A stretch of DNA of 64,000 nucleotides from Cercospora beticola (Eukaryota; Ascomycota; Dothideomycetes; Mycosphaerellales; Mycosphaerellaceae). The notes beneath the pieces are model-generated. The model was not told where the DNA came from. It worked only from the letters and a program-made list of their open reading frames with translations, and did not search any database. Positions 1-64,000 of the stretch are shown here, in pieces (position 1 is the first letter of the stretch; each line of letters begins with the position of its first letter). The translations under genes and the position numbers were made by a program. Location of the stretch: NCBI RefSeq assembly GCF_033473495.1, contig NC_088937.1, positions 248,001-312,000 on the forward strand, given 5' to 3'.

Positions 1-755
1 GTAGACTAATACGATTTAGAATTACCTTAGTTAAGCTATACCTAAGTAACGATAATAAGATAGAAGTAGAGGCTTATAACTCCGAATATAATTAACCGGA
101 ACTTAATAATAATAATAGCGATTACGAGCTAGAACTACTAGTAGTACTACGGAAACGTAGAAGGCTAAAAGAGTTAAAGAATAAGCTAAAATAGCTAGTA
201 GAGGCTATAGTTAATACTAAGGAATAGCGTACTATAGACGAATTAATTAGATTAAGAACTACTAAGGTTATTACTAAACTAGGTCGTCTATTTAAAGTAT
301 TAACTAAAGTAGAGATTAAAGGCCTAATTAATAGAGTTATTATATTTAAACCTTACGACTACTAGAGGTATAGTAACTACCGACTATTTAAATTATATAT
401 AGTCTATAAGGTTAAGAAGTAGAGTAATAGATAACTCTACGAGAAATTAAGGCTTATTATTTAAGGATATAACGACTATAATAAGGAAACGATTCTAATA
501 TAGTTACCGATAATCTAGCAAGTATTATAGCGAGTAATTATTAGCCTAGCTACGAGTCTAATTAAGTAAGGTTTTACGCTAGAATTACGCGATATTAGCT
601 AAGTATATACCTAGTTAACTACCGAACTAAACCGAGTCGTTTTAGCGTTATTACTTAAAGAACTAGAACGCGACTACTATAGAATAATTATAAGAGTTAT
701 TCTACCGCTCTATAGACTAGTAGAGTTAGGTACGTATTAGTTTAATACGTATAGC
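1..755 (+). mobile_element. Ty1/copia pol remnant, RIP-degraded (element X, left part)
   Basis: This is the internal part of a copia retrotransposon in plus sense. Roughly 550-740 reads as a degraded reverse transcriptase: in one frame the copia-like core (ELRDIS, then TELNRVVLAL, then LYRLAELGT) is visible between stop codons of RIP type. It matches, in reverse complement, the second copia copy at about 12,981-13,760. The first CpA in the window is at 519, and no TpG occurs before it. It breaks at 755, where a copia LTR of opposite sense begins. The matching 3' end of the same element appears to be at 24,091-24,771. Confidence 0.75.
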
Positions 756-1115
756 TATAAATAGGCTCCTCTATAGAGAGTATTCGATTAAGTATTAAAG
801 TCGGTATAATAAAGATATCTAATTCTATAGAAGGTAGCGAACGAGCTAGCTCTATATACTACTACTAGAATAGAAGAACTAGTAGTTAGAGCTAATTCTA
901 GTTTATACGAGATAGCTACTATAGCTAAACCGATACTAGTAATCTCTCTTTCTTATATAAATCGTTTAGAACCTAGTTAGTTTACCTTTTAACCTATCCT
1001 TAGACGTTATATAATATCGTTCCTTAATTAATAAGCGTTATTAATACCTTATTTAGTATTAATTTAGTTATAGAGTTAGTAGAGTTAGTAGTACTATTAA
1101 TCTAGCGTACCTTAT
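756..1115 (-). repeat. Copia LTR (copy i), opposite sense to the flanking pol
   Basis: The stretch begins TATAAATAGGCTCC and runs to CGTACCTTAT. It matches the LTR copies at 11,587, 23,909 and 24,411 (the last in inverse orientation). The expected terminal TG...CA has become TA...TA by RIP. The last base of this LTR lies at 11,578, because a gypsy element inserted just before it and duplicated CTTAT. Family-level identity comes from the linked copia pol sequence. Confidence 0.7.
1111..1115. repeat. Target-site duplication CTTAT, left copy
   Basis: CTTAT directly precedes the gypsy LTR that starts at 1116 and recurs at 11,573-11,577 directly after the gypsy LTR ending at 11,572. This pairs these two LTRs as the ends of one insertion. 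Confidence 0.75.
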
Positions 1116-1309
1116 TATAAGAGTAGAATATAGTAATATATTAAGCGCTCCTAGACTCCTCGTCTAGAGATATTAAGAATAATTCTTACCTTTTAGTTTA
1201 TATACGTTCTATATACTTTTATCCTACGCTAAGTATAAGTAGTACTAGCTATTATACCTTAACGCCTAATAAGCTACGCCTCTCGAGCTATATACTCCTA
1301 GCTCTTATA
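1116..1309 (-). repeat. Gypsy LTR, copy A (194 bp)
   Basis: It starts TATAAG and ends CTTATA, the RIP form of a TGTAAG...CTTACA LTR. It aligns end to end with copies at 4777, 11,379, 14,011 and 20,613. Confidence 0.85.
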
Positions 1310-2765
1310 ACTATCTCCTTTCTCTAATAGAGCTACTTTAGCTCGTAGAGGAGACTATATATTTCTATCGTCTTAGTATAGTATCTAGTATATTCGTACT
1401 ACTTCTTATATACGTAAATATTAAGTCGAGCCTTAGTTCGTAGCTAGTTGCTATATAGTAACTCTCTATAGTAATAGGCTTATTAATAGTACGTACTATC
1501 GGCGCTCGCGCTATAAGGCGCTAGTATACTATAAATTCGTTATATACTCTTCGTATATTTTCTCTATTAACTATCTATATTTAGTAAGCTCTTTATATCT
1601 AACTCGTACTATATACTTAACTATCTAGTACTTCCCTCGTACGCGACTTATAAGTAATATACCTCCTAGGAGAGCTACTACTACTCCTACCGCTCCGGCT
1701 ACTAACTATCTCTTTTATATAGTAGACGATCTACCGAAGATAGAGGACGACGACTACTAGCGCTACCTCCTATACCTTATAGACTATAAGTCGCGCAGTT
1801 CGTATACGTATCGTATACTTCGAGTCTACTAACTCCTTATACCTAGCTATCGAGCCGCGCTATAATAGCGATATAAAGCTTAGCTAGTAGCTAAACTATA
1901 TTCGCTATAGTAAGTCTAACTATAAGTATATCTATATTACTAATCCTAACCTTATAAAGTAGGCGTAGCGCGCGCGCTACTACTACTACTTACTATATAT
2001 AAGTAGGCGCGCTATACGCTACTAGTAGCTCCTCTACTACCTCGATAATATAGACAAGGCTATCGCCGCTACTTTTAAGCGCTTATAGAGTAACTCGGGT
2101 AAGTCCGCTAGTATCTTTTCTATACCGAAGAAAGCTAGCAAGGCGCTAGCTACTAGTATACTCTCTACTAACGAGCTTATAGCGACGAGTATAGGCCTTG
2201 CTATCTAGCGTAGTATATTCGAGCTAGAGTACGAGGTATATCTTATATCCTACTAGTCGCTTACTTATCTCGTATAGTACTAATTCGTATAATAGAAGCT
2301 CTATCTACTTAGTACCTCTAGCGAGGCTCTAGACCTCGCTATTGCCTCTATCTACCTCGGCTAGTCTACTTAGGATAAAGGAGAGCTCTCTAAGCTCGAG
2401 GAGAATAATAAGAAGAAGAGTAAAAAGAAGGGCGATAAAGCTATAAATATAGATAGCGAGTAGCCTATAGGCCTCGTACTCTTCCTCTACTAGGCCCTTA
2501 TAGTACTCTTACGTCTTGCCGGCTCTAGGCTATATACTTCTATTACGCGTAGTATATACTATACCTACGAGTACTATAAATAAATATCTTCTCTCCTCTT
2601 ATAACGTCTTAGTTTTCTAAGTTCTTATATCTTAGCGGTTCTCGTATCTTAGTAATACTTAGTATTTAGAATTCTTAGAATTTTCTACTATTCTACTAAC
2701 TACTAGTATTACTATTTCTTCTATAGTTTCGCTTTATATATAGACTACTTAGTTTCGCGTTATAC

Positions 2766-2906
2766 CTCGAATACGTTAAGTATCTTATAATCTCTAATAT
2801 ATTCTACTAGCTTCTAGGTATTATATTCCTCTAGCTACTTATACTATCGAACTAGGTACTTCTTTACGCCTTTCTCTACGTAGCTTTCTAGTATTCTCTC
2901 GACTTC
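2766..2906 (-). pseudogene. Chromodomain of gypsy element A, destroyed by RIP
   Basis: This is the counterpart of the chromodomain at 6432-6572 in the next copy, with more C-to-T and G-to-A changes. It is the C-terminal end of the minus-strand pol polyprotein. It serves as a landmark that element A carries the 3' part of pol before being cut at 4776. Confidence 0.6.
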
Positions 2907-4776
2907 CTATTTGCTTTACTCGTCTATAAGTAGTAGGCTAGTATTCTACGTCTCGCCGCTTCGCTAGAGTTCTAAGAGAAATATATAGAAGATATTATAA
3001 ATCTGCGAGCTAGTTAGTAGAGCTAGATAGTACGCCTACTTTCCGACTATATTAATAACTTTAAATAGTCTAGCGAATTTATCTACTAGCTTCTTTAATA
3101 GTACCTTTAGCCGGAGGTTCTTTATAGATAATAGGACTAAGTCGCTAACCTTAAATTCTATTAGCTAGTACTTCTAATTAAAGTACTTAGCCTAAGATTC
3201 GCTTACTTATTACTAGCGCTTAGTTAGCTCTTTATAGTTCCGCTTTAACCTCTCTATAGTATCCTTTACTACTAGTATCTCTCTCTAAAGAAGCGCGTTC
3301 CGAGCTTTGCTTATATCTCTCTTACGTATTTCTATAGAAAGGTCTAGGTTAAACTCGTATACTACTCGAAATAGCGATATCTTAAGTATAGTATTCGCGC
3401 TATTATTATATACGAATTCTACTAATAATAGAATAGACGCCTAGTCGTCCTATCGCTCGCTATAATAGATACGTAGGTACTACTTAAGCGTCTAGTTTAT
3501 GCGCTCGGTTTAACTATTAGTCTATAGGTAGAATATAGTACTTAGCCTATATTTTATATACGTCTTATAGTAGAAGTCTAACTAGAACTAGCTAGTAAAG
3601 ACTAAGCCTCTATCGCTTATAATACTAGCTAGTACGCTACGTAGTTATATTACCTCGTTAAGTAGGATATCTATAAGCTCTATACTAGTATAGCGCTTTA
3701 TCGTTCGGACGAAAGTTACTATCTTCGAGTAATAATCTATAATTATAAAAATTACGTCGAAGATATAGCCGTTCTACTTACTAGATAGAAGATCTGTAAT
3801 AAAGTCTATAGATAAATCCTTCTAAGAATAGTTAGGTAGTAGGAGTATAGCTATCTCGCTATAGAAGCGATAGCGCTTCGCTTTTACTTTCTAATAGCTA
3901 CTATACTACTCGATATACTACCTTATATCGTTACTAACCTCCGGCTACTAGTACTTCTGCTTAACTAACTCTACTATCTTGTTTTTACTAAAATAGCTCG
4001 CTAGGATATCGTCGTAGTATATATAGATTACCTACGTCTATAATACTAGGTCGTTCGGTAGATATAGAGCCTCTTCTCGGTATATATAGCTATCCTTAAT
4101 AGTATATTTCTCGCTCGCTATACCTTCGTATTCGGCCTACTCGTATAGTGCTTTTATTTTCGGATCGAGCTATACTAATATAGCGGTATACCTAATAATT
4201 ATATCCGAAACGTTAGCTTATAGCTACTCTTACGTAGTAATAGCGCTAGCGACTTATAAGAGTAGAGTAAAGCTAAACAGACGAACCGAATAGTTAACTA
4301 CTACTATAATATATCTACTATTAGGTAGCGCTACCCCCCTACTCTTAACTACTACTATAACTATCTTTAGAATATCTAACTAAGCCTAGTAAGTAGCTTT
4401 TATATAGGTAATAACTAGGCCGCTTATAGGTATAGTACTCTATATCTAGAGTTTCTACTATAGTAATAGTAGGAGGTTACTTATTTTCTTTGCCTCTTAT
4501 ATATAGTCGCTACGTCTAGATAGTATGTCGGCTAGGTTAAGCTTACTAGCTCGATAGCTAATAGTAAAATTAAAGAGAGCGAGGAATATCGCCTACTTTA
4601 CTTATCTATCTATTAACTACTTAATATCTATAAATCTCTTAAGGTTAGCGTAATTAATAAGTATCTTAACCTTATACGTAGCGCCTTCGAGATATAGTCG
4701 CTATACCTTAAATATCTTAACTACTACGAGTAGTTCCTTATTATAAACCTTATAGTTATATTTAGCGTTAATTATC

Positions 4777-4972
4777 TATAAGGAGTAGAATGTAGCAATA
4801 TATTAAGCGCCCCTAGACTCCCTATCTAGAGATATTAAGAATAATTCTTGCCTTCTTAGTTTGTATACGTTCTGCGTACTTTTGTCCTACGCTAAGTATA
4901 AGCGGTACTAGCCGTTATGTCTTAATACCTAATAAGCTACGCCTCTCGAGCTATATACCGCTAGCTCTTATA
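4777..4972 (-). repeat. Gypsy LTR, copy B (196 bp)
   Basis: The LTR begins TATAAGGAGTAG and ends GCTCTTATA. It lies immediately after the broken internal sequence of element A (TTAATTATC). It is less RIP-mutated than copies A and C: TGTAGCAATATATTAAG still has its TpG and CpA. No matching target duplication is found on its right, because its own 3' LTR is missing. Confidence 0.85.
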
Positions 4973-5321
4973 ACTATCTCCTCCCTCTAATAGAGCTGCT
5001 TTAGCTCGGAGAGGAGACTATATATCTCCGTCGTCTTAGTATAGCATCCGGTGCGTTCGTACTACTTCTTACGTATATAAATATTAAGTCGAGCCTTAGT
5101 TCGTAGCTAGTTGCTATATAGCAACCCTCCGTAGCAACGGGCTTATTAATAGTACGTACTATCGGCGCTCGCGCTATAAGGCGCCGGTATACTATAAATT
5201 CGTCGTATACTCTTTATATGTTTTCTCTATTAACTATTTATATTTAGTAAGCTCTACGTATCCGACTCGTACTATATACTTAACTATCTAGTACTTCCCT
5301 CGTATACGACCCGCAAGCAAT

Positions 5322-6249
5322 ATGCCTCCTAGGAGAGCTACCGCCGCTCCTGCCGCCCCGGCCGCTAACTACGACCCTCGTACGGTAGAAGACCTACCGA
5401 AGGTAGAGGATAACGACTACTAGCGCTACCTCCTATACCTCGTAGATTATAAGTCGCGCGGTTCGTATACGTGTCGTATACTTCGAGTCTACTAACTTCT
5501 TATACCTAGCCGTCGAGCCGCGCTATAATAGCGATATAAAGCTCGGCTAGTAGCTAAACTATATTCGCTATACTAGGTCTAACTATAAGTATGTCCGTAT
5601 TACTAATGCCGACCTTATAAAGTAGGCGTAGCGCGCGCGCTACTACCGCCGCCTACTACGTACGAGTACGCGCGCCGTACGCTACTAGTAGCTCCGCCGA
5701 CGCCTCGATAATATAGGCGAGGCTATCGCCGCTACCCTTAAGCGCCTATAGAGCAACTCGGGCAAGTCCGCCGGTATCTTCTCTACGCCGAAGAAGGCTA
5801 GCGAGGCGCTAGCTACTAGTATACTCTCTACTAACGAGCTCGCGGCGATAAGTATAGGCCTCGCTATCTAGCGTAGTATATTCGAGCTAGAGTACGAGGT
5901 ATGTCTTATATCCTACTAGTCGCTTGCTTATACCGTATAGTACTAATTCGTATAATAGAAGCTCCGCTTGCTTAGCGCCTCTAGCGAGGCTCTAGACCTT
6001 GCCGTCGCCTCCGCCTACTCCGGCTAGTCTACTTAGGACGAGGGAGAGCTCTCCGAGCTCGAGGCAGATAATAAGAAGAAGAGTAAGGAGGAGGATAATA
6101 ATATAGACTTAGGCGTAGGCGGCGAGTAGCCTACGGACCTCGCGCTCCTCTTCTACTAGGCTCTTGCGGCACTTTTACGTCTCGCCGGCCCTAGGCTATA
6201 TACTTCTATTACGCGCAGTATACGCTATACCTACGGGTGCTATAAATAA
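5322..6249 (+). pseudogene. Plus-strand accessory reading frame of the gypsy element (copy B)
   Basis: Opposite to the pol strand, an ATG at 5322 opens a frame beginning MPPRRATAAPAAPAAN. From 5719 to the TAA at 6247-6249 a second frame reads through with only TAG/TAA codons of the kind RIP makes from CAG, CAA or TGG. The two frames are offset by one, and the offset is the same in copy D (14,556-15,483), so it is ancestral. It may be a small intron or two separate frames. Composition is Ala/Lys/Glu rich. No family is recognised. It lies between the LTR and the chromodomain end of pol. Confidence 0.35.
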
Positions 6250-6431
6250 ATGCCTTCTCTCCTCTCGTAACGTCTTAGTTTTCCAAATTCTCGTGTCTTA
6301 GTAATACTTATATCTTAGCGAGGCTTAGCGTTTAGAATTCTTAGAATTCTCCGCTATTCTACTAACTACTAGTATTACTATTTCTTCCGCAGTTTCGCCT
6401 TATATATAGGCTACTTAGTTTCGCGTTACGC

Positions 6432-9400
6432 CTCGAATACGTTAAGTGCCTCGTAATCTCCGATATATTCTACCGGCTCCTAGGTATCGTATTCCTCCGG
6501 CTACTTACGCTATCGAACTAGGTACTTCCTTACGCCTTTCTCTACGCGGCTTTCTAGTATCCTCTCGACTTCCTATTCGCCTTACTCGTCTACGAGTAGT
6601 AGGCTAGCATCCTACGTATCGCCGCCTCGCTAGAGTTTTAAGAGGGATACGTAGAAGATATTATAAATCTGCGAGCTAGTTAGTAGGGCTAGGTAGTACG
6701 CCTACTTTCCGACTACGTTAATAACCTTAAATAGTCTAGCGAATTTGTCCGCTAGCTTCTTCGATAGTACCTTTAACCGGAGGTTCTTTATAGATAATAG
6801 GACTAAGTCGCTAACCTTAAATTCTATCGGCTAGTACTTCTAATTAAAGTACTTAGCCTAAGATTCGCTTGCTTATTACTAGCGCTTAGTTAGCTCTTTA
6901 TAGTTCCGCTTTAACCTCTCTATAGTATCCTTCGCTACTAGTACCTCTCCCTAAAGAAGCGCGTCTCGAGCTTCGTCTACGTCCCTCTTATACGTTTCTA
7001 TAGAAAGGTCTAGATTAAACCTATATACTACTCGAAATAGCGATATCTTAAGCGTAGTATTCGCGCTATTATTATACGCGAATTCCGCTAACGATAGGAT
7101 AGATACCTAGTCGTCCTATCGCTCGCCGTAATAGATACGTAGGTACTACTTAAGCGTCTAGTTTGCGCGCTTAGTTTGACCGTTAGTCTACGGGTAGAAT
7201 ATAGTGCTTAGCCTACGTTTAATATACGTCTCGTAGCAGAAGTCTAACTAGAACTAGCTAGTAAAGACTAAGCCTCTATCGCTTACGATACTAGCTAGTA
7301 CGCTACGTAGTCGTATTACCTCGTTAAGTAGGATGTCCGTAAGCTCTACGCTAGTATAGCGCTTTATCGTTCGGACGAAAGTTACTATCTTTAAGTAACG
7401 ATCTACGATTACGAGGATCGCGTCGAAGATATAGCCGTTCTACTTACTAGGTAGAAGATCTATAATAAAGTCTATAGATAAATCCTTCTAAAGATAGTTA
7501 GGCAACGGGAGCGTAGCTATCTCGCTATAGGGGCGATAGCGCCTCGCTTTTGCCTTCTAATAGCTACTATACTACTCGACGTACTGCTTTACGTCGTTGC
7601 TAACCTCCGGCTACTAGTACTTCTGCTTAACTAACTCTACTGTCTTATTCTTACTAAAATAGCCCGCTAGGACATCGTCGTAGTATATACGGATTACCTA
7701 CGTCCGTAATACTAGGTCGTTCGGCAGGTATAGAGCCTCTCCCTAGTATATATAGCTATCCTTAACGGTATATTTCTCGCTCGCTACGCCTTCGCGTTCG
7801 GCCTGCTCGTATAGTGCTTTTGCTTTCGGATCGAGCTATACTAATATAGCGGTATACCTAACAATTATATCCGAGACGTTAGCGTACGGCTGCTCTTACG
7901 TAGTAATAGCGCTAGCGACTCGCAAGAGCAGAGCAAAGCTAAACGGACGAACCGAACGGTTAGCCGCCGCCGTAATATACCTACTATTAGGCAACGCTAC
8001 CCCGCCGCTCTTAGCCGCCGCTATAACTACCTTTAGAGTGTCTAACTAAGCCTAGTAAGTAGCTTTTATACGGGCAACAACTAGGCCGCTTGCGGGTATA
8101 GTACTCTATACCTAGAGTTTCTGCTATAGTAATAGTAGGAGGTTGCTTATCTCCTTCGCCTCTCGTACGTAGTCGCTACGTCTAGATAGCGTATCGGCTA
8201 AGTTAAGCTTGCTAGCTCGATAGCTAATAGTAAAATTAAAGAGGGCGAGGAATGTCGCCTACCTTACTTATCTACCCGTTAGCTACTTAACGCCTATAAA
8301 CCCCTTAAGGTTAGCGTAATTAATAAGTACCTTAACCTTATACGTAGCGCCTTCGAAGTATAGTCGCTACGCCTTAAATACCTTAACTACTACGAGTAGT
8401 TCCTTATCGTAAACCTCGTAGTTATATTTAGCGTTAATTATCTTCTATAAGAAGAAGGCAATTAGATGCTATTCCGCTTCGAATAGTTAGCTTAGGATAC
8501 CGGCTACTACGAAGTCGGAAGCGTCGGTTTCGACTCGTAGGCGTAGCGTAGGGTTAAAGTATCTTAGTAGTAGTATAGTCTAAAATCGATTCTTTAGCTT
8601 ATAGAACGCCTGCTCCTTAGCTACTTCCTACTTAATTAGCCCTAGCTTCTTTCTATTCTTTATACCCTTTAATAGCGCTATTAAAGGTGCTATAATCCTC
8701 GAATATCCGAAGATAAATCGACGGTAGAAGTTCGCGAATCTAAGGAAGGATTAAACCTCTATTAGCGTAGTTAGAGTTAGCTACGAGGCGATTGCGGCTA
8801 CCCTACTTAGGTCTATCGCTACGCTACCGGTAGTTACTACGAATCTAAGGAAGTCGACCTTTTTCTAGAAGAACTTATACTTAGAACGCTATACGTAGAG
8901 TCTAAACTTGCGGAGCCTCTTAAGTATAGCGTATACGTCTCGCACGTATTCCTCGCGTATCCTACTATAGATTAGGATATCGTCTAGGTATACTATATAG
9001 CTTATATCGACTAGCTCTGCTAGCGTACGGTTAATATATACTTAGAACGTCGCTAGTGCGTTCGTTAAGCCGAAGGGCATTACCTTATACTAGAAATAGC
9101 CGTAGCGCGTACGGAACGTAGTCTTCTAGCGGTTACTTAGCTTAATCCGAATACGGTAGTACGTATCGGCTAAGTCTAAGGACGTAAACTATACGGCTCC
9201 TATAAGCCTATCTAGCGTCTTACTAATTAGAGGTAGTAGATGCCGGTTCTTAATAGTAATCTCGTTTAGCCTATAGTAGTCGACATATAACCGTAGCTTG
9301 CTATTCTTCTTTAGTACGAACAGGATAGGCGTACCCGCCTCGCTATCGGAACGCTCGATCTAATCGTGCTCGAGTCCTATCTTTAGGTACTCCTTAAGCT

Positions 9401-11378
9401 CGTCTAATTCTCGCCCCGACTAGTAATATAGTAGGCGGAATAGTAGTATAGTTCTAGGCCGCAGGTTAATCGTATACTCTACGCTATTAACTAGCTTGCT
9501 TCTTATTTCCTCTATCGGATTAAGAATATCGTTAAAACGACGGAACTCCTTAGGGATAGGCTTAACCTTATTGCCTATCTTACTTAGGCTTACCGTAAAT
9601 ACTACTAGTGCCTTCTAAAGATCCTTAAAGAACTTATAGGCTTCTCGGACTTCGAACTTACTAAAACGATCGTTACTATATAGCTATTTATCTATAGCGC
9701 TACTAGCTAGTACGCGCTAAGCACGTCGCTATAGACGGCCTAAGATTACGTTAGGAGTTAGTATATTATATATATAGAAGATGCTACCTATAGATCGCTC
9801 CTTACTACTAGAGTCTACGATCCGTATATATATATAGTACGTACCGTAATAGTGCCCTAATTTACCTATAAAGGTAGTAACTAGCGGTAGGGCCGTATTC
9901 GGCCTTATTAGTAGGTTATACTATAGTATAAAGGCCCTTAATATTATATTAATATCTATAGTATCGTCGAGAAGGAAAGCGGCCGGCTTGCTACCTAACT
10001 ACGTTTCGACTTCTCCTTCTATACGCGTCGCTAGTACGCTCTAAACCGGTAGAGAGTTATCGCTATCTAGTTTAGCGCCGGTAACTCGCGCGTTATCTCC
10101 GGCGCCTTAGCTTTTTTCGCTCTAAACTGCTCCTTTGCTATAGTTACTCTACGAATAGCCGGCTTGTTACTATCTTTCCTAAGGTTCGGGTAGTTAGAAC
10201 TAATATAGCTAATCTCGTTATATATAAAGTACGTAGGTTGCTAACCCTTGCCCTTGCCTTTGCCTCTACGTTTACCCTTCGGCTTGCCGCTATAAGTATC
10301 GCGTTAGCCGCTAGTCGAACCGAAGGCTCCTTTATAAGGAGCGTCGCTATCGGTACGCTTACGCTTAGCCTACTTATTCTCGGTATTGCTACGATACGGC
10401 TTACGAGGTATAGCTTTCTTAGCTTGCTCGAGGCGCCTTACTAGGGCGATAAGGTCGGTATACTTATTAGGGACGATATAGTTCTTAATAATATCCTTAC
10501 GTAGCAATAGCTTTAGTTTTATAAGGAACTAGTATACTAGCTACGCCTTAGTATAATTACCTAACTAAGACTCTAGGTTGCTAAGGTCTATTACGAACTA
10601 TCGTACGCTCTAGCTCTTACTCTAGCGTATGTTCTCGTATTCTACGGTTACGAGAAGTATACGGTTCGCTTAATCCCCGACGATATCGTATAGGAATTAA
10701 TAGAACCGAGACTAGATATATCCTATAGGCAGAACGCCTAGGTGTTTATTATACTACGCCTCTTGCGCTTCGCCTACGAGGTATATAATACCCGTAATTA
10801 CCTTCTAGTAATCCGTCGGAAACCTCTTCGGTATAGCTATAAAGTTTACCTCGAGGGTATAGATAAATTCGCGTGCCTCCTTTATAGTCTTACCCTTAAA
10901 GGGCTTAGGCGTACGTAGCTTAATAGACTCGTATAAGCTATACTCGTTACTTTCGGAACGTACGCCGCTTATATAACTTATAGACGTACCGTCTTACTAA
11001 GGTATTAGCTATCTAAGGCCTAGCGCTATTATACTTAGCTATACTAGTAATTTAATTATTTATACTTCTCTTAGTAAGCGTTCGTTCTTAGCTTTAAGAG
11101 TATAGATCTCTAGCTATTTATATAACGTATTATTTTTAGCTTAGAGGCGCCTACGTATTATATACGCGTTACCGGCGTCGTCGGTATTATCTATATTCTC
11201 GTTCTATTCCTCTTTAGCTTATACTATTCCGGATTCTAATATCTCTTCGATATAGCTTAATAGCTATCTATTATTCGGTACGTCGTCGTCGCAATTAGTC
11301 CGCTAGGTAGATACGTTTCGCGTAAGTATAATAGGCCTTAATAGATTACTACTCTCGATAAGATAGAAGAATTATAAT
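6432..11378 (-). pseudogene. Gypsy gag-pol of element B, many RIP stops
   Basis: The minus strand carries a degraded chromovirus polyprotein, read from right to left. At about 10,187-10,233 lies a gag zinc knuckle whose Cys codons have become Tyr. At 8961-8993 the reverse-transcriptase core reads VYLDDILIYSR. At 6432-6572 there is a C-terminal chromodomain (start EVERILESR, later PEEYDT, then EPVEYIGDYEALNVFE) in which three expected Trp positions are TAG. Tryptophan TGG to TAG is the classic RIP lesion. Integrase and RNase H must lie between but I did not place them. The part from about 10,981 probably derives from the older element A. The outer limits given are chromodomain end and LTR start. 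Confidence 0.75.
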
Positions 11379-11572
11379 TATAAGAGTAGAATATAGTAAT
11401 ATATTAAGCGCTTCTAGACTCCTTATCTAGAGATATTAAGAATAATTCTTACCTCTTAGTTTATATACGTTCTATATACTTTTATCCTATACTAAGTATA
11501 AGTAGTACTAGCTATTATACCTTAACGTCTAATAAGCTACGCCTCTCGAGCTATATACTCCTAGCTCTTATA
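11379..11572 (-). repeat. Gypsy LTR, copy C (194 bp)
   Basis: It is the partner of copy A: same length, same one-base deletion at its start, similarly dense RIP. CTTAT follows at 11,573-11,577. Confidence 0.85.
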
Positions 11573-11577
11573 CTTAT
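11573..11577. repeat. Target-site duplication CTTAT, right copy
   Basis: Right-hand copy of the 5 bp duplication at 1111-1115. After it the interrupted copia LTR resumes for one base, then 8 bp (AACCTCTC), before a second copia LTR starts at 11,587. Confidence 0.75.
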
Positions 11578-11586
11578 AAACCTCTC

Positions 11587-12076
11587 TATAAGTAGGCTCC
11601 TTAGTAGAGAGTATTTAGTTAGATAATAAAAGGTAGTATATAAAGATTAGTCTTAATTCTATAGAAGGTAGCGAACGAGCTAGCTCTATATACTACTACC
11701 GGAATAGAATATCTATATTCTAGTAGTTAGAGCTTAAGCTAGTTTATATAAGGTAGCTACTATACTATACTAATCCGATACTAGTAATCTCTCTTTTCTC
11801 GTATAAACTCGTCTAAAAACGTAATAAAATAATACCTCTAATAGTTAATAGCCTTTCTCTAGCTTATAATTAGCCGGTAGCTACTTCTCTATTCTAAATC
11901 GTCTTTAATTTACCGAATTCAAATTGCCTTACCGAGTTAATTTATCTCTTAACCTATCCTTAGATACCGTACGTTATAGTTCCTTAATTAATAAGAGTTA
12001 TTAAGGCCTTATTCGGTATTATCTTAGTTATAGTATCGGTAGAGTTCGTAGTTCTATTAATCTAGCGTACTTTATA
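11587..12076 (-). repeat. Copia LTR (copy ii), long form of 490 bp
   Basis: It begins TATAAGTAGGCTCC and ends CGTACTTTATA, then the internal sequence AACCTCTCTAGC follows. It aligns with the 361 bp copy at 24,411-24,771 (inverted) but carries about 130 extra bases around 11,810-11,940. It is one end of the minus-sense copia element whose body continues to the right. Confidence 0.7.
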
Positions 12077-14005
12077 AACCTCTCTAGCTTTATATATTTG
12101 CCTTAGTACTATAATATCGATTATTAAGCGTTTCTCCTTAGTAGTACCGAGCTTAACTATATATTCGTAAAGCGAGAGTAAGTTAGTATAGACGATTAAT
12201 AGTAAGGCTAGTTTGTCTAGTTACTATAAGATTATAGATAGAGTAGTATTAATACTAAATACTATATTAATACTATAGCTAATAGTATATATCTCTAATA
12301 TAAGGACTAAGCGTATTACGCGTTTACTCTTAGTTAAGCTCTAATAGACAATATTACTAGTTATAGTAAATAAGCTAGTAGCGTTTAATTCGGTACTAAT
12401 AACGATTAGGTAACCGATTTATAACGAGAAGTCCTTATTATTCGCGAATAAGCTATTAATAAAGATATATAACGCTATCGAATTAAGGTTTAGTAGTTAG
12501 TATATTAAACTATAGTTAAGGTTATTTATTTGCTATTAGATTCGCTTATTAAGGGCCTTAATATCGTTAGAGGTTAGTATCTTTAATTAAGCTACTACTA
12601 AGAGGTTAAAAGTAGCTTCTAGTTAATATATAGACGCTAGGTAAGCGCCTCGTACTCGTTATACTATATAGCTATCGACGTTATAAATAAAGCTAAGTTA
12701 TTTACCTTATCCTTTTAGTATAATATAGATATTATCGTTATCTAGTAATATAGTATATCTATTAAAGGTTAAGAGCGTATTAGCTATTAGTTATTCCTTA
12801 GGTTTGCTTATAAATATAAGGTACTTAGCCTCTATATACTAGAACTCTTAGTTAGCGAGGATTAGCGTATTATCGGTTTATATTCCGACGATTCTAGTTC
12901 TAGGTAATTCCGAGATAGTAATTAGCAAGTATAGATTAAACAAGCTAGTTACTATATAGAGTTTATCCTTATAGTAGTTACTATACGTATTAAACTAATA
13001 GGTGCCTAATTCCGCTAGTCTATAGAGTAGTAGGACGACTCTTATAATTATTCTATAGTAGTCGTATTCTAGTTCTTTAGGTAATAACGCTAAAACGACT
13101 CGGTTTAGTTCGGTAGTTAACTAGGTATATACTTAGCTAATATCGCGTAATTCTAGCGTAAAACCTTACTTAATTAGACTCGTAGCTAGGCTAATAAATT
13201 ACTTACTATAATACTCGCTAGATTATCGGTAACTATATTAGAATCGTTTCCTTATTATATTTATTATATCCTTAAATAATAAGCTTTAATTTCTCGTAGA
13301 GTTATCCGTTCCTCCGCTTCTTAACCTTATAGACTATATATAATTTAAATAGTCGGTAGTTACTATATCTCTAGTAGTCGTAAGGTTTAAATACGATAAC
13401 TTAGTTAATTAGCCCTTTAATCTCTACTTTAGTTAATACCTTAAATAGACGGCCTAGTTCTATAATAACCTTAGTAGCTCTTAGTTTAATTAATTCGTTT
13501 ATAGTATACTATTCCTTAGTATTAACTATAGTAGTCGCTTCCGCTAGTATTAGTTTTAGCTTATTCTTTAATCCTTTTAGCCTTCTACGTTTCCGAGGTA
13601 CTATTAGAGGTTCTAGCTCGTAGTTACTATCGTTATTAGTAGGTTCTAGTTAATTAGGTTCTAGTTTACTAGCCTCTATATTATCGTTACTATTACTTAG
13701 GTATAGCTTAACTAAGGTAATCCTAAATCGGGTTAGTCTACTAGGTAACTCTATAGTATAGTCTTCGTTCTTAATATAGTTTAGTAGGTAAGAGCTAGTC
13801 TATTAACCTAATTTATACTAAACGAGTACTTTATCTCCTAGTAGTAGTTTCTTTACTACGAGTAAATTAGAGCTATTACGAGTATTTAGAGTATTACGGA
13901 TTAAACGTTCTAATTAAAGGCGTTTAAGTTTAGCTATAGCCTTTTAAATAGCGAGAGCTCGTTACTTAATATTAGGTATAGAGGTACTTATTAATAGTAG
14001 TTATA

Positions 14006-14010
14006 GATAG
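14006..14010. repeat. Target-site duplication GATAG, left copy
   Basis: GATAG immediately precedes the LTR at 14,011 and is repeated at 20,809-20,813 directly after the LTR ending at 20,808. Confidence 0.85.
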
Positions 14011-14206
14011 TATAAGGAGTAGAATATAGTAATATATTAAGCGCCTCTAGACTCCCCGTCTAGAGATATTAAGAATAATTCTTGCCTTCTTAGTTTATAT
14101 ACGTTCTGTGTACTTTTATCCTACGCTAAGCATAAGCGGCACTAGCCGTTATATCTTAACGCCTAATAAGCTACGCCTCTCGAGCTATATACTACTAGCT
14201 CTTATA
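14011..14206 (-). repeat. Gypsy LTR, copy D (196 bp)
   Basis: It begins TATAAGGAGTAG and ends CTAGCTCTTATA, aligns end to end with the LTR at 20,613-20,808, and is preceded by GATAG. Confidence 0.88.
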
Positions 14207-14555
14207 ACTATCTCCTCCCTCTAATAGAGCTGCCTTAGCTCGGAGAGGAGACTATATATCTCCGTCGTCTTAGTATAGTATCTAGTACGTTCGTGCTACT
14301 TCTTACGTACGTAAATGTTAAGTCGAGCCTTAGTTCGTAGCTAGTTACTATATAGCAACCCTCCGTAGTAACGGGCTTATTAACGGTACGTACTATTAGC
14401 GCTCGCGCTATAAGGCGCCGGTATACTATAAATTCGTCGTATACCCTTTATATGTTTTCTCTATTAACTATCTATATTTAGTAAGCTCTATATATCCGAC
14501 TCGTACTATATACTTAACTATCTAGTACTTCCCTTATATACGACCTATAAGCAAT

Positions 14556-15483
14556 ATACCTCCTAGGAGAGCTGCCGCCGCTCCCGCCGCCTCGGCCGCT
14601 AACTGCGACCCTCGTATAGTAGAAGACCTGCCGAAGGCAGAGGATAACGACTGCTAGCGCTGCCTCCTATACCTCGTAGATCGTAAGTCGCGTAGTTCGT
14701 ATACGTATCGTATACTTCGAGTCTACTAACTTCTTATACCTAGCCGTCGAGCTATACTATAATAGCGATATAAAGCTCGGCTAGTAGCTAAACTATATTC
14801 GCTACGCTAGGTCTAACTATAAGTATGTCCGTATTACTAATACCGACCTTATAAAGCAGGCGTAGCGCGCGCGCTACTACCGCTGCCTACTACGTACGAG
14901 CACGCGCGCCGTACGCTACTAGTAGCTCCGCCGACGCCTCGATAACGTAGGCGAGGCTATCGCCGCTACTCTTAAGCGCCTATAGAGCAACTCGGGTAAG
15001 TCTGCCGGTATCTTCTCTACGCCGAAGAAGGCTAGCGAGGCGCTAGCTACTAGTATACTCTCCGCTAACGAGCTCGTAGCGATAAGTATAGGCCTCGCTA
15101 TCTAGCGTAGTATATTCGAGCTAGAGTACGAGGTATGTCTTATATCCTACTAGTCGCTTGCTTATACCGTATAGTACTAATTTATATAATAGAAGCTCTG
15201 CTTACTTAGCGCCTCTAGCGAGGCTCTAGACCTTGCCGTCGCCTCCGCCTACTCCGGCTAGTCTACTTAGGACGAGGGAGAGCTCTCCGAGCTCGAGGCG
15301 GATAATAAGAAGAAAAGTAAGGAGGAGGATAATAATATAGACTTAGGCGTAGGCGGCGAGTAGCCTACGGACCTCGCGCTCCTCTTCTGCTAGGCTCTTG
15401 CGGTACTTTTACGTCTCGCCGGCCCTAGGCTATATACTTCTATTACGCGTAGTATACGCTATACCTACGGGTACTATAAATAA
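14556..15483 (+). pseudogene. Plus-strand accessory reading frame of the gypsy element (copy D)
   Basis: This is the equivalent of 5322-6249 in element B. The start codon is ATA instead of ATG, a RIP change. The downstream frame from 14,953 to the TAA at 15,481-15,483 is again free of stops other than RIP-type TAG/TAA, with the same one-base frame offset from the upstream start. The part reading STPKKASEALATSIL is preserved. Function unknown. Confidence 0.35.
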
Positions 15484-15665
15484 ATGCCTTCTCTCCTCTC
15501 GTAACGTCTTAGTTTTTTAAATTCTCGTATCTTAGCGATACTTATATCTTAGCGAGGCTTAGCGTTTAGAATTCTTAGAATTCTCCGCTATTCTACTAAC
15601 TACTAGTATTACTATTTCTTCCGCGGTTTCGCCTTATATACGGGCTACTTAGTTTCGCGTTGCGC

Positions 15666-18600
15666 CTCGAATACGTTAAGTGCCTCGTAATCTCCGATAT
15701 ATTCTACCGGCTCCTAGGTATCGTATTCCTCCGGCTACTTACGCTATCGAACTAGGTACTTCCTTACGCCTTTCTCTACGTAGCTTTCTAGTATCCTCTC
15801 GACTTCCTATTCGCCTTACTCGTCTACGAGTAGTAGGCTAGTATCCTACGTATCGCCGCCTCGCTAGAGTTCTAAGAGAGATACGTAGAAGATATTATAA
15901 ATCTGCGAGCTAGTTAGTAGAGCTAGGCGGTACGCCTGCTTTCCGACTGCGTTAATAACCTTAAATAGTCTAGCGAATTTGTCTGCTAGCTTCTTCGATA
16001 GTACCTTTAACCGGAGGTTCTTTATAGATAATAGGACTAAGTCGCTAACCTTAAATTCTATCGGCTAGTGCTTCTAATTAAAGTACTTAGCCTAAGATTT
16101 GCTTGCTTATTGCTAGCGCTTAGTTAGCTCTTCGTAGTTCCGCTTTAACCTCTCTATAGTATCCTTCGCTACCGGTATCTCTCCTCGAAGAAGCGCGTCC
16201 CGAGCTTCGTCTACGTCCCTCTTGCGCGTTTCTATAGAAAGGTCTAGATTAAACCTATATACTACTCGAAATAGCGATATCTTAAGCGTAGTATTCGCGC
16301 TATTATTATACGCGAATTCCGCTAATAATAGAATAGACGCCTAGTCGTCCTGTCGCTTACTATAATAGATACGTAAGTACTGCTTAAGCGTCTAGTTTAC
16401 GCGCTCGGTTTAACTATTAGTCTGCGGGTAGAATATAGTGCTTAGCCTACGTTTAATATACGTCTCGTAGTAGAAGTCTAACTAGAACTAGCTAGTAAAG
16501 ACTAAGCCTCTATCGCTTACGATACTAGCTAGTACGCTATATAGTCGTATTATCTCGTTAAGCAGAATATCCGTAAGCTCTACGCTAGTATAGCGCTTTA
16601 TCGTTCGGACGAAAGTTACTATCTTTAAGTAACGATCTACGATTACGAGGATCGCGTCGAAGATACGGCTGTTCTACTTGCTAGGTAGAAGATCCGTAAT
16701 AAAGTCTATAGATAAATCCTTCTAAGAACGGTTAGGTAATAGGAGCGTAGCTATCTTACTATAGAGGCGATAGCGCCTCGCTTTTGCCTTCTAATAGCTA
16801 CTATACTACTCGACGTACTACCTTATATCGTTGCTAACCTCCGGCTACTAGTACTTCCGCTTAACTAACTCTACTATCTTATCCTTACTAAAATAGCCCG
16901 CTAGGACATCGTCGTAGTATATATAGATTACCTACATCTATAATACTAGGTCGTTCGGTAGGTATAGAGCCTCTCTCTAGTATATATAGCTATCCTTAAC
17001 GGTATATTTCTCGCTCGCTACGCCTTCGTATTCGGCCTACTCGTATAGTACTTTTGCTTTCGGATCGAGCTATACTAATATAGCGGCATATCTAACAATT
17101 ATATCCGAGACGTTAGCGTACGGCTGCTCTTATATAGTAATAGCGCTAGCGACTCGCAAGGGCAGAATAAAGCTAAACGGACGAACCGAACGGTTAGCTA
17201 CTGCCGTAATATACCTACTATTAGGCAACGCTACCCCGCCGCTCTTAGCCGCTGCCGTAACTACCTTTAGGGTATCTAACTAAGCCTAGCAAGTAGCTTT
17301 TATACGGGCAATAACTAGGCCGCTTACGGGTATAGTGCTCTATACCTAGAGTTTCTGCTATAGTAATAGTAGGAGGTTACTTATCTCCTTCGCCTCTTAT
17401 ATATAGTCGCTACGTCTAGATAGCGTATCGGCTAGGTTAAGCTTGCTAGCTCGATAGCTAATAGTAAAATTAAAAAGGGCGAGGAATGTCGCCTACCTTA
17501 CTTGTCTACCCGTTAGCTACTTAACGCCTATAAACCCCTTAAGGTTAGCGTAATTAATAAGTACCTTAACCTTATACGTAGCGCCTTCGAAGTATAGTCG
17601 CTACGCCTTAAATGCCTTAACTACCGCGAGTAGTTCCTTATCGTAAACCTTATAGTTATATTTAGCGTTAATTATCTTCTATAAGAAGAAGGCAATTAGA
17701 TGCTATTCTGCTTCGAATAGTTAGCTTAGGATACCGGCTACTACGAAGTCGGAAGCGTCGGTTTCGACTCGTAGGCGTAGCGTAGAGTTAAAGTATCTTA
17801 GTAGCGGTATAGTCTAAAATCGATTCTTTAGCTTATAGAACGCCTGCTCCTTAGCTACTTCCTACTTAATTAGCCCTAGCTTCTTTCTATCCTTTGTACT
17901 CTTTAATAGCGCTATTAAAGGTACTATAACCCTCGAATATCCGAAGATAAATCGACGGTAGAAGTTCGCGAATCTAAGGAAGGATTAAACCTCTATTAGC
18001 GTAGTTAGAGTTAGCTATAAGGCGATTGCGGCTACCCTGCTTAGGTCTATCGCTACGCTACTAGTAGTTACTACGAATCTAAGGAAGTCGACCTTTTTCT
18101 AGAAGAACTTATACTTAGAACGCTATATATAGAGTCTAAACTTACGGAGCCTCTTAAGTATAGCGTATACGTCTCGTACGTGTTCCTCGCGTATCCTACT
18201 ATAGATTAGGATATCGTCTAGGTATACTATATAGCTTATATCGACTAGCTCTACTAGCGTACGGTTAATATATACTTAGAACGTCGCTAGTATGTTCGTT
18301 AAGCCGAAAAGCATTACCTTATACTAGAAATAGCTATAGCGCGTACGGAACGTAGTCTTCTAGCGGTTACTTAGCTTAATCCGAATACGGTAGTACGTAT
18401 CGGCTAAGTCTAAGGACGTAAACTATACGGCTCCTATAAGCCTATCTAGCGTCTTACTAATTAGAAGTAGTAGATGCCGGTTCTTAATAGTAATCTCGTT
18501 TAGCCTATAGTAGTCGATATATAACCGTAGCTTACTATTCTTCTTTAGTACGAATAGGATAGGCGTACCTGCCTCGCTATCGGAACGCTCGATCTAATCG

Positions 18601-20612
18601 TACTCGAGTCCTATCTTTAGGTACTCCTTAAGCTCGTCTAATTCTCGCCCCGACTAGTAATATAGTAGGCGGAATAGTAGTATAGTTCTAGGCCGCAGGT
18701 TAATCGTATACTCTGCGCTATTAACTAGCTTGCTTCTTATTTCCTCTATCGGATTAAGAATATCGTTAAAACGACGGAACTCCTTAGGGATAGGCTTAAC
18801 CTTATCGCCTATCTTACTTAGGCTTACCGTAAATACTACTAGTGCCTTCTAAAGATCCTTAAAGAACTTATAGGCTTCTCGGACTTCGAACTTGCTAAAA
18901 CGATCGTTACTATATAGCTATTTATCTATAGCGCTACTAGCTAGTACGCGCTAAGTACGTCGCTATAGATAGCCTAAGATTACGTTAGGAGTTAGTATAT
19001 TATATATATAGAAGATGCTACCTATAGATCGCTCCTTACTACTAGAGTCTGCGATCCGTATACGTATATAGTGCGCACTATAATAGTGCCCTAATTTACC
19101 CGTAAAGGTAGTAACCGGCGGCAGGGCCGCATTCGGCCTTATTAGCAGGTTATGCTATAGCATAAAGGCCCTTAATATTATATTAATATCTATAGTATCG
19201 TCGAGAAGGAAAGCGGCCGGCTTGCTACCTAACTACGTTTCGACTTCTCCTTCTATACGCGTCGCTAGTACGCTCTAAACCGGTAGAGGGTTATCGCTAT
19301 CTAGTTTAGCGCCGGTAACTCGCGCGTTATCTCCGGCGCCTTAGCTTTTTTCGCTCTAAACTGCTCCTTTGCTACGGTTACTCTACGAACAGCCGGCTTA
19401 TTACCGTCTTTCCTAGAGTTCGGGCAGTTAGGACTAATATAGCTAACCTCGTTATATACGAAGTACGTAGGTTGCTAACTCTTGCCCTTGCCTTTGCCTC
19501 TATGTTTACTCTTCGGCTTGCCGCCGTAAGTATCGCGTTAGCCGCTAGTCGAACCGGAGGCTCCTTTATAAGGAGCGTCGCTATCGGTACGCTTACGCTT
19601 AGCCTGCTTATTCTCGGTATTACTATAATACGGCTTACGAGGCATAGCCTTCTTAGCTTACTCGAGGCGCCTTACTAGGGCGATAAGGTCGGTATACTTA
19701 TTAGGGACGATATAGTTCTTAATAATATCCTTACGTAGCGATAGCTTTAGTTTTGCGAGGAACTAGCGTACTAGCTGCGCCTTAGTATAATTACCTAACT
19801 AAGACTCTAGGTTACTAAGGTCTATTACGAACTATCGTACGCTCTAGCTCTTACTCTAGCGTATGTTCTCGTATTCTACGGTTACGAGAAGTATATAGTT
19901 CGCTTAATCTCCGACGATATCGTATAGGAATTAATAGAACCGAGACTAGGTATATCCTATAGGTAGAACGCCTAGGTGTTTATTATACTACGCCTCTTAC
20001 GCTTCGCCTACGAGGTATATAATACCCGTAATTACCTTCTAGTAATCCGTCGGAAACCTCTTTAGTATAGCTATAAAGTTTACCTCGAGAGTATAGATAA
20101 ATTCGCGTACCTCCTTTATAGTCTTACTCTTAAAGGGCTTAGGCGTACGTAGCTTAATAGACTCGTATAAGCTATACTTATTGCTTTCGGAACGTACGCC
20201 GCTTATATAACTTGCGGACGCGTCGCCTTACTAAGGTATCGGCTGTCCGAGGCCTAGCGCTATCGCGCTTAGCTATACTAGCAATTTAATTGTCTATACC
20301 TCTCTTAGTAAGCGTTCGTTCTTAGCCTTAAGAGTACGGATCTCTAGCTGTTCGCGTAACGCGTTATTTTTAGCTTAGAGGCGCCTACGTATTATATGCG
20401 CGTTACTAGCGTCGTCGGCATTATCTATATTCTCGTTCTATTCCTCTTTAGCTTATACTATTCCAGATTCTAATATCTCTTTAATATAGCCTAATAGCTA
20501 TCCGTCGTTCGGTGCGTCGTCGTCGCGATTAGTCCGCTAGGCAGATACGTTTCGCGTAAGTATAATAGGCCTTAATAGATCGCTACTCTCGATAAGGTAG
20601 AAGAATTATAAT
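15666..20612 (-). pseudogene. Gypsy gag-pol of element D/E, RIP-inactivated
   Basis: Same order as in element B: zinc knuckle (about 19,421-19,471), reverse transcriptase with the YLDD catalytic motif (18,195-18,227), and a C-terminal chromodomain (15,666-15,806) that would direct integration into heterochromatin in chromoviruses. The conserved chromodomain Trp positions are TAG. Limits are chromodomain end and LTR start. Integrase, protease and RNase H were not individually delimited. Confidence 0.75.
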
Positions 20613-20808
20613 TATAAGGAGTAGAATATAGCAATATATTAAGCGCCTCTAGACTCTCTGTCTAGAGATATTAAGAATAATTCTTGCCTTCTTAGTTTAT
20701 ATACATTCTGCGTACTTTTGTCCTACGCTAAGTATAAGCGGCACTAGCCGTTATATCTTAACGCCTAATAAGCTACGCCTCTCGAGCTATATACCGCTAG
20801 CTCTTATA
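20613..20808 (-). repeat. Gypsy LTR, copy E (196 bp)
   Basis: Second LTR of the full-length element. It starts TATAAGGAGTAG and ends GCTCTTATA, followed by GATAG. Confidence 0.88.
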
Positions 20809-20813
20809 GATAG
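20809..20813. repeat. Target-site duplication GATAG, right copy
   Basis: Exact repeat of 14,006-14,010. The copia body resumes after it. Confidence 0.85.
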
Positions 20814-23800
20814 GTACTAAATACTAGTAAGGTTAGTACTAAACCTCGAGGTCTAGTAGTATTATTAATAGCCTTAACTACTATTTATAGTACCGTATCG
20901 TTCGGAAGGTTAGTTTCCGATTTAATAATATCGAACGCTCGTCGTAGTAGTACGTAGTATCGTTCGACCTTACTAATACTATTATATACCTCTATAGGTA
21001 CCTTTTTAGTAGTAATATCTATAGCTACTATATACTACTAGAATTCGTCTATATAGAAGTTAGTACTAGCGTCGTAGATAATACGTTCCGGCAGTCCTTA
21101 GTAGACGTTAATCTAGTAGATACGTAAGGTATTCTAAACTATCTTAGTAGTTATATTAGGTAGGAATCGTATAGCTTAGAAAGTAGTAGCTATATTAACG
21201 ACGTATAGAACTAGTCGTTTAGGCTATCCGAGGTATATAATATTAATAATAACCTCCGTATTAAAGTTAATATTATCGTTACGGAGAGTAAATTTAAATC
21301 GCCTAGGTACTTATCTATAGAATTAGTATAACCTATAGTACTTAGTAATACGCTAGAGAGTATACTTATCGTATTTAGTACTAATTCGGTCTAGTACGGC
21401 GGCTAGCTTATTAATAGAGGGGTAGCCGAATCGGTAGTATAGTGTTCTTAACTCGCTCTTAGAGAGGTTATATATAGCTAGGTAGGTATATTCGTCGAGT
21501 AATAGCTAAGAGTAACTCTATTTATAAACGATAGGTATAGTAACCTTATATTCGCTTTAGATTAGTAGGTTCTTCCGGTTATTAAGTATAATATTAAGCT
21601 TATCTATATCTTATATATACTAGAGGAACGGTATATCGGTTAGAATAGCCTCGAACTAGATATCTCCGAATAGTATTAGTACGACGATAGATTCTAAGAA
21701 GGAGGCGTTACTAGCTCCGAATTTGATATAGTAAGTACCTTATATCGACTAGTTAAGCTTAATTTTAGGCCTTAATCGCTATAGAGCCTTAACCTAATTA
21801 ATTCTAGTAGTAGACACTCCGGAGGCTCCGGTATTAGGTAAGATACCTTAGAATATAGCGCTCGAATAGCAATTAGCTATAAAGATCTACTTAATTAGAA
21901 CTATAGTAGATAGCTTAGTAAATAGATCGTATAGAGTAAAAGTATAGTAGGTAGAATTATCTAATAGCGCTAAAAGTATTATTTTCGCTATCTCTAGTAT
22001 AATAGTACTAAACTCTATAAGGAATTATTAGCTATCTAATTAGTTAGAATCGTCGTTACTATTAGGTAATCCTTCGCCTTTATAATTAAAGAGGTACTAG
22101 TAGTATACTTAATTATCCTTAGTAAATCGTTCTCGTGCCTTATTACGTTCTTAGCGTATATAATTACTTAACTAATAACCTAGTTTATTATAGATAAAGT
22201 ACTTCTTCTATAGTTATCGTTACTAGTAGTTATTCTATTATTTTCGGTTACTATAAGAGTTACTCGTATTCCTTCTATATCGCCTATCGGTAATAAACTA
22301 GTTAGACGATTATATCTTATTAATATTTAACTAGGTAGTAATAGACGTTCGTATAGCGGTAATTAGAGCCTCTAATAACTCGTAGTTACCTAGTAATACT
22401 ACTTAATACTCCGGCCTATCTTAGTAAGTAAGGATAAGCTAGTTTATTATATTAGTATCGTACTAAAGTAAGATTAGTAGTCTAGGCTTAATAGTTATTA
22501 GGTTATCGTATATAGTTTAGAAATATTAAATTAGTAGCTTATCGGAGTTATTATAGCAAACCTTAGTTAGAGTAGTATTACGCTATTCCGATTAGTATTC
22601 TAGCTTTAAGTTACGCGTTTCGAAAGTATCTTAAATTAGGTAGTATACTTAGTTAAAAGTTATAGAGGTAGATATAATTCGTCGTTCCTATAACTCCTCT
22701 ACTCTTCTAGTTAGTATAGTATATATAATATCCTTCCGGCTTAATAGTAGTATATATAGCTAGTTATAGCGCTTATTAAACCGAATTAGGTAGGTTACTA
22801 GTATCTCGTATTTAGCTCCGGAATACTTCTTCTAATTAGTATAAAGCTTATTAAGGTTTATCGTAGCCTTGCCTTTATTAAACTCTAGAATTATAGTAGT
22901 TTGTCTTAGATTACTAGTAGAGTTTTAGTTCTAGCTAGAGTGTTCGTTCTAAGAGGTATAAGTAGAGTTACTAGCCGGTAGTAGTATTAGTTCTTAGCTT
23001 CTAAGAACTAGTTATTCTAGTAGGTTCTTAGAGTTAATCGTATCGCCGCTTACTAGTAGTACTAGTATTGCTATCGTTACTAGCCTTAGTACTAGTAAAC
23101 TAGTTACTTATCTCGAGGCTAATCGCTCCTTATATTAGCGAGACTATTATAGTTTAGTAGCTCGCTAAGAGCTATAAATTAATCGTTTATAAAAGCTAAG
23201 AGTATTACGTTATCGCTTTACCTCGTCTTCTAGCTAGAGTTAGTATTCTTCTAGTTCTAGCGCCTATCTAATACGTATTACTAGAGTTTATTTAGTAATT
23301 AAAACGAGAACTCCTCGGTAGCGTAGCGTATTAATTAGTTCGCGGAGTAATCGCCTATTAGTTACCTCCTATTACTCGCTAGTAAGATAGCTAAAAGTAT
23401 CTACGGCTTCTTTAAATAGCGCTCTATCGTAATAAAAGGTAAGGTTATTAAGGAAGCGTACGATCTAATTATAGATAACTTCCGGCGTCGCTTAATTATC
23501 TAGTTTAGTATACTTCTAGTTACTAGTATCGATTAAATTACTAAACTTCTATAGCTTCTCTAGTAGTTCCGATATTATCGTAGTATCGTTATTACTATAT
23601 ACGTACGTATAGTATAGTAGTAGCTACTCGGAGGTCCTAATAATACTATATATAGATAATCCTCTTTCGTATAGTTAATACTTCGTACTATAGATATTAA
23701 ATTAATCTAAAGGACGTAGGTTTTAGCGTCCTCTTTAGTAGCTATACGACTAAGATACTATACTAGTCGTAGTTTTGCTAAGAATTAGCCGTAATTAGAG

Positions 23801-23908
23801 GTTAATTAAGGTCCTAACGATACTATACGTAGGTTTAATCTCTTCCTAATTACGCTCTTCTAGCTAGCTAATTTACGTAAGAATTAATAAAGAACTTATA
23901 CTAATTAG

Positions 23909-24090
23909 TATAGATAGGCTTCTTAGTAGAGAGTATTTAGTTAGGTAATAAAAGATAGTATATAAAGATTAGTCTAATTCTATAGAAGATAGCGAACGAG
24001 CTAGCTCTATATACTACTACTAGAATAGAAGAACTAGTAGTTAGAGCTAATTCCGGTTTATACGAGGTAGCTACTATAGCTAAACCGATA
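23909..24090 (-). repeat. Copia LTR (copy iii), truncated
   Basis: It begins TATAGATAGGCTTC and follows the other copies up to GCTAAACCGATA, then stops at 24,090, about halfway through. The next base belongs to pol sequence of the opposite sense. A deletion across this junction would explain both the half LTR and the missing pol segment. Confidence 0.65.
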
Positions 24091-24410
24091 GTACCGAATT
24101 AAACGCTACTAGCTTATTTACTATAACTAGTAATATTATCTATTAGAGCTTAACTAAGAGTAAACGAGTAATATACTTAGTCCTTATATTAGAGATATAT
24201 ACTATTAGCTATAGTATTAATATAGTATTTAGTATTAATACTACTCTATTTATAATCTTACGGCGACTAGATAAACTAGCCTTACTATTAATCGTCTATA
24301 CCGATTTACTCTCGCTTTATAAATATATAGTTAAGCTTAGTACTACTAAGAAGAAACGCTTAATAATCGATATTATAGTACTAAGGCAGATATACGAAGC
24401 TAGAGAGGTT
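24091..24410 (+). mobile_element. Ty1/copia pol 3' end (element X, right part)
   Basis: The reverse complement of this stretch matches about 12,080-12,396, the region of the other copia copy next to its LTR, where the RNase H end of pol is expected. It is in plus sense and runs straight into a plus-sense LTR at 24,411. It is probably the other half of the element whose left part is 1-755, with about 585 bp of pol lost at the junction. Confidence 0.6.
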
Positions 24411-24771
24411 TATAAGGTACGCTAGATTAATAGTACTACTAACTCTACTAACTCTATAACTAAATTAATACCGAATAAGGCATTAACGACGCTTATTAAT
24501 TAAGGAACAATATTATATAACGTCTAAGGATAGGTTGAAAGGTAAACTAACTAGGTTCTAAACGATTTATACGAGAAAGAGAGATTGCTAGTATCGGTTT
24601 AGCTATAGCAGCCACCTCGCATAAACCGGAATCAGCCCTAACTGCCGGTTCTTCCGTTCCGGCAGTAGTATATAGAGCCAGCTCGTTCGCTACCTTCCAT
24701 AGAATCAGACATCTTTATTATACCGACTTTGACACTTGATCGAATACCCTCTGCAGAGGAGCCTACCCACA
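24411..24771 (+). repeat. Copia LTR (copy iv), half RIP-mutated, half nearly intact
   Basis: The 361 bp LTR starts TATAAGGTACGC and ends GAGCCTACCCACA, so the right end keeps the canonical CA while the left TG is TA. The left half has almost no CpA or TpG. From about 24,608 normal dinucleotides return. This is the right border of the transposon island. The GH92 start codon follows 197 bp later. Confidence 0.75.
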
Positions 24772-24967
24772 ATAGGCTTTGCTGAGCTTTGCAGCATTCC
24801 GACTGTATGGTTCTCGGGTCGTGCGCTCGTCGTAATTCGAGAAAGCAAGAATCACATCCGGAGCTGGTCAAGCAAGACAGACGTCCAGTCTCACTTTGGC
24901 AGAATCGCAGGTTGAAGAGTATCTGGCCTGCTCAAGCAGAAGAAGCAGAAAACTTTCAGACACAAGT

Positions 24968-27475
24968 ATGGCCGCACTGCTTCTTCTCGTCTCTGTTTTG
25001 ATTTCACGTCTTGGAGCATGTCAGCAACAGCACAATTGGGCACAATACGTCAATCCATTCATTGGTGGCGAGGGCGTCATCCCAGGCCTCGCGTACGGCG
25101 GCGGCGATATTTTCGTTGGCGCTTCTCGCCCTTTCAGTCTTGCCAAGGTCGGAATCGACACTTACGAGCCCAATATCTCCTTTGCTTCCATCAATGGCGG
25201 CTGGACACCTCAAGGCATTGTTACGGGCATCAGTATGATGCATGTAAGCGGAACGGGTGGAGCGCCGAAGTACGGGATTATTTCGCAGATGCCATTGACA
25301 AGTCTAGAGGAAGATGTCAATTTGCTTGATAATACGACTTATTGGCAAAAGAGAGTCAACGGGAGTGAGAGCGCGAGTGTGGGATTTTACGGCACGACGT
25401 TGGAGAATGGAGTGAGACTGGAGGTTGCTAGTGGTAGGAGGAGTGGATTACTCCAATACGGATTCCCGAGAAACTTACAAGAGCAGCACGTTCTGGTTGA
25501 CGTCTCTCACTTGTTACCAGAGTTACAAGGAAGAAATACTGGACAATTCTACGCTGGAGGCTCATTTTCATTGGAAGATGGCGGGAGGCGGTATTTTGGT
25601 TGGGGATCCTACGGGGGAGGCTTCAGCAACAGTGCTCCAGCCACGACGTACTTTTGCGGTGAGTTCGATCAGACTCCGGCCCAGGCAAGGACTTTTCGAG
25701 GAAGGAACACGATGCCTGTCATGAGGCAGCATACATTAGCGAATGAGCCGATCCCTTATCCAACCTTTCGGAACAGGACGAAAGAGGAGTCGGGACCGCT
25801 GACGGATCGTGTTGGAGCGATCTTCTCGTGGTCCATAGAATCCTCCAATGTCATCAAGTCGAGGATTGGAATATCCTTCATGTCGGCGGAACAGGCTTGT
25901 TCGAACAAGGATGAAGAAATCGAGAGCTGGGAACTGCAGGATCTGGTCGACGAGGCTGTAGAAGAGTGGAATCGCGATGTGTTCAGCAGGATACAGGTTC
26001 CAGTGGATGAGTCTCAGAACCGGACGGATCTCGCTCTGTTATATTCGAACATGTACTTCGCCCATTTGATGCCATCTGATCGACGTGGCGAAAATCCTTT
26101 ATCGGAAGCAGAGGACCATTGGGATGATTTCTATACGGCTTGGTGAGTGGACCATTTTCTGAAGTGGTGAAAATGCCACCGCTAATGACAATTCCTGCAT
26201 GTTAGGGACATCTTTCGATGTACCACTTCACTGTACCATCTGATTCAACCCGAGAGGTATCAGAGTATGATACGTGCGCTGATCGATATCTGGAAGATTG
26301 AAGGATACTTGCCTGACGGTCGCAGTGGGGAGTACAACGGTCTGGTCCAGGGAGGGTCGAATGCCGACAACATACTTGCGGACGCATACGTGAAGAACTT
26401 GCCCGACATCAACTGGAAAGAAGCCTACCAGGCAATGGTCAAAGACGCCGAAGTGATGCCGTTCAACGATTTCTCATATCGAGCTCAGGATGCAAGTAAT
26501 GAACACGGCCGAGGAGCGCTCGACGACTGGCTGGAGCTAGGCTATGTCTCGGTCGATCATTACTCTCGCATGATATCGCGAACGATCGAGTACTCCCTCA
26601 ACGACTTCAGCCTCTCCCAAGTCGCCCGGGGCATCGCCCCCGACGATGTCACCAAATACCTCAACCGTAGCTCCAACTGGCAGAATATTTGGGCCCACAA
26701 TCTTACCCACAAATCATTCACCGGCTTTCCAGCCCCTCGTCTCTCGAACGGCCAATTCAACCTGACAGACTACAATCCCGCCAAGTGCGGCGACTGCTCC
26801 TGGAAAAGCCTCACATACGAAGCCACGCCATTTGAGTACGCTTTTACTGTTCCACAGGAAATGTCAACTCTCATCGAGTTCATGGGCGGGCCCTCAGAAT
26901 TCGAACGCCGCCTAGAATATATCTTCGATCCCACCAGTGGAGAAGAAGACCTGGGAGCGAACGGAGCCGGCATTACGACGATCATGAATATCGGGAATGA
27001 GCCTGATTTTGCTACGCCATATGAATTCCACTATATCAACAAACAAACCAAGTCAGTGAGATACTCCCGTGAACTCGGAGATCAATACTTCAAGAACGCC
27101 ACTTATGGAATCCCGGGCAACTCCGATGCAGGTGCGATCAATAGCTGGATGATTTGGCTTATGATTGGAATGTACCCTGTGGTCACGCAGCCGGTGTATC
27201 TGATTGGGAGTCCTTGGTTCAGCGATATCAATATTACTGTGAATGTTGACAAGACATTGAGGGTGAAAGCGGAGACTTTGGACAACGCAGAGAGATATTT
27301 CGTGAAGAAGGTGAAGATCAATGGGCAAGAATGGGAGAAGAACTGGTTTAAGCATGACGATTTGATGGTTGAGGGAGGTGTGATTGAGTTTGAGATGGGG
27401 AGTGAAATGGTGGAGTGGGAGAAAGGTGTGGTACCGCCTAGCCCAGGGCATGTTGAGAGGGAGAGGGTGAAGTAG
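24968..27475 (+). CDS. Secreted glycoside hydrolase family 92 alpha-mannosidase
   Basis: Predicted exo-acting alpha-1,2-type mannosidase that trims mannose from N- or O-glycans outside the cell. Two exons (24,968-26,142 and 26,206-27,475) are joined across a 63 bp GTGAGT...TTAG intron, giving 814 residues, a usual GH92 length. The chosen ATG gives a clear signal peptide (MAALLLLVSVLISRLGACQ); a longer upstream frame lacks one. Mature start NWAQYVNPFIGG and HVSGTGGAPKYG are typical N-terminal GH92 motifs. The catalytic half has GNEPDFATPYEFHY and GNSDAGAINSWMIWLMIGMY. The second motif reads GNSD where relatives usually carry a more acidic GNDD or GDED, so activity could differ. It is the first gene right of the RIP island. 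The family call is firm, the exact linkage is not. Confidence 0.9.
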
Positions 27476-28395
27476 GCAGAACTTTGTGAGCACGTCATCT
27501 CGATCGAGAGGGCTCCTGGATGCTCACACACAGGCTATAGACTCCAAGTGCTGGCCGCAGAATTGTTATCCACTCAAGCCACTACTACTCGTATTCCACG
27601 TTGTCCTTGGCATGCCTATGTTCTGGGCTTGCGCTACGTCTGAGCATATGCCAAGGTCCGCGGGCCCCAGCTCTCGGCATGGCTTACCATTGCTGCTCAG
27701 ACTATATTAGAGCTAGTATAGCAAGTCGGCCCAACGAGTCAAGCGCCAACTCGACAGTGCACGTGGGGTTCGGACCATACTCCTATTGCCACAAGCCGGC
27801 CTAGGCATGAACGTAGAAGGTGTCGCTTATGAGCTATGTACATTCCACGTATGAGCTGTAACTATTCGAAACTCAAAAGCAGAGGTCAAAGATCTACGCA
27901 GAGACCCAAGGCTCGGTCTTAGCATTCACGAGAAACTATCGAAAGTCAGAATGTGGCTACTGGCAGACCCTTAGGGCATGGGACTTTGTATCTTCTATCC
28001 TGTGATGCTGATTCGTGCTTGACACACGTGGCATCCCCGTGGCCGCGGATGTACTCGACCTTGGCAGAAGACTTCGTGCGCAAAACATGAAATGTTATAG
28101 GCTGGCGATGGTATAGTGTCCTGGATGCCCGAAAGAATCAAGAGCCATGGCAGCATGAGCTCGGGCTATGTATCTTGGGTAGCGATAGGATGTAGCAATG
28201 AGACTGTTGATCTGTCCATGGCAGCAACAATTCGAGGAATTTGCAGTGCGCCTTCCAGGTAGCGAGAGTGATGGGCACAAATTTGTGCAGCGTTGTCCGC
28301 GGACATATAAGTGCACTGATTTCAATCGTTCGAAATAAGTCACCGCGAGTTCATCAGTCGGAAGCAACAACAACGCTTCTTCACAACGTATCACC
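27476..28395. other. Intergenic, GH92 3' end to subtilase start
   Basis: No reading frame with gene-like features, no repeats of the left island and no RIP signature. It should hold the GH92 terminator and the promoter of the downstream protease. A TATA-like ACATATAAGTG lies about 85 bp before the protease ATG. Confidence 0.5.
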
Positions 28396-29896
28396 ATGCG
28401 CTTCTTTGCCCTTCTGCTCGCCACTGGCACGGCAGTGCTTGCTGCTCCAAGTGTACAAACCCGTCAAGCAGACGAAGTTGTTCCGGACCGCTGGATCGTT
28501 CAGGTACGAGGCACTTCCGACATAGAGAGTGTGCTCGCAGCAGCCACGGATCTCCTTCGATTGAGACGGCCTCTGGAGGCCGACTTGCAATATGATATCA
28601 ACCAGGACTACAAGGGCTTTGTCATCGAGGCCAACGAATCCATGGTCCGAGTTCTGGCCACTCTACCCGACGTTCTGGCGTATGAACCTGATGTCTGGAT
28701 GACGGGTGCAGATGGCGCTCCTGCTGAAGATTCTTGGAAGAGACAAGCCGCATCAGGAGAATGGGCCGCAGAACCTACCGGAACATGGGGCACCCAGTCC
28801 TCACAGTCCCCAGCTGGTCTGAGTAGCGCAGAAGGTGGCTTTCAGGCTACAGCGCAGCAGAATGTGTTCACACAGTCCGGAGCTGAATGGCATCTTGCTC
28901 GTCTGTCCAATCGCCCACCAGGTAGTACAGACTACTCTTTCCATGCATCCGCTGGACAGGGCTCAGTCGTGTATGTCATGGATTCGGTATGTGATCCCCG
29001 AACAGAAGTGCACAACTGTTGCTGATGCGTCCTGTGCCAGGGAATTGAGATTCGGCAACCTGATTTCGGAGGCCGAGCTTTTCATGGTGCAAATTTTGTG
29101 CCAGGTGAACCCATCTGGGATGAATTTGGTCACGGAACACATGTGGCAGGTGAGCTCATAGCCAGTAAGGACGTCAAGCTGCTCCAGTTGAGCTGATTGC
29201 TTACAGGTACCGTCATGTCCGGTCAGTTCGGTGTCGCAAAGCTGGCAGAAGCTGTCAATATCAAGGTCTTGAACAGAAACAACCAAGGCCAGCTTTCGTG
29301 GTTCTTAGCTGGAGTCAACTGGGCTTATCGCGACATGTTCCGCACTGGTCTCTTTGGCCTTTCTATTCTCAATCTTTCCCTTGGTAAGCGAACATTGTTC
29401 CCGCCCTCTCAATCCGCGCTGACTAAGCCCAGGTGGTCGCTCCAACGCACAGTTCAACGCTGCCGTGAACGCAGCGGGCAGAGATGGTCTTATAATTGTG
29501 GCAGCAGCAGGAAACGACAACATCGACGCAAGACAGATCTCGCCAGCGAACGCCGCAGAAGTCTGTACAGTAGGCGCTACCAACATCAACGACGACCGAT
29601 ATCTCTCTCAAGGAGGTGGATCGAATTTTGGTCCTGCATTGAACGTGTTTGCACCGGGCGAGAACATCACATCGTACCTCCATACTGGGCCCGGGGTGGC
29701 AGTTCCGTGGACGGGCACGAGTTTTGCTGCCCCTGCGGTGTCCGGACTTGCGGCATACTTGGCTGTGCTTGTGAATGGACAATTTGACTCCAGACGCATG
29801 TGCGAGTTTATCATGGAGTTGGCTACACCTGGTATCGTTGGGCGACCGGGAGCGGGCTCGCCAAATTTGATGGCTAATAATGGTATCTTTGGCTGA
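28396..29896 (+). CDS. Secreted subtilisin-like serine protease (S8, proteinase K type)
   Basis: Extracellular endopeptidase. Four exons (28,396-28,986; 29,041-29,149; 29,207-29,383; 29,433-29,896) with 49-57 bp introns give 446 residues. The signal peptide MRFFALLLATGTAVLAAP is followed by an inhibitor-I9-like propeptide (RWIVQVRGTSDIES, ending near YEPDVWM). A Ser/Gln/Ala-rich linker, about residues 110-160, precedes the peptidase domain. The catalytic triad is complete across exons: Asp196 in MDSGIE, His228 in EFGHGTHVAG, Ser389 in GTSFAAP. The oxyanion Asn is in AAAGNDN. Only the first exon ends in a frame with an apparent stop, which splicing removes. A second, intronless subtilase lies at 35,984. 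A role in nutrition or host-protein breakdown is inferred. Confidence 0.92.
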
Positions 29897-30491
29897 GGTA
29901 CTATAGCACTGCCTGGAAAGCAAGAGAATCTCGATGACGGAAGGAGAACGTGAAGTATGATATATCGTGTTGCTGTTAGGCACATCGAAAGGTCTCGATC
30001 ATTTCTTCACCTTCTCGATTTCAACCCTTTCGAGATACCTTGCTCTGGGTCGTGTCTGGTCTGGGCCGGTATCTCGCGTACTGGACGTCGCACGTCTTTT
30101 GAGGTGTCGATACAAAGCATTGCTCGATCCCTTGTTCACTGCAGATGGACATACACTTTGGAAATGAGCGAGAGCAGATGCGAGCTCCTGCCGAGTGGCG
30201 GCCCCAATGGTTGCGCAGACAAAGAACGCCGGTCACTTGATTGATTCAATGGGGCTCATTATTGTTCAGCTACCTTGTTGCTGTGCATTATCCATGGGCT
30301 TCCTGAACCATCAGACATATTGTATACCTGCACGTCGCCGCGATCCATTGTTGTCAACCAGAAGAAGCTGACAGGCAGCTCTATGGACTGAAGCTTGAGT
30401 TGAATGATACTCCCAAGTGATAAATCTTCTGTCAGGGCTTAGCGATGGCTGTCACTGGAGATACGTTCGGCACAGCTCACAATTGGGTATC
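29897..30491. other. Intergenic, convergent 3' ends
   Basis: Lies between the subtilase and the minus-strand Cys-rich peptide, both pointing into it. No supported coding frame or repeat. Confidence 0.5.
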
Positions 30492-30753
30492 TCAACAAGT
30501 ACTCTCAGGAGGCTCGCTGCAAACATTGGTCCTCAAGTTGCAGTTTCCACATCGTTGCGCGAAGCAGTCTGTGTCCATGAAGCAGCCCACGGAAGAGCAG
30601 GTATTGCACTGAGTTGCATTAGTTCTTGCGATGCAGTGACCAATTGAGGGCTCTGACCTGACGAGTGAGCAGCTGCGGGTGTGCTTCGACCGAGCATATC
30701 AGGGCAATGATAGCCACTGCGATGGAAAGAGGTAGCATGGTTGGCAATCTCAT
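30492..30753 (-). CDS. Small secreted cysteine-rich protein, 70 aa, 8 Cys
   Basis: Two exons on the minus strand: 30,753-30,658 (32 codons) and 30,608-30,492 (38 codons plus stop). The 49 bp intron begins GTCAGA and ends CTAATGCAACTCAG, with a good CTAAT branch site 15 bp or so before the AG. Exon 1 is a textbook signal peptide (MRLPTMLPLSIAVAIIALI, then CSVEAHPQ), followed by LLTRQ, a possible processing site. Exon 2 begins CNTCSSVGCFMDTDCFAQRC and ends VCSEPPESTC. All 8 cysteines are in the 38-residue mature part (CxxC, then spacing to two more pairs), so a compact disulfide fold is likely. Without splicing the gene looks like a meaningless 66-residue frame. No family is recognised. Secreted effector or antimicrobial-type peptide is inference from size, signal and Cys content only. 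Confidence 0.72.
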
Positions 30754-31693
30754 CTTGTTGGTAGTATGATCGAATTGCGTAGAAAGAGAGGCTGTGGGGG
30801 TTTGTCTTCTTGCGTTCACGACACTTCCTTAAATGTTGCCTTCAACGGTGTCGCTCATAGACTTTGAGACTCCACTTCAATGCCGTGTGTGCACAGTGAT
30901 CCGAAGCTCTGCCATCATGGTGTATGCTGTGCCGCACGCGTGCGATACGTACGGAGAGACCCCCGAGCTGAACGCTTCGAGGCTGCAGTGCGGCGTACCC
31001 TGTGGACAGTGGGTCTATTGGTCTCGGCGTCCGCATCCGGTATCTTGCTTGGCGAAGACTTCATGTACACACCGGTCAGGTCATGTGTACTGCATAAACA
31101 GCACTTACATCTGACTTGCGGATCAGGTACCCCTGGAGTTCGCCGATCATGCCGTCAACCAACCGCCAAGATGCAATACAATGTGAACATCACTGGGGCT
31201 CGAAGCCTTGGTTCCGAGAAGTCTTCTTGGCGATACTGTGCCGCAACAGATTCACAACGCAAGAGGAGACATTGGCCCGAGTCGGCCCATGGAACGCCGC
31301 ATTCTCCAGAATTTGGTGGATGCGATCAGAATCGTCGGCGGTTTTCTCACAGCGGACATCCATGTAGACGTTACATCGCCTGGGTGGTTTGAGGATCGAA
31401 TGTGATGATTCCTTTGCAGACGCCGACAGAGCCTGCCCACATGATCTAGTAGCGTTGTCTCGTAGCCATGATGAGTCTCCATATTCGTGCTTTGCATGAC
31501 GTTCCATTGAACTCACGATCTGCGTCAGTCAAAGCATTGTCGCTCCCGTGATTCACAGGACGGATGAATGTTGCTGATGGCGCAGCATGAGGACATAAAT
31601 ACGCCCCGAATGAGCCTGCCTCAGCTTTGAAAGACACCACATTCCGACACATAGCCACCTCTCCATCGAAAACACCCACTCCATACTCAGAAA
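30754..31693. other. Intergenic with no supported gene
   Basis: Several short frames overlap on both strands, but none has a signal, domain or convincing splice structure. Two plus-strand frames at 31,116-31,405 look faintly protein-like but are out of register (see rejected items). The last 300 bp should contain the promoter of the secreted protein at 31,694. Confidence 0.4.
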
Positions 31694-32455
31694 ATGGCTC
31701 TCTCTTCGAACATTGTTGTCACAGCACTGGCAATCTGGTCGCTATGCTGCACCTCAGCACGGGGCTGGAATGTGACATCCAACCATCCAGAGTTTCTCAC
31801 TGACGACCTGGAATCTCAAGTCCTTCGTCTCGTCTCGGACACCACATCCCTCTCTCTGGATGGCACGGGTGCACAAATCGATGCAATTCACTTCGGAACG
31901 CTGGAAGATGCTTGGGCCGCCAACTTGCTCGGCTCCAAACTCGAGAGACTCTCCGATTCTCTCTCCGCGTCCGGACTCATCAACGACATCATCGGTAGAC
32001 AAGTACAGACTGCTTGCGGACAACCAAATTGCGATACGCCGCAGTCAGCGCAGGATCAGATTGCCAGCTTGGAGGTCAATCGCCGAACCATCATCGCGGC
32101 CTGTGGAGCAATCAATTGGGCCGGAATCCCTACTGGAATCACACTTGCGAGTATTGTGGTGTCTGGCCTTCTCTGCAATGGCGGCATTAGGTGCCAGATC
32201 GTCATCGGCATCGCGCTGAGTGCGGGTCAGACCGGCTTGGTGTCGTTGACTCAAAGCAAATGCGAGGGATTGTTGCAAGAAACCGCGGAGCGATGCGAGG
32301 GATATGGAGGCAGCGCTACATGCCAGATCCTGGACGGTAGCGACCGGTCCACAATTGGACACTCGAAGTCGGTCTCAACTGAATTTGTCGACGCACTTGG
32401 GCCTTGCCGTGAGAATGCAGACGCCGAGTGTGCATCTGTCGAGATTGATGCTTGA
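31694..32455 (+). CDS. Secreted hypothetical protein, 253 aa
   Basis: Single-exon gene. The ATG is in good context (AAAATGG) and gives a signal peptide MALSSNIVVTALAIWSLCC ending near TSARG. The mature part has two sections: an acidic, Ser/Leu-rich helix-forming N-terminal half (about 30-115) and a C-terminal half with 9-10 Cys and a strongly hydrophobic segment INWAGIPTGITLASIVVSGL (about residues 140-160), followed by a second one around CQIVIGIALSAGQTGL. Glycine-rich hydrophobic hairpins of this kind occur in fungal secreted toxin-like and pore-forming proteins, but I recognise no family. Secretion is well supported, function unknown. Confidence 0.75.
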   Translation: MALSSNIVVTALAIWSLCCTSARGWNVTSNHPEFLTDDLESQVLRLVSDTTSLSLDGTGAQIDAIHFGTLEDAWAANLLGSKLERLSDSLSASGLINDIIGRQVQTACGQPNCDTPQSAQDQIASLEVNRRTIIAACGAINWAGIPTGITLASIVVSGLLCNGGIRCQIVIGIALSAGQTGLVSLTQSKCEGLLQETAERCEGYGGSATCQILDGSDRSTIGHSKSVSTEFVDALGPCRENADAECASVEIDA

Positions 32456-32900
32456 ACGACGGATGTCGCTAGGGAACGAAGGAGCTTTGCGAAGTTGCAT
32501 CTAAGTTTGATGATCGGTGACATCGTTGATGGAAGTAGGTTAAGGATTTTCGACATGTTGAGCATGTAATACAAAGTAAATGGCAGTAGTATCTGGTACT
32601 TCAGGCGTGTAACATGTGACGATCGCCAGAATGTAAACTGTTTCTGATGCGATGGATGCTCATCTGAGAGTCGCACCCATCATAGCGAAGGCTGTGTAGA
32701 AAGCAGTAATCTAAAAGATAGCTTCTTTGGCAAAAGCAATCGCCGAAAACCACCTCTTCTCCGCAAATCACCGCCTCGGCACTTTGGCCTGGCGCAGAGC
32801 AACGCAGCGTTACAGTGAGCTGTCCAAGACACGACTGTGTGTACTTCCTGCCATGGATGTTGGGTCACTGGCGACATCAACGTAGACACCTGCCTGGAGT
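32456..32900. other. Intergenic, convergent 3' ends
   Basis: Lies between the secreted protein and the minus-strand membrane protein. No gene or repeat is seen; both 3' UTRs should be here. Confidence 0.5.
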
Positions 32901-34004
32901 TTACCCCATGCGCTGTAAGCTCGGAGTCCCGAACTTGGATGGAACCAAAACGCAGACGAGGCCAGCGAGGAGCAGAAGACTTGTCGCCGGGACGAGCTGA
33001 GCCCAATACGAATTGCTTCTTCCATGAATCTTTCGCCAGAGACATATTTCAATAGCGAAACTCAAGAAGAGGATGGCCAAGAATTGGGAGCCATTCAATG
33101 CACCTTCCTGCTTCGATGCCTTTGCAGCGGCGGCTCTTGCCATATCTGAGTACTCGAAAAGCCATGCCGGAAGCAGGAACAGTGATTCAACGACGCCGAG
33201 GAATATATGACCCAATGCTCCCAGTGGCGACATTGGTCTTTTGCAGAACAGCACTGCGAAAGTGCCAAGAATTGCGTTGCTTGTGGCAAAGTATAACCAA
33301 CAGCGGAGGTCCATACTGAGCCCTACAGCCAGACACCATAGGAGTGCGTTCGCGAGAAATACGAATGCAAGGCTCACCGTAATCTGAGCATGCAGAGTCA
33401 GATTCTCGTGGTCCGCAAGTGGTGGCTGTTGAGCGGAGCTTGCGGTAAGATCGGGTTCCGCAGGTTCGGATTCTCGAGTGAAGCGAAATTTGCCACATAT
33501 CCAGCATATCACGGCATTGGCGACACATGCTTTGACCCAAATGCCATTTTCTGGCGAGAGGAACATTGCGAGCGTTGCGATTGCGGCGGCGGTATTCAGT
33601 AACAAGACACTGCGTCCAGCCAAATCTCTTGCGAAGCGCAAAGAGGAGGTCGCGGGGGCTTGGTCCTCCTTCCTATCGGCGTTGTAGGATGCTGGAGGCT
33701 CCGGTACGCGAGGCCATGATTCAAGGACCTGTGGGACAATGCGCTCGACGGTGCTGTACAAACAGTCCAGAGGCGCCAGATTCTGCCATTGTGGTCCCGC
33801 GTAGAATCCCGTGTCGATCGCTGCATTTACGCCCACGGTGAAGAAGCAGAAAAAAGCTGAGACTGCGTTCCAATTCAACATTCCGCAAATCTGCAAGATG
33901 GTTCTGGCGGCTGTGAGGGTGAGAAGTATCGAGATCTCGGAGTGCAACGAATTGTTGAGTGTCATTGAATCTGAGGAACGACCAGGGATATCGGCGACGT
34001 GCAT
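32901..34004 (-). CDS. Multipass membrane protein of unknown function, 367 aa
   Basis: Single-exon frame. Two start codons are possible, 34,004 or the in-frame ATG at 33,965 (MTLNNSLHSE). Hydrophobic segments likely to span the membrane appear around residues 25-45, 48-66, 133-155, 158-174, 208-232, 238-258, 266-290, 310-326 and 338-358. A hydrophilic loop at about 85-130 is rich in Pro, Glu and Arg (RVPEPPASYNADRKEDQAP), with another around 180-200. The layout resembles fungal orphan integral membrane proteins of plant-associated species. No transporter signature is recognised. Codon use looks like its neighbours. Confidence 0.6.
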   Translation of the reverse strand: MHVADIPGRSSDSMTLNNSLHSEISILLTLTAARTILQICGMLNWNAVSAFFCFFTVGVNAAIDTGFYAGPQWQNLAPLDCLYSTVERIVPQVLESWPRVPEPPASYNADRKEDQAPATSSLRFARDLAGRSVLLLNTAAAIATLAMFLSPENGIWVKACVANAVICWICGKFRFTRESEPAEPDLTASSAQQPPLADHENLTLHAQITVSLAFVFLANALLWCLAVGLSMDLRCWLYFATSNAILGTFAVLFCKRPMSPLGALGHIFLGVVESLFLLPAWLFEYSDMARAAAAKASKQEGALNGSQFLAILFLSFAIEICLWRKIHGRSNSYWAQLVPATSLLLLAGLVCVLVPSKFGTPSLQRMG

Positions 34005-35983
34005 CGCCGGGCTACGGCACAGTTGCTGGGCATCGTCATTCTGGGTCTTTCATATCCTGTGGCACAGCACTGGACCAGTGACTCTCCATAATTTCCTGGA
34101 AAACGCACTCCGCACCACAAGCGTCGGAGAGCAATGATTGTGTCAGATTAAGACAAGTGTACAGTATTCCCCTGCCCAGATGAAAAGGATGGTTTGATGC
34201 CGCTCGTTGCGGTAGGCGGAGTGCCGGTGAAGTGGAAGACTGGCAATGGTGGTATGTTGTGACAGAGTCGTCGGCCCGCCGCCAAGACCTCGGGCCGTGC
34301 CTCAACCGGCGCCTTTGTTGTTCCTCCTCCTGCTCCTCCACCACCACCACCTCCTCCTCCTCCTGCTCCTCCACCACCACCACCTCCTCCTCCTCCTGCT
34401 CCTCCGTCATCTCAATCTGATTGGAATGAAGGGATTCAATCCTACGCCGATGCCATCCACCGTGACATCTAGACGTCGCTGCCATTGGGCCTCATATTCC
34501 AAAGGTGATCGGCAGCGATGGCATTGTCTTGTCGGCTCCTATCATTTTTATGAGATCCAGGCTCACAGGCTATAGTCTCCCCACGGGAGGTTGTCCACAG
34601 CGATGATCAGATCCTGAGATCACTGCTCATAGTGCGCAGTCTAAGTGATAGGCGCCTTGGCGGCAGGGCGTACGAATTGATAAGGGTGGGACAGGTGATT
34701 GAGCGAGTTGAACGGATCAGATTGTCAGCGCGGAGGGAGACCGCATTCACGCTTGACATCGACCCAAGACGGCCGCCGGTCGTTTATTATGTGTTTCCCG
34801 TTATAGGAAATACAGTCAGCCTTGCCAGCGAGCTTACTTCATTTTTCGCAACGGTCCTGTACCTGCGAGTCGCGAAAACCATGACAGAGACTCAAGGCTA
34901 ACACTTTAGACGGGCATACACTGAGCAGCAAGACCGCTGGTAATAGGCCCTAAGAACATGCCGGCTTTATTGACACTCTCCGAATTGACATTTGCGAGAG
35001 AGGAACGTTTAGTTCAGCGAAAGGGACGACTTCCACGAAGACACGACGGCTGCGATGGATGCGAAAACCCTCTGGGCCACCGTTATACACCTCCTCCCCA
35101 TGCAACATGATGCATTATTGTCTCCGACGCACCGGGCCTCATGAAGCGTGTCCGAGGAGAGCTCGAGAGCATTGACTACATTGCTGGAGACTGGGATAAG
35201 ATCGCGAAGTTGCAGAAACCATGCGCCCGCGAACCAATACTGTGACATTGTTTCTCGTCCCACGCAAAAGTGGTAGTCAACGAATAGCAACAGCTTTGGC
35301 CAGATCGCTTCCTCGGGTATCCTCATGATATACACAGTGGTCCTGCCTCGCGTCGAGCCTGGACAATTGCATACTGGGAGGCGCTCATCAAAGATTTCGT
35401 GCAGCTTCGCTGTTAGCAAAATGTTGAGAAATATGGTAGGTTGTACGTTACCGTTTGGTCATGTGAAATTGACTACAATATACGTAAAAGGGTCACTCTA
35501 CAACGAGAAACCAACTTTGTCGAACAGACCTGGCATCACATATACTCTGGAAGCATACTGGAGACATACTTGCTTCATCTTGCGACTCTAGCCAATCGAA
35601 ATTGCTTCGTGTGCGAAGGTGCTGATCACCTTGCATATTCCACAACGGCCTAACAAGACTAGTCGAGGTCACAATATACTTGCGACAGCACTGTGCTAGC
35701 ACTGAAGATGTCTAGCAGCTGACGTACCTCGTATTTCAAGACTTTTGATCTGCATCGCCAGACTTGACCTTCTATTTTGCACCTAGCTTGATGCGCCAAG
35801 TCGCTCGCCATCTGTAACCGAAGCCGTTCTTGATACCAGGCCTTGGCACGATGTAACCTTCCACACAGAAGATCACGTCTTGGGAACGACGATCACCGCT
35901 GCTATAAGTAGACGCTTCTCACGTTGCACAAATCTGCACGAGCGCTGCATCGGGCACCATATTCTTTCCGAGGTACTTTCAAC
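34005..35983. other. Long intergenic region with a low-complexity repeat
   Basis: No gene is supported. The only structure is the trinucleotide minisatellite at 34,322-34,406. A minus-strand frame at 35,009-35,419 and a plus one at 34,632-34,901 lack domains, signals or splice partners. The last 150 bp hold the promoter of the intronless subtilase, with TATAAGTAG about 85 bp upstream of its ATG. Confidence 0.45.
34322..34406. repeat. CCT/CAC trinucleotide minisatellite, about 33-36 bp unit
   Basis: Runs of CTC/TCC, one GCTCCTCC step and a CCACCACCACCAC block are repeated as a unit more than twice (CTCCTCCTGCTCCTCCACCA and on). On the minus strand it would read Glu and Val runs. Slippage-prone, no function assigned. 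Confidence 0.85.
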
Positions 35984-37153
35984 ATGAGGTTCTATACAGC
36001 TGTTGCAGCACTGGTCGTTGGCTCTGTGTCAGCGAGAGTCGTCCGGAAACAAGAGTCTGCTGGCACAGAGAAACAAGAATGGATCGTCCAAGTGAGCAAA
36101 GACACCGCGGTCGCGGATGTTTTCGCCCAGGCCAATAGCTTCTTGCGCTCCGCCCAGCCCATCACTCCAGACCGCACCTACGAGTTCGATGGTTTCCATG
36201 GTTTCTCAATCTCCACATCGGAGTCTGTTCTGGAGAGCCTACAGTCGCAGGGGCTAATCACCAAGTTCCACCCCAATAATGAAATCTGGCTTGATCAAGC
36301 ACCAATCGAAACACAACATAATGCACCTTACAATTTGGCTCGTATCAGCAGCCGCGTTCCTGGTACGACAGAGTACAAATATCAAGCCGAGCCTGGCAAA
36401 GGGACCTTCATTTACATCTTCGACACTGGTGTCAACATCGACCATGAAGACTTCGAAGGCCGAGCCTATCACGGTGCCAATTTCTCTTCCGATCAAACGC
36501 CAGAAGACCTCGACGGCCATGGAACCTCTGTCGCTGGCTTAGCTGCAGGGCGGCGATGGGGCGTTGCTAAAGATGCAACGATCATCAATGTCAAAGTCAT
36601 CGGCAGTCTCGGCGGCACAACTGCTGATATTCTTTCTGGACTGGAATGGACGATTAATGACGCGCAATCAAAGAATCGCATCGGACGTGCAGTAGCCAAT
36701 CTTTCTCTCGGCAGCTTTCGCTCAGAAATCATGAACGACGGTGTGGAAGCTATGGTTCAAGCCGGCATTTTCGTTGTTGTGGCTGCTGGAAATAGTAATG
36801 ATGACGCGAGTCTTTACTCGCCCGGGACTGCCGAGGGCGCATGCAATATTGCTTGCTCGAATGCCACTGATGGAAGAACATTCTTCTCGAACTGGGGTTC
36901 TGCTATTGACTTGTTTGGACCTGGAGCTGCTGTTGAGTCGCCGAGTCATCTCTCGAATACTGGTACACGAGTCACTTCTGGAACAAGCGAGGCAGCACCT
37001 CAGGTTGCAGGTCTGGGGGCGTATTTGATTGGTGTGGAAGGCCCGACTTTTGGTGGTGTGCTTTGTGATCGTATGAAGGAGTTGGCTACGAGAGATGTAA
37101 TTACTGATCCGAAGGGAAGCCCCAGCTTGCTGGTTTACAATGGCGTGGCGTAG
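35984..37153 (+). CDS. Secreted subtilisin-like serine protease, intronless
   Basis: 389 residues from the ATG at 35,984; an upstream in-frame start at 35,924 would bury the signal peptide MRFYTAVAALVVGSVSARVV. The propeptide segment EWIVQVSKDTAVADVF is of the I9 type. The peptidase domain has a complete triad: Asp147 in YIFDTGVN, His179 in LDGHGTSVAG, Ser335 in SGTSEAAPQVAG, plus AAGNSNDD for the oxyanion. HGTS and GTSE differ from the commoner HGTH and GTSM/F, so this is a divergent branch compared with the gene at 28,396, which also has three introns where this has none. The two are family members, not a recent tandem duplicate. It faces the next gene tail to tail, only 28 bp apart. Confidence 0.9.
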   Translation: MRFYTAVAALVVGSVSARVVRKQESAGTEKQEWIVQVSKDTAVADVFAQANSFLRSAQPITPDRTYEFDGFHGFSISTSESVLESLQSQGLITKFHPNNEIWLDQAPIETQHNAPYNLARISSRVPGTTEYKYQAEPGKGTFIYIFDTGVNIDHEDFEGRAYHGANFSSDQTPEDLDGHGTSVAGLAAGRRWGVAKDATIINVKVIGSLGGTTADILSGLEWTINDAQSKNRIGRAVANLSLGSFRSEIMNDGVEAMVQAGIFVVVAAGNSNDDASLYSPGTAEGACNIACSNATDGRTFFSNWGSAIDLFGPGAAVESPSHLSNTGTRVTSGTSEAAPQVAGLGAYLIGVEGPTFGGVLCDRMKELATRDVITDPKGSPSLLVYNGVA

Positions 37154-37181
37154 ACTAGGCTCTGCTCATCGCAGAACATTA

Positions 37182-38126
37182 CTACAGCGACAACAGCACG
37201 CTTTCTGTGTTCTCTTCAGTCTGCTCGTCCCAATGCGCATACCACGCCAGATAGTCTTCCACGCTGTCGAAGAGCTCAGAACTGAAGACACCACGCTGGA
37301 AACCATACCTCCATCCCCAAAGGTCCGCCCTTCGATTCTCTTCGCGCTGCTGCTGGCGACAACAATAAAGTACGAACGTCCCATTCAAAAATTGTTCAGG
37401 CCAGCTGGACATATTGAAAGCAACGCTGGCATCCCATCCTTCGGTCGCCCATGTGTACCCAACAGCGTTATCGGGATTCCGAATGTTCTCATTTCTAAAA
37501 GCTGTTACGTCTTGCCAGTTTCCGAGCGATGGAATGCAGATCCTCTTTCGGTCGTCTCTAAACGAACCAAGCAAACCGAAATTGACCTTTTTGAAGACAT
37601 CCGGGTGTTGCATTTCTCGCCAGTATGGTAAGCCAGCGCCAGTTATACCGCTGACAAGTGTTGTCAAGTATTTCAAGTCTTTGGGTAAGCTGGGTGGGAA
37701 AGTACTGATATGCTCCTCGTTACTCTGAATCATGTTCCAAAGCGAAGCCCACCAACGGTCCCGTGCGCTGAGGTCGACTGGATCGTGATCAACGCCATCA
37801 AGACAGAATAAAGCGATTATATCGTCTGCTGAACCTTCTAACAAGCTTTTTGCGGTTGACCATGTGATCTGATATTCGCACTCAAAGTGGTATTCCAATG
37901 CTTCTTCAATCCAATCACTCGAATGGCCTGGAGACAAGGCTTGCATTTCTTGTTCAGCTGCTTCTACGAGAATGGGTAACGCAAATAGATTCTAGTCCAA
38001 CACTGTACGCCGGAAGTGCCGTAGAGCAATATCTATGCTCTCCCGCCGGCTCGCAGTCAAGTTGCTGGACAGATCAAATCGCTCGAGAGAGTCGCTGATT
38101 TGCTCGCTTTCAGAGCCGTCTTGCAT
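37182..38126 (-). CDS. Hypothetical protein, 299 aa if a 45 bp intron is spliced
   Basis: From the ATG at 38,126 the frame runs MQDGSESEQISDSLERFDLS and on, then meets TAG at 37,994-37,992 and continues open to 37,182. Two readings exist. A 45 bp GTACAG...CGTAG intron (38,008-37,964) removes the stop and keeps frame, giving 299 residues. Otherwise CAG has become TAG by a RIP-type change and codon 45 is a nonsense mutation. The in-frame intron favours a live gene. The protein is acidic, Trp-rich (DRWWASLWNMI, WGWRYGF, YLAWYAHW), with no signal peptide or domain that I recognise. It is probably cytoplasmic. Confidence 0.6.
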
Positions 38127-38525
38127 GTTGATGTTTGGTTACAAGCGATCGTGCTGGTATGTGGCGTGGCAATTACGCTGACGAGAAATTGTGAGATTGG
38201 TACAACTATGTATACATTCGGAAGCATCGAAATTATCGATCTACTAGGCAGCAACAGAAGCCAACCAGCGTTGGCCAGCGCCGAGGTCTCGATCAACATG
38301 TCCACCAATCACATCTCGATGCCAATACCTATTGATACCACTGATTGAAAGCTACTGTGAGAAGGTCGTTGTTTGCCGTCGATGTCGCCTTGCTTAGTAA
38401 AGAGCTCATGATCCGAGAGTTTGGACTGGTTCCACAATCGTTGTGAGAAAGAGTTGCCTGTCTCGCCTCAAAATGCCTCCTTACATCAAACCTTTATTTT
38501 GCATGAATTTCTTCGTGTGAATGTT
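38127..38525. other. Intergenic
   Basis: Promoter side of the hypothetical protein and 3' side of the tannase gene. Nothing else is seen. Confidence 0.45.
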
Positions 38526-40355
38526 CTAGTACACAGGCATCTTGAATGCCGAGAACTCATAGGTCCAGCTTTCGATGCTTTCAGCATCAGTCACACAATC
38601 AAAAGTGCTGCTGTTACCGCTCCACAAAGGACGAGTCGGCCACTGGCAGAGCTCCTGAACTTCTCCTTCGTATGTGCCAGAAGCAACAGTGGCGTTGAGA
38701 CGAGTGGGCTTGACATCATTCTCGACCCAAGCGATCATGGTTTGCATGTTGTCTTGCGGGTATGGACCTGGCTGGAGCGTATTCGCACTGCAGTGAGCAG
38801 CACCAGGAATCAAGTAGAATTGATACCAGTCCGAAAGAGCTTCTTGAGCCTCAGCGTCCGTCAAGTTCGCGTACATGATTTTGCGAACGGATTGCCAGTA
38901 GTGGACTGAAGACGCAGCTGGGACGGAGTTGTCGCTTTCGCCGTGGTAGTGGAGAAGCTTACCACCGGCCTGTTGAAAAGGTGTAAGATCTGGGAGCGTG
39001 GTTTGGAGGCTGTCGATGTATCTGTTCAGGCCAATGTCCATCCATTCGACGAGAGTGTCGTACGTGACGCCGTCGAGATCGGACAGGTTGTCGACGTCCA
39101 GCAACTGAATGAATTTGGTCACCCATGAGCCGCCAGTGGAAGGGATGTTCAATGTCCATGAGTCAGTAGTGTTATCATATGTCGGCTCGGCATCGCCGAG
39201 GTCAGATCCAACCTGCCAGGAAAGATATGCTTGCTCGCCAGCAGAGTTGTGTAGACCATCATAGACGCCCTGTGCCACTGCAACATCTTGAGCAGTGATT
39301 GTGCCATTCTGCTCTGGCGTACTGCTTGTCTGGCTGCCAGCCATTTGCCGCTTGGCCATCCTCCGCCCAAAGCCGAATCCCAGGGAAGAACTGGTGGTGG
39401 CTGCGCAATAGTAGCTCTCGCCGATGAGTGAGCTCAAGTTGAAGTTCAGCTTGCAGAGATCCGTTCGAGAAATCACGCCATCAGTGCGGCCATCCAGCGG
39501 GTCGCATGCAGCGATGGTGGCATTGACGATCTTTTGGAGAGCACATGGTGGTGGGTAATAGCCCATGGTATGCTCAATGGTTGCTGGAACGATGTGGTTG
39601 ATTTGCTGGTGAGAGAATCGGAAGGCTGGCGCACCAGTGATCGCCCCATCGTACTCTTCACCCCATCGCTGGATTTGGCTCATGCCCTCTCGTCCTCCAT
39701 CCGAGCACCCCTCGTAGTATGTGTAAACTTTGTCGTCCGCATCCATCCCATAGAAGCCTTTCGTAATGTACTTTCCAACTTTGGTCATCTCGCCCAGCGC
39801 GGTATAGCCGAAAGCGTATGTTGCATCCCAATTGATCGATCCATTGCCATAAAGGACGACCTCATCGAAGGAGTAGTTGAATGCATCATAGCCCGCATCT
39901 GTTGCGCCACCGACCGCGCCGTATGTGAGGCCGCCAGTAGCATCGCTCGATAAACTGTAGCCACCGCCTCCAGCGACATAGAAGCGGTCCTTGAAGTCGG
40001 ACGGCTCAGGAAAAGCGTATTTCACAACCACTTTGTCGTCTTTGCCAGTGTGAGCGTAAGTCACCGTGACATTGCAATACGTGAAAGTCTCTGTGCTGCT
40101 GCTGCTGCTTCCGCCTGCCTGTCGTTTCATCACGCCACCGCCGGTTGTGGCATTGTAGACCGCGCTGGCTGTTACCGCACTTGGAATCAGATCGATGCCG
40201 AGCAGAGTTCCATTCGAGGGAAGTATGGCCTGAACGTTGGCGACGGTGCAGACATCGGCGAGTGATGTGCCATTCGATGCTCGAGTAATTAGCGGCGATG
40301 CTTCTGTCGCTGCGACGAGCCCAGAGACAAGGGCGAAACGTGCGTTGGAACGCAT
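38526..40355 (-). CDS. Secreted tannase/feruloyl esterase family protein
   Basis: Predicted extracellular ester hydrolase acting on gallate or hydroxycinnamate esters of plant material. Single exon, 609 residues. The signal peptide is MRSNARFALVSGLVAATEAS. The family's CS-D-HC arrangement is intact: Cys217-Ser218 in YYEGCSDGGREG (nucleophile), Asp475 in HYHGESDNSVP, His521-Cys522 in PGAAHCSAN, where the two Cys normally form a disulfide holding Ser and His. A calcium-binding lid with DPLDGRTDGVI is present (about 285-295). Two Kex2-like KR sites (MKRQAGG near 78 and AKRQM near 336) suggest cleavage into chains, as known for fungal tannases. Tannase versus feruloyl esterase cannot be decided by eye. 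Confidence 0.9.
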   Translation of the reverse strand: MRSNARFALVSGLVAATEASPLITRASNGTSLADVCTVANVQAILPSNGTLLGIDLIPSAVTASAVYNATTGGGVMKRQAGGSSSSSTETFTYCNVTVTYAHTGKDDKVVVKYAFPEPSDFKDRFYVAGGGGYSLSSDATGGLTYGAVGGATDAGYDAFNYSFDEVVLYGNGSINWDATYAFGYTALGEMTKVGKYITKGFYGMDADDKVYTYYEGCSDGGREGMSQIQRWGEEYDGAITGAPAFRFSHQQINHIVPATIEHTMGYYPPPCALQKIVNATIAACDPLDGRTDGVISRTDLCKLNFNLSSLIGESYYCAATTSSSLGFGFGRRMAKRQMAGSQTSSTPEQNGTITAQDVAVAQGVYDGLHNSAGEQAYLSWQVGSDLGDAEPTYDNTTDSWTLNIPSTGGSWVTKFIQLLDVDNLSDLDGVTYDTLVEWMDIGLNRYIDSLQTTLPDLTPFQQAGGKLLHYHGESDNSVPAASSVHYWQSVRKIMYANLTDAEAQEALSDWYQFYLIPGAAHCSANTLQPGPYPQDNMQTMIAWVENDVKPTRLNATVASGTYEGEVQELCQWPTRPLWSGNSSTFDCVTDAESIESWTYEFSAFKMPVY

Positions 40356-42289
40356 GGTTGCGATGATGAGAAATAAGAAATGGATTGTCGGCTGGTGTCT
40401 CTTCTCGAATCGAAACGGGTTGTCTCTAGGATCAAATACGAAGCCAGGCTATCGTAATTCGGCGATTTCTTGGTGAAGCGAAAAGAGTCTTGTGGAGCAG
40501 CATTGTTGGAGCCGCGCAATGCAAGACTACCAAGCCGCAGACTAGTGTACGCTCACGCGTGGTCCTGTGACAGGGCATGTCGTCGCATGCGTGGCTGGAT
40601 AGCATCAGATAAGATGGCAAAATGTCGATCGATGTTTTGGCTTTGTTGCGTCGGAAAAGTGGTCGTGTCGGCCGAGATCTCGGAGCAACGCAGCCTGGCG
40701 TGGCTGCAGAATTCTTTTCTCACAACCGCCTCTTCTGGAGCATGTCCGCGTCCAGCGTCCGCTCTCGGAGTGTATCACAATGGCGCCACGCTTTGAGGTC
40801 TTGTGTGGAAAGTGGAGTGCCTACGCGGTCTGTTGACAGCATACTTAGATCTCCACGATGCCTTGGGCCGAGATGACGGAAAGCGACCCTGTAATGCTCT
40901 GGAACGCTCCGATTGGAGTAGAAGAATTACCACAATCAGTAGTAGTCATACTTTGTGTAATCAGCGCATGTCAGCCGCCATGTCCGGCATGTTCGGATTT
41001 AGGCCGAGTTTGAGCCTCGAGGTCTGCGAGTGCTGGACTGCAGGCCACGAGGGCTAGGCCTGGATAATTTGGACTGTGCACCGTGCAGCCGGTAACTTGG
41101 TACTGTACTGTTCAGGCGTATATCTGGTTGTCTTGACCGGTGGCAAAGTGCCAGTTCGAATTGAGCTGAGAGGCTGCGTAGTCCAGCGACGTAATCAGTT
41201 CCAAGCCGTCGATCGCAGCCAGTCCTGAAAAGATACCCTAACATGCGAGGACCGAACAGCATTTCTTCACGGCGGGCTGCCCTGGTCAACTGAAAACGTA
41301 CGATCACATGGAGGATGTATGACTCCGGACTGCTGCGGTTGGTGAAAATTTGTCTTTAGGGTAAGTCGTCAAGCCAAGAGGAGGAAACTTGCTTGGCATG
41401 CCCTGATGGACATTCTTGGCGGATGGTACACAGTAGTGGTAGAGAATGGCAATGAAAGTCGTCTCGAAGTAGAGTATTGCACTACATCTTCCGGCAAGAG
41501 AAATGCGACTGGCACACCAGGCCCTGGGTGGTAATGTCAATTGGCTATAGTGCCAGCTTGCCTGGTTATAGGAAAGGAATCCACGATTGATTCGGAATTA
41601 TGCAGCTTCTCTGATAGTCGAAAAAAAGTTGGTATACCTAATACTGTGCTTCATCGAAATCGTTCGGAATAGTTGTGTTTGTACCTACTCCTTTCGAGAT
41701 GCAATTTATTGGTATTCGATCCTTCGATGGCTCGCACAACGATCATGACTCGTTTCAAGCTTCGATCATCTGTGAACCAGCCTGCTCAGATCTGTTCCGT
41801 TGTTGATTTTTGCGTATAACGAGAGCTTCTTCGCGGCACCGAAGTGAAAGTTGATGCCAAAGACGACCAATGGTATCGGATCTTGTCCGTCAGAATACGT
41901 CCATCAGTCGACTTGAAGTCATGGGCTTCGTCCGACACGAGTTCAGATTCAACGTTCTCCGATCGGACTATGCAACAAGAACCGGGTGCCTCCTTCGACA
42001 ATGATCTTGAGAGCCTTGGGAGTTGTAACGCTGTAAATCGGCCGAAACGGGCTTCGGTAGTGTATGTGCCACACTCGCTTCACCGGTACGAAGTCCGAAA
42101 CCCGGTGGCAAGGATGGGGAATCTCGCTTGTTTGGTGGTACAGAGACGCCTGCTCAGCGCGGAGAAGGTAGCACCGTTGCCGAACTTGCATCCTTCGATC
42201 TTGTGTTGTGTCAGTGTGGTTTGTCGCCGCAAATTTGCAGCTCAGCAACTACGATCTCCTAGCATCCTGACACTAGCTTCTATACCACG
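40356..42289. other. Long intergenic region, divergent promoters
   Basis: Lies between the minus-strand tannase and the plus-strand SDR, about 1.9 kb. Overlapping short frames on both strands lack any domain or splice support. No RIP signature and no copy of the left-hand repeats. It separates the secretome block from the polyketide cluster. Confidence 0.45.
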
Positions 42290-43267
42290 ATGGGCTTCAT
42301 CTACTCTCAGTTGCTGGCAAAATTGCCGTGCCCAGAGCAGCCTCAAACTGGAAGAACCGTAATCATCACAGGCTCCAATACTGGTCTTGGAAAAGAGGCA
42401 GCGAAGCATTTCGCTCGTCTTGGTGCCGGAAAACTCATTCTCGCCGTGCGATCGATCTCCAAAGGCGAAGCTGCTAAGGCGGACATCGATGCCGCGACGA
42501 AATGTGATAAGAATGTCATTGAGATATGGGAGCTGGACATGACCAGTTTCGATAGCGTGAAGCGATTCGCCAAAAGAGTCAACGATACGCTCGACCGGCT
42601 GGACGTTTTTATCGCAAATGCAGGAGTAGTGCGGAAAGAGTACCATTTGGCAGAAGGGCTCGAAGAGTCAATTACGGTGAACTACATCTCAACCTTTTTG
42701 CTCGCGGCCTTGGTCCTCCCAAAGATGAAGGAGACTGCCAACCTCTTTTCTATTCGGCCTACGCTTGCCATTACCAGCTCCGGTGCTCACGCACACAGCT
42801 CATTCCCACAGAAAGACCTGGCGCCAGAGGGCAAGCTCATCGAGACAATCAGTGATCGGGAAATGTGCACCAAATACTGGGATCAGCAATATCCACTCAG
42901 CAAAATGCTGGAAATCTTCGCCGTTCGCAGCATTGGAGAGCAATCGCCACAGCAAGTCTTCCCGGTAACTATAAATGCCGTAGATCCAGGGTTCTGTCAT
43001 TCCGACTTGGCGAGAGAGCAGTCATCGTGGGTATTTTCGATTATGAAGACGGTTCTTGCGAGGACTACGGAGCAGGGCAGTCGTACACTGTTTCATGGCG
43101 GAAATGGTGACCGGCATACGCATGGGAGATATTTGAGTGATTGCGTTGTTGCTGAGCCTGCTGAGGTGGTTACGAAGAATGGTGATGTGCAAGAGAAGCT
43201 ATGGAGTGAGCTCTGTGAAAGGCTGGAGAAGATCTCACCGGGAGTGATGGAGAACTTCAAGGCATAA
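42290..43267 (+). CDS. Short-chain dehydrogenase/reductase
   Basis: NAD(P)-dependent oxidoreductase of the classical SDR fold, 325 residues, one exon. The cofactor site TGSNTGLG is at 27-34, NAG at 110-112, the catalytic Ser at about 163 in ITSSGAH, and YPLSK (Tyr201, Lys205) completes the site. NAVDPGFCHSDL is the usual stretch after the active site. It belongs to the retinol-dehydrogenase/WWOX-like fungal SDR group common in secondary-metabolite clusters, not to the shorter versicolorin-reductase type used by mdpC. It sits at the left end of the polyketide cluster, convergent with the methyltransferase. A role as tailoring ketoreductase or dehydrogenase is inferred from position. Confidence 0.85.
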   Translation: MGFIYSQLLAKLPCPEQPQTGRTVIITGSNTGLGKEAAKHFARLGAGKLILAVRSISKGEAAKADIDAATKCDKNVIEIWELDMTSFDSVKRFAKRVNDTLDRLDVFIANAGVVRKEYHLAEGLEESITVNYISTFLLAALVLPKMKETANLFSIRPTLAITSSGAHAHSSFPQKDLAPEGKLIETISDREMCTKYWDQQYPLSKMLEIFAVRSIGEQSPQQVFPVTINAVDPGFCHSDLAREQSSWVFSIMKTVLARTTEQGSRTLFHGGNGDRHTHGRYLSDCVVAEPAEVVTKNGDVQEKLWSELCERLEKISPGVMENFKA

Positions 43268-43448
43268 ACGATGCGAGGAGTGTCGAAGATGGCCATCATG
43301 GTTCTTATACAATTCTCAGCAGCTTGACGTGGATCGGACATTGTTGGAAACTTAATTATTGACGTAAGAGTATTACTCGCCCAGTAACATTTCGTTGCTG
43401 CTGACAGCGATGACTGTTCTCTATCCATCTGAAAAACACTCTCTCAAT

Positions 43449-44468
43449 CTAGTTCCCCTTCTTTGTTGCTAGAATCAAACTTACCGGGAAAGTGACTTTT
43501 CGTTTCCCTCCCATCGCCTTCTTCAACTCAGACAGCATAACCTCAATGTCCGAGTACCGCTCTCCAGCCTTCTCACGGTAGTTGGGATACACAGACGTGA
43601 GGTAGTTAGCAATGTCCTCCACATCCCACTCATGTTGCCAGTATTGGGAGATGATTTTCTCGGCGGTAGTTTCTCCTTCTCCTCTGCGATCGACCCTCTT
43701 CAATTCAAAGTCGTAGCCCGAGCGGCTGTTGAAGAGCAAGTCTACATTGCTGTTCCACTTATGACGCTGCACAGACTCCCACTCCTGCGGATCAAATCCA
43801 ATGTTGTCCATCCAGCTTCCCATCGTTTCTGCGGCACGGAGATGGAAACCCTCAGCCGGAGATCCAATGAAAGGAAGCAGGAATGTACAGATTCGGGTAG
43901 CAATGCAGTCGTACAAATCGTTCAATTCTGCTCGGTTTTCACCATCTGCGAACAGCGGTCTCCCGTAGAAGTAGATGGCGAGCGTGCCGGAAGGACGCAA
44001 CAGCGTACGAAATGCTTCGAGACTTTTGACCCGATCCAAGAGCGGCATGCATTCGCTAACAACGACAAGATCTGTCTTTCCGTTGCCAACTTCTTGAGGC
44101 ACAACACCATTACTCAGCTGTTCTGCTGGACTCTGAACGAATGTCATTCGCGAGAGCATAGGCTCCGAGATAAGTGTTGGAGCTGCGGCGAGAGCTTTGG
44201 CGTTGACATCGGATCCGACGATGCGAATGTAGTAGTTTGCGAGGCGCGTGGCGATATTTCCGGGCCCGGTACCAACATCGTGGGCAATTCCGCGACCAGT
44301 GTTGCCGTGGCTGTCATGGTATTCATTGATCAGCTGAAAGAAGTCTTCGCTAGGCGAAGGGCGAGAAGTAATGTAATCGTGCCAGAATTTGGTATCTGTG
44401 TCGATTGTAGCGAAGGGAGCATCCACCTTGGGAGCCGTCGATTCAGTGAGTGTGATCGTCGACGACAT
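43449..44468 (-). CDS. SAM-dependent methyltransferase
   Basis: 339 residues from the ATG at 44,468 (MSSTITLTESTAPKVDAPF); an in-frame upstream extension has no good start. The SAM-binding motif I is DVGTGPGN (64-71), with the acidic end of strand 2 in IVGSDVNAKAL and motif IV around DLVVVSECMPLLD. Class I fold, related to trans-aconitate/Crg1-like methyltransferases. It shares a 345 bp divergent promoter with the questin-oxidase-like gene, which suggests co-regulation in the polyketide cluster. Emodin-type pathways often include an O-methyltransferase (emodin to questin); this family is not the usual fungal O-MT type, so the substrate is open. Confidence 0.85.
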   Translation of the reverse strand: MSSTITLTESTAPKVDAPFATIDTDTKFWHDYITSRPSPSEDFFQLINEYHDSHGNTGRGIAHDVGTGPGNIATRLANYYIRIVGSDVNAKALAAAPTLISEPMLSRMTFVQSPAEQLSNGVVPQEVGNGKTDLVVVSECMPLLDRVKSLEAFRTLLRPSGTLAIYFYGRPLFADGENRAELNDLYDCIATRICTFLLPFIGSPAEGFHLRAAETMGSWMDNIGFDPQEWESVQRHKWNSNVDLLFNSRSGYDFELKRVDRRGEGETTAEKIISQYWQHEWDVEDIANYLTSVYPNYREKAGERYSDIEVMLSELKKAMGGKRKVTFPVSLILATKKGN

Positions 44469-44813
44469 GGTGCAGATCGAGTATTGATAGAATAGCCTAC
44501 AGAATGATTTGTACGGGCGAGTGAAACATTTATTCTTCATAGTCGGCCACAATGTCGCAACATAAAACGTTGCCAGTCTCAGGTCCGAAGCCCGCTCTCG
44601 GAGACATGCCATTCATATTTACACTAGAATCACGACGACTTAGCCGGTCGGGCAACAATGGCAGGTCCTGGCGTCGCTTCGGGATAGCCTAAGAGTGCAG
44701 TTCGCATCCTCTCTCCCACCCGATCAATCTTTTGACTCTTCAGAGAGCCTTGACTCAACAAGAACAGCTCTACTCCTACTTGTTGCGATTTTGTTTTGGA
44801 AATATTCCCCGCC
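44469..44813. promoter_or_regulatory. Divergent promoter, methyltransferase / questin-oxidase-like
   Basis: 345 bp between two head-to-head starts. No defined operator could be picked by eye. Arrangement alone suggests shared control. Confidence 0.4.
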
Positions 44814-46205
44814 ATGACAGCCACCGCAACAATTTTGCAAGCCGGGCAGGATGGCGCGGCGTCTGTGAAGTCGACAAAAACTTCAGCTTCACGAATCGAT
44901 CTTCACATGCCTAATCCAGGGATTGCAAGGCTTTTTGACAACCCCAAAGACAGCCTCGAAACTGCAAACCGCTTGCTGCAAAAGAATCATGATGAATATC
45001 ACATGTTCTGGAGAGATGTCGGAGGACACAATCATATGGCTCATGCTGTTCTGACCACTCTTGCACTGGGTGGGAGTCCGAGCGAGCTACAGAGAGCTTA
45101 TGACGATGGACTTGAGGTTCAGCGACCGATGCCTGCTCTCGATGAGGAACTGGTGGGAAAGTTGAACGATCCCTCAGTGCTCCGTTCGCACATTGGCAAT
45201 ATCCACGATTACACAAATTTCCTCGCATTCTTCGAACGCGAGATCGATGCCAAGGGATGGAGAGAAGTTATTACAGAGTATTGCTTCTCGAAGTCAGAGA
45301 ATGCGGAGCTCATGCTTGCGCAACTCTACGAGGGTGCTTTCCATCCTATCATTCATCTCGGACTGGGTGTTGAATTCGAGCAACCTTCAATTGTCGCTGA
45401 AGCTCTTGCTCAGGCTGCTTCGCATGACTCTGCTGGTATTCCTAAATTCCTGCTCGATGCAGAACGCCACGGTCGTGCATCTGTAGAGCCTCGAATGTCG
45501 CTAAAGGATTGTTTCCACGTACTCCGAGAGGATGAAACGATCAAGAATGCTGCACAGCCACAAATGGGTCCAGTCAGAGTGAGGGAAGGTGTGATGAAGC
45601 GTGCTTTCCAGCAAATCACACGCTTGGCAGCAGCGTACAGGGTCCCATCATCGGAGCTGGACAAGAGCATCGCAGAGATGATCAGTTGCAATGCATACAT
45701 TTCTGCTGCTGCACAGCGAGCAGGCAAGCAGAGGAAGATCGACTTCTTCCACATGCACAACGTGACCAGTTCAATCTTTTTATCTGTGTTTGCACAGCAG
45801 GGCTGGATCAAATTGGAAGACAAAGTCCGACTTGTAGAGTGGAAAGCTCGGATGGATTTAGTCTGGTACGCTGCCAGCGGAGCAGCGCCTCTAGACTTGA
45901 GTTTCTTGACTGATTACAAGCCAACTCACAGCGCTGGAATGAGCTGGGTTGAGTTGTATCAAGCAATCAACAAAGCTCACGATGATGGTCACGTTGCCAA
46001 GTTTGTGAGGGCAATAAAAAATGGCGAGTCTGTGGCTAAGCCATTCGAGGGTGCAGATTTGGAACGATTCCCTGTGAATGACGAATTGTGGCTCAAGGTA
46101 GCGCAAATGGCTTATGATTCGACCTTGGAGGTTCCCACCGACCTCCGCTGGGTCTTCGGTGCTGGATACGATCCCATGTGGAAGCTGATGCCTGATGAGG
46201 AGTGA
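44814..46205 (+). CDS. Questin oxidase-like protein (DUF4243, Baeyer-Villiger type)
   Basis: 463 residues, single exon, start chosen at the ATG in GCCATGA (44,814). The family includes geodin GedK and monodictyphenone MdpL, which oxidise an anthraquinone with ring opening to a benzophenone-type acid, and sterigmatocystin/aflatoxin-cluster relatives. Visible family motifs are HNHMAHAVLTTLALGGSP near the N terminus, GAFHPIIHLGLGVEFEQPS followed by VAEALAQAASH in the centre, and HMHNVTSSIFL toward the C terminus, with conserved His residues. Its presence beside an atrochrysone PKS suggests that the final product is a seco-anthraquinone, xanthone or benzophenone, not a plain anthraquinone. This is inference. 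Confidence 0.88.
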   Translation: MTATATILQAGQDGAASVKSTKTSASRIDLHMPNPGIARLFDNPKDSLETANRLLQKNHDEYHMFWRDVGGHNHMAHAVLTTLALGGSPSELQRAYDDGLEVQRPMPALDEELVGKLNDPSVLRSHIGNIHDYTNFLAFFEREIDAKGWREVITEYCFSKSENAELMLAQLYEGAFHPIIHLGLGVEFEQPSIVAEALAQAASHDSAGIPKFLLDAERHGRASVEPRMSLKDCFHVLREDETIKNAAQPQMGPVRVREGVMKRAFQQITRLAAAYRVPSSELDKSIAEMISCNAYISAAAQRAGKQRKIDFFHMHNVTSSIFLSVFAQQGWIKLEDKVRLVEWKARMDLVWYAASGAAPLDLSFLTDYKPTHSAGMSWVELYQAINKAHDDGHVAKFVRAIKNGESVAKPFEGADLERFPVNDELWLKVAQMAYDSTLEVPTDLRWVFGAGYDPMWKLMPDEE

Positions 46206-46396
46206 TCGATCTCGGAGAGCCGTTTGTGATGTGGTGTTTCAGGCTTTGGTAGAATGGTATCTCGTCTCACATTTACATGTTTACCATGCTTCGTTCGTGC
46301 CCAAGTCACCCAATCGATGCAACGCAAAATATTACAGACGACGCCTTTGTGGTAATCAACGGGAAATACAAATCTGCTCTATGTACACCTATGAAA

Positions 46397-47191
46397 CTAG
46401 GCCGATGGCCCAGTACTTGGCAGGTACGAATGCAGGAAAGGAAAGAAGTGCCTCAACAGCCCCATCAATATACACTTTGGAGTTCCTGGTGGGAACTTCG
46501 CTGCCCCATTGGCATTGGTCACGCTGACATTCTTCATGTCATATATGCCCTCCCTGTCTTCCGCTGCTTCGATCATTGCCGCTGCCAAATCCAGGTATGA
46601 GATAAAACTCTCTTCATCGTCAAAGTTCAGCTTGTGTCCACGCTGTATGTCGACGGACAGGCCACCTGGCTTGATAAATACAGTTGAAACCCAGTCACTT
46701 TGGGCCCGAAGGTACTGTTCAGTAATTTCCAGGTCTTTGTAGACATGTGATGCTGCTGTGAGCATCACCGGTCGAAACCACCAAGGCATTTTTCTGGCGA
46801 GATGATCATCGATTGTGGCCGAGGAGAGCAAGATCAGTCTGGGAACCTTCATTCCCGGTGGTGATTCCTTCTTCAGCTTTTCTAAGGCAGCAATCACGCT
46901 CTTCGCTTGATCTTGACCAAGGCTACAGCCGGGGATGTTGTCGTTCGTTGTGACCACCATAAAAACAGCATCGGTGTCTTTGATGCATGATGCGATGAGG
47001 CCCACGTCTTGGATGTTGCCCTCAAATATCTCGAGTGACTTGCTATCCAGTATTTCCGGAACCAAGCGGATGAGCTTAGCCTTGTTGCGACAGTAGGCGT
47101 TGATTTTGGCTGCCAATGGCGACGCCAGAAGATTTTGGATGAGTGCAGTGCCACAATTGCCAGTTGCACCCAGGATTGCGTACGTTGCCAT
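46397..47191 (-). CDS. NmrA-like NAD(P)-binding oxidoreductase
   Basis: 264 residues from the ATG at 47,191 ([14 protein letters not shown]). The Rossmann motif GATGNCG is at 8-14, followed by YCRNKAKL as the beta2 region. It belongs to the atypical SDR/NmrA group that includes AvfA, OrdB (AflX) and MdpK of anthraquinone-derived pathways, where members act in oxidations or reductions of the polycyclic core. The middle has [20 protein letters not shown] and a helix [17 protein letters not shown]. The C-terminal tail [12 protein letters not shown] resembles the MdpK/AvfA group. It lies tail to tail with the questin-oxidase-like gene, 191 bp apart. Confidence 0.85.
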
Positions 47192-47463
47192 CGTGTCGGT
47201 AGTATTAGCCAATGTTGAAGAGGGCACAGGAACGATGCGATCGTCGAGGTTGGAATGTACTTGACAGCGTCTCTAAGCCCTCGTGATTCGGTACAGACCG
47301 GTGTTCGGGTGTTGTTGCTGAGTGCCGACTCCTCTCATGCTACCACGCGATGTTGGACATACTATCACGCTTTGAAGTACTCCTTGCTGTTGATGGAATA
47401 GAGCATAGAAAAATTCAATTTGAATGTTGATACGGAGTTTAACACGATTTGGTTTGCACGAGA

Positions 47464-47966
47464 TTATAGAGACAGTAGCCCTTGCTCGACCAGGTGTTTC
47501 TGCAACTTTGGCATGAAGTCTTTCATAAATGCCGAATCGACCATCTCCTCCACACTTTGCACCGCTTCGCCGTTTTCGCTAAACGTGAGAAATACTGCAT
47601 ACTCGTTCGTCCAGTCTCCGAATGGTGTGTCTCCAGCCGAGACTGCGTAAATAACCGCCTTTCCCTGCGCGGCATCGTGGACGATGTGCTTTATGTCGAG
47701 CTAACTATGGTCAATCAAGCGACTTCACGAGGAGTGTGTAAGGGTCAAAAAGGCAGTACCTTGTAATTCCTGACGGTGTCGATCAGCTTCGGGAGCATGA
47801 ATTCGACCTCAGGCTTCGATCGTGGTGGATGTCCCAGCGAAAACGGAAGTGTGCGTTGCGTGTAGCCTTCGCCCATAGCACCCATCATACCCTCCGGTGT
47901 CCATTCTTTCCATCCCTGGATGAACTTGTCAAGCGTGGCAGCTTGAGTTTTTGCGTCGGCTGGCAT
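47464..47966 (-). CDS. Small NTF2/SnoaL-like protein, copy 1
   Basis: 147 residues, two exons (47,966-47,760 and 47,700-47,464) around a 59 bp GTACTG...GTTAG intron. Starts MPADAKTQAATLDKFIQGW. The fold is inferred from size, an N-terminal long helix with WKEW, and the end VDSAFMKDFMPKLQKHL. NTF2-like proteins include scytalone dehydratase, SnoaL cyclases and small cluster-encoded dehydratases. It is a clear paralogue of the gene at 61,498-62,107: same start, same first exon of exactly 69 codons, same splice position. It is divergently placed from the GMC oxidoreductase. It may help cyclise or dehydrate a pathway intermediate, but no catalytic residue can be assigned. Confidence 0.82.
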
Positions 47967-48365
47967 GGCTGCTCACTAGGTCTAAAGCGATCGAAGGGAG
48001 AACAATTGAATCGATCGAATGAGGCTTAACGATACTCGACGGCTGTAAAGAGTACGGCACGCCTGGTCGGCTGGGAGCACTGTCGTTTGCAAACTCTCCG
48101 GAACTCGGGAGTCGCTTCCGTGAGCTGTACCCGGTCCATCAACCTGCGAACGTAGTGTCTTCCGAAAACAGGCACGGGAACCACATCGGTATCTCAAGCA
48201 TCTTGGTAGCCGTTCCGATCTTGCGCATTCAAGCCGGATCTGGGACAAGAGCATGCACCTTCCTGCCTCAAATTGCCGAGGCATGGTAGAACAAAAGGAA
48301 GAGCTCATAGCTTCACAGGTGGATGATCTCTTCCATTGGCCAACACTCGTTACTTCGGCTTCATC
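47967..48365. promoter_or_regulatory. Divergent promoter, NTF2-like copy 1 / GMC oxidoreductase
   Basis: 399 bp between two starts pointing away from each other. No specific binding motif is claimed. Confidence 0.4.
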
Positions 48366-50169
48366 ATGTTCCTGAATCTCAATGCTGTCGGGTTTCTGTC
48401 CCTCTGCTTGACGAATGTTGTTTCTGCACGACCGGCGAGAAATGCTAGAACAAACTATGTGCTTGTTGGCGCAGGACCTGCAGGATTTGTACTGGCTGAG
48501 CACCTCACGAGAGACCCCGATGTGAATGTTGTTTTACTGGAGGTTGCAACCAATGGTGACGACACAGCCGATGTCTACGGTATGCTTTGGAACTGATTTT
48601 GACCATGGAGAAATAGAACACTGACACAATTCTTGTGTGACTTTAGTGCCAGGAAACCTGTTCAATATATTCGATAGCGTGTGGTACTATCTCTCCCAGC
48701 CCGATCCGACTTTGAATGGCGCGCAACCAGACAGCGCTCAAGGAAGATTGGTCGGCGGAGGAACGGCAGTCAATGCGATGCTGCACTGCCGTGGATCTGC
48801 GTCGGTCTTCGACGAATGGGCAGAAATATCCGGCAACGAGGGACTATCCTGGGGGAACATCCTGGAGGCTTTCAAAGAGACCACACACTGGACTGATGCA
48901 TTGGAAGCCGATTATGAGCAGCAAGTGAACACTAGCTCTTTTGGAAACGGTCCAGTGGAAGTAACCCGACAGAGAGATGAATTTCCTTTCGATAATCCAT
49001 TCGTTGACACTATTGCGACAAACCATAACCTTCAAGAGATCGATTTCGCCTCAGGCGGCGGCATCGGTGTCACAAAAGGGCTTGTGACGATTCGCGCATC
49101 AAACTCCACTCGTTCTTACGCTTACAACACTTTCGGATACCTCGCGAACACAAGGCCCAATTTCCAGCTCATCACAAACGCATGGGCGTCAAAGATTGAA
49201 TTCGACGGAAAGACTGCTACAAGTGTCACGTACCACGATACTGTGACCAACACAACACACACACTTTCGGCGGATGAAATCATCGTGACGGCTGGCACGA
49301 TCAACAGTGCCCAACTGCTCATGTTGTCCGGGGTTGGACCGGCGGATCAGCTCGAAGAACTCGGCATCGAAGTTGTGGAAGATATTCCAGGCATCGGCAG
49401 CAACCTTATGGATCACCACTTTGCAGTGATCCAATACAATACTACAGAAGAGCAACCAACCCGATGGAAGTACGAGAACAACGCAACATGGGCAGCAGAG
49501 CAAGACGCACTCTGGATCGCCAGCGGAGATGGTGTCCTTGGAACTGACTGGGGCGATGCAATGGGAGCTATCAGACTTCCTGACTCTGTCTTTGAGGGCA
49601 CAGGTGACTTCTACACCAAACTGCCAGCCGACCGTCCACACATCGCATACATCTACAGTAACGTGGGCACTCAGCCAGAGCCTAATGCCACTGCATTGAC
49701 AGTCTGGGCGGCCATGGTGCAACCAGAATCGAGGGGCAATGTCACACTGGCAACAACAGATTACCGCGATCCGCCACTCATCTATGCCAATTTCTGGGCG
49801 ACTCCAGGAGAAAAGGCTTTGATCAAAGCAGGCTACCAAGAAGCTCGGAAGATGTTTTCAGCTCCGGGGCTACAAGAAGTGATCCCAGCGGAAACCTTTC
49901 CCGGCACAAATGTCACAGAAGCGAACGACGTGTGGGAAGCTATCATCGAAACATCTCGAAGCTGGCATCATCAATCTGGTACCGTCTCACTCGGATCTGT
50001 CTTGGACGCCAACTGGAGAGTGAAGGGACTCAAAGGACTTCGAGTAGTTGGAGCAGCTTCCATACCGCAGATCCCAACTTGCCCTGTCCAGGCCTCGGTC
50101 TACGCTTTGGCAAAAGTTGCCGCGTCTGACATCGCGACTGCGGATGGCATCAGTGGGACAGCTTATTAG
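48366..50169 (+). CDS. GMC-family FAD oxidoreductase with signal peptide
   Basis: 578 residues, two exons (48,366-48,579 and 48,647-50,169) with a 67 bp intron that restores TADVY-VPGNLF. The N terminus MFLNLNAVGFLSLCLTNVVS looks like a signal peptide, ending near ARPARN. FAD site GAGPAG is at residues 35-40. GMC signature 1 is in GRLVGGGTAVNAMLHCRGSA and signature 2 in GTINSAQLLMLSGVGP. The active-site His region reads SWHHQSGTVSLGS and the C-terminal end IPTCPVQASVYALAKVAA. The family covers aryl-alcohol and glucose oxidases, patulin synthase, and the non-oxidative cyclase versicolorin B synthase. It has many N-glycosylation sites (NNTT-like), consistent with passage through the secretory pathway. 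Being inside the cluster suggests a late tailoring or cyclisation step. Confidence 0.88.
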
Positions 50170-50609
50170 AGTGTGAATTCGGGGCAGCTCAAATCACTTG
50201 TACAATGGCACAATGTATAGAAACCGACGTGGGTGAGATTTGGGAGAGTACGCTAGCCAGTGGAATGGAAGTAGAACATGTTGAAGCGTAGACTGGCAAG
50301 CACATCAATCTTGACTCAAACATCTCTTTCTTCCAGCTCTGCACGTCAATTGCCTGCCATTCCATCGCCACTGTGACCAGATACTTGCCTGAAGGTCATG
50401 TTGCGGCTGCTATGCTCCGTGCCCTTTTGCGAACGTCGGACTTCCGTATGTAGCACCGGCGGTGACCGATCATCGGGTAGTACTGATCTGTCTGCTCTTC
50501 TCCCATAGCATCTGCGGTAGCATGAATGTGGTGAAATCATTGCATTAATGAGGTTCTCATCTATATAGTCTATGTCTACACTTCACACGTGCTCAGATCG
50601 GTAGTCATT
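50170..50609. other. Intergenic, convergent 3' ends
   Basis: Between GMC oxidoreductase and MBL thioesterase. No gene is seen; short frames have no support. Confidence 0.5.
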
Positions 50610-51612
50610 TCACGAAATATCTAATGAAAACCACAATCGCTGACCTCCGCGTATCTGGAATGCAGCTTTCCCGTCTTCCGCCAGCTTTCGCAACACTTCT
50701 TCCACGAAAGGCTCAAGCGCCATCTTTCTGACCTCCGCGTCAATATTCATACCGTGCAGAATCAGAACGAGCTCTTCGACAGTGACTCCAACGGCTTGTC
50801 TGGCTGCCATTCTTTCCTTCTTGATTTGCTGCAGCGCCAACAGGTACTGCTTTTCGCGTCGAGTCTTCCTTGCTAGTTCTGCGGAGATTTTGATTCGCAA
50901 ATTAGGAATGACAGCCCCATGAGCTGGGTATCCTACACCACAATTTTGCGATCGCATCTTGTGAAGAGTATTCATATAAGTACTGAGCTCTTCGACGGCA
51001 CTTGATACCCCATGACCGAGGATATTGTCTCCAGTGAACATGGCGTTCTCTTCTTCCAACACGAAACACATGTGATCGTGCGAATGCCCTGGGCTGTGCA
51101 CAGCCCGGAGTGTAGCGCCCTCTACCTGGATCTTGTCACCCTCTTCGATGGATCGTTGAGTACCCTCAGGAGAGTGCTTCCATATCGATTTGCCAAGGCT
51201 AGGATCCATTCGAATCAGATCTGGTACTCCGCCTGTGTGGTCTCCGTGCCAATGCGTGAGCAGCACATGGGAGAGAGTAATGTTGTGCTGTTGAAGCGTT
51301 TCCAGGATCAAATCGGCCCATTCTCGAAAGCCCTGTCCAGTGTCGATGATTAGACGCTGACTCCCAGTGCCGACAATATATGTGTTTGTACCCTGCAGTG
51401 TGAACTACGTAACTGTCAGAAAATGCGTAGTCGAAGTGCGCAGCATCAGACACTACCTTTCCAGGATTTTGGCCTAGTATGCGGATAACCCTAGGAGTCA
51501 ACTGTTCCACGTCGGCCAACGAAGGGAGTATCGATTGCTGTATTGTGAGATAGTCATCGAATGCGCAAATGTTCAATGACTTGTTGATCTGCTTGTAGCC
51601 CCCTTCTCCCAT
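50610..51612 (-). CDS. Metallo-beta-lactamase thioesterase (atrochrysone carboxyl ACP thioesterase type)
   Basis: Releases the ACP-bound octaketide of the neighbouring PKS by hydrolysis, giving atrochrysone carboxylic acid. This is the MdpF/ACTE role. 316 residues, two exons (51,612-51,457 and 51,404-50,610); the 52 bp intron joins GQNPGK to FTLQGTNTYIVG, the standard sequence of this family. The zinc motif THWHGDHTGG supplies His103, His105, Asp107 and His108. Further ligands are in HSPGHSHDHM and FTGDNILGHG. The C-terminal winged helix-like tail (about 215-316) is typical. It is divergent from the PKS across 466 bp, the usual pairing in emodin-type clusters. Splicing was needed to see the N-terminal motif. 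Confidence 0.93.
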
Positions 51613-52078
51613 GTTGGGCAACTGTCCAAAGGTTTGTAGCGAATTTGAGAATGACCTCGACTGTCTAGATGCAGGGTTCAGGCCAGTGGTGCAATGATTG
51701 GAAGATCGTAGGAGCCCAATTTGACCTGCTCCGTAGGCTTATTTCTTAGCGACGACATGCTCGATTGTGCTGCTTACAGCCTCACCGGTAGCATCTGAGA
51801 CTCATGCGGGTATCACGATAGATGCTCGGCTTTCCGTAGAGCATGATGACCGAGCAACTCGGCCTTCCTTTCGTGGCGGAGGAATTGGTGCGAAGGATTA
51901 TTGCGAAAGTCGCATTCGCTGAACCGAGTCGCAGATTCGCCACTCGGGTCGGATCCGTCCATCTCAACGACTCCGCCTGTGCATTGACCTACCGCGTTGA
52001 TCAAAATGGAGAAAACTCGCCATCACTGCTGATCAATATGTGTGCAAGCCTTTTCAACAAGGAGGTACACAGACGATC
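51613..52078. promoter_or_regulatory. Divergent promoter of thioesterase and PKS
   Basis: 466 bp. Contains a duplicated near-identical 11-mer, CTCGGCTTTCC at 51,825-51,835 and CTCGGCCTTCC at 51,858-51,868, and further CTCGG/CCGAG half-sites near 51,923 and 51,943. These could bind a Zn2Cys6 regulator, but no regulator gene is in the window. An upstream start at 51,843 opens a 79-codon frame whose TGA overlaps the PKS ATG (ATGA). Confidence 0.45.
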
Positions 52079-55000
52079 ATGACGAAACACAACTCGAAAG
52101 ACGATATGGCGGTCGAAGAGGCAATGGGCCTGGCATACTTTTCGAACGAATTTCCTCCAGGCGACGTTGCTACCGTTCTTCGAAACATTCGATTCCTGGC
52201 TCAGGACAGAAGGCATCCTCTCTTGGAATCGTTCCTTGCAAAGGCTACCGAAGCGGTTCGGAAAGAGATCCAGCACCTTCCAGGCGAATTGAGAAACACA
52301 TTTCCAGCTTTTCCCTGCATCACTTCGCTTTGGGGTGAGCACGAACTCCGCCAAGGAAGCTTGAGTGGCGCGATAGATGGCGCTCTCCTTTGTGTTGTTC
52401 AGCTCGGGATCTACATCAGGTACGCATGGTAGAATGTGTGGTCGAACGATACTGACCAAGTCTTCTCAGCACCCTTGAGACAGGAGCAAGCCGTACCCAA
52501 GTCGATATTCGCCAACAAACGCTGCTTGCTGGTCTAGGCATTGGGTTGTTGGTTTCCTCCACAGTAGCGTTGTCACCAACGCTCTATGATTTGCCAGCTC
52601 GTGGCAGTGAAATCATTCGGATTGCCTTCCGTCTAGGGATATTCGTCTCTGGTGCGTACTATCACATCCTCCACAAGACAACCATCCCTCCGTGATCTTC
52701 CTTGGCCGATATAATGGCCTTGGTGCTAATTCGAAGGCACAGATACATCGAAGCTACTCGAGCCAGTGAAACAAGATGGCTTCCCAGATTCATGGGCGTA
52801 TGTCGTCCATGGCGTTTCGTCAGGCGATGCACAAATGGAACTGGACGTCCTGCACGCTCGGAAGGTAAATAATCGACATAATTCAGATGCAGACATGGGC
52901 TGATCAAAGTCACAGAGCACTCCACGATCAGCTCAAATATTCATTAGCGCCAAAAGCCGTACCTCAGTGACGATCAGCGGACCACCTGCCCGACTCAAGG
53001 CCCTTTTCCGAACATCTGCGTTTTTCAGAGACCGAAAGCATGCAGCTTTGCCGGTATACGCAGGCTTGTGCCATGCCAGTCATCTCTACTCAATGGACGA
53101 CGCAAAGGCCATCGTGCACTCCGAAGCACAATCTCCACTGTGGGTACCAGTTTCCGAAGTCTTATCTACAAGCACGGGCAAGCCCTTTTCCGCGGCCAAT
53201 GGACCTGAGTTGCTGGAGCAGATTGTGTTTGAAATTTTGACCAAAGCTATAGTGTGGGAGAACGTTGTCCAAGGGTTCCTGGAACGAGTCAAGCATACGA
53301 CCGTCGCACCAATCGAGATCCAGATATTCCGAGCATCACTACCCTCCAACGAGCTTGTACAGACTTTGGAAAAGACGATTTCACCATCCAGGATCAATTT
53401 TGTCGATATCGTCGCCATCTTTGACAGTGAACTATCACAGCACAACCATGAGCCCGGCAGGGCATCTCAAAGTAAAATTGCTGTCGTTGGAATGGCATGT
53501 CGAATGCCTGGTGGCGCAGATGACACCGATGCACTCTGGGAGATTCTCGAACAAGGCTATGATTTGCACAAGAAGGTACCTACGGATCGTTTTGATGCGG
53601 ATTCGCACACCGACACGAGTGGAATGAACGTGAATGCTAGCCATACGCCTTACGGATGCTTCATCGATGAACCAGGGCTCTTTGATGCAGCGTTCTTCAA
53701 CATATCTCCGAAAGAGGCAGAACAGATCGATCCAATGCAACGGCTCGCGCTTGTTACAGCGTACGAGGCGCTAGAAAGAGCAGGCTATGTCGCCAGTAGA
53801 ACATCTGCTAGCCATCAAAGTCGAGTGGGAGTTTACTACGGACAAGCGAGTGATGACTATCGAGAAGTCAATACCGCGCAGGAAATCGGGACGTACTTCA
53901 TTGTGAGTGATGATCTGAGTTGAATCGACTAACATGAAGCTGACCTGAACAGCCCGGAGGGTGTCGAGCGTTCGGCCCTGGTCGTATAAACTACTTCTTC
54001 AAGTTCTCCGGCCCGAGCTTCAGCTGCGATACGGCTTGTTCCTCGAGCTTGGCCACTATCCAGGTATGCTTAGACCCTTTCCATGCGTTTAGCACAGGAC
54101 AATTTCGCTGACATGGATGACCAGATGGCTTGTACCGCACTGTGGAGTGGAGATGTCGATACCGTCGTGGCAGGTGGCATGAATGTCTTGACCAACTCAG
54201 ACGCGTTCGCTGGTCTGAGCAAAGGCCATTTCCTTACGAAGACGCCAAATGCATGTAAGACATGGGATACAGAAGCTGATGGCTACTGTCGTGCGGACGC
54301 AATTGGTTCGATTGTCTTAAAAAGGCTGGAAGACGCGGAACGGGACAATGACAACATTCTTGGAGTGATACTTGGGGCCGCCACGAATCATTCCGCACAC
54401 GCAGTGTCTATAACTCATCCGCATGCTGGACACCAAGCGGATCTCTACCGTCAAGTTCTCGGCAAAGCTGGCGTTGACCCACTTGATGTTGATTACATCG
54501 AGATGCACGGTACTGGAACGCAAGCTGGAGACTTTGAGGAGATGAAGTCTGTCTCGGATGTCTTTGCACCGAGCACTCGAAGACGACAAGCAGATCGGCC
54601 TCTTCATGTTGGTGCGCTGAAAAGCAATATTGGCCATTCAGAGGCTGCTGCTGGTGTTTCAGCTCTATTGAAGGTGCTGCTTATGTTCCAGAAAGGCCAA
54701 ATACCGCGACACATTGGCATTAAGAACGGGATGAATCCACGCTTGCCCAAGGATATGGACCGGCGTCACCTACGAATACCTCTGACTCAAGTCCCGTGGG
54801 AGGCCACAAATGGCCGAAAGCGGACAGCAGTCGTCAACAGCTTCAGTGCAGCTGGCGGAAATACTACGCTCTTGCTGGAAGAGGGGACAAGGTCGAAGCA
54901 CTCCGATCAAGATCCTCGGCCATCTCATGTCATTACTGTGTCCGCGAAAGGGAAAGCATCATTCAAAGGCAATCTTGAGAGACTACTGCAGTATCTCACG

Positions 55001-57832
55001 GCGTACCCCGAGTGCTCGATCTCCGACCTGGCGTACTCGCTAACAGCTCGCAAGTCACACTACAACTACCGCTTCGCTGTGGAAGTCTCGCACAAGGGAG
55101 CGCTGGAGAGTAGTCTGAGAAGTGCGATAAACTCGGCGGATACAAAGCGATCGATTTCAACCGTGGGACCGCCCGCAATTGCGTTCGCCTTTACCGGGCA
55201 AGGCTCAATGGATCCTTCCTCGAACTTGGAAATGTATGAGCATTCTCCAACCTTTCGCTCAGAGATCGATCGCTTGGATGGCATTGCACAGAGACAAGGC
55301 TTCCAGTCTTTCATCAGCTCTATCGATGGAAGTCATCCAAAGGACTACACGCATACACCAGTGGTCACCCATCTCGCAATACTTTGTGTGGAACTTGCCT
55401 TGGCCAGATACTGGGAGGATCTAGGCGTTAAGCCGGACTTGGTAATCGGTCACAGTTTGGGGGAGTACGCGGCGCTCTGCGTAAGCGGTGTGCTTTCAGC
55501 CAGCGATGCTATCTTCCTCGTAGGAACGAGAGCTCTTATGCTGGAGGAAAAGTGCACGGTCGGCAGCCATGCCATGCTGGCCGTGAAGACGTCGGTGTCT
55601 CAGATCGAAGACTCCGCTGCCGGCCTCCAACTGCAGTACGAGGTTGCCTGCATCAACGGTCCTGATGCGACGACAATATCTGGAAGCACCGACGACATCT
55701 CAGAAGTGCACAGAGTTCTCAGCGATAAGGGCTTCCGATGCGTGCGATTGGATGTTGCGTTCGCCTTCCACTCCGCTCAAACAGATCCCATACTCGATAG
55801 CTTCGAGCTGGCCGCGCAGGGCGTCGTGTTCAATAATCCCAGGCTTCCGGTATTGTCACCACTGCTAGCAAGGGCCGTCTGCGATGACAAGAGTATTAAT
55901 GCAGGCTATCTGCGTCGGGTAAGTTTGAACTTTTAACAATAATCACCGACACATACCCTGCTGACACTTGCCTGCATCTAGGCTACACGAGAAACGTGCA
56001 ACTTTGCTGGTGCTCTCCAGAAAGCCAAGGCCCAGTCTTTCATCGACGACGACACTGTCTGGTTGGAGATCGGTCCTCACACAGTGTGCACCAGCTTCAT
56101 TCGATCAACCATCCCTAGCACAAAACTCACGATCGGATCACTCCGAAGGGGCGAGAATAACTGGACGAATATCTCACGTGCACTCGCGTCGCTTTATACC
56201 GCCGGGATCAGTATCCGATGGTCTGAGTTCCATCGCTCCTTCGAGGGATGCTTGCGGTTGTTGGACCTGCCGACTTACAGCTGGAACAACAAGAACTTTT
56301 GGATCCAGTACAATGGTGATTGGGCCTTGACTAAGGGAAATACATTCTACGACAAGAAGAAGGCCAATGACACCGTGCAGTCTGTGTCTGTCGCACCATT
56401 CCACACATCCACTGTCCAACATCTGATTGAGCAATCCGTGGAGGGAACCTCTGCCAAGATTGTAATACAGTCAGATCTGATGCAACCAGACTTCCTTGCT
56501 GCAGCAAATGGTCACCGCATGAACAACTGTGGCGTCGTCACTTCATCAATCCACGCTGACATAGCCTACACTCTCGGGAAGTATCTTCACAGCTTATTCT
56601 ATCCCGACGCTCCAGCTCCTGATATGGATATCGCGCACCTGGAGGTCACGAAGGGACTTGTTGCCAACAGCAACCCGAACTCGAAGCAGCTGATACAAGT
56701 CGAAGCACGAACAGACGATATTCGTTCTCGCATCGTTCACCTCGCATGGCACAACGTTGACACCAACGGAGTTCTTGGCGACTCGCCTTTCGCAACCGCG
56801 AAAATCATTTACTGCAATGCTCAAGAGTGGTTGGTTTCGTGGCTCCCACTCACACACATGATCGAAGGTCGGATCCAGACCCTAGAACACCTAGCACAAT
56901 GTGGTTCCGCGAACCGGCTGTCACGGACAATGGCATACGCACTCTTCGCCAACAGTCTTGTCGACTACGAGAACAAGTATCGAGGCATGCAGACCGTGGT
57001 CATGAACGAGTTCGAAGCTTTTGCTGATGTCGAGCTCACGAAGGAGAAGTCTGGAACCTGGACAGTACCTCCGTACTGGATCGACAGCGTGGCTCACCTT
57101 GCAGGATTCGTCATGAATGTTTCGCATGCTAGCGATACGGCCAAAACGTACTGTGTCACTCCTGGCTGGCAATCAATGCGTTTCGCTCGTCCGCTGGTGG
57201 CTGGCGGGAAGTATCGATCTTATGTGAAGATGATACCCACCACGGAAGATCCGACGATATATCTCGGCGATGTCTACGTGCTACAGGAAGGAGTGGTCGT
57301 AGGAATGGTTGGTGGTATTCAGTTCCGACGGTTCCCCAGGATACTACTGAGCCACTTTTTTTCTCCTCCCGACTCCAGTGCCGCATCAGCCCCGGCTTCT
57401 CAAGCGCGAAGGACTTCGGCGAGCACTGTTGCTGGTCATACTGTCGCTCCCCCGAAAAGTGCTTTGCGGACGAAATCCATGGAACCACAACCACCCGGGT
57501 CACTAGTCGTGGATTTGGTCAAGGAGGACGTGCTGCATTCGCTCACTCCAAACAAAACGACAGAGGTCGTGGATGCAGTCAACAAGCAAATCTCGCAAGC
57601 GAACAGCACGGCGATAAAGGCGGTAGCACTTATTGCTCTTGAAGCGGGTTTGGAGCTCGAAGACCTCCCCGACGAAGCGTCTTTCAGCGACATTGGAGTT
57701 GACAGCTTGCTGAGCTTGGTGGTCTCTGAGAAGTTCAGGCAGCAGTTGGGGATCCAGGCTGGGAGCAGTCTTTTCCTCGAGTATCCAACTGTTGGCGCAC
57801 TGAAGAGTTGGCTGGAGGAATACTATGGGTGA
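52079..57832 (+). CDS. Non-reducing polyketide synthase, SAT-KS-AT-PT-ACP (atrochrysone type)
   Basis: Builds a non-reduced octaketide for an anthraquinone pathway. Seven exons: 52,079-52,419; 52,470-52,651; 52,743-52,864; 52,916-53,902; 53,953-54,063; 54,125-55,918; 55,982-57,832. They give 1795 residues, typical for MdpG/ACAS. The SAT domain (about 15-370) starts with [13 protein letters not shown]; its GxCxG motif reads GLGIG at 135-139, so the usual Cys is Gly137. KS (about 400-830) has Cys573 in DTACSSS, His709 in EMHGTGT, His752 in [12 protein letters not shown] (about 935-1240) has Ser1025 in [12 protein letters not shown] (about 1325-1635) has His1357 in ANGHRMNNC and Asp1547 in [11 protein letters not shown]. 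The single ACP has Ser1754 in DIGVDSLLS. There is no thioesterase or reductase domain, which fits the separate MBL enzyme. The start gives the normal SAT N terminus. Confidence 0.95.
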
Positions 57833-58086
57833 GTCACGGGTCGAGCCCTGTGAGCGTCGGCCACGAACAGGTTCAATGCACTTGGAATATGATGTTGACT
57901 CGTAGAATTATACATTATTGAGAGGTGTACTTCATGCATTCAATCCGAACTTAATCACGGTTACATGTGCTTTGATTCCAGGGTTGGACGCTATGCGCCA
58001 GAGCTGAATATTTATCATCAACATATATTCAGCGTTTATTTAGGAAAGACATCTTGAGAAAAGTATATATGGTCTATTGAATTCTG
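57833..58086. other. Intergenic, convergent 3' ends of PKS and acyl ligase
   Basis: 254 bp, AT-rich, with no coding signal. Both terminators should be here. Confidence 0.5.
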
Positions 58087-59956
58087 TCAACGACTCATTG
58101 AGCCTACCTGAGTGTAGGCAGATGACAGCACAGCTTCTTGTATTGTGGTTCTGACTACCTTTCCGGTGGCGTTCAGCGGGAACTTCATTAACTCAAGGTC
58201 GTGAAGACAGAGCAGATGATCTGGAGTGTACACCGGGCCAAGAACCTGCTGCACGTGGTCAATTGCTGCACTTGGTGAGTGCGTGCCCATATTCGCTACA
58301 ATTGCGACTGGCCTATTTCCATGGACCGTATGAGGTATTGCCACAACACAGACCTGTTCCTTCTCGTTAGTGATTGCTTATCGTGTCAATTCACATGAAT
58401 CAGAATCTTACCTGTGTCCCGAGGTACTCCTGCAGACAGTTTTCTATCGACGAAGGCATGATCAACGTGCCGTCGCTGTGCTCGATAGCGTCTTTACGTC
58501 GGCCCAGAATGGTGACGATGCCCTGGTCGTCCATAATAGCAACGTCTCCAGTATTGAACCAACGGGCAGTAGCGTCGACCAGGAAACTGTCCGGGTCTGC
58601 ACCACCCAAGTAGTGCTCGATGATGCTGGAACTGCTGATATGCATCTCTCCTGGCTTGCCTCTCAACGCAATCCGATTCCTTCTTCGATCCCAGACTCGA
58701 ACTGTTGATCCAGCTGCCACGGTCCCAGTTGGGCAGACGCCCCCATGAGTATCAATAAAAGTTGGTGGAGTATCGAAGAATGCCCATTTGAACGCAGCCC
58801 CGCCCTCCGACATGCCATGGTGAGTACAGATTGATGCCTTTGGAAAGATTCTGGCACACTTGTCGAGAACGTCGTTTGTGACGGCGTCGCCACCGATTTG
58901 AATACTTCGCACGGAGCTTGTGGCAAGACTGCAACCCTTTGATACCTCACTCAGACGATGTACCATTGTCGGTGACAGTACAATAAACGTCGCTCCGTGA
59001 TTTTCGATTGCGTCCAGGGTGTCCTCAATGGCGAAGTTTCTGCCAGGCATGACAACCGTACCTCCAGCTTTCCATGTCTGTAGTACCTGAGCCGGTGCAA
59101 TTGCACGAGAGTTATGCAGCTGTTGTAATGCTCGCACACCATTGTCTTCGTTGATGAGCCAAGACCATGAATGCAACATGTGGCTCATGCCCTTTACTCG
59201 CACCGGGCAGCCTTTGGGCTTGCTTGTTGTTCCGGATGTAAAGGTGATCGAATGAATACGGTTTGGATCATCCATTTCTAGTCTCTGGAAGAGTTCCTGC
59301 TCAAAGCCGTGGCTCAGGTTCCCAGTAAGAAGCTCGGAGAACGAGTTGCAATCTCGAGAGATCGTGGGACTGGAGGCAACGCACAATGGCGGCGCCAGCT
59401 TCAGCTTTTGGGCCGCTTCGCGTACCGTCTCCGCTGCATTTTGGTCTGGTAAAACGACAATCGAAGGTCGAAGTGTTCGCAGAGTGTCCTTTAGATGATT
59501 AGAGTCCGATGCTTTGAGCAAGGTCATGTCCATTGTGATCATCGTCAATCGCATCAAGATGGATGCCCATAACAGAATGCAGAATTCTACTCCGTTTGGT
59601 ATGACAATGAGAATCTTTGATCTCTCTCTGGCTCCCAACGTTGTAAGGTTGGACCCCAGTTTTAGAGCGGCGTGGTGTAATTCGTGGTATGTTAAGGTCA
59701 TGCATTTTAGCCCCGGGTTCGATGATAGTTTTCCTGGATTCGAAATGCATTCTGCTTTTAATCTGGCATTCTTGAGATGATCATGTGGTTGATGAGGGCA
59801 TATAACTGCTGGTTCATTGGGACTTCTGTGCAGGCCTTCTTGCAAGTGTTCGAAGATTGATCTGTGTATCGACAACGGACCTCCTGAGATCTGGGCCAAT
59901 TCTTCACTAGCATAAGACTTCTGATAGTCAGACGTTGTCATATTCGAAGTGGCCAT
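58087..59956 (-). CDS. AMP-forming acyl-CoA synthetase/ligase (ANL superfamily)
   Basis: Activates a carboxylic acid as acyl-AMP and normally passes it to CoA or a carrier thiol. 603 residues, two exons (59,956-58,412 and 58,353-58,087) with a 58 bp intron joining LGTQ to VCVVAIP. Core motifs are ITFTSGTTSKPKG (237-249, P-loop), HHGMSEGG, WFNTGDVA, GRRKD, and the C-terminal lysine in NATGKVV. There is no carrier or reductase domain, so it is a stand-alone ligase. The monodictyphenone cluster has a comparable gene (mdpI) with no settled role. It may reactivate atrochrysone-derived acids or make a CoA ester for side-chain transfer. Start at 59,956 avoids a longer frame that begins without ATG. 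Confidence 0.88.
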
Positions 59957-60544
59957 CTGCCTTGGACAGGGTGTGAGAAAAGTGCACCAGTCAATGAGGA
60001 GTCTTGCCAAGCCTTCAGTGAACGTGGCCAGAATCAATGCTATGATGCTACTACCCAGGACTTCTAATCCCACGTCACGTGCTCATACACCATAAGCTAC
60101 CCAATGCAGCAGATGATGGAGAGTATCAGCACTTGGCGCTCCGGCCTGGTAGAGTCGTCCGCGAATTCTGCGATTTTTCGGGTCTCGGGGTTCGGATATT
60201 GCACGCATGCTTCTAGAATCCGAAAAGAATCTCCGTGCCAGATCACCGGATGGAGAGACGCGACGGCTGTCGGGCCATATTTCAGGCTGAGTTGTAGCAC
60301 AATGACTGCCACACGCACATCAACAAGCACGCGAACCTTTGGTGGCTTCGCCAGCTCCTCCAGATGGTACGATTGAGGGCTCTATAAAAGTGTTTCGGAT
60401 CACGCCGACCGCTCATCGCGATCTTGAGAAGAGACTGCTACTTTGCGTGACGATTTGATAGTTTGATGTCATTTCAATGAAGATGGAAGCTACTTAAGTT
60501 GGATTCATGTGAAACCTTGTGGCATTCTATTGCAGCACAAATCA
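59957..60544. other. Intergenic
   Basis: Promoter of the acyl ligase and 3' side of the anthrone oxygenase. A plus-strand frame at about 60,104-60,376 has no recognisable features. Confidence 0.45.
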
Positions 60545-61104
60545 TCAGCTCTCGCCTCGTACCGCTGAAAGTCCCACCAATGCCCCTATTAGTGGGAAGA
60601 AGGACCTGACCAGGTGCAGATAACGCCATCTGCTAACCAGATCTTGCGCATGACTCAATGCCGTGCTGCCTCCAAGGCCGTTGGCCTGTTGAGCTTGCAG
60701 CGCAAAAAGTGTGTTGTTCGTCGGCGCCATGATTGTCAAAGTAAAAGGTATCATAGTGAAGGTCAACAGCGCTGCGAAGGCAAACCGCAGCCACGATCTT
60801 CGTTTCTTTCGTCTTCTGAAAGTGGCAAGGGTGTACAACGAGCAGGTCGCGATCGATAATCCTGGGGCGATTCGATGTCCGTAGTGGTATAGACTGTGCC
60901 ACTGTTCGATCAGGAGTGGCCCGCTTGTGACCGTATCGAGGAGGACTGGCACTGCGAGCAGCGAGAGACTCATCATGGCACCTGTTCAGTAGCTGTTCAG
61001 TATGGTAACGGAAATTTGACAGTTGATCAGTTACCTGACAGAAAAGTTCCAGAAAACACGGCGGCCGTAGGAAGACCCGTGCCGGGAGACTGTCGTTCAG
61101 GCAT
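60545..61104 (-). CDS. Anthrone oxygenase (DUF1772 family, GedH/HypC-like)
   Basis: Cofactor-free membrane oxygenase that converts emodin anthrone to emodin. 168 residues in two exons: 61,104-61,035 and 60,981-60,545, across a 53 bp GTAACTG...GAACAG intron. Exon 1 starts MPERQSPGTGLPTAAVF and the splice creates SGTFLSGAMMSLSLLAVPVL, the family's first membrane helix. Later family marks are QWHSLYHYGHRIAP, MAPTNNTLFALQ and VSRWRYLHLVRSFFPLIGAL. Four hydrophobic helices are visible. No EthD-type decarboxylase partner (GedI-like) was recognised fused or nearby. It is divergent from NTF2-like copy 2. This fixes the pathway as an anthraquinone route. Confidence 0.92.
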
Positions 61105-61497
61105 GGCGGGGATCTTCGAACGATAGTAGTTTCTCTGGGAGCTGGAGAGTATTTGTCGGGCTGATAGTTATGCATGCAAAGGCAGAGTCGTCCACAAGGT
61201 GGTCAATGATAATAGTCGTGATTTGGCGCCGTGTTTGCGGAACACATGAAGCCAACAACCCTGGTTGCATGGAAATTGCAACCGGTGATTGAACGATGGG
61301 AAACTATCATCCGGCCGATAGAACGTGTAGAGGCGGAGCTCGGACTCGTGTTAGAACTAGTGCTCCGGATCAAGCCCGCCTGGAGAGACCGCGTCTTCGA
61401 TCTTGCAAGCAAAGCCTATTCGCTCGCAAGGTCATTCCATCTATCCTGACGAGATTGCAGAACCAAGAATCCATCTGTGTACACCTCAATTACGATC
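61105..61497. promoter_or_regulatory. Divergent promoter, anthrone oxygenase / NTF2-like copy 2
   Basis: 393 bp between head-to-head genes. No defined site is called. Confidence 0.4.
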
Positions 61498-62107
61498 ATG
61501 CCGGCAGATGCACACGTCCAAGCTGCAACTTTGCAGAAGTTTCTCGCAGCATGGAAGTCCTGGAACGCGGAGTCCTGGCTGGCTGTCTTCGACGACAGCT
61601 TCGAGCATATCACAATGCCGCTCAATCTAGGTTTGCCACCGAAGACTAAAGCGGAAGTTGCAGCAACTCTGCCGACGATGATGAGCGCCATAAGAGACTG
61701 CGAGGTACTGCGTCCAATTGGAATGACGAGAGATGTACAGCTTGTTGATGGTAAACTTTTAGTTCAATGTGCACGAAACGGTGCATGATCCGGATCGAAA
61801 CAAAGCTGCTGTGTACTGTACATCGAAAGGGGTCACCGACGTGGGTTCTTGGAACATGGAATGTAAGTAAGGGCAACTCTACTCTCAGTGTCATGCTTGC
61901 GCCACCGAGTATGACTATGAGCAATAATCGAGCCGCTGTACATCCGAGAGAACGCCACTGATGGACTCACGAATCACAGATGCTGCATTTATAACTTTCA
62001 ACGAGACGGGTGACAAGGTTGCCAAGTTCGAGGAGATGATCGATTCGGCATTCATGAAGGAATTCGCGCCCAAGTTCCAGAAACATATGCGTGAACAGGC
62101 CGCCTAG
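61498..62107 (+). CDS. Small NTF2/SnoaL-like protein, copy 2
   Basis: 144 residues, three exons (61,498-61,704; 61,763-61,862; 61,980-62,107). Starts MPADAHVQAATLQKFLAAW and ends MIDSAFMKEFAPKFQKHM, closely matching copy 1 (47,464-47,966). The first exon is again exactly 69 codons and ends before GTACTG. A second intron of 117 bp splits the codon of Tyr in NMEY-AAFITF; copy 1 has no intron there. Unspliced, only a 103-residue fragment is visible. Placement next to the anthrone oxygenase suggests that the duplicated pair works on different intermediates of one pathway, as dehydratase, cyclase or binding protein. The precise reaction is unknown. Confidence 0.83.
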
Positions 62108-62386
62108 ACTTAGATGCAGCGTCTTCATGTGACACTCGTAGTGTCTAAAAACATCTCACAGCTATGTTTCCACTCCCTGTTGAGTCGAATGTTGAGAAAT
62201 GCTGCCACTGCGGACGACGAATCTTGCTTCTGCACGTAACGTATATATTCTACGCCGTAGAAGAGAGAACGAGAGGAGACCACACTCTTGAACTCAAACT
62301 GATCGAGAGAACGGTTGGCTTTGTAGCTCAGAGGATGTCTGCGGGCACCGACCTAGTATCACAGCTATAGAATTTGTACAACTGAT

Positions 62387-63990
62387 CTATGACCAGTCAC
62401 CGTCCAGTAGGTCTTCGACCCTTACACCGTTCTCGATATCTCGTTTGACCTCGTCGATCGACCAAGGCACAAACTTGTGACCCGGAGGAAAGTTGGTGTT
62501 CTGAAACGGAGCATTGGACGTGAGGTGTGCGAAGGCCTGCCCATACTTCTCGTACGCATAAGCCTCCGGATCATGTCGTGTCACCCAGTTCGGAAACCTG
62601 GTTCGGATCTTGGCAGGCTCCCGTTTGATAGCTTCCCAGTCGGTTTCCTGCTTGAGTTGAGAATTGACAAATGTCATTTTCTGCGCACAAGCGACTCTCT
62701 CGTATCGTAGCAGGTTGTAAATCTTACTTCCAAGGCTGACATTGGTTTTGCCGGACAACTGTAGGCATGTTGCTAATGTGACAGCATCTTCGATAGATTG
62801 CGTTGCACCATTGCCTGAAGTAGGCAAAAAGCTGTGAGCGCTGTCTCCGACTTGTACAACATGCCCGCCTGGAGAAGTCCATTGTCTGCGCAAGTCCCGC
62901 CACATCAAGCGCGAGTGCACAATTGTACCCTTTGGAGTCATGCGGACCAGAGCTGGAATCGCAGGGTGCCAGCCTTCGAGAGCGTTGCCCATAGCATTGA
63001 TCGCTTGTTCTGGTGTGACCTCAACTCCCGGAGTCCAAGACTCGTCAGCGGTACCATCGTCCCGTGGAGTGAAACCCCAAGATATGATGTCCCCGTGAAC
63101 CACAATCCCGCAATACATCTTAGGTCCAAGCCAGAATTGCCACACAGACGAATCATCTTTCCACTGTTCTCGGACGATCTCGTTCTGGAATGCATGTTCT
63201 TTGGAGAACGCCACTCGGTAGATTGCCATGCCACTAGGCTTGGGATTGACTGGACTGCCAGATACCAAGTTTGCCGATGCTGTGTTCTGCCCATCAGCAG
63301 CGATCACGACGTCTGCAGTGACGGCTTCGCCGTTCTCCAGTACCACGCCTCCCTTCCTAGCTGGGATGTCTTCAAAGTATGTTTCCACTCGCGCTCCGTA
63401 CTCGATTTCGATTCCGACTCTCTCTACTTGTCGGAGCAGCATCTGGAAAAATCCAATTCTTGGCTGTAAGGCAGCCGTGTACGGGCCTTTACGTCGCTCG
63501 TGCTCTCCAGGATCGTTGAAAGACGGCTTGCATGGCCCGTATATGTGCTCACCGGAATGTTTCTTGTAGTGCATGTCAACGTCGTACTCCACTTCTTTGA
63601 GTTCGGAAACGAGTTCCGGCCAGTGTCGCAAGACCTCGATTGCAGATGGCTGCACTACCATGATATCTCCTGTCAACACAGGCGACTCACTTCTTTCGAG
63701 GATCTTTAGTACATCGTGACCTTTTCTCCAGCATTCCAAAGCGGACATTAAGCCTCCTGGTCCGGATCCAACGATGAGCACCTTCAATCCTGTGGAAAGT
63801 TGACGCCGAGCCAACGAAGCGTTGCCTCCATTCTGATCGGGCTTTTCGTTCTCAGAGATTTCCGCTGTACCGTTAGCGCCATGGCACTTGCTCTCGGCGT
63901 TGCTCTCTAGTGAATCAATGGTCAGTCAGCCTTTCAAGTAGCATCTGTTGCACAAAGCTCACCAGAGTCGATCAACCACGCAGAGTCCAT
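62387..63990 (-). CDS. FAD-dependent monooxygenase (salicylate hydroxylase-like, MdpD-like)
   Basis: Class A flavoprotein hydroxylase using NAD(P)H and oxygen on an aromatic substrate. Two exons: a tiny first one (63,990-63,963, MDSAWLIDS) and 63,906-62,387, joined over a 56 bp GTGAGC...CACTAG intron, giving 515 residues. FAD site GSGPGG is near residues 57-62, the DG motif reads VIAADGQNT, and the ribityl-binding GD motif is GDSAHSFLPTSGNGATQSIE. An N-terminal extension of about 50 residues (GANGTAEISENEKPDQNGG) precedes the Rossmann fold. A comparable monooxygenase occurs in the monodictyphenone cluster. The start lies 10 bp from the window end, so the first exon should be checked against flanking sequence. 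Confidence 0.85.
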
Positions 63991-64000
63991 TGCGCCAACT

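Follow-up and report, generated by a model that had tools for sequence, protein, structure and literature searches.

The region C3:290,290-334,600 of the Cercospora beticola genome (about 44 kb) is probably a single biosynthetic gene cluster, whose product would most likely be an emodin-derived xanthone or benzophenone prenylated with DMAPP. It begins at position 42,290 of the window, the 64,000-nucleotide stretch of DNA that was analysed, and positions without prefix refer to this window or, where marked ext, to its continuation on the same contig. The right edge at 63990 drawn in the preliminary description was a window artefact, for the last 22.6 kb of the cluster lie beyond the window and take it to about C3:334,600. 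All 12 genes named in that description were nevertheless recovered within 42290-63990 by gene models built in this analysis, and 11 of the 12 matched Pfam families, the exception being the first of two NTF2-like genes. Two models were compared against database proteins: that of the DMATS prenyltransferase equals P0001 letter for letter, and that of HMG-CoA reductase (HMGR), read from its 1103-aa start, agrees at 99% identity with a C. beticola protein.

At the centre of the cluster lies a non-reducing PKS (52079-57832, plus strand; seven exons, 1795 aa) with the domain order SAT-KS-AT-PT-ACP and without a TE domain (Pfam: SAT 3e-53, KS 1e-72, AT 2e-42, PS-DH in the PT region 6e-6, ACP 3e-11). 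Its SAT motif reads GLGIG at residues 135-139, and the replacement of Cys by Gly in this GXCXG motif appears universal in atrochrysone carboxylic acid synthase (ACAS) enzymes (PMC9890505). Alignments that cover 100% of the PKS link it to proteins of C. kikuchii (92% identity) and C. zeae-maydis (80%), and its listed relatives include several that bear the name atrochrysone carboxylic acid synthase, at 54-60% identity. These marks bear out the earlier description of an atrochrysone/emodin-type cluster, and the PKS is, judged from its sequence, most likely of the ACAS type (emodin family, group V1), with atrochrysone carboxylic acid as candidate product. On the minus strand are a metallo-beta-lactamase (MBL) thioesterase (50610-51612, exons 51454-51612 and 50610-51404; PF00753, 5e-19), whose HxHxDH motif is translated as THWHGDH and which is 55% identical to a paralogue at C3:737 kb, a DUF1772 anthrone oxygenase (60545-61104, exons 61035-61104 and 60545-60981; PF08592, 7.8e-24), of which a second copy (49% identity) lies at C3:675 kb, and an acyl-CoA ligase comparable to mdpI (58087-59941, exons 58412-59941 and 58087-58353; AMP-binding PF00501, 2.4e-41).

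A ring-opening gene is also present, as had been proposed: the DUF4243 gene (44814-46205, plus strand) matches Questin_oxidase (PF14027, 1.1e-101) and is 48% identical to a paralogue at C3:744.7 kb. By analogy with the GedK family it is a candidate anthraquinone ring-cleaving dioxygenase, and the Baeyer-Villiger-like label given to it earlier should be replaced, since questin oxidases are treated as cofactor-free ring-cleaving dioxygenases partnered with a GedF-type reductase (PMC9890505). The candidate partner, an anthraquinone-to-hydroquinone reductase of the GedF/AgnL4/MdpK row, is an NmrA-like NAD(P)H reductase (46397-47191, minus strand; PF13460, 1.5e-18) that is 51% identical to a paralogue in a second emodin-type locus with ring-cleavage genes and has no solved relatives at 1e-3. 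The NTF2-like pair, previously regarded as an odd addition, instead falls into the class of xanthone cyclases/isomerases that includes NsrQ, DmxR10 and AgnL5. NTF2-like a (47464-47966, minus strand, exons 47760-47966 and 47464-47700) matches solved NsrQ (1.4e-47) and Dcr3 (2e-38), as does NTF2-like b (61498-62107, plus strand, exons 61498-61704, 61763-61862 and 61980-62107; SnoaL_2, 2e-7) at 4.6e-33 and 4.3e-32, respectively, and the two are identical at 65 of 147 aligned positions. Both keep the catalytic Glu121 of NsrQ, which points to xanthone cyclisation, and in both His103, the residue of methyl epimerisation, is replaced by Tyr; the translated NsrQ-type paralogue at C3:734 kb has His at this position.

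The other tailoring genes within the window are assigned to candidate roles. A single-exon SDR (42290-43267, plus strand; PF00106, 2e-23) may be a ketoreductase; its best NCBIfam, oxidoreductase PRK06197, scores below cut-off, and the solved proteins that it matches best belong to distant SDRs (5e-17 at best). The SAM methyltransferase (43449-44468, minus strand; PF13649, 4e-9), a candidate carboxyl/phenol methyltransferase, shares 29% identity over 154 aa with the methyltransferase of the second emodin-type locus. Late oxidation may fall to a GMC oxidoreductase (48366-50169, plus strand, exons 48366-48579 and 48653-50169; PF00732, 9e-29; PF05199, 2e-27) with an N-terminal stretch that by eye resembles a signal peptide and with broad solved relatives (choline dehydrogenase-like, 1e-51; patulin synthase, 2.5e-44). 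The FAD monooxygenase (62387-63990, minus strand, exons 63963-63990 and 62387-63906; PF01494, 5e-17), a candidate ring hydroxylase, is related to the solved CtdE (6e-51) and MAK1-like (2e-46) enzymes and is 44% identical over 448 aa to the monooxygenase adjoining the second ACAS-type PKS.

The 22.6 kb beyond the window encode HMGR, isopentenyl-diphosphate isomerase (IDI), AflR, a putative AflS, an MFS transporter, an aldo-keto reductase (AKR), an O-methyltransferase and the DMATS (TIGR03429, 6e-104; PF11991, 4e-97), which is the sole PF11991 match in the genome (one candidate, one match). IDI (TIGR02150, 1.5e-54) and HMGR (1e-137) are each one of two genome copies. The cluster HMGR is 49% identical to the other HMGR gene, has a long branch in the tree, where it falls outside the Dothideomycete sequences (AU p = 0.008), and keeps TTEG, DKK, GQD and KSH, which we take to be the catalytic motifs of the enzyme. 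The DMATS is named tyrosine O-prenyltransferase (4-O-dimethylallyl-tyrosine synthase) by NCBI, and its best solved relatives carry tryptophan-type names, so that the cluster polyketide is only a candidate acceptor. For the putative AflS, neither Pfam nor NCBIfam gave a family match. The AflR consensus, TCGN5CGA, was not enriched, occurring in 2 of 17 intergenic regions (as high in 305 of 500 shuffles) and in 5 of 21 promoters versus 14 of 58 segments.

The identities and motifs of these genes were observed directly, as was a common contig in another species. The C. zeae-maydis PKS, HMGR and DMATS proteins come from contigs of one identical size (628,575), and the locus tags of PKS (CERZMDRAFT_87124) and HMGR (CERZMDRAFT_87116) are 8 apart; for the DMATS, contig sharing with the PKS was seen, adjacency was not. 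Contig size was shared with at least one of the 116 ACAS-type PKS entries compared by 6 of 78 DMATS entries, including those of Bisporella (263,743) and Biscogniauxia marginata (586,660), and this type of DMATS may thus travel with such PKSs.

Comparison was made with the 11 clusters in Table 1 of a 2022 review (PMC9890505) and by homologue searches. The gene set differs from all 11, in keeping with the earlier statement that it matches no cluster that could be named, and the cluster was not found described in the literature searched, a search that is incomplete. The oddity seen earlier in the tailoring set lies elsewhere, in the HMGR, IDI and DMATS genes past the window edge, or in absences. 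None of the five EthD-type decarboxylase matches in the genome lies in C3:290-335 kb (one is at C3:736 kb), the scytalone-dehydratase-type (MdpB/AgnL8-type) dehydratase matches only at C3:740 kb and C5:4.746 Mb, and the cluster holds no close MdpC/AgnL6-type reductase, the best match being the SDR at 22%. A decarboxylase entry is present for 11 of 11 emodin-family clusters, although encD, the entry for the endocrocin cluster, is also placed in another row (Table 1, PMC9890505). These three absences count against the emodin-derived xanthone or benzophenone reading.

The neosartorin (nsr) cluster shares the ACAS-type PKS, MBL thioesterase, anthrone oxidase, a candidate NmrA-row reductase, ring-cleaving dioxygenase, carboxyl methyltransferase, FAD monooxygenase, SDR, two SnoaL enzymes, AflR and putatively AflS (Table 1, PMC9890505). 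It differs in His103 of NsrQ and in having a decarboxylase, both chrysophanol enzymes (reductase and dehydratase), a P450 for dimerisation and an acetyltransferase (PMC9890505); none of these enzymes was found in our cluster, the acetyltransferase being absent among the scanned proteins. The C. beticola cluster has in addition DMATS, HMGR, IDI, GMC, acyl ligase and AKR, and its methyltransferases number one more. The Aspergillus nidulans mdp cluster with xptA/xptB shares the ring-cleaving dioxygenase, a candidate NmrA-row reductase, FAD monooxygenase and acyl-CoA ligase (mdpI), and it has mdpB, mdpC and mdpH (PMC9890505), counterparts of which were not found in our cluster. Its end products are prenylated xanthones, as we propose here, but its prenyltransferases lie outside the cluster, whereas a single DMATS lies inside ours with HMGR and IDI. 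Neither the dehydratase of the chrysophanol-derived clusters (cla, mdp, agn, dmx, Cpur, nsr) nor a close relative of their reductase was found in the C. beticola cluster. The viridicatumtoxin (vrt) cluster holds its own donor synthase. Group V2 aromatic polyketide clusters such as this one include a prenyltransferase of the polycyclic type as well as an isoprenyl diphosphate synthase (PMC4591646, a paper in which the word HMG is absent), and they differ from ours in their nona- or decaketide V2 PKSs and in the class of the prenyltransferase.

Similarity to the dibenzodioxocinone cluster of Pestalotiopsis microspora (PKS8, GME113xx), which is presumably emodin-type and of which we take GME11375 to be a member, lies in this named prenyltransferase (50% identity over 93% of the cluster DMATS); HMGR, IDI and paired NsrQ-type genes are not known from that cluster. 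Among named prenyltransferases of polyketide pathways GME11375 is the closest, which counts for an outcome that is conceivable, though rather unlikely: no xanthone ring is closed, and the product is a prenylated benzophenone or else a diphenyl ether or a dibenzodioxocin, for which the Pestalotiopsis pathway (21 genes with PKS8; PMC9695833) is the model. The ged, tpc and pta clusters, whose products are grisandienes and diphenyl ethers, likewise lack chrysophanol-type enzymes, and pta has one SnoaL protein as well (Table 1, PMC9890505); the two NsrQ-type enzymes with Glu121 and the lack of a multicopper (dihydrogeodin-type) oxidase among the proteins scanned argue for closure. It is unlikely that two clusters adjoin here, one for an unprenylated xanthone or benzophenone (about 42-64 kb) and an unrelated one with HMGR, IDI, transporter, AKR, O-methyltransferase and DMATS. 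The DMATS does start 26.5 kb past the PKS stop, with regulators and the transporter intervening, its NCBI name is that of a tyrosine enzyme, and correction for the number of motifs tested leaves none that the promoters share, the enriched ones having been chosen after scanning hundreds to thousands. Against this separation stand the linkage in C. zeae-maydis, the six cases of shared contig size, and ext 64-87 kb, where neither another backbone gene (among models and ORFs) nor a second KS match was found.

The divergence of the cluster HMGR, with its long branch outside the Dothideomycetes, would suit a self-resistance copy protecting against a product that inhibits HMG-CoA reductase, but this is very improbable, as the gene adjoins IDI, which self-resistance does not need, its motifs are kept and an enzyme type that uses DMAPP is encoded in the same cluster. 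Least probable of the explanations weighed is that the cluster makes beticolins, the chlorinated anthraquinone-xanthone toxins of C. beticola, from whose structure a halogenase and a dimerising P450 would be expected and which, to our knowledge, carry no prenyl group, a point counted against it. The host fits, xanthone machinery is present and beticolin biosynthesis is called unclear in a 2023 review (PMC10202088), but ext 41.5-88 kb contain no halogenase match, their sole P450-type haem motif (ext 86,083) is out of gene frame, and the only halogenase-family match genome-wide adjoins the second ACAS-type PKS.

For a single cluster leading to a prenylated xanthone or benzophenone, every reaction, the reaction order and the product are predicted from sequence. 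The PKS and MBL thioesterase would release atrochrysone carboxylic acid, which would lose CO2 and water spontaneously or through an EthD enzyme encoded elsewhere and acting in trans, and the anthrone oxygenase would yield an anthraquinone. The NmrA-like enzyme would reduce this to the hydroquinone, the central ring of which the questin-oxidase-type dioxygenase would open to a benzophenone. Esterification, hydroxylation, reduction and cyclisation by the methyltransferase, FAD monooxygenase, SDR and two NsrQ-type enzymes would then give a di- or tetrahydroxanthone, with no epimerisation of the methyl group. HMGR and IDI may raise the supply of DMAPP, which the DMATS would attach, with O-methyltransferase, AKR and GMC as putative finishing enzymes, the MFS pump for export, and AflR and putative AflS as regulators. 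More specifically, and as a possibility rather than an expectation, C. beticola and C. zeae-maydis may possess a self-contained polyketide-plus-mevalonate cluster in which an old, fast-evolving HMGR paralogue, outside the Dothideomycete housekeeping line and possibly derived from a lineage of Sordariomycete type, joins a second IDI in supplying DMAPP to the only DMATS, by which a ring-opened xanthone of emodin type is prenylated, decarboxylation being spontaneous or performed in trans from the neighbouring chlorinated-xanthone locus. If true, this would be the first emodin-type cluster found in the literature searched to combine a prenyltransferase with upstream mevalonate enzymes for its donor, and the sugar-beet leaf-spot fungus, a major pathogen of crops, would be expected to make a prenylated metabolite.

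A split locus 350-460 kb away on C3 carries a second ACAS-type PKS (C3:658-664 kb), the only halogenase found and genes missing from the cluster described here. The halogenase (RadH-like, 2e-183; C3:667.5-669.4 kb) lies beside this PKS and is the single match of its family genome-wide, at C3:668 kb. The locus further holds the anthrone oxygenase (C3:675 kb), NsrQ-type (734 kb), EthD (736 kb) and MBL (737 kb) genes, an MdpC-like SDR (C3:739 kb), Scytalone_dh (740 kb) and the DUF4243 paralogue (744.7 kb). Separating two emodin-type pathways in one genome thus provides a concrete gene candidate for the beticolins, namely this second locus.

All 12 genes that the preliminary description had placed at 42290..63990 were found again with our gene models, which came from a small home-made predictor and manual building and were scanned against Pfam and, for some, NCBIfam. 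The genome of Cercospora beticola that holds the window measures 36.07 Mb in 10 contigs, and the model of the DMATS prenyltransferase built from the contig (C3, NC_088937.1) is letter for letter the C. beticola protein P0001. The window cluster is a real emodin-type, ring-opening, xanthone-type cluster, and it is distinguished by an in-cluster DMATS accompanied by an HMG-CoA reductase (HMGR) and an isopentenyl-diphosphate isomerase (IDI) and by the absence of decarboxylase and chrysophanol genes. A literature search covering beticolin clusters, prenylated atrochrysone or xanthone pathways, Cercospora, and clusters with HMGR and IDI, judged mainly by titles and abstracts, gave no description of it among the papers listed; two key C. 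beticola papers lay outside the reach of this search, so a description there is possible.

The cluster continues 22.6 kb beyond the window end (the window numbering is continued here; C3 positions are 248,000 higher). Closest to the edge are HMGR (64,412-67,831, minus strand, 1103 aa; PF00368 at 1e-137 plus a sterol-sensing domain) and IDI (68,195-69,076, plus strand; TIGR02150 at 1.5e-54, above the cut-off), followed by an AflR-type regulator (70,434-71,888, minus strand; PF08493 at 1e-16). A putative AflS-like gene lies at 73,246-74,565 on the plus strand; its product matched no Pfam or NCBIfam family, and we infer the AflS identity only from its position divergent to AflR and a reading by eye. 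The Pfam scan further identified a Zn2Cys6 factor (plus strand, starting at 74,757 or 74,841) and an MFS transporter (77,436-79,345, minus strand). Three plus-strand genes come next, for an aldo-keto reductase (80,811-81,914; PF00248 at 1e-47), an O-methyltransferase (82,268-83,765; PF00891 at 3e-29) and the DMATS (84,313-85,692; PF11991 at 4e-97, TIGR03429 at 6e-104), and an alpha/beta hydrolase in two ORF pieces is on the minus strand at about 85,783-86,593. Between 41.5 and 88 kb a P450-type haem motif occurs once, at 86,083, outside any gene frame.

The non-reducing polyketide synthase (PKS) at 52079..57832 has SAT, KS, AT, PT and ACP domains and no TE by Pfam, and its SAT motif reads GLGIG in place of GXCXG, a Cys-to-Gly change that, according to PMC9890505, appears universal among atrochrysone-carboxylic-acid synthases (ACAS). 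Among the best 120 of 1946 matches, it shares 92% identity with a protein from C. kikuchii and 80% with one from C. zeae-maydis, and the remaining relatives are 54-60% identical, several of them named atrochrysone carboxylic acid synthase. Table 1 of PMC9890505 has a decarboxylase entry for 11 of 11 clusters, whereas the window cluster lacks this gene; chrysophanol reductase and dehydratase entries appear there for cla, mdp, agn, dmx, Cpur and nsr. None of the five genome-wide EthD matches falls inside the window cluster, and the scytalone-dehydratase family was matched genome-wide only at C3:740 kb and on another contig (C5), likewise outside it, which argues for the emodin rather than the chrysophanol branch, or for help in trans.

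Ring opening is indicated by the DUF4243 protein (PF14027, 1e-101), which had been described as Baeyer-Villiger-like. That label is at odds with PMC9890505, which reports GedK, and by homology its family, to be not Baeyer-Villiger enzymes but cofactor-free dioxygenases, GedK cleaving a hydroquinone that the reductase GedF supplies. The adjoining NmrA-like gene is a candidate for the GedF-type partner reductase, a role that it fits by family only. Paralogues of the DUF4243 and NmrA-like proteins (48% and 51% identical, respectively) lie about 9 kb apart at C3:734-746 kb. Searches of solved structures with the SDR, NmrA-like, GMC and FMO proteins returned no pathway-specific relative.

The two NTF2-like proteins, a and b, share 65 identical residues over 147 aligned positions, and both align without gaps to the solved structure of NsrQ (1e-47 and 5e-33). 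According to PMC9890505, Glu121 of NsrQ is the isomerisation residue and His103 is required for methyl epimerisation. Both window proteins have Glu at position 121 and Tyr at position 103, and we therefore predict from these residues a xanthone pathway lacking epimerisation. In this respect the pair resembles the one NsrQ homologue that the cryptosporioptide and the agnestin cluster each have, which likewise lacks the histidine (PMC9890505). A third NsrQ-type protein, translated from C3:734 kb, has both Glu at 121 and His at 103.

Genome-wide, HMGR and IDI were each matched twice, the other copies being on C5, and DMATS once. The cluster HMGR retains TTEG, DKK, GQD and KSH, which we take to be motifs with a catalytic role. 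It shares 49% identity with the C5 copy and 66% with its C. zeae-maydis match, after which the matches listed drop to 48%. In a tree of 41 sequences hand-picked from 120 listed, with C. zeina standing in for the absent C5 copy of C. beticola, 14 Dothideomycete HMGRs form one group (SH-aLRT 97) with the cluster copy outside, and a single clade of Dothideomycetes plus cluster copies was rejected (AU p = 0.008). The cluster HMGR has the look of a paralogue that is old or foreign and not recently duplicated, and the branch leading to the cluster copies is so long (1.7) that the tree does not fix the source lineage. The names given to the DMATS and to its best solved relatives point to tyrosine or tryptophan, and its acceptor cannot be read from sequence; a polyketide is a candidate. 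Tyrosine-type and aromatic-polyketide prenyltransferases fall in one cluster of the similarity network of PMC11443524. The orthologous prenyltransferase of Cercospora berteroae (P0003) is annotated with 411 aa and is missing nearly 40 mid-protein residues; either the annotation is faulty or the gene is damaged.

In C. zeae-maydis, DMATS, PKS and HMGR all come with a contig size of 628,575; the locus tags of HMGR (CERZMDRAFT_87116) and PKS (CERZMDRAFT_87124) are close, and that of DMATS (CERZMDRAFT_114093) belongs to another number range. Linkage across genomes was compared through contig size, which gives equal sizes and not gene distances, for 78 of 120 listed DMATS matches, 116 of 120 PKS matches (four being without a size) and 64 of 120 HMGR matches. 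Six of the 78 DMATS matches shared a contig size with one of the 116 PKS matches (C. zeae-maydis, Bisporella PMI_857, Biscogniauxia marginata, Penicillium vulpinum, Dothidotthia and Aaosphaeria), and among the 64 HMGR matches only that of C. zeae-maydis was also on an equal-sized contig. The very long contigs among these prove little, and the sizes of 263,743 (Bisporella) and 586,660 (Biscogniauxia marginata) are more telling.

Assignment of the window cluster to beticolin was considered and rejected because no halogenase was matched between 41.5 and 88 kb. A RadH-like halogenase (2e-183) is encoded instead at C3:658-675.5 kb, with an ACAS-type PKS that shares 50-53% identity with the window PKS over its three longest matching pieces, an FMO 44% identical to the window FMO, an anthrone-oxygenase match (49%) and an AflR-like match (28%). 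C3:734-752 kb holds the His103-bearing NsrQ-type enzyme together with an NmrA-like reductase, EthD, an MBL thioesterase, an MdpC-like SDR, a dehydratase, a transporter, a ring-cleaving dioxygenase, a methyltransferase and FMOs, and no PKS match was found in C3:720-760 kb. The two stretches look like the halves of another emodin-type pathway; since they are complementary and together would make up a full chlorinated-xanthone set, we propose them as a candidate for beticolin biosynthesis. The genes between the halves at C3:681-691 kb look ordinary in translations read by eye.

Related genes occur on two further contigs. C9:1,639,500-1,659,000 holds a non-reducing PKS (KS piece 58% identical to the window KS), a P450-like gene, an FMO and MFS-like genes recognized by eye, and a DUF4243 gene that is more distant (31%); judged by these predicted genes, it is another aromatic polyketide cluster. 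At C7:1,083,623-1,084,915, a KS 62% identical to that of the window PKS lies in a 2,200-aa open frame, perhaps a paralogue with a different domain make-up.

Co-regulation of the window cluster through shared promoter motifs is unproven. TCGN5CGA, which we take to be the AflR site, was not enriched in the cluster intergenic regions (2 of 17), nor in the cluster promoters (5 of 21, against 14 of 58 background segments), the background here and in the spacing, palindrome and 8-mer selections being ordinary segments rather than promoters and the HMGR and hydrolase starts approximate. Counts as high were reached in 0 of 500 shuffles for GAGN6CTC (8 of 17 intergenic regions; picked out of 832 palindromes) and TCGN2CGA (7 of 17; picked out of 13 spacings), and in 20 of 500 for CCGN11CGG (5 of 17). 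GGCGGACT, picked out of 7,655 8-mers, occurs in 4 of 17 regions and at one site in the other 71.7 kb. None of these four is claimed as a cluster motif. Within the 80 kb examined, GAGAAGGATCTC is confined to the promoter regions of AflR (72,373) and DMATS (84,100), while CTCGGACTCGT is confined to those of anthrone-oxygenase/NTF2-like b (about 61,340) and DMATS (about 84,110); this sharing was noticed post hoc and may be due to chance.

On the other side of the cluster, AT-rich blocks (29-38% GC) alternate with 40-47% GC across 1-25000, GC content being 49-54% in the rest of the window from about 25 kb; this flanking stretch may consist of mutated repeats. Two plus-strand genes, at 28396-29896 and 35984-37153, encode subtilisin-like secreted proteases as judged by eye from their translations, and a tannase/feruloyl esterase (38526-40355; PF07519 at 9e-135) lies directly ahead of the cluster.
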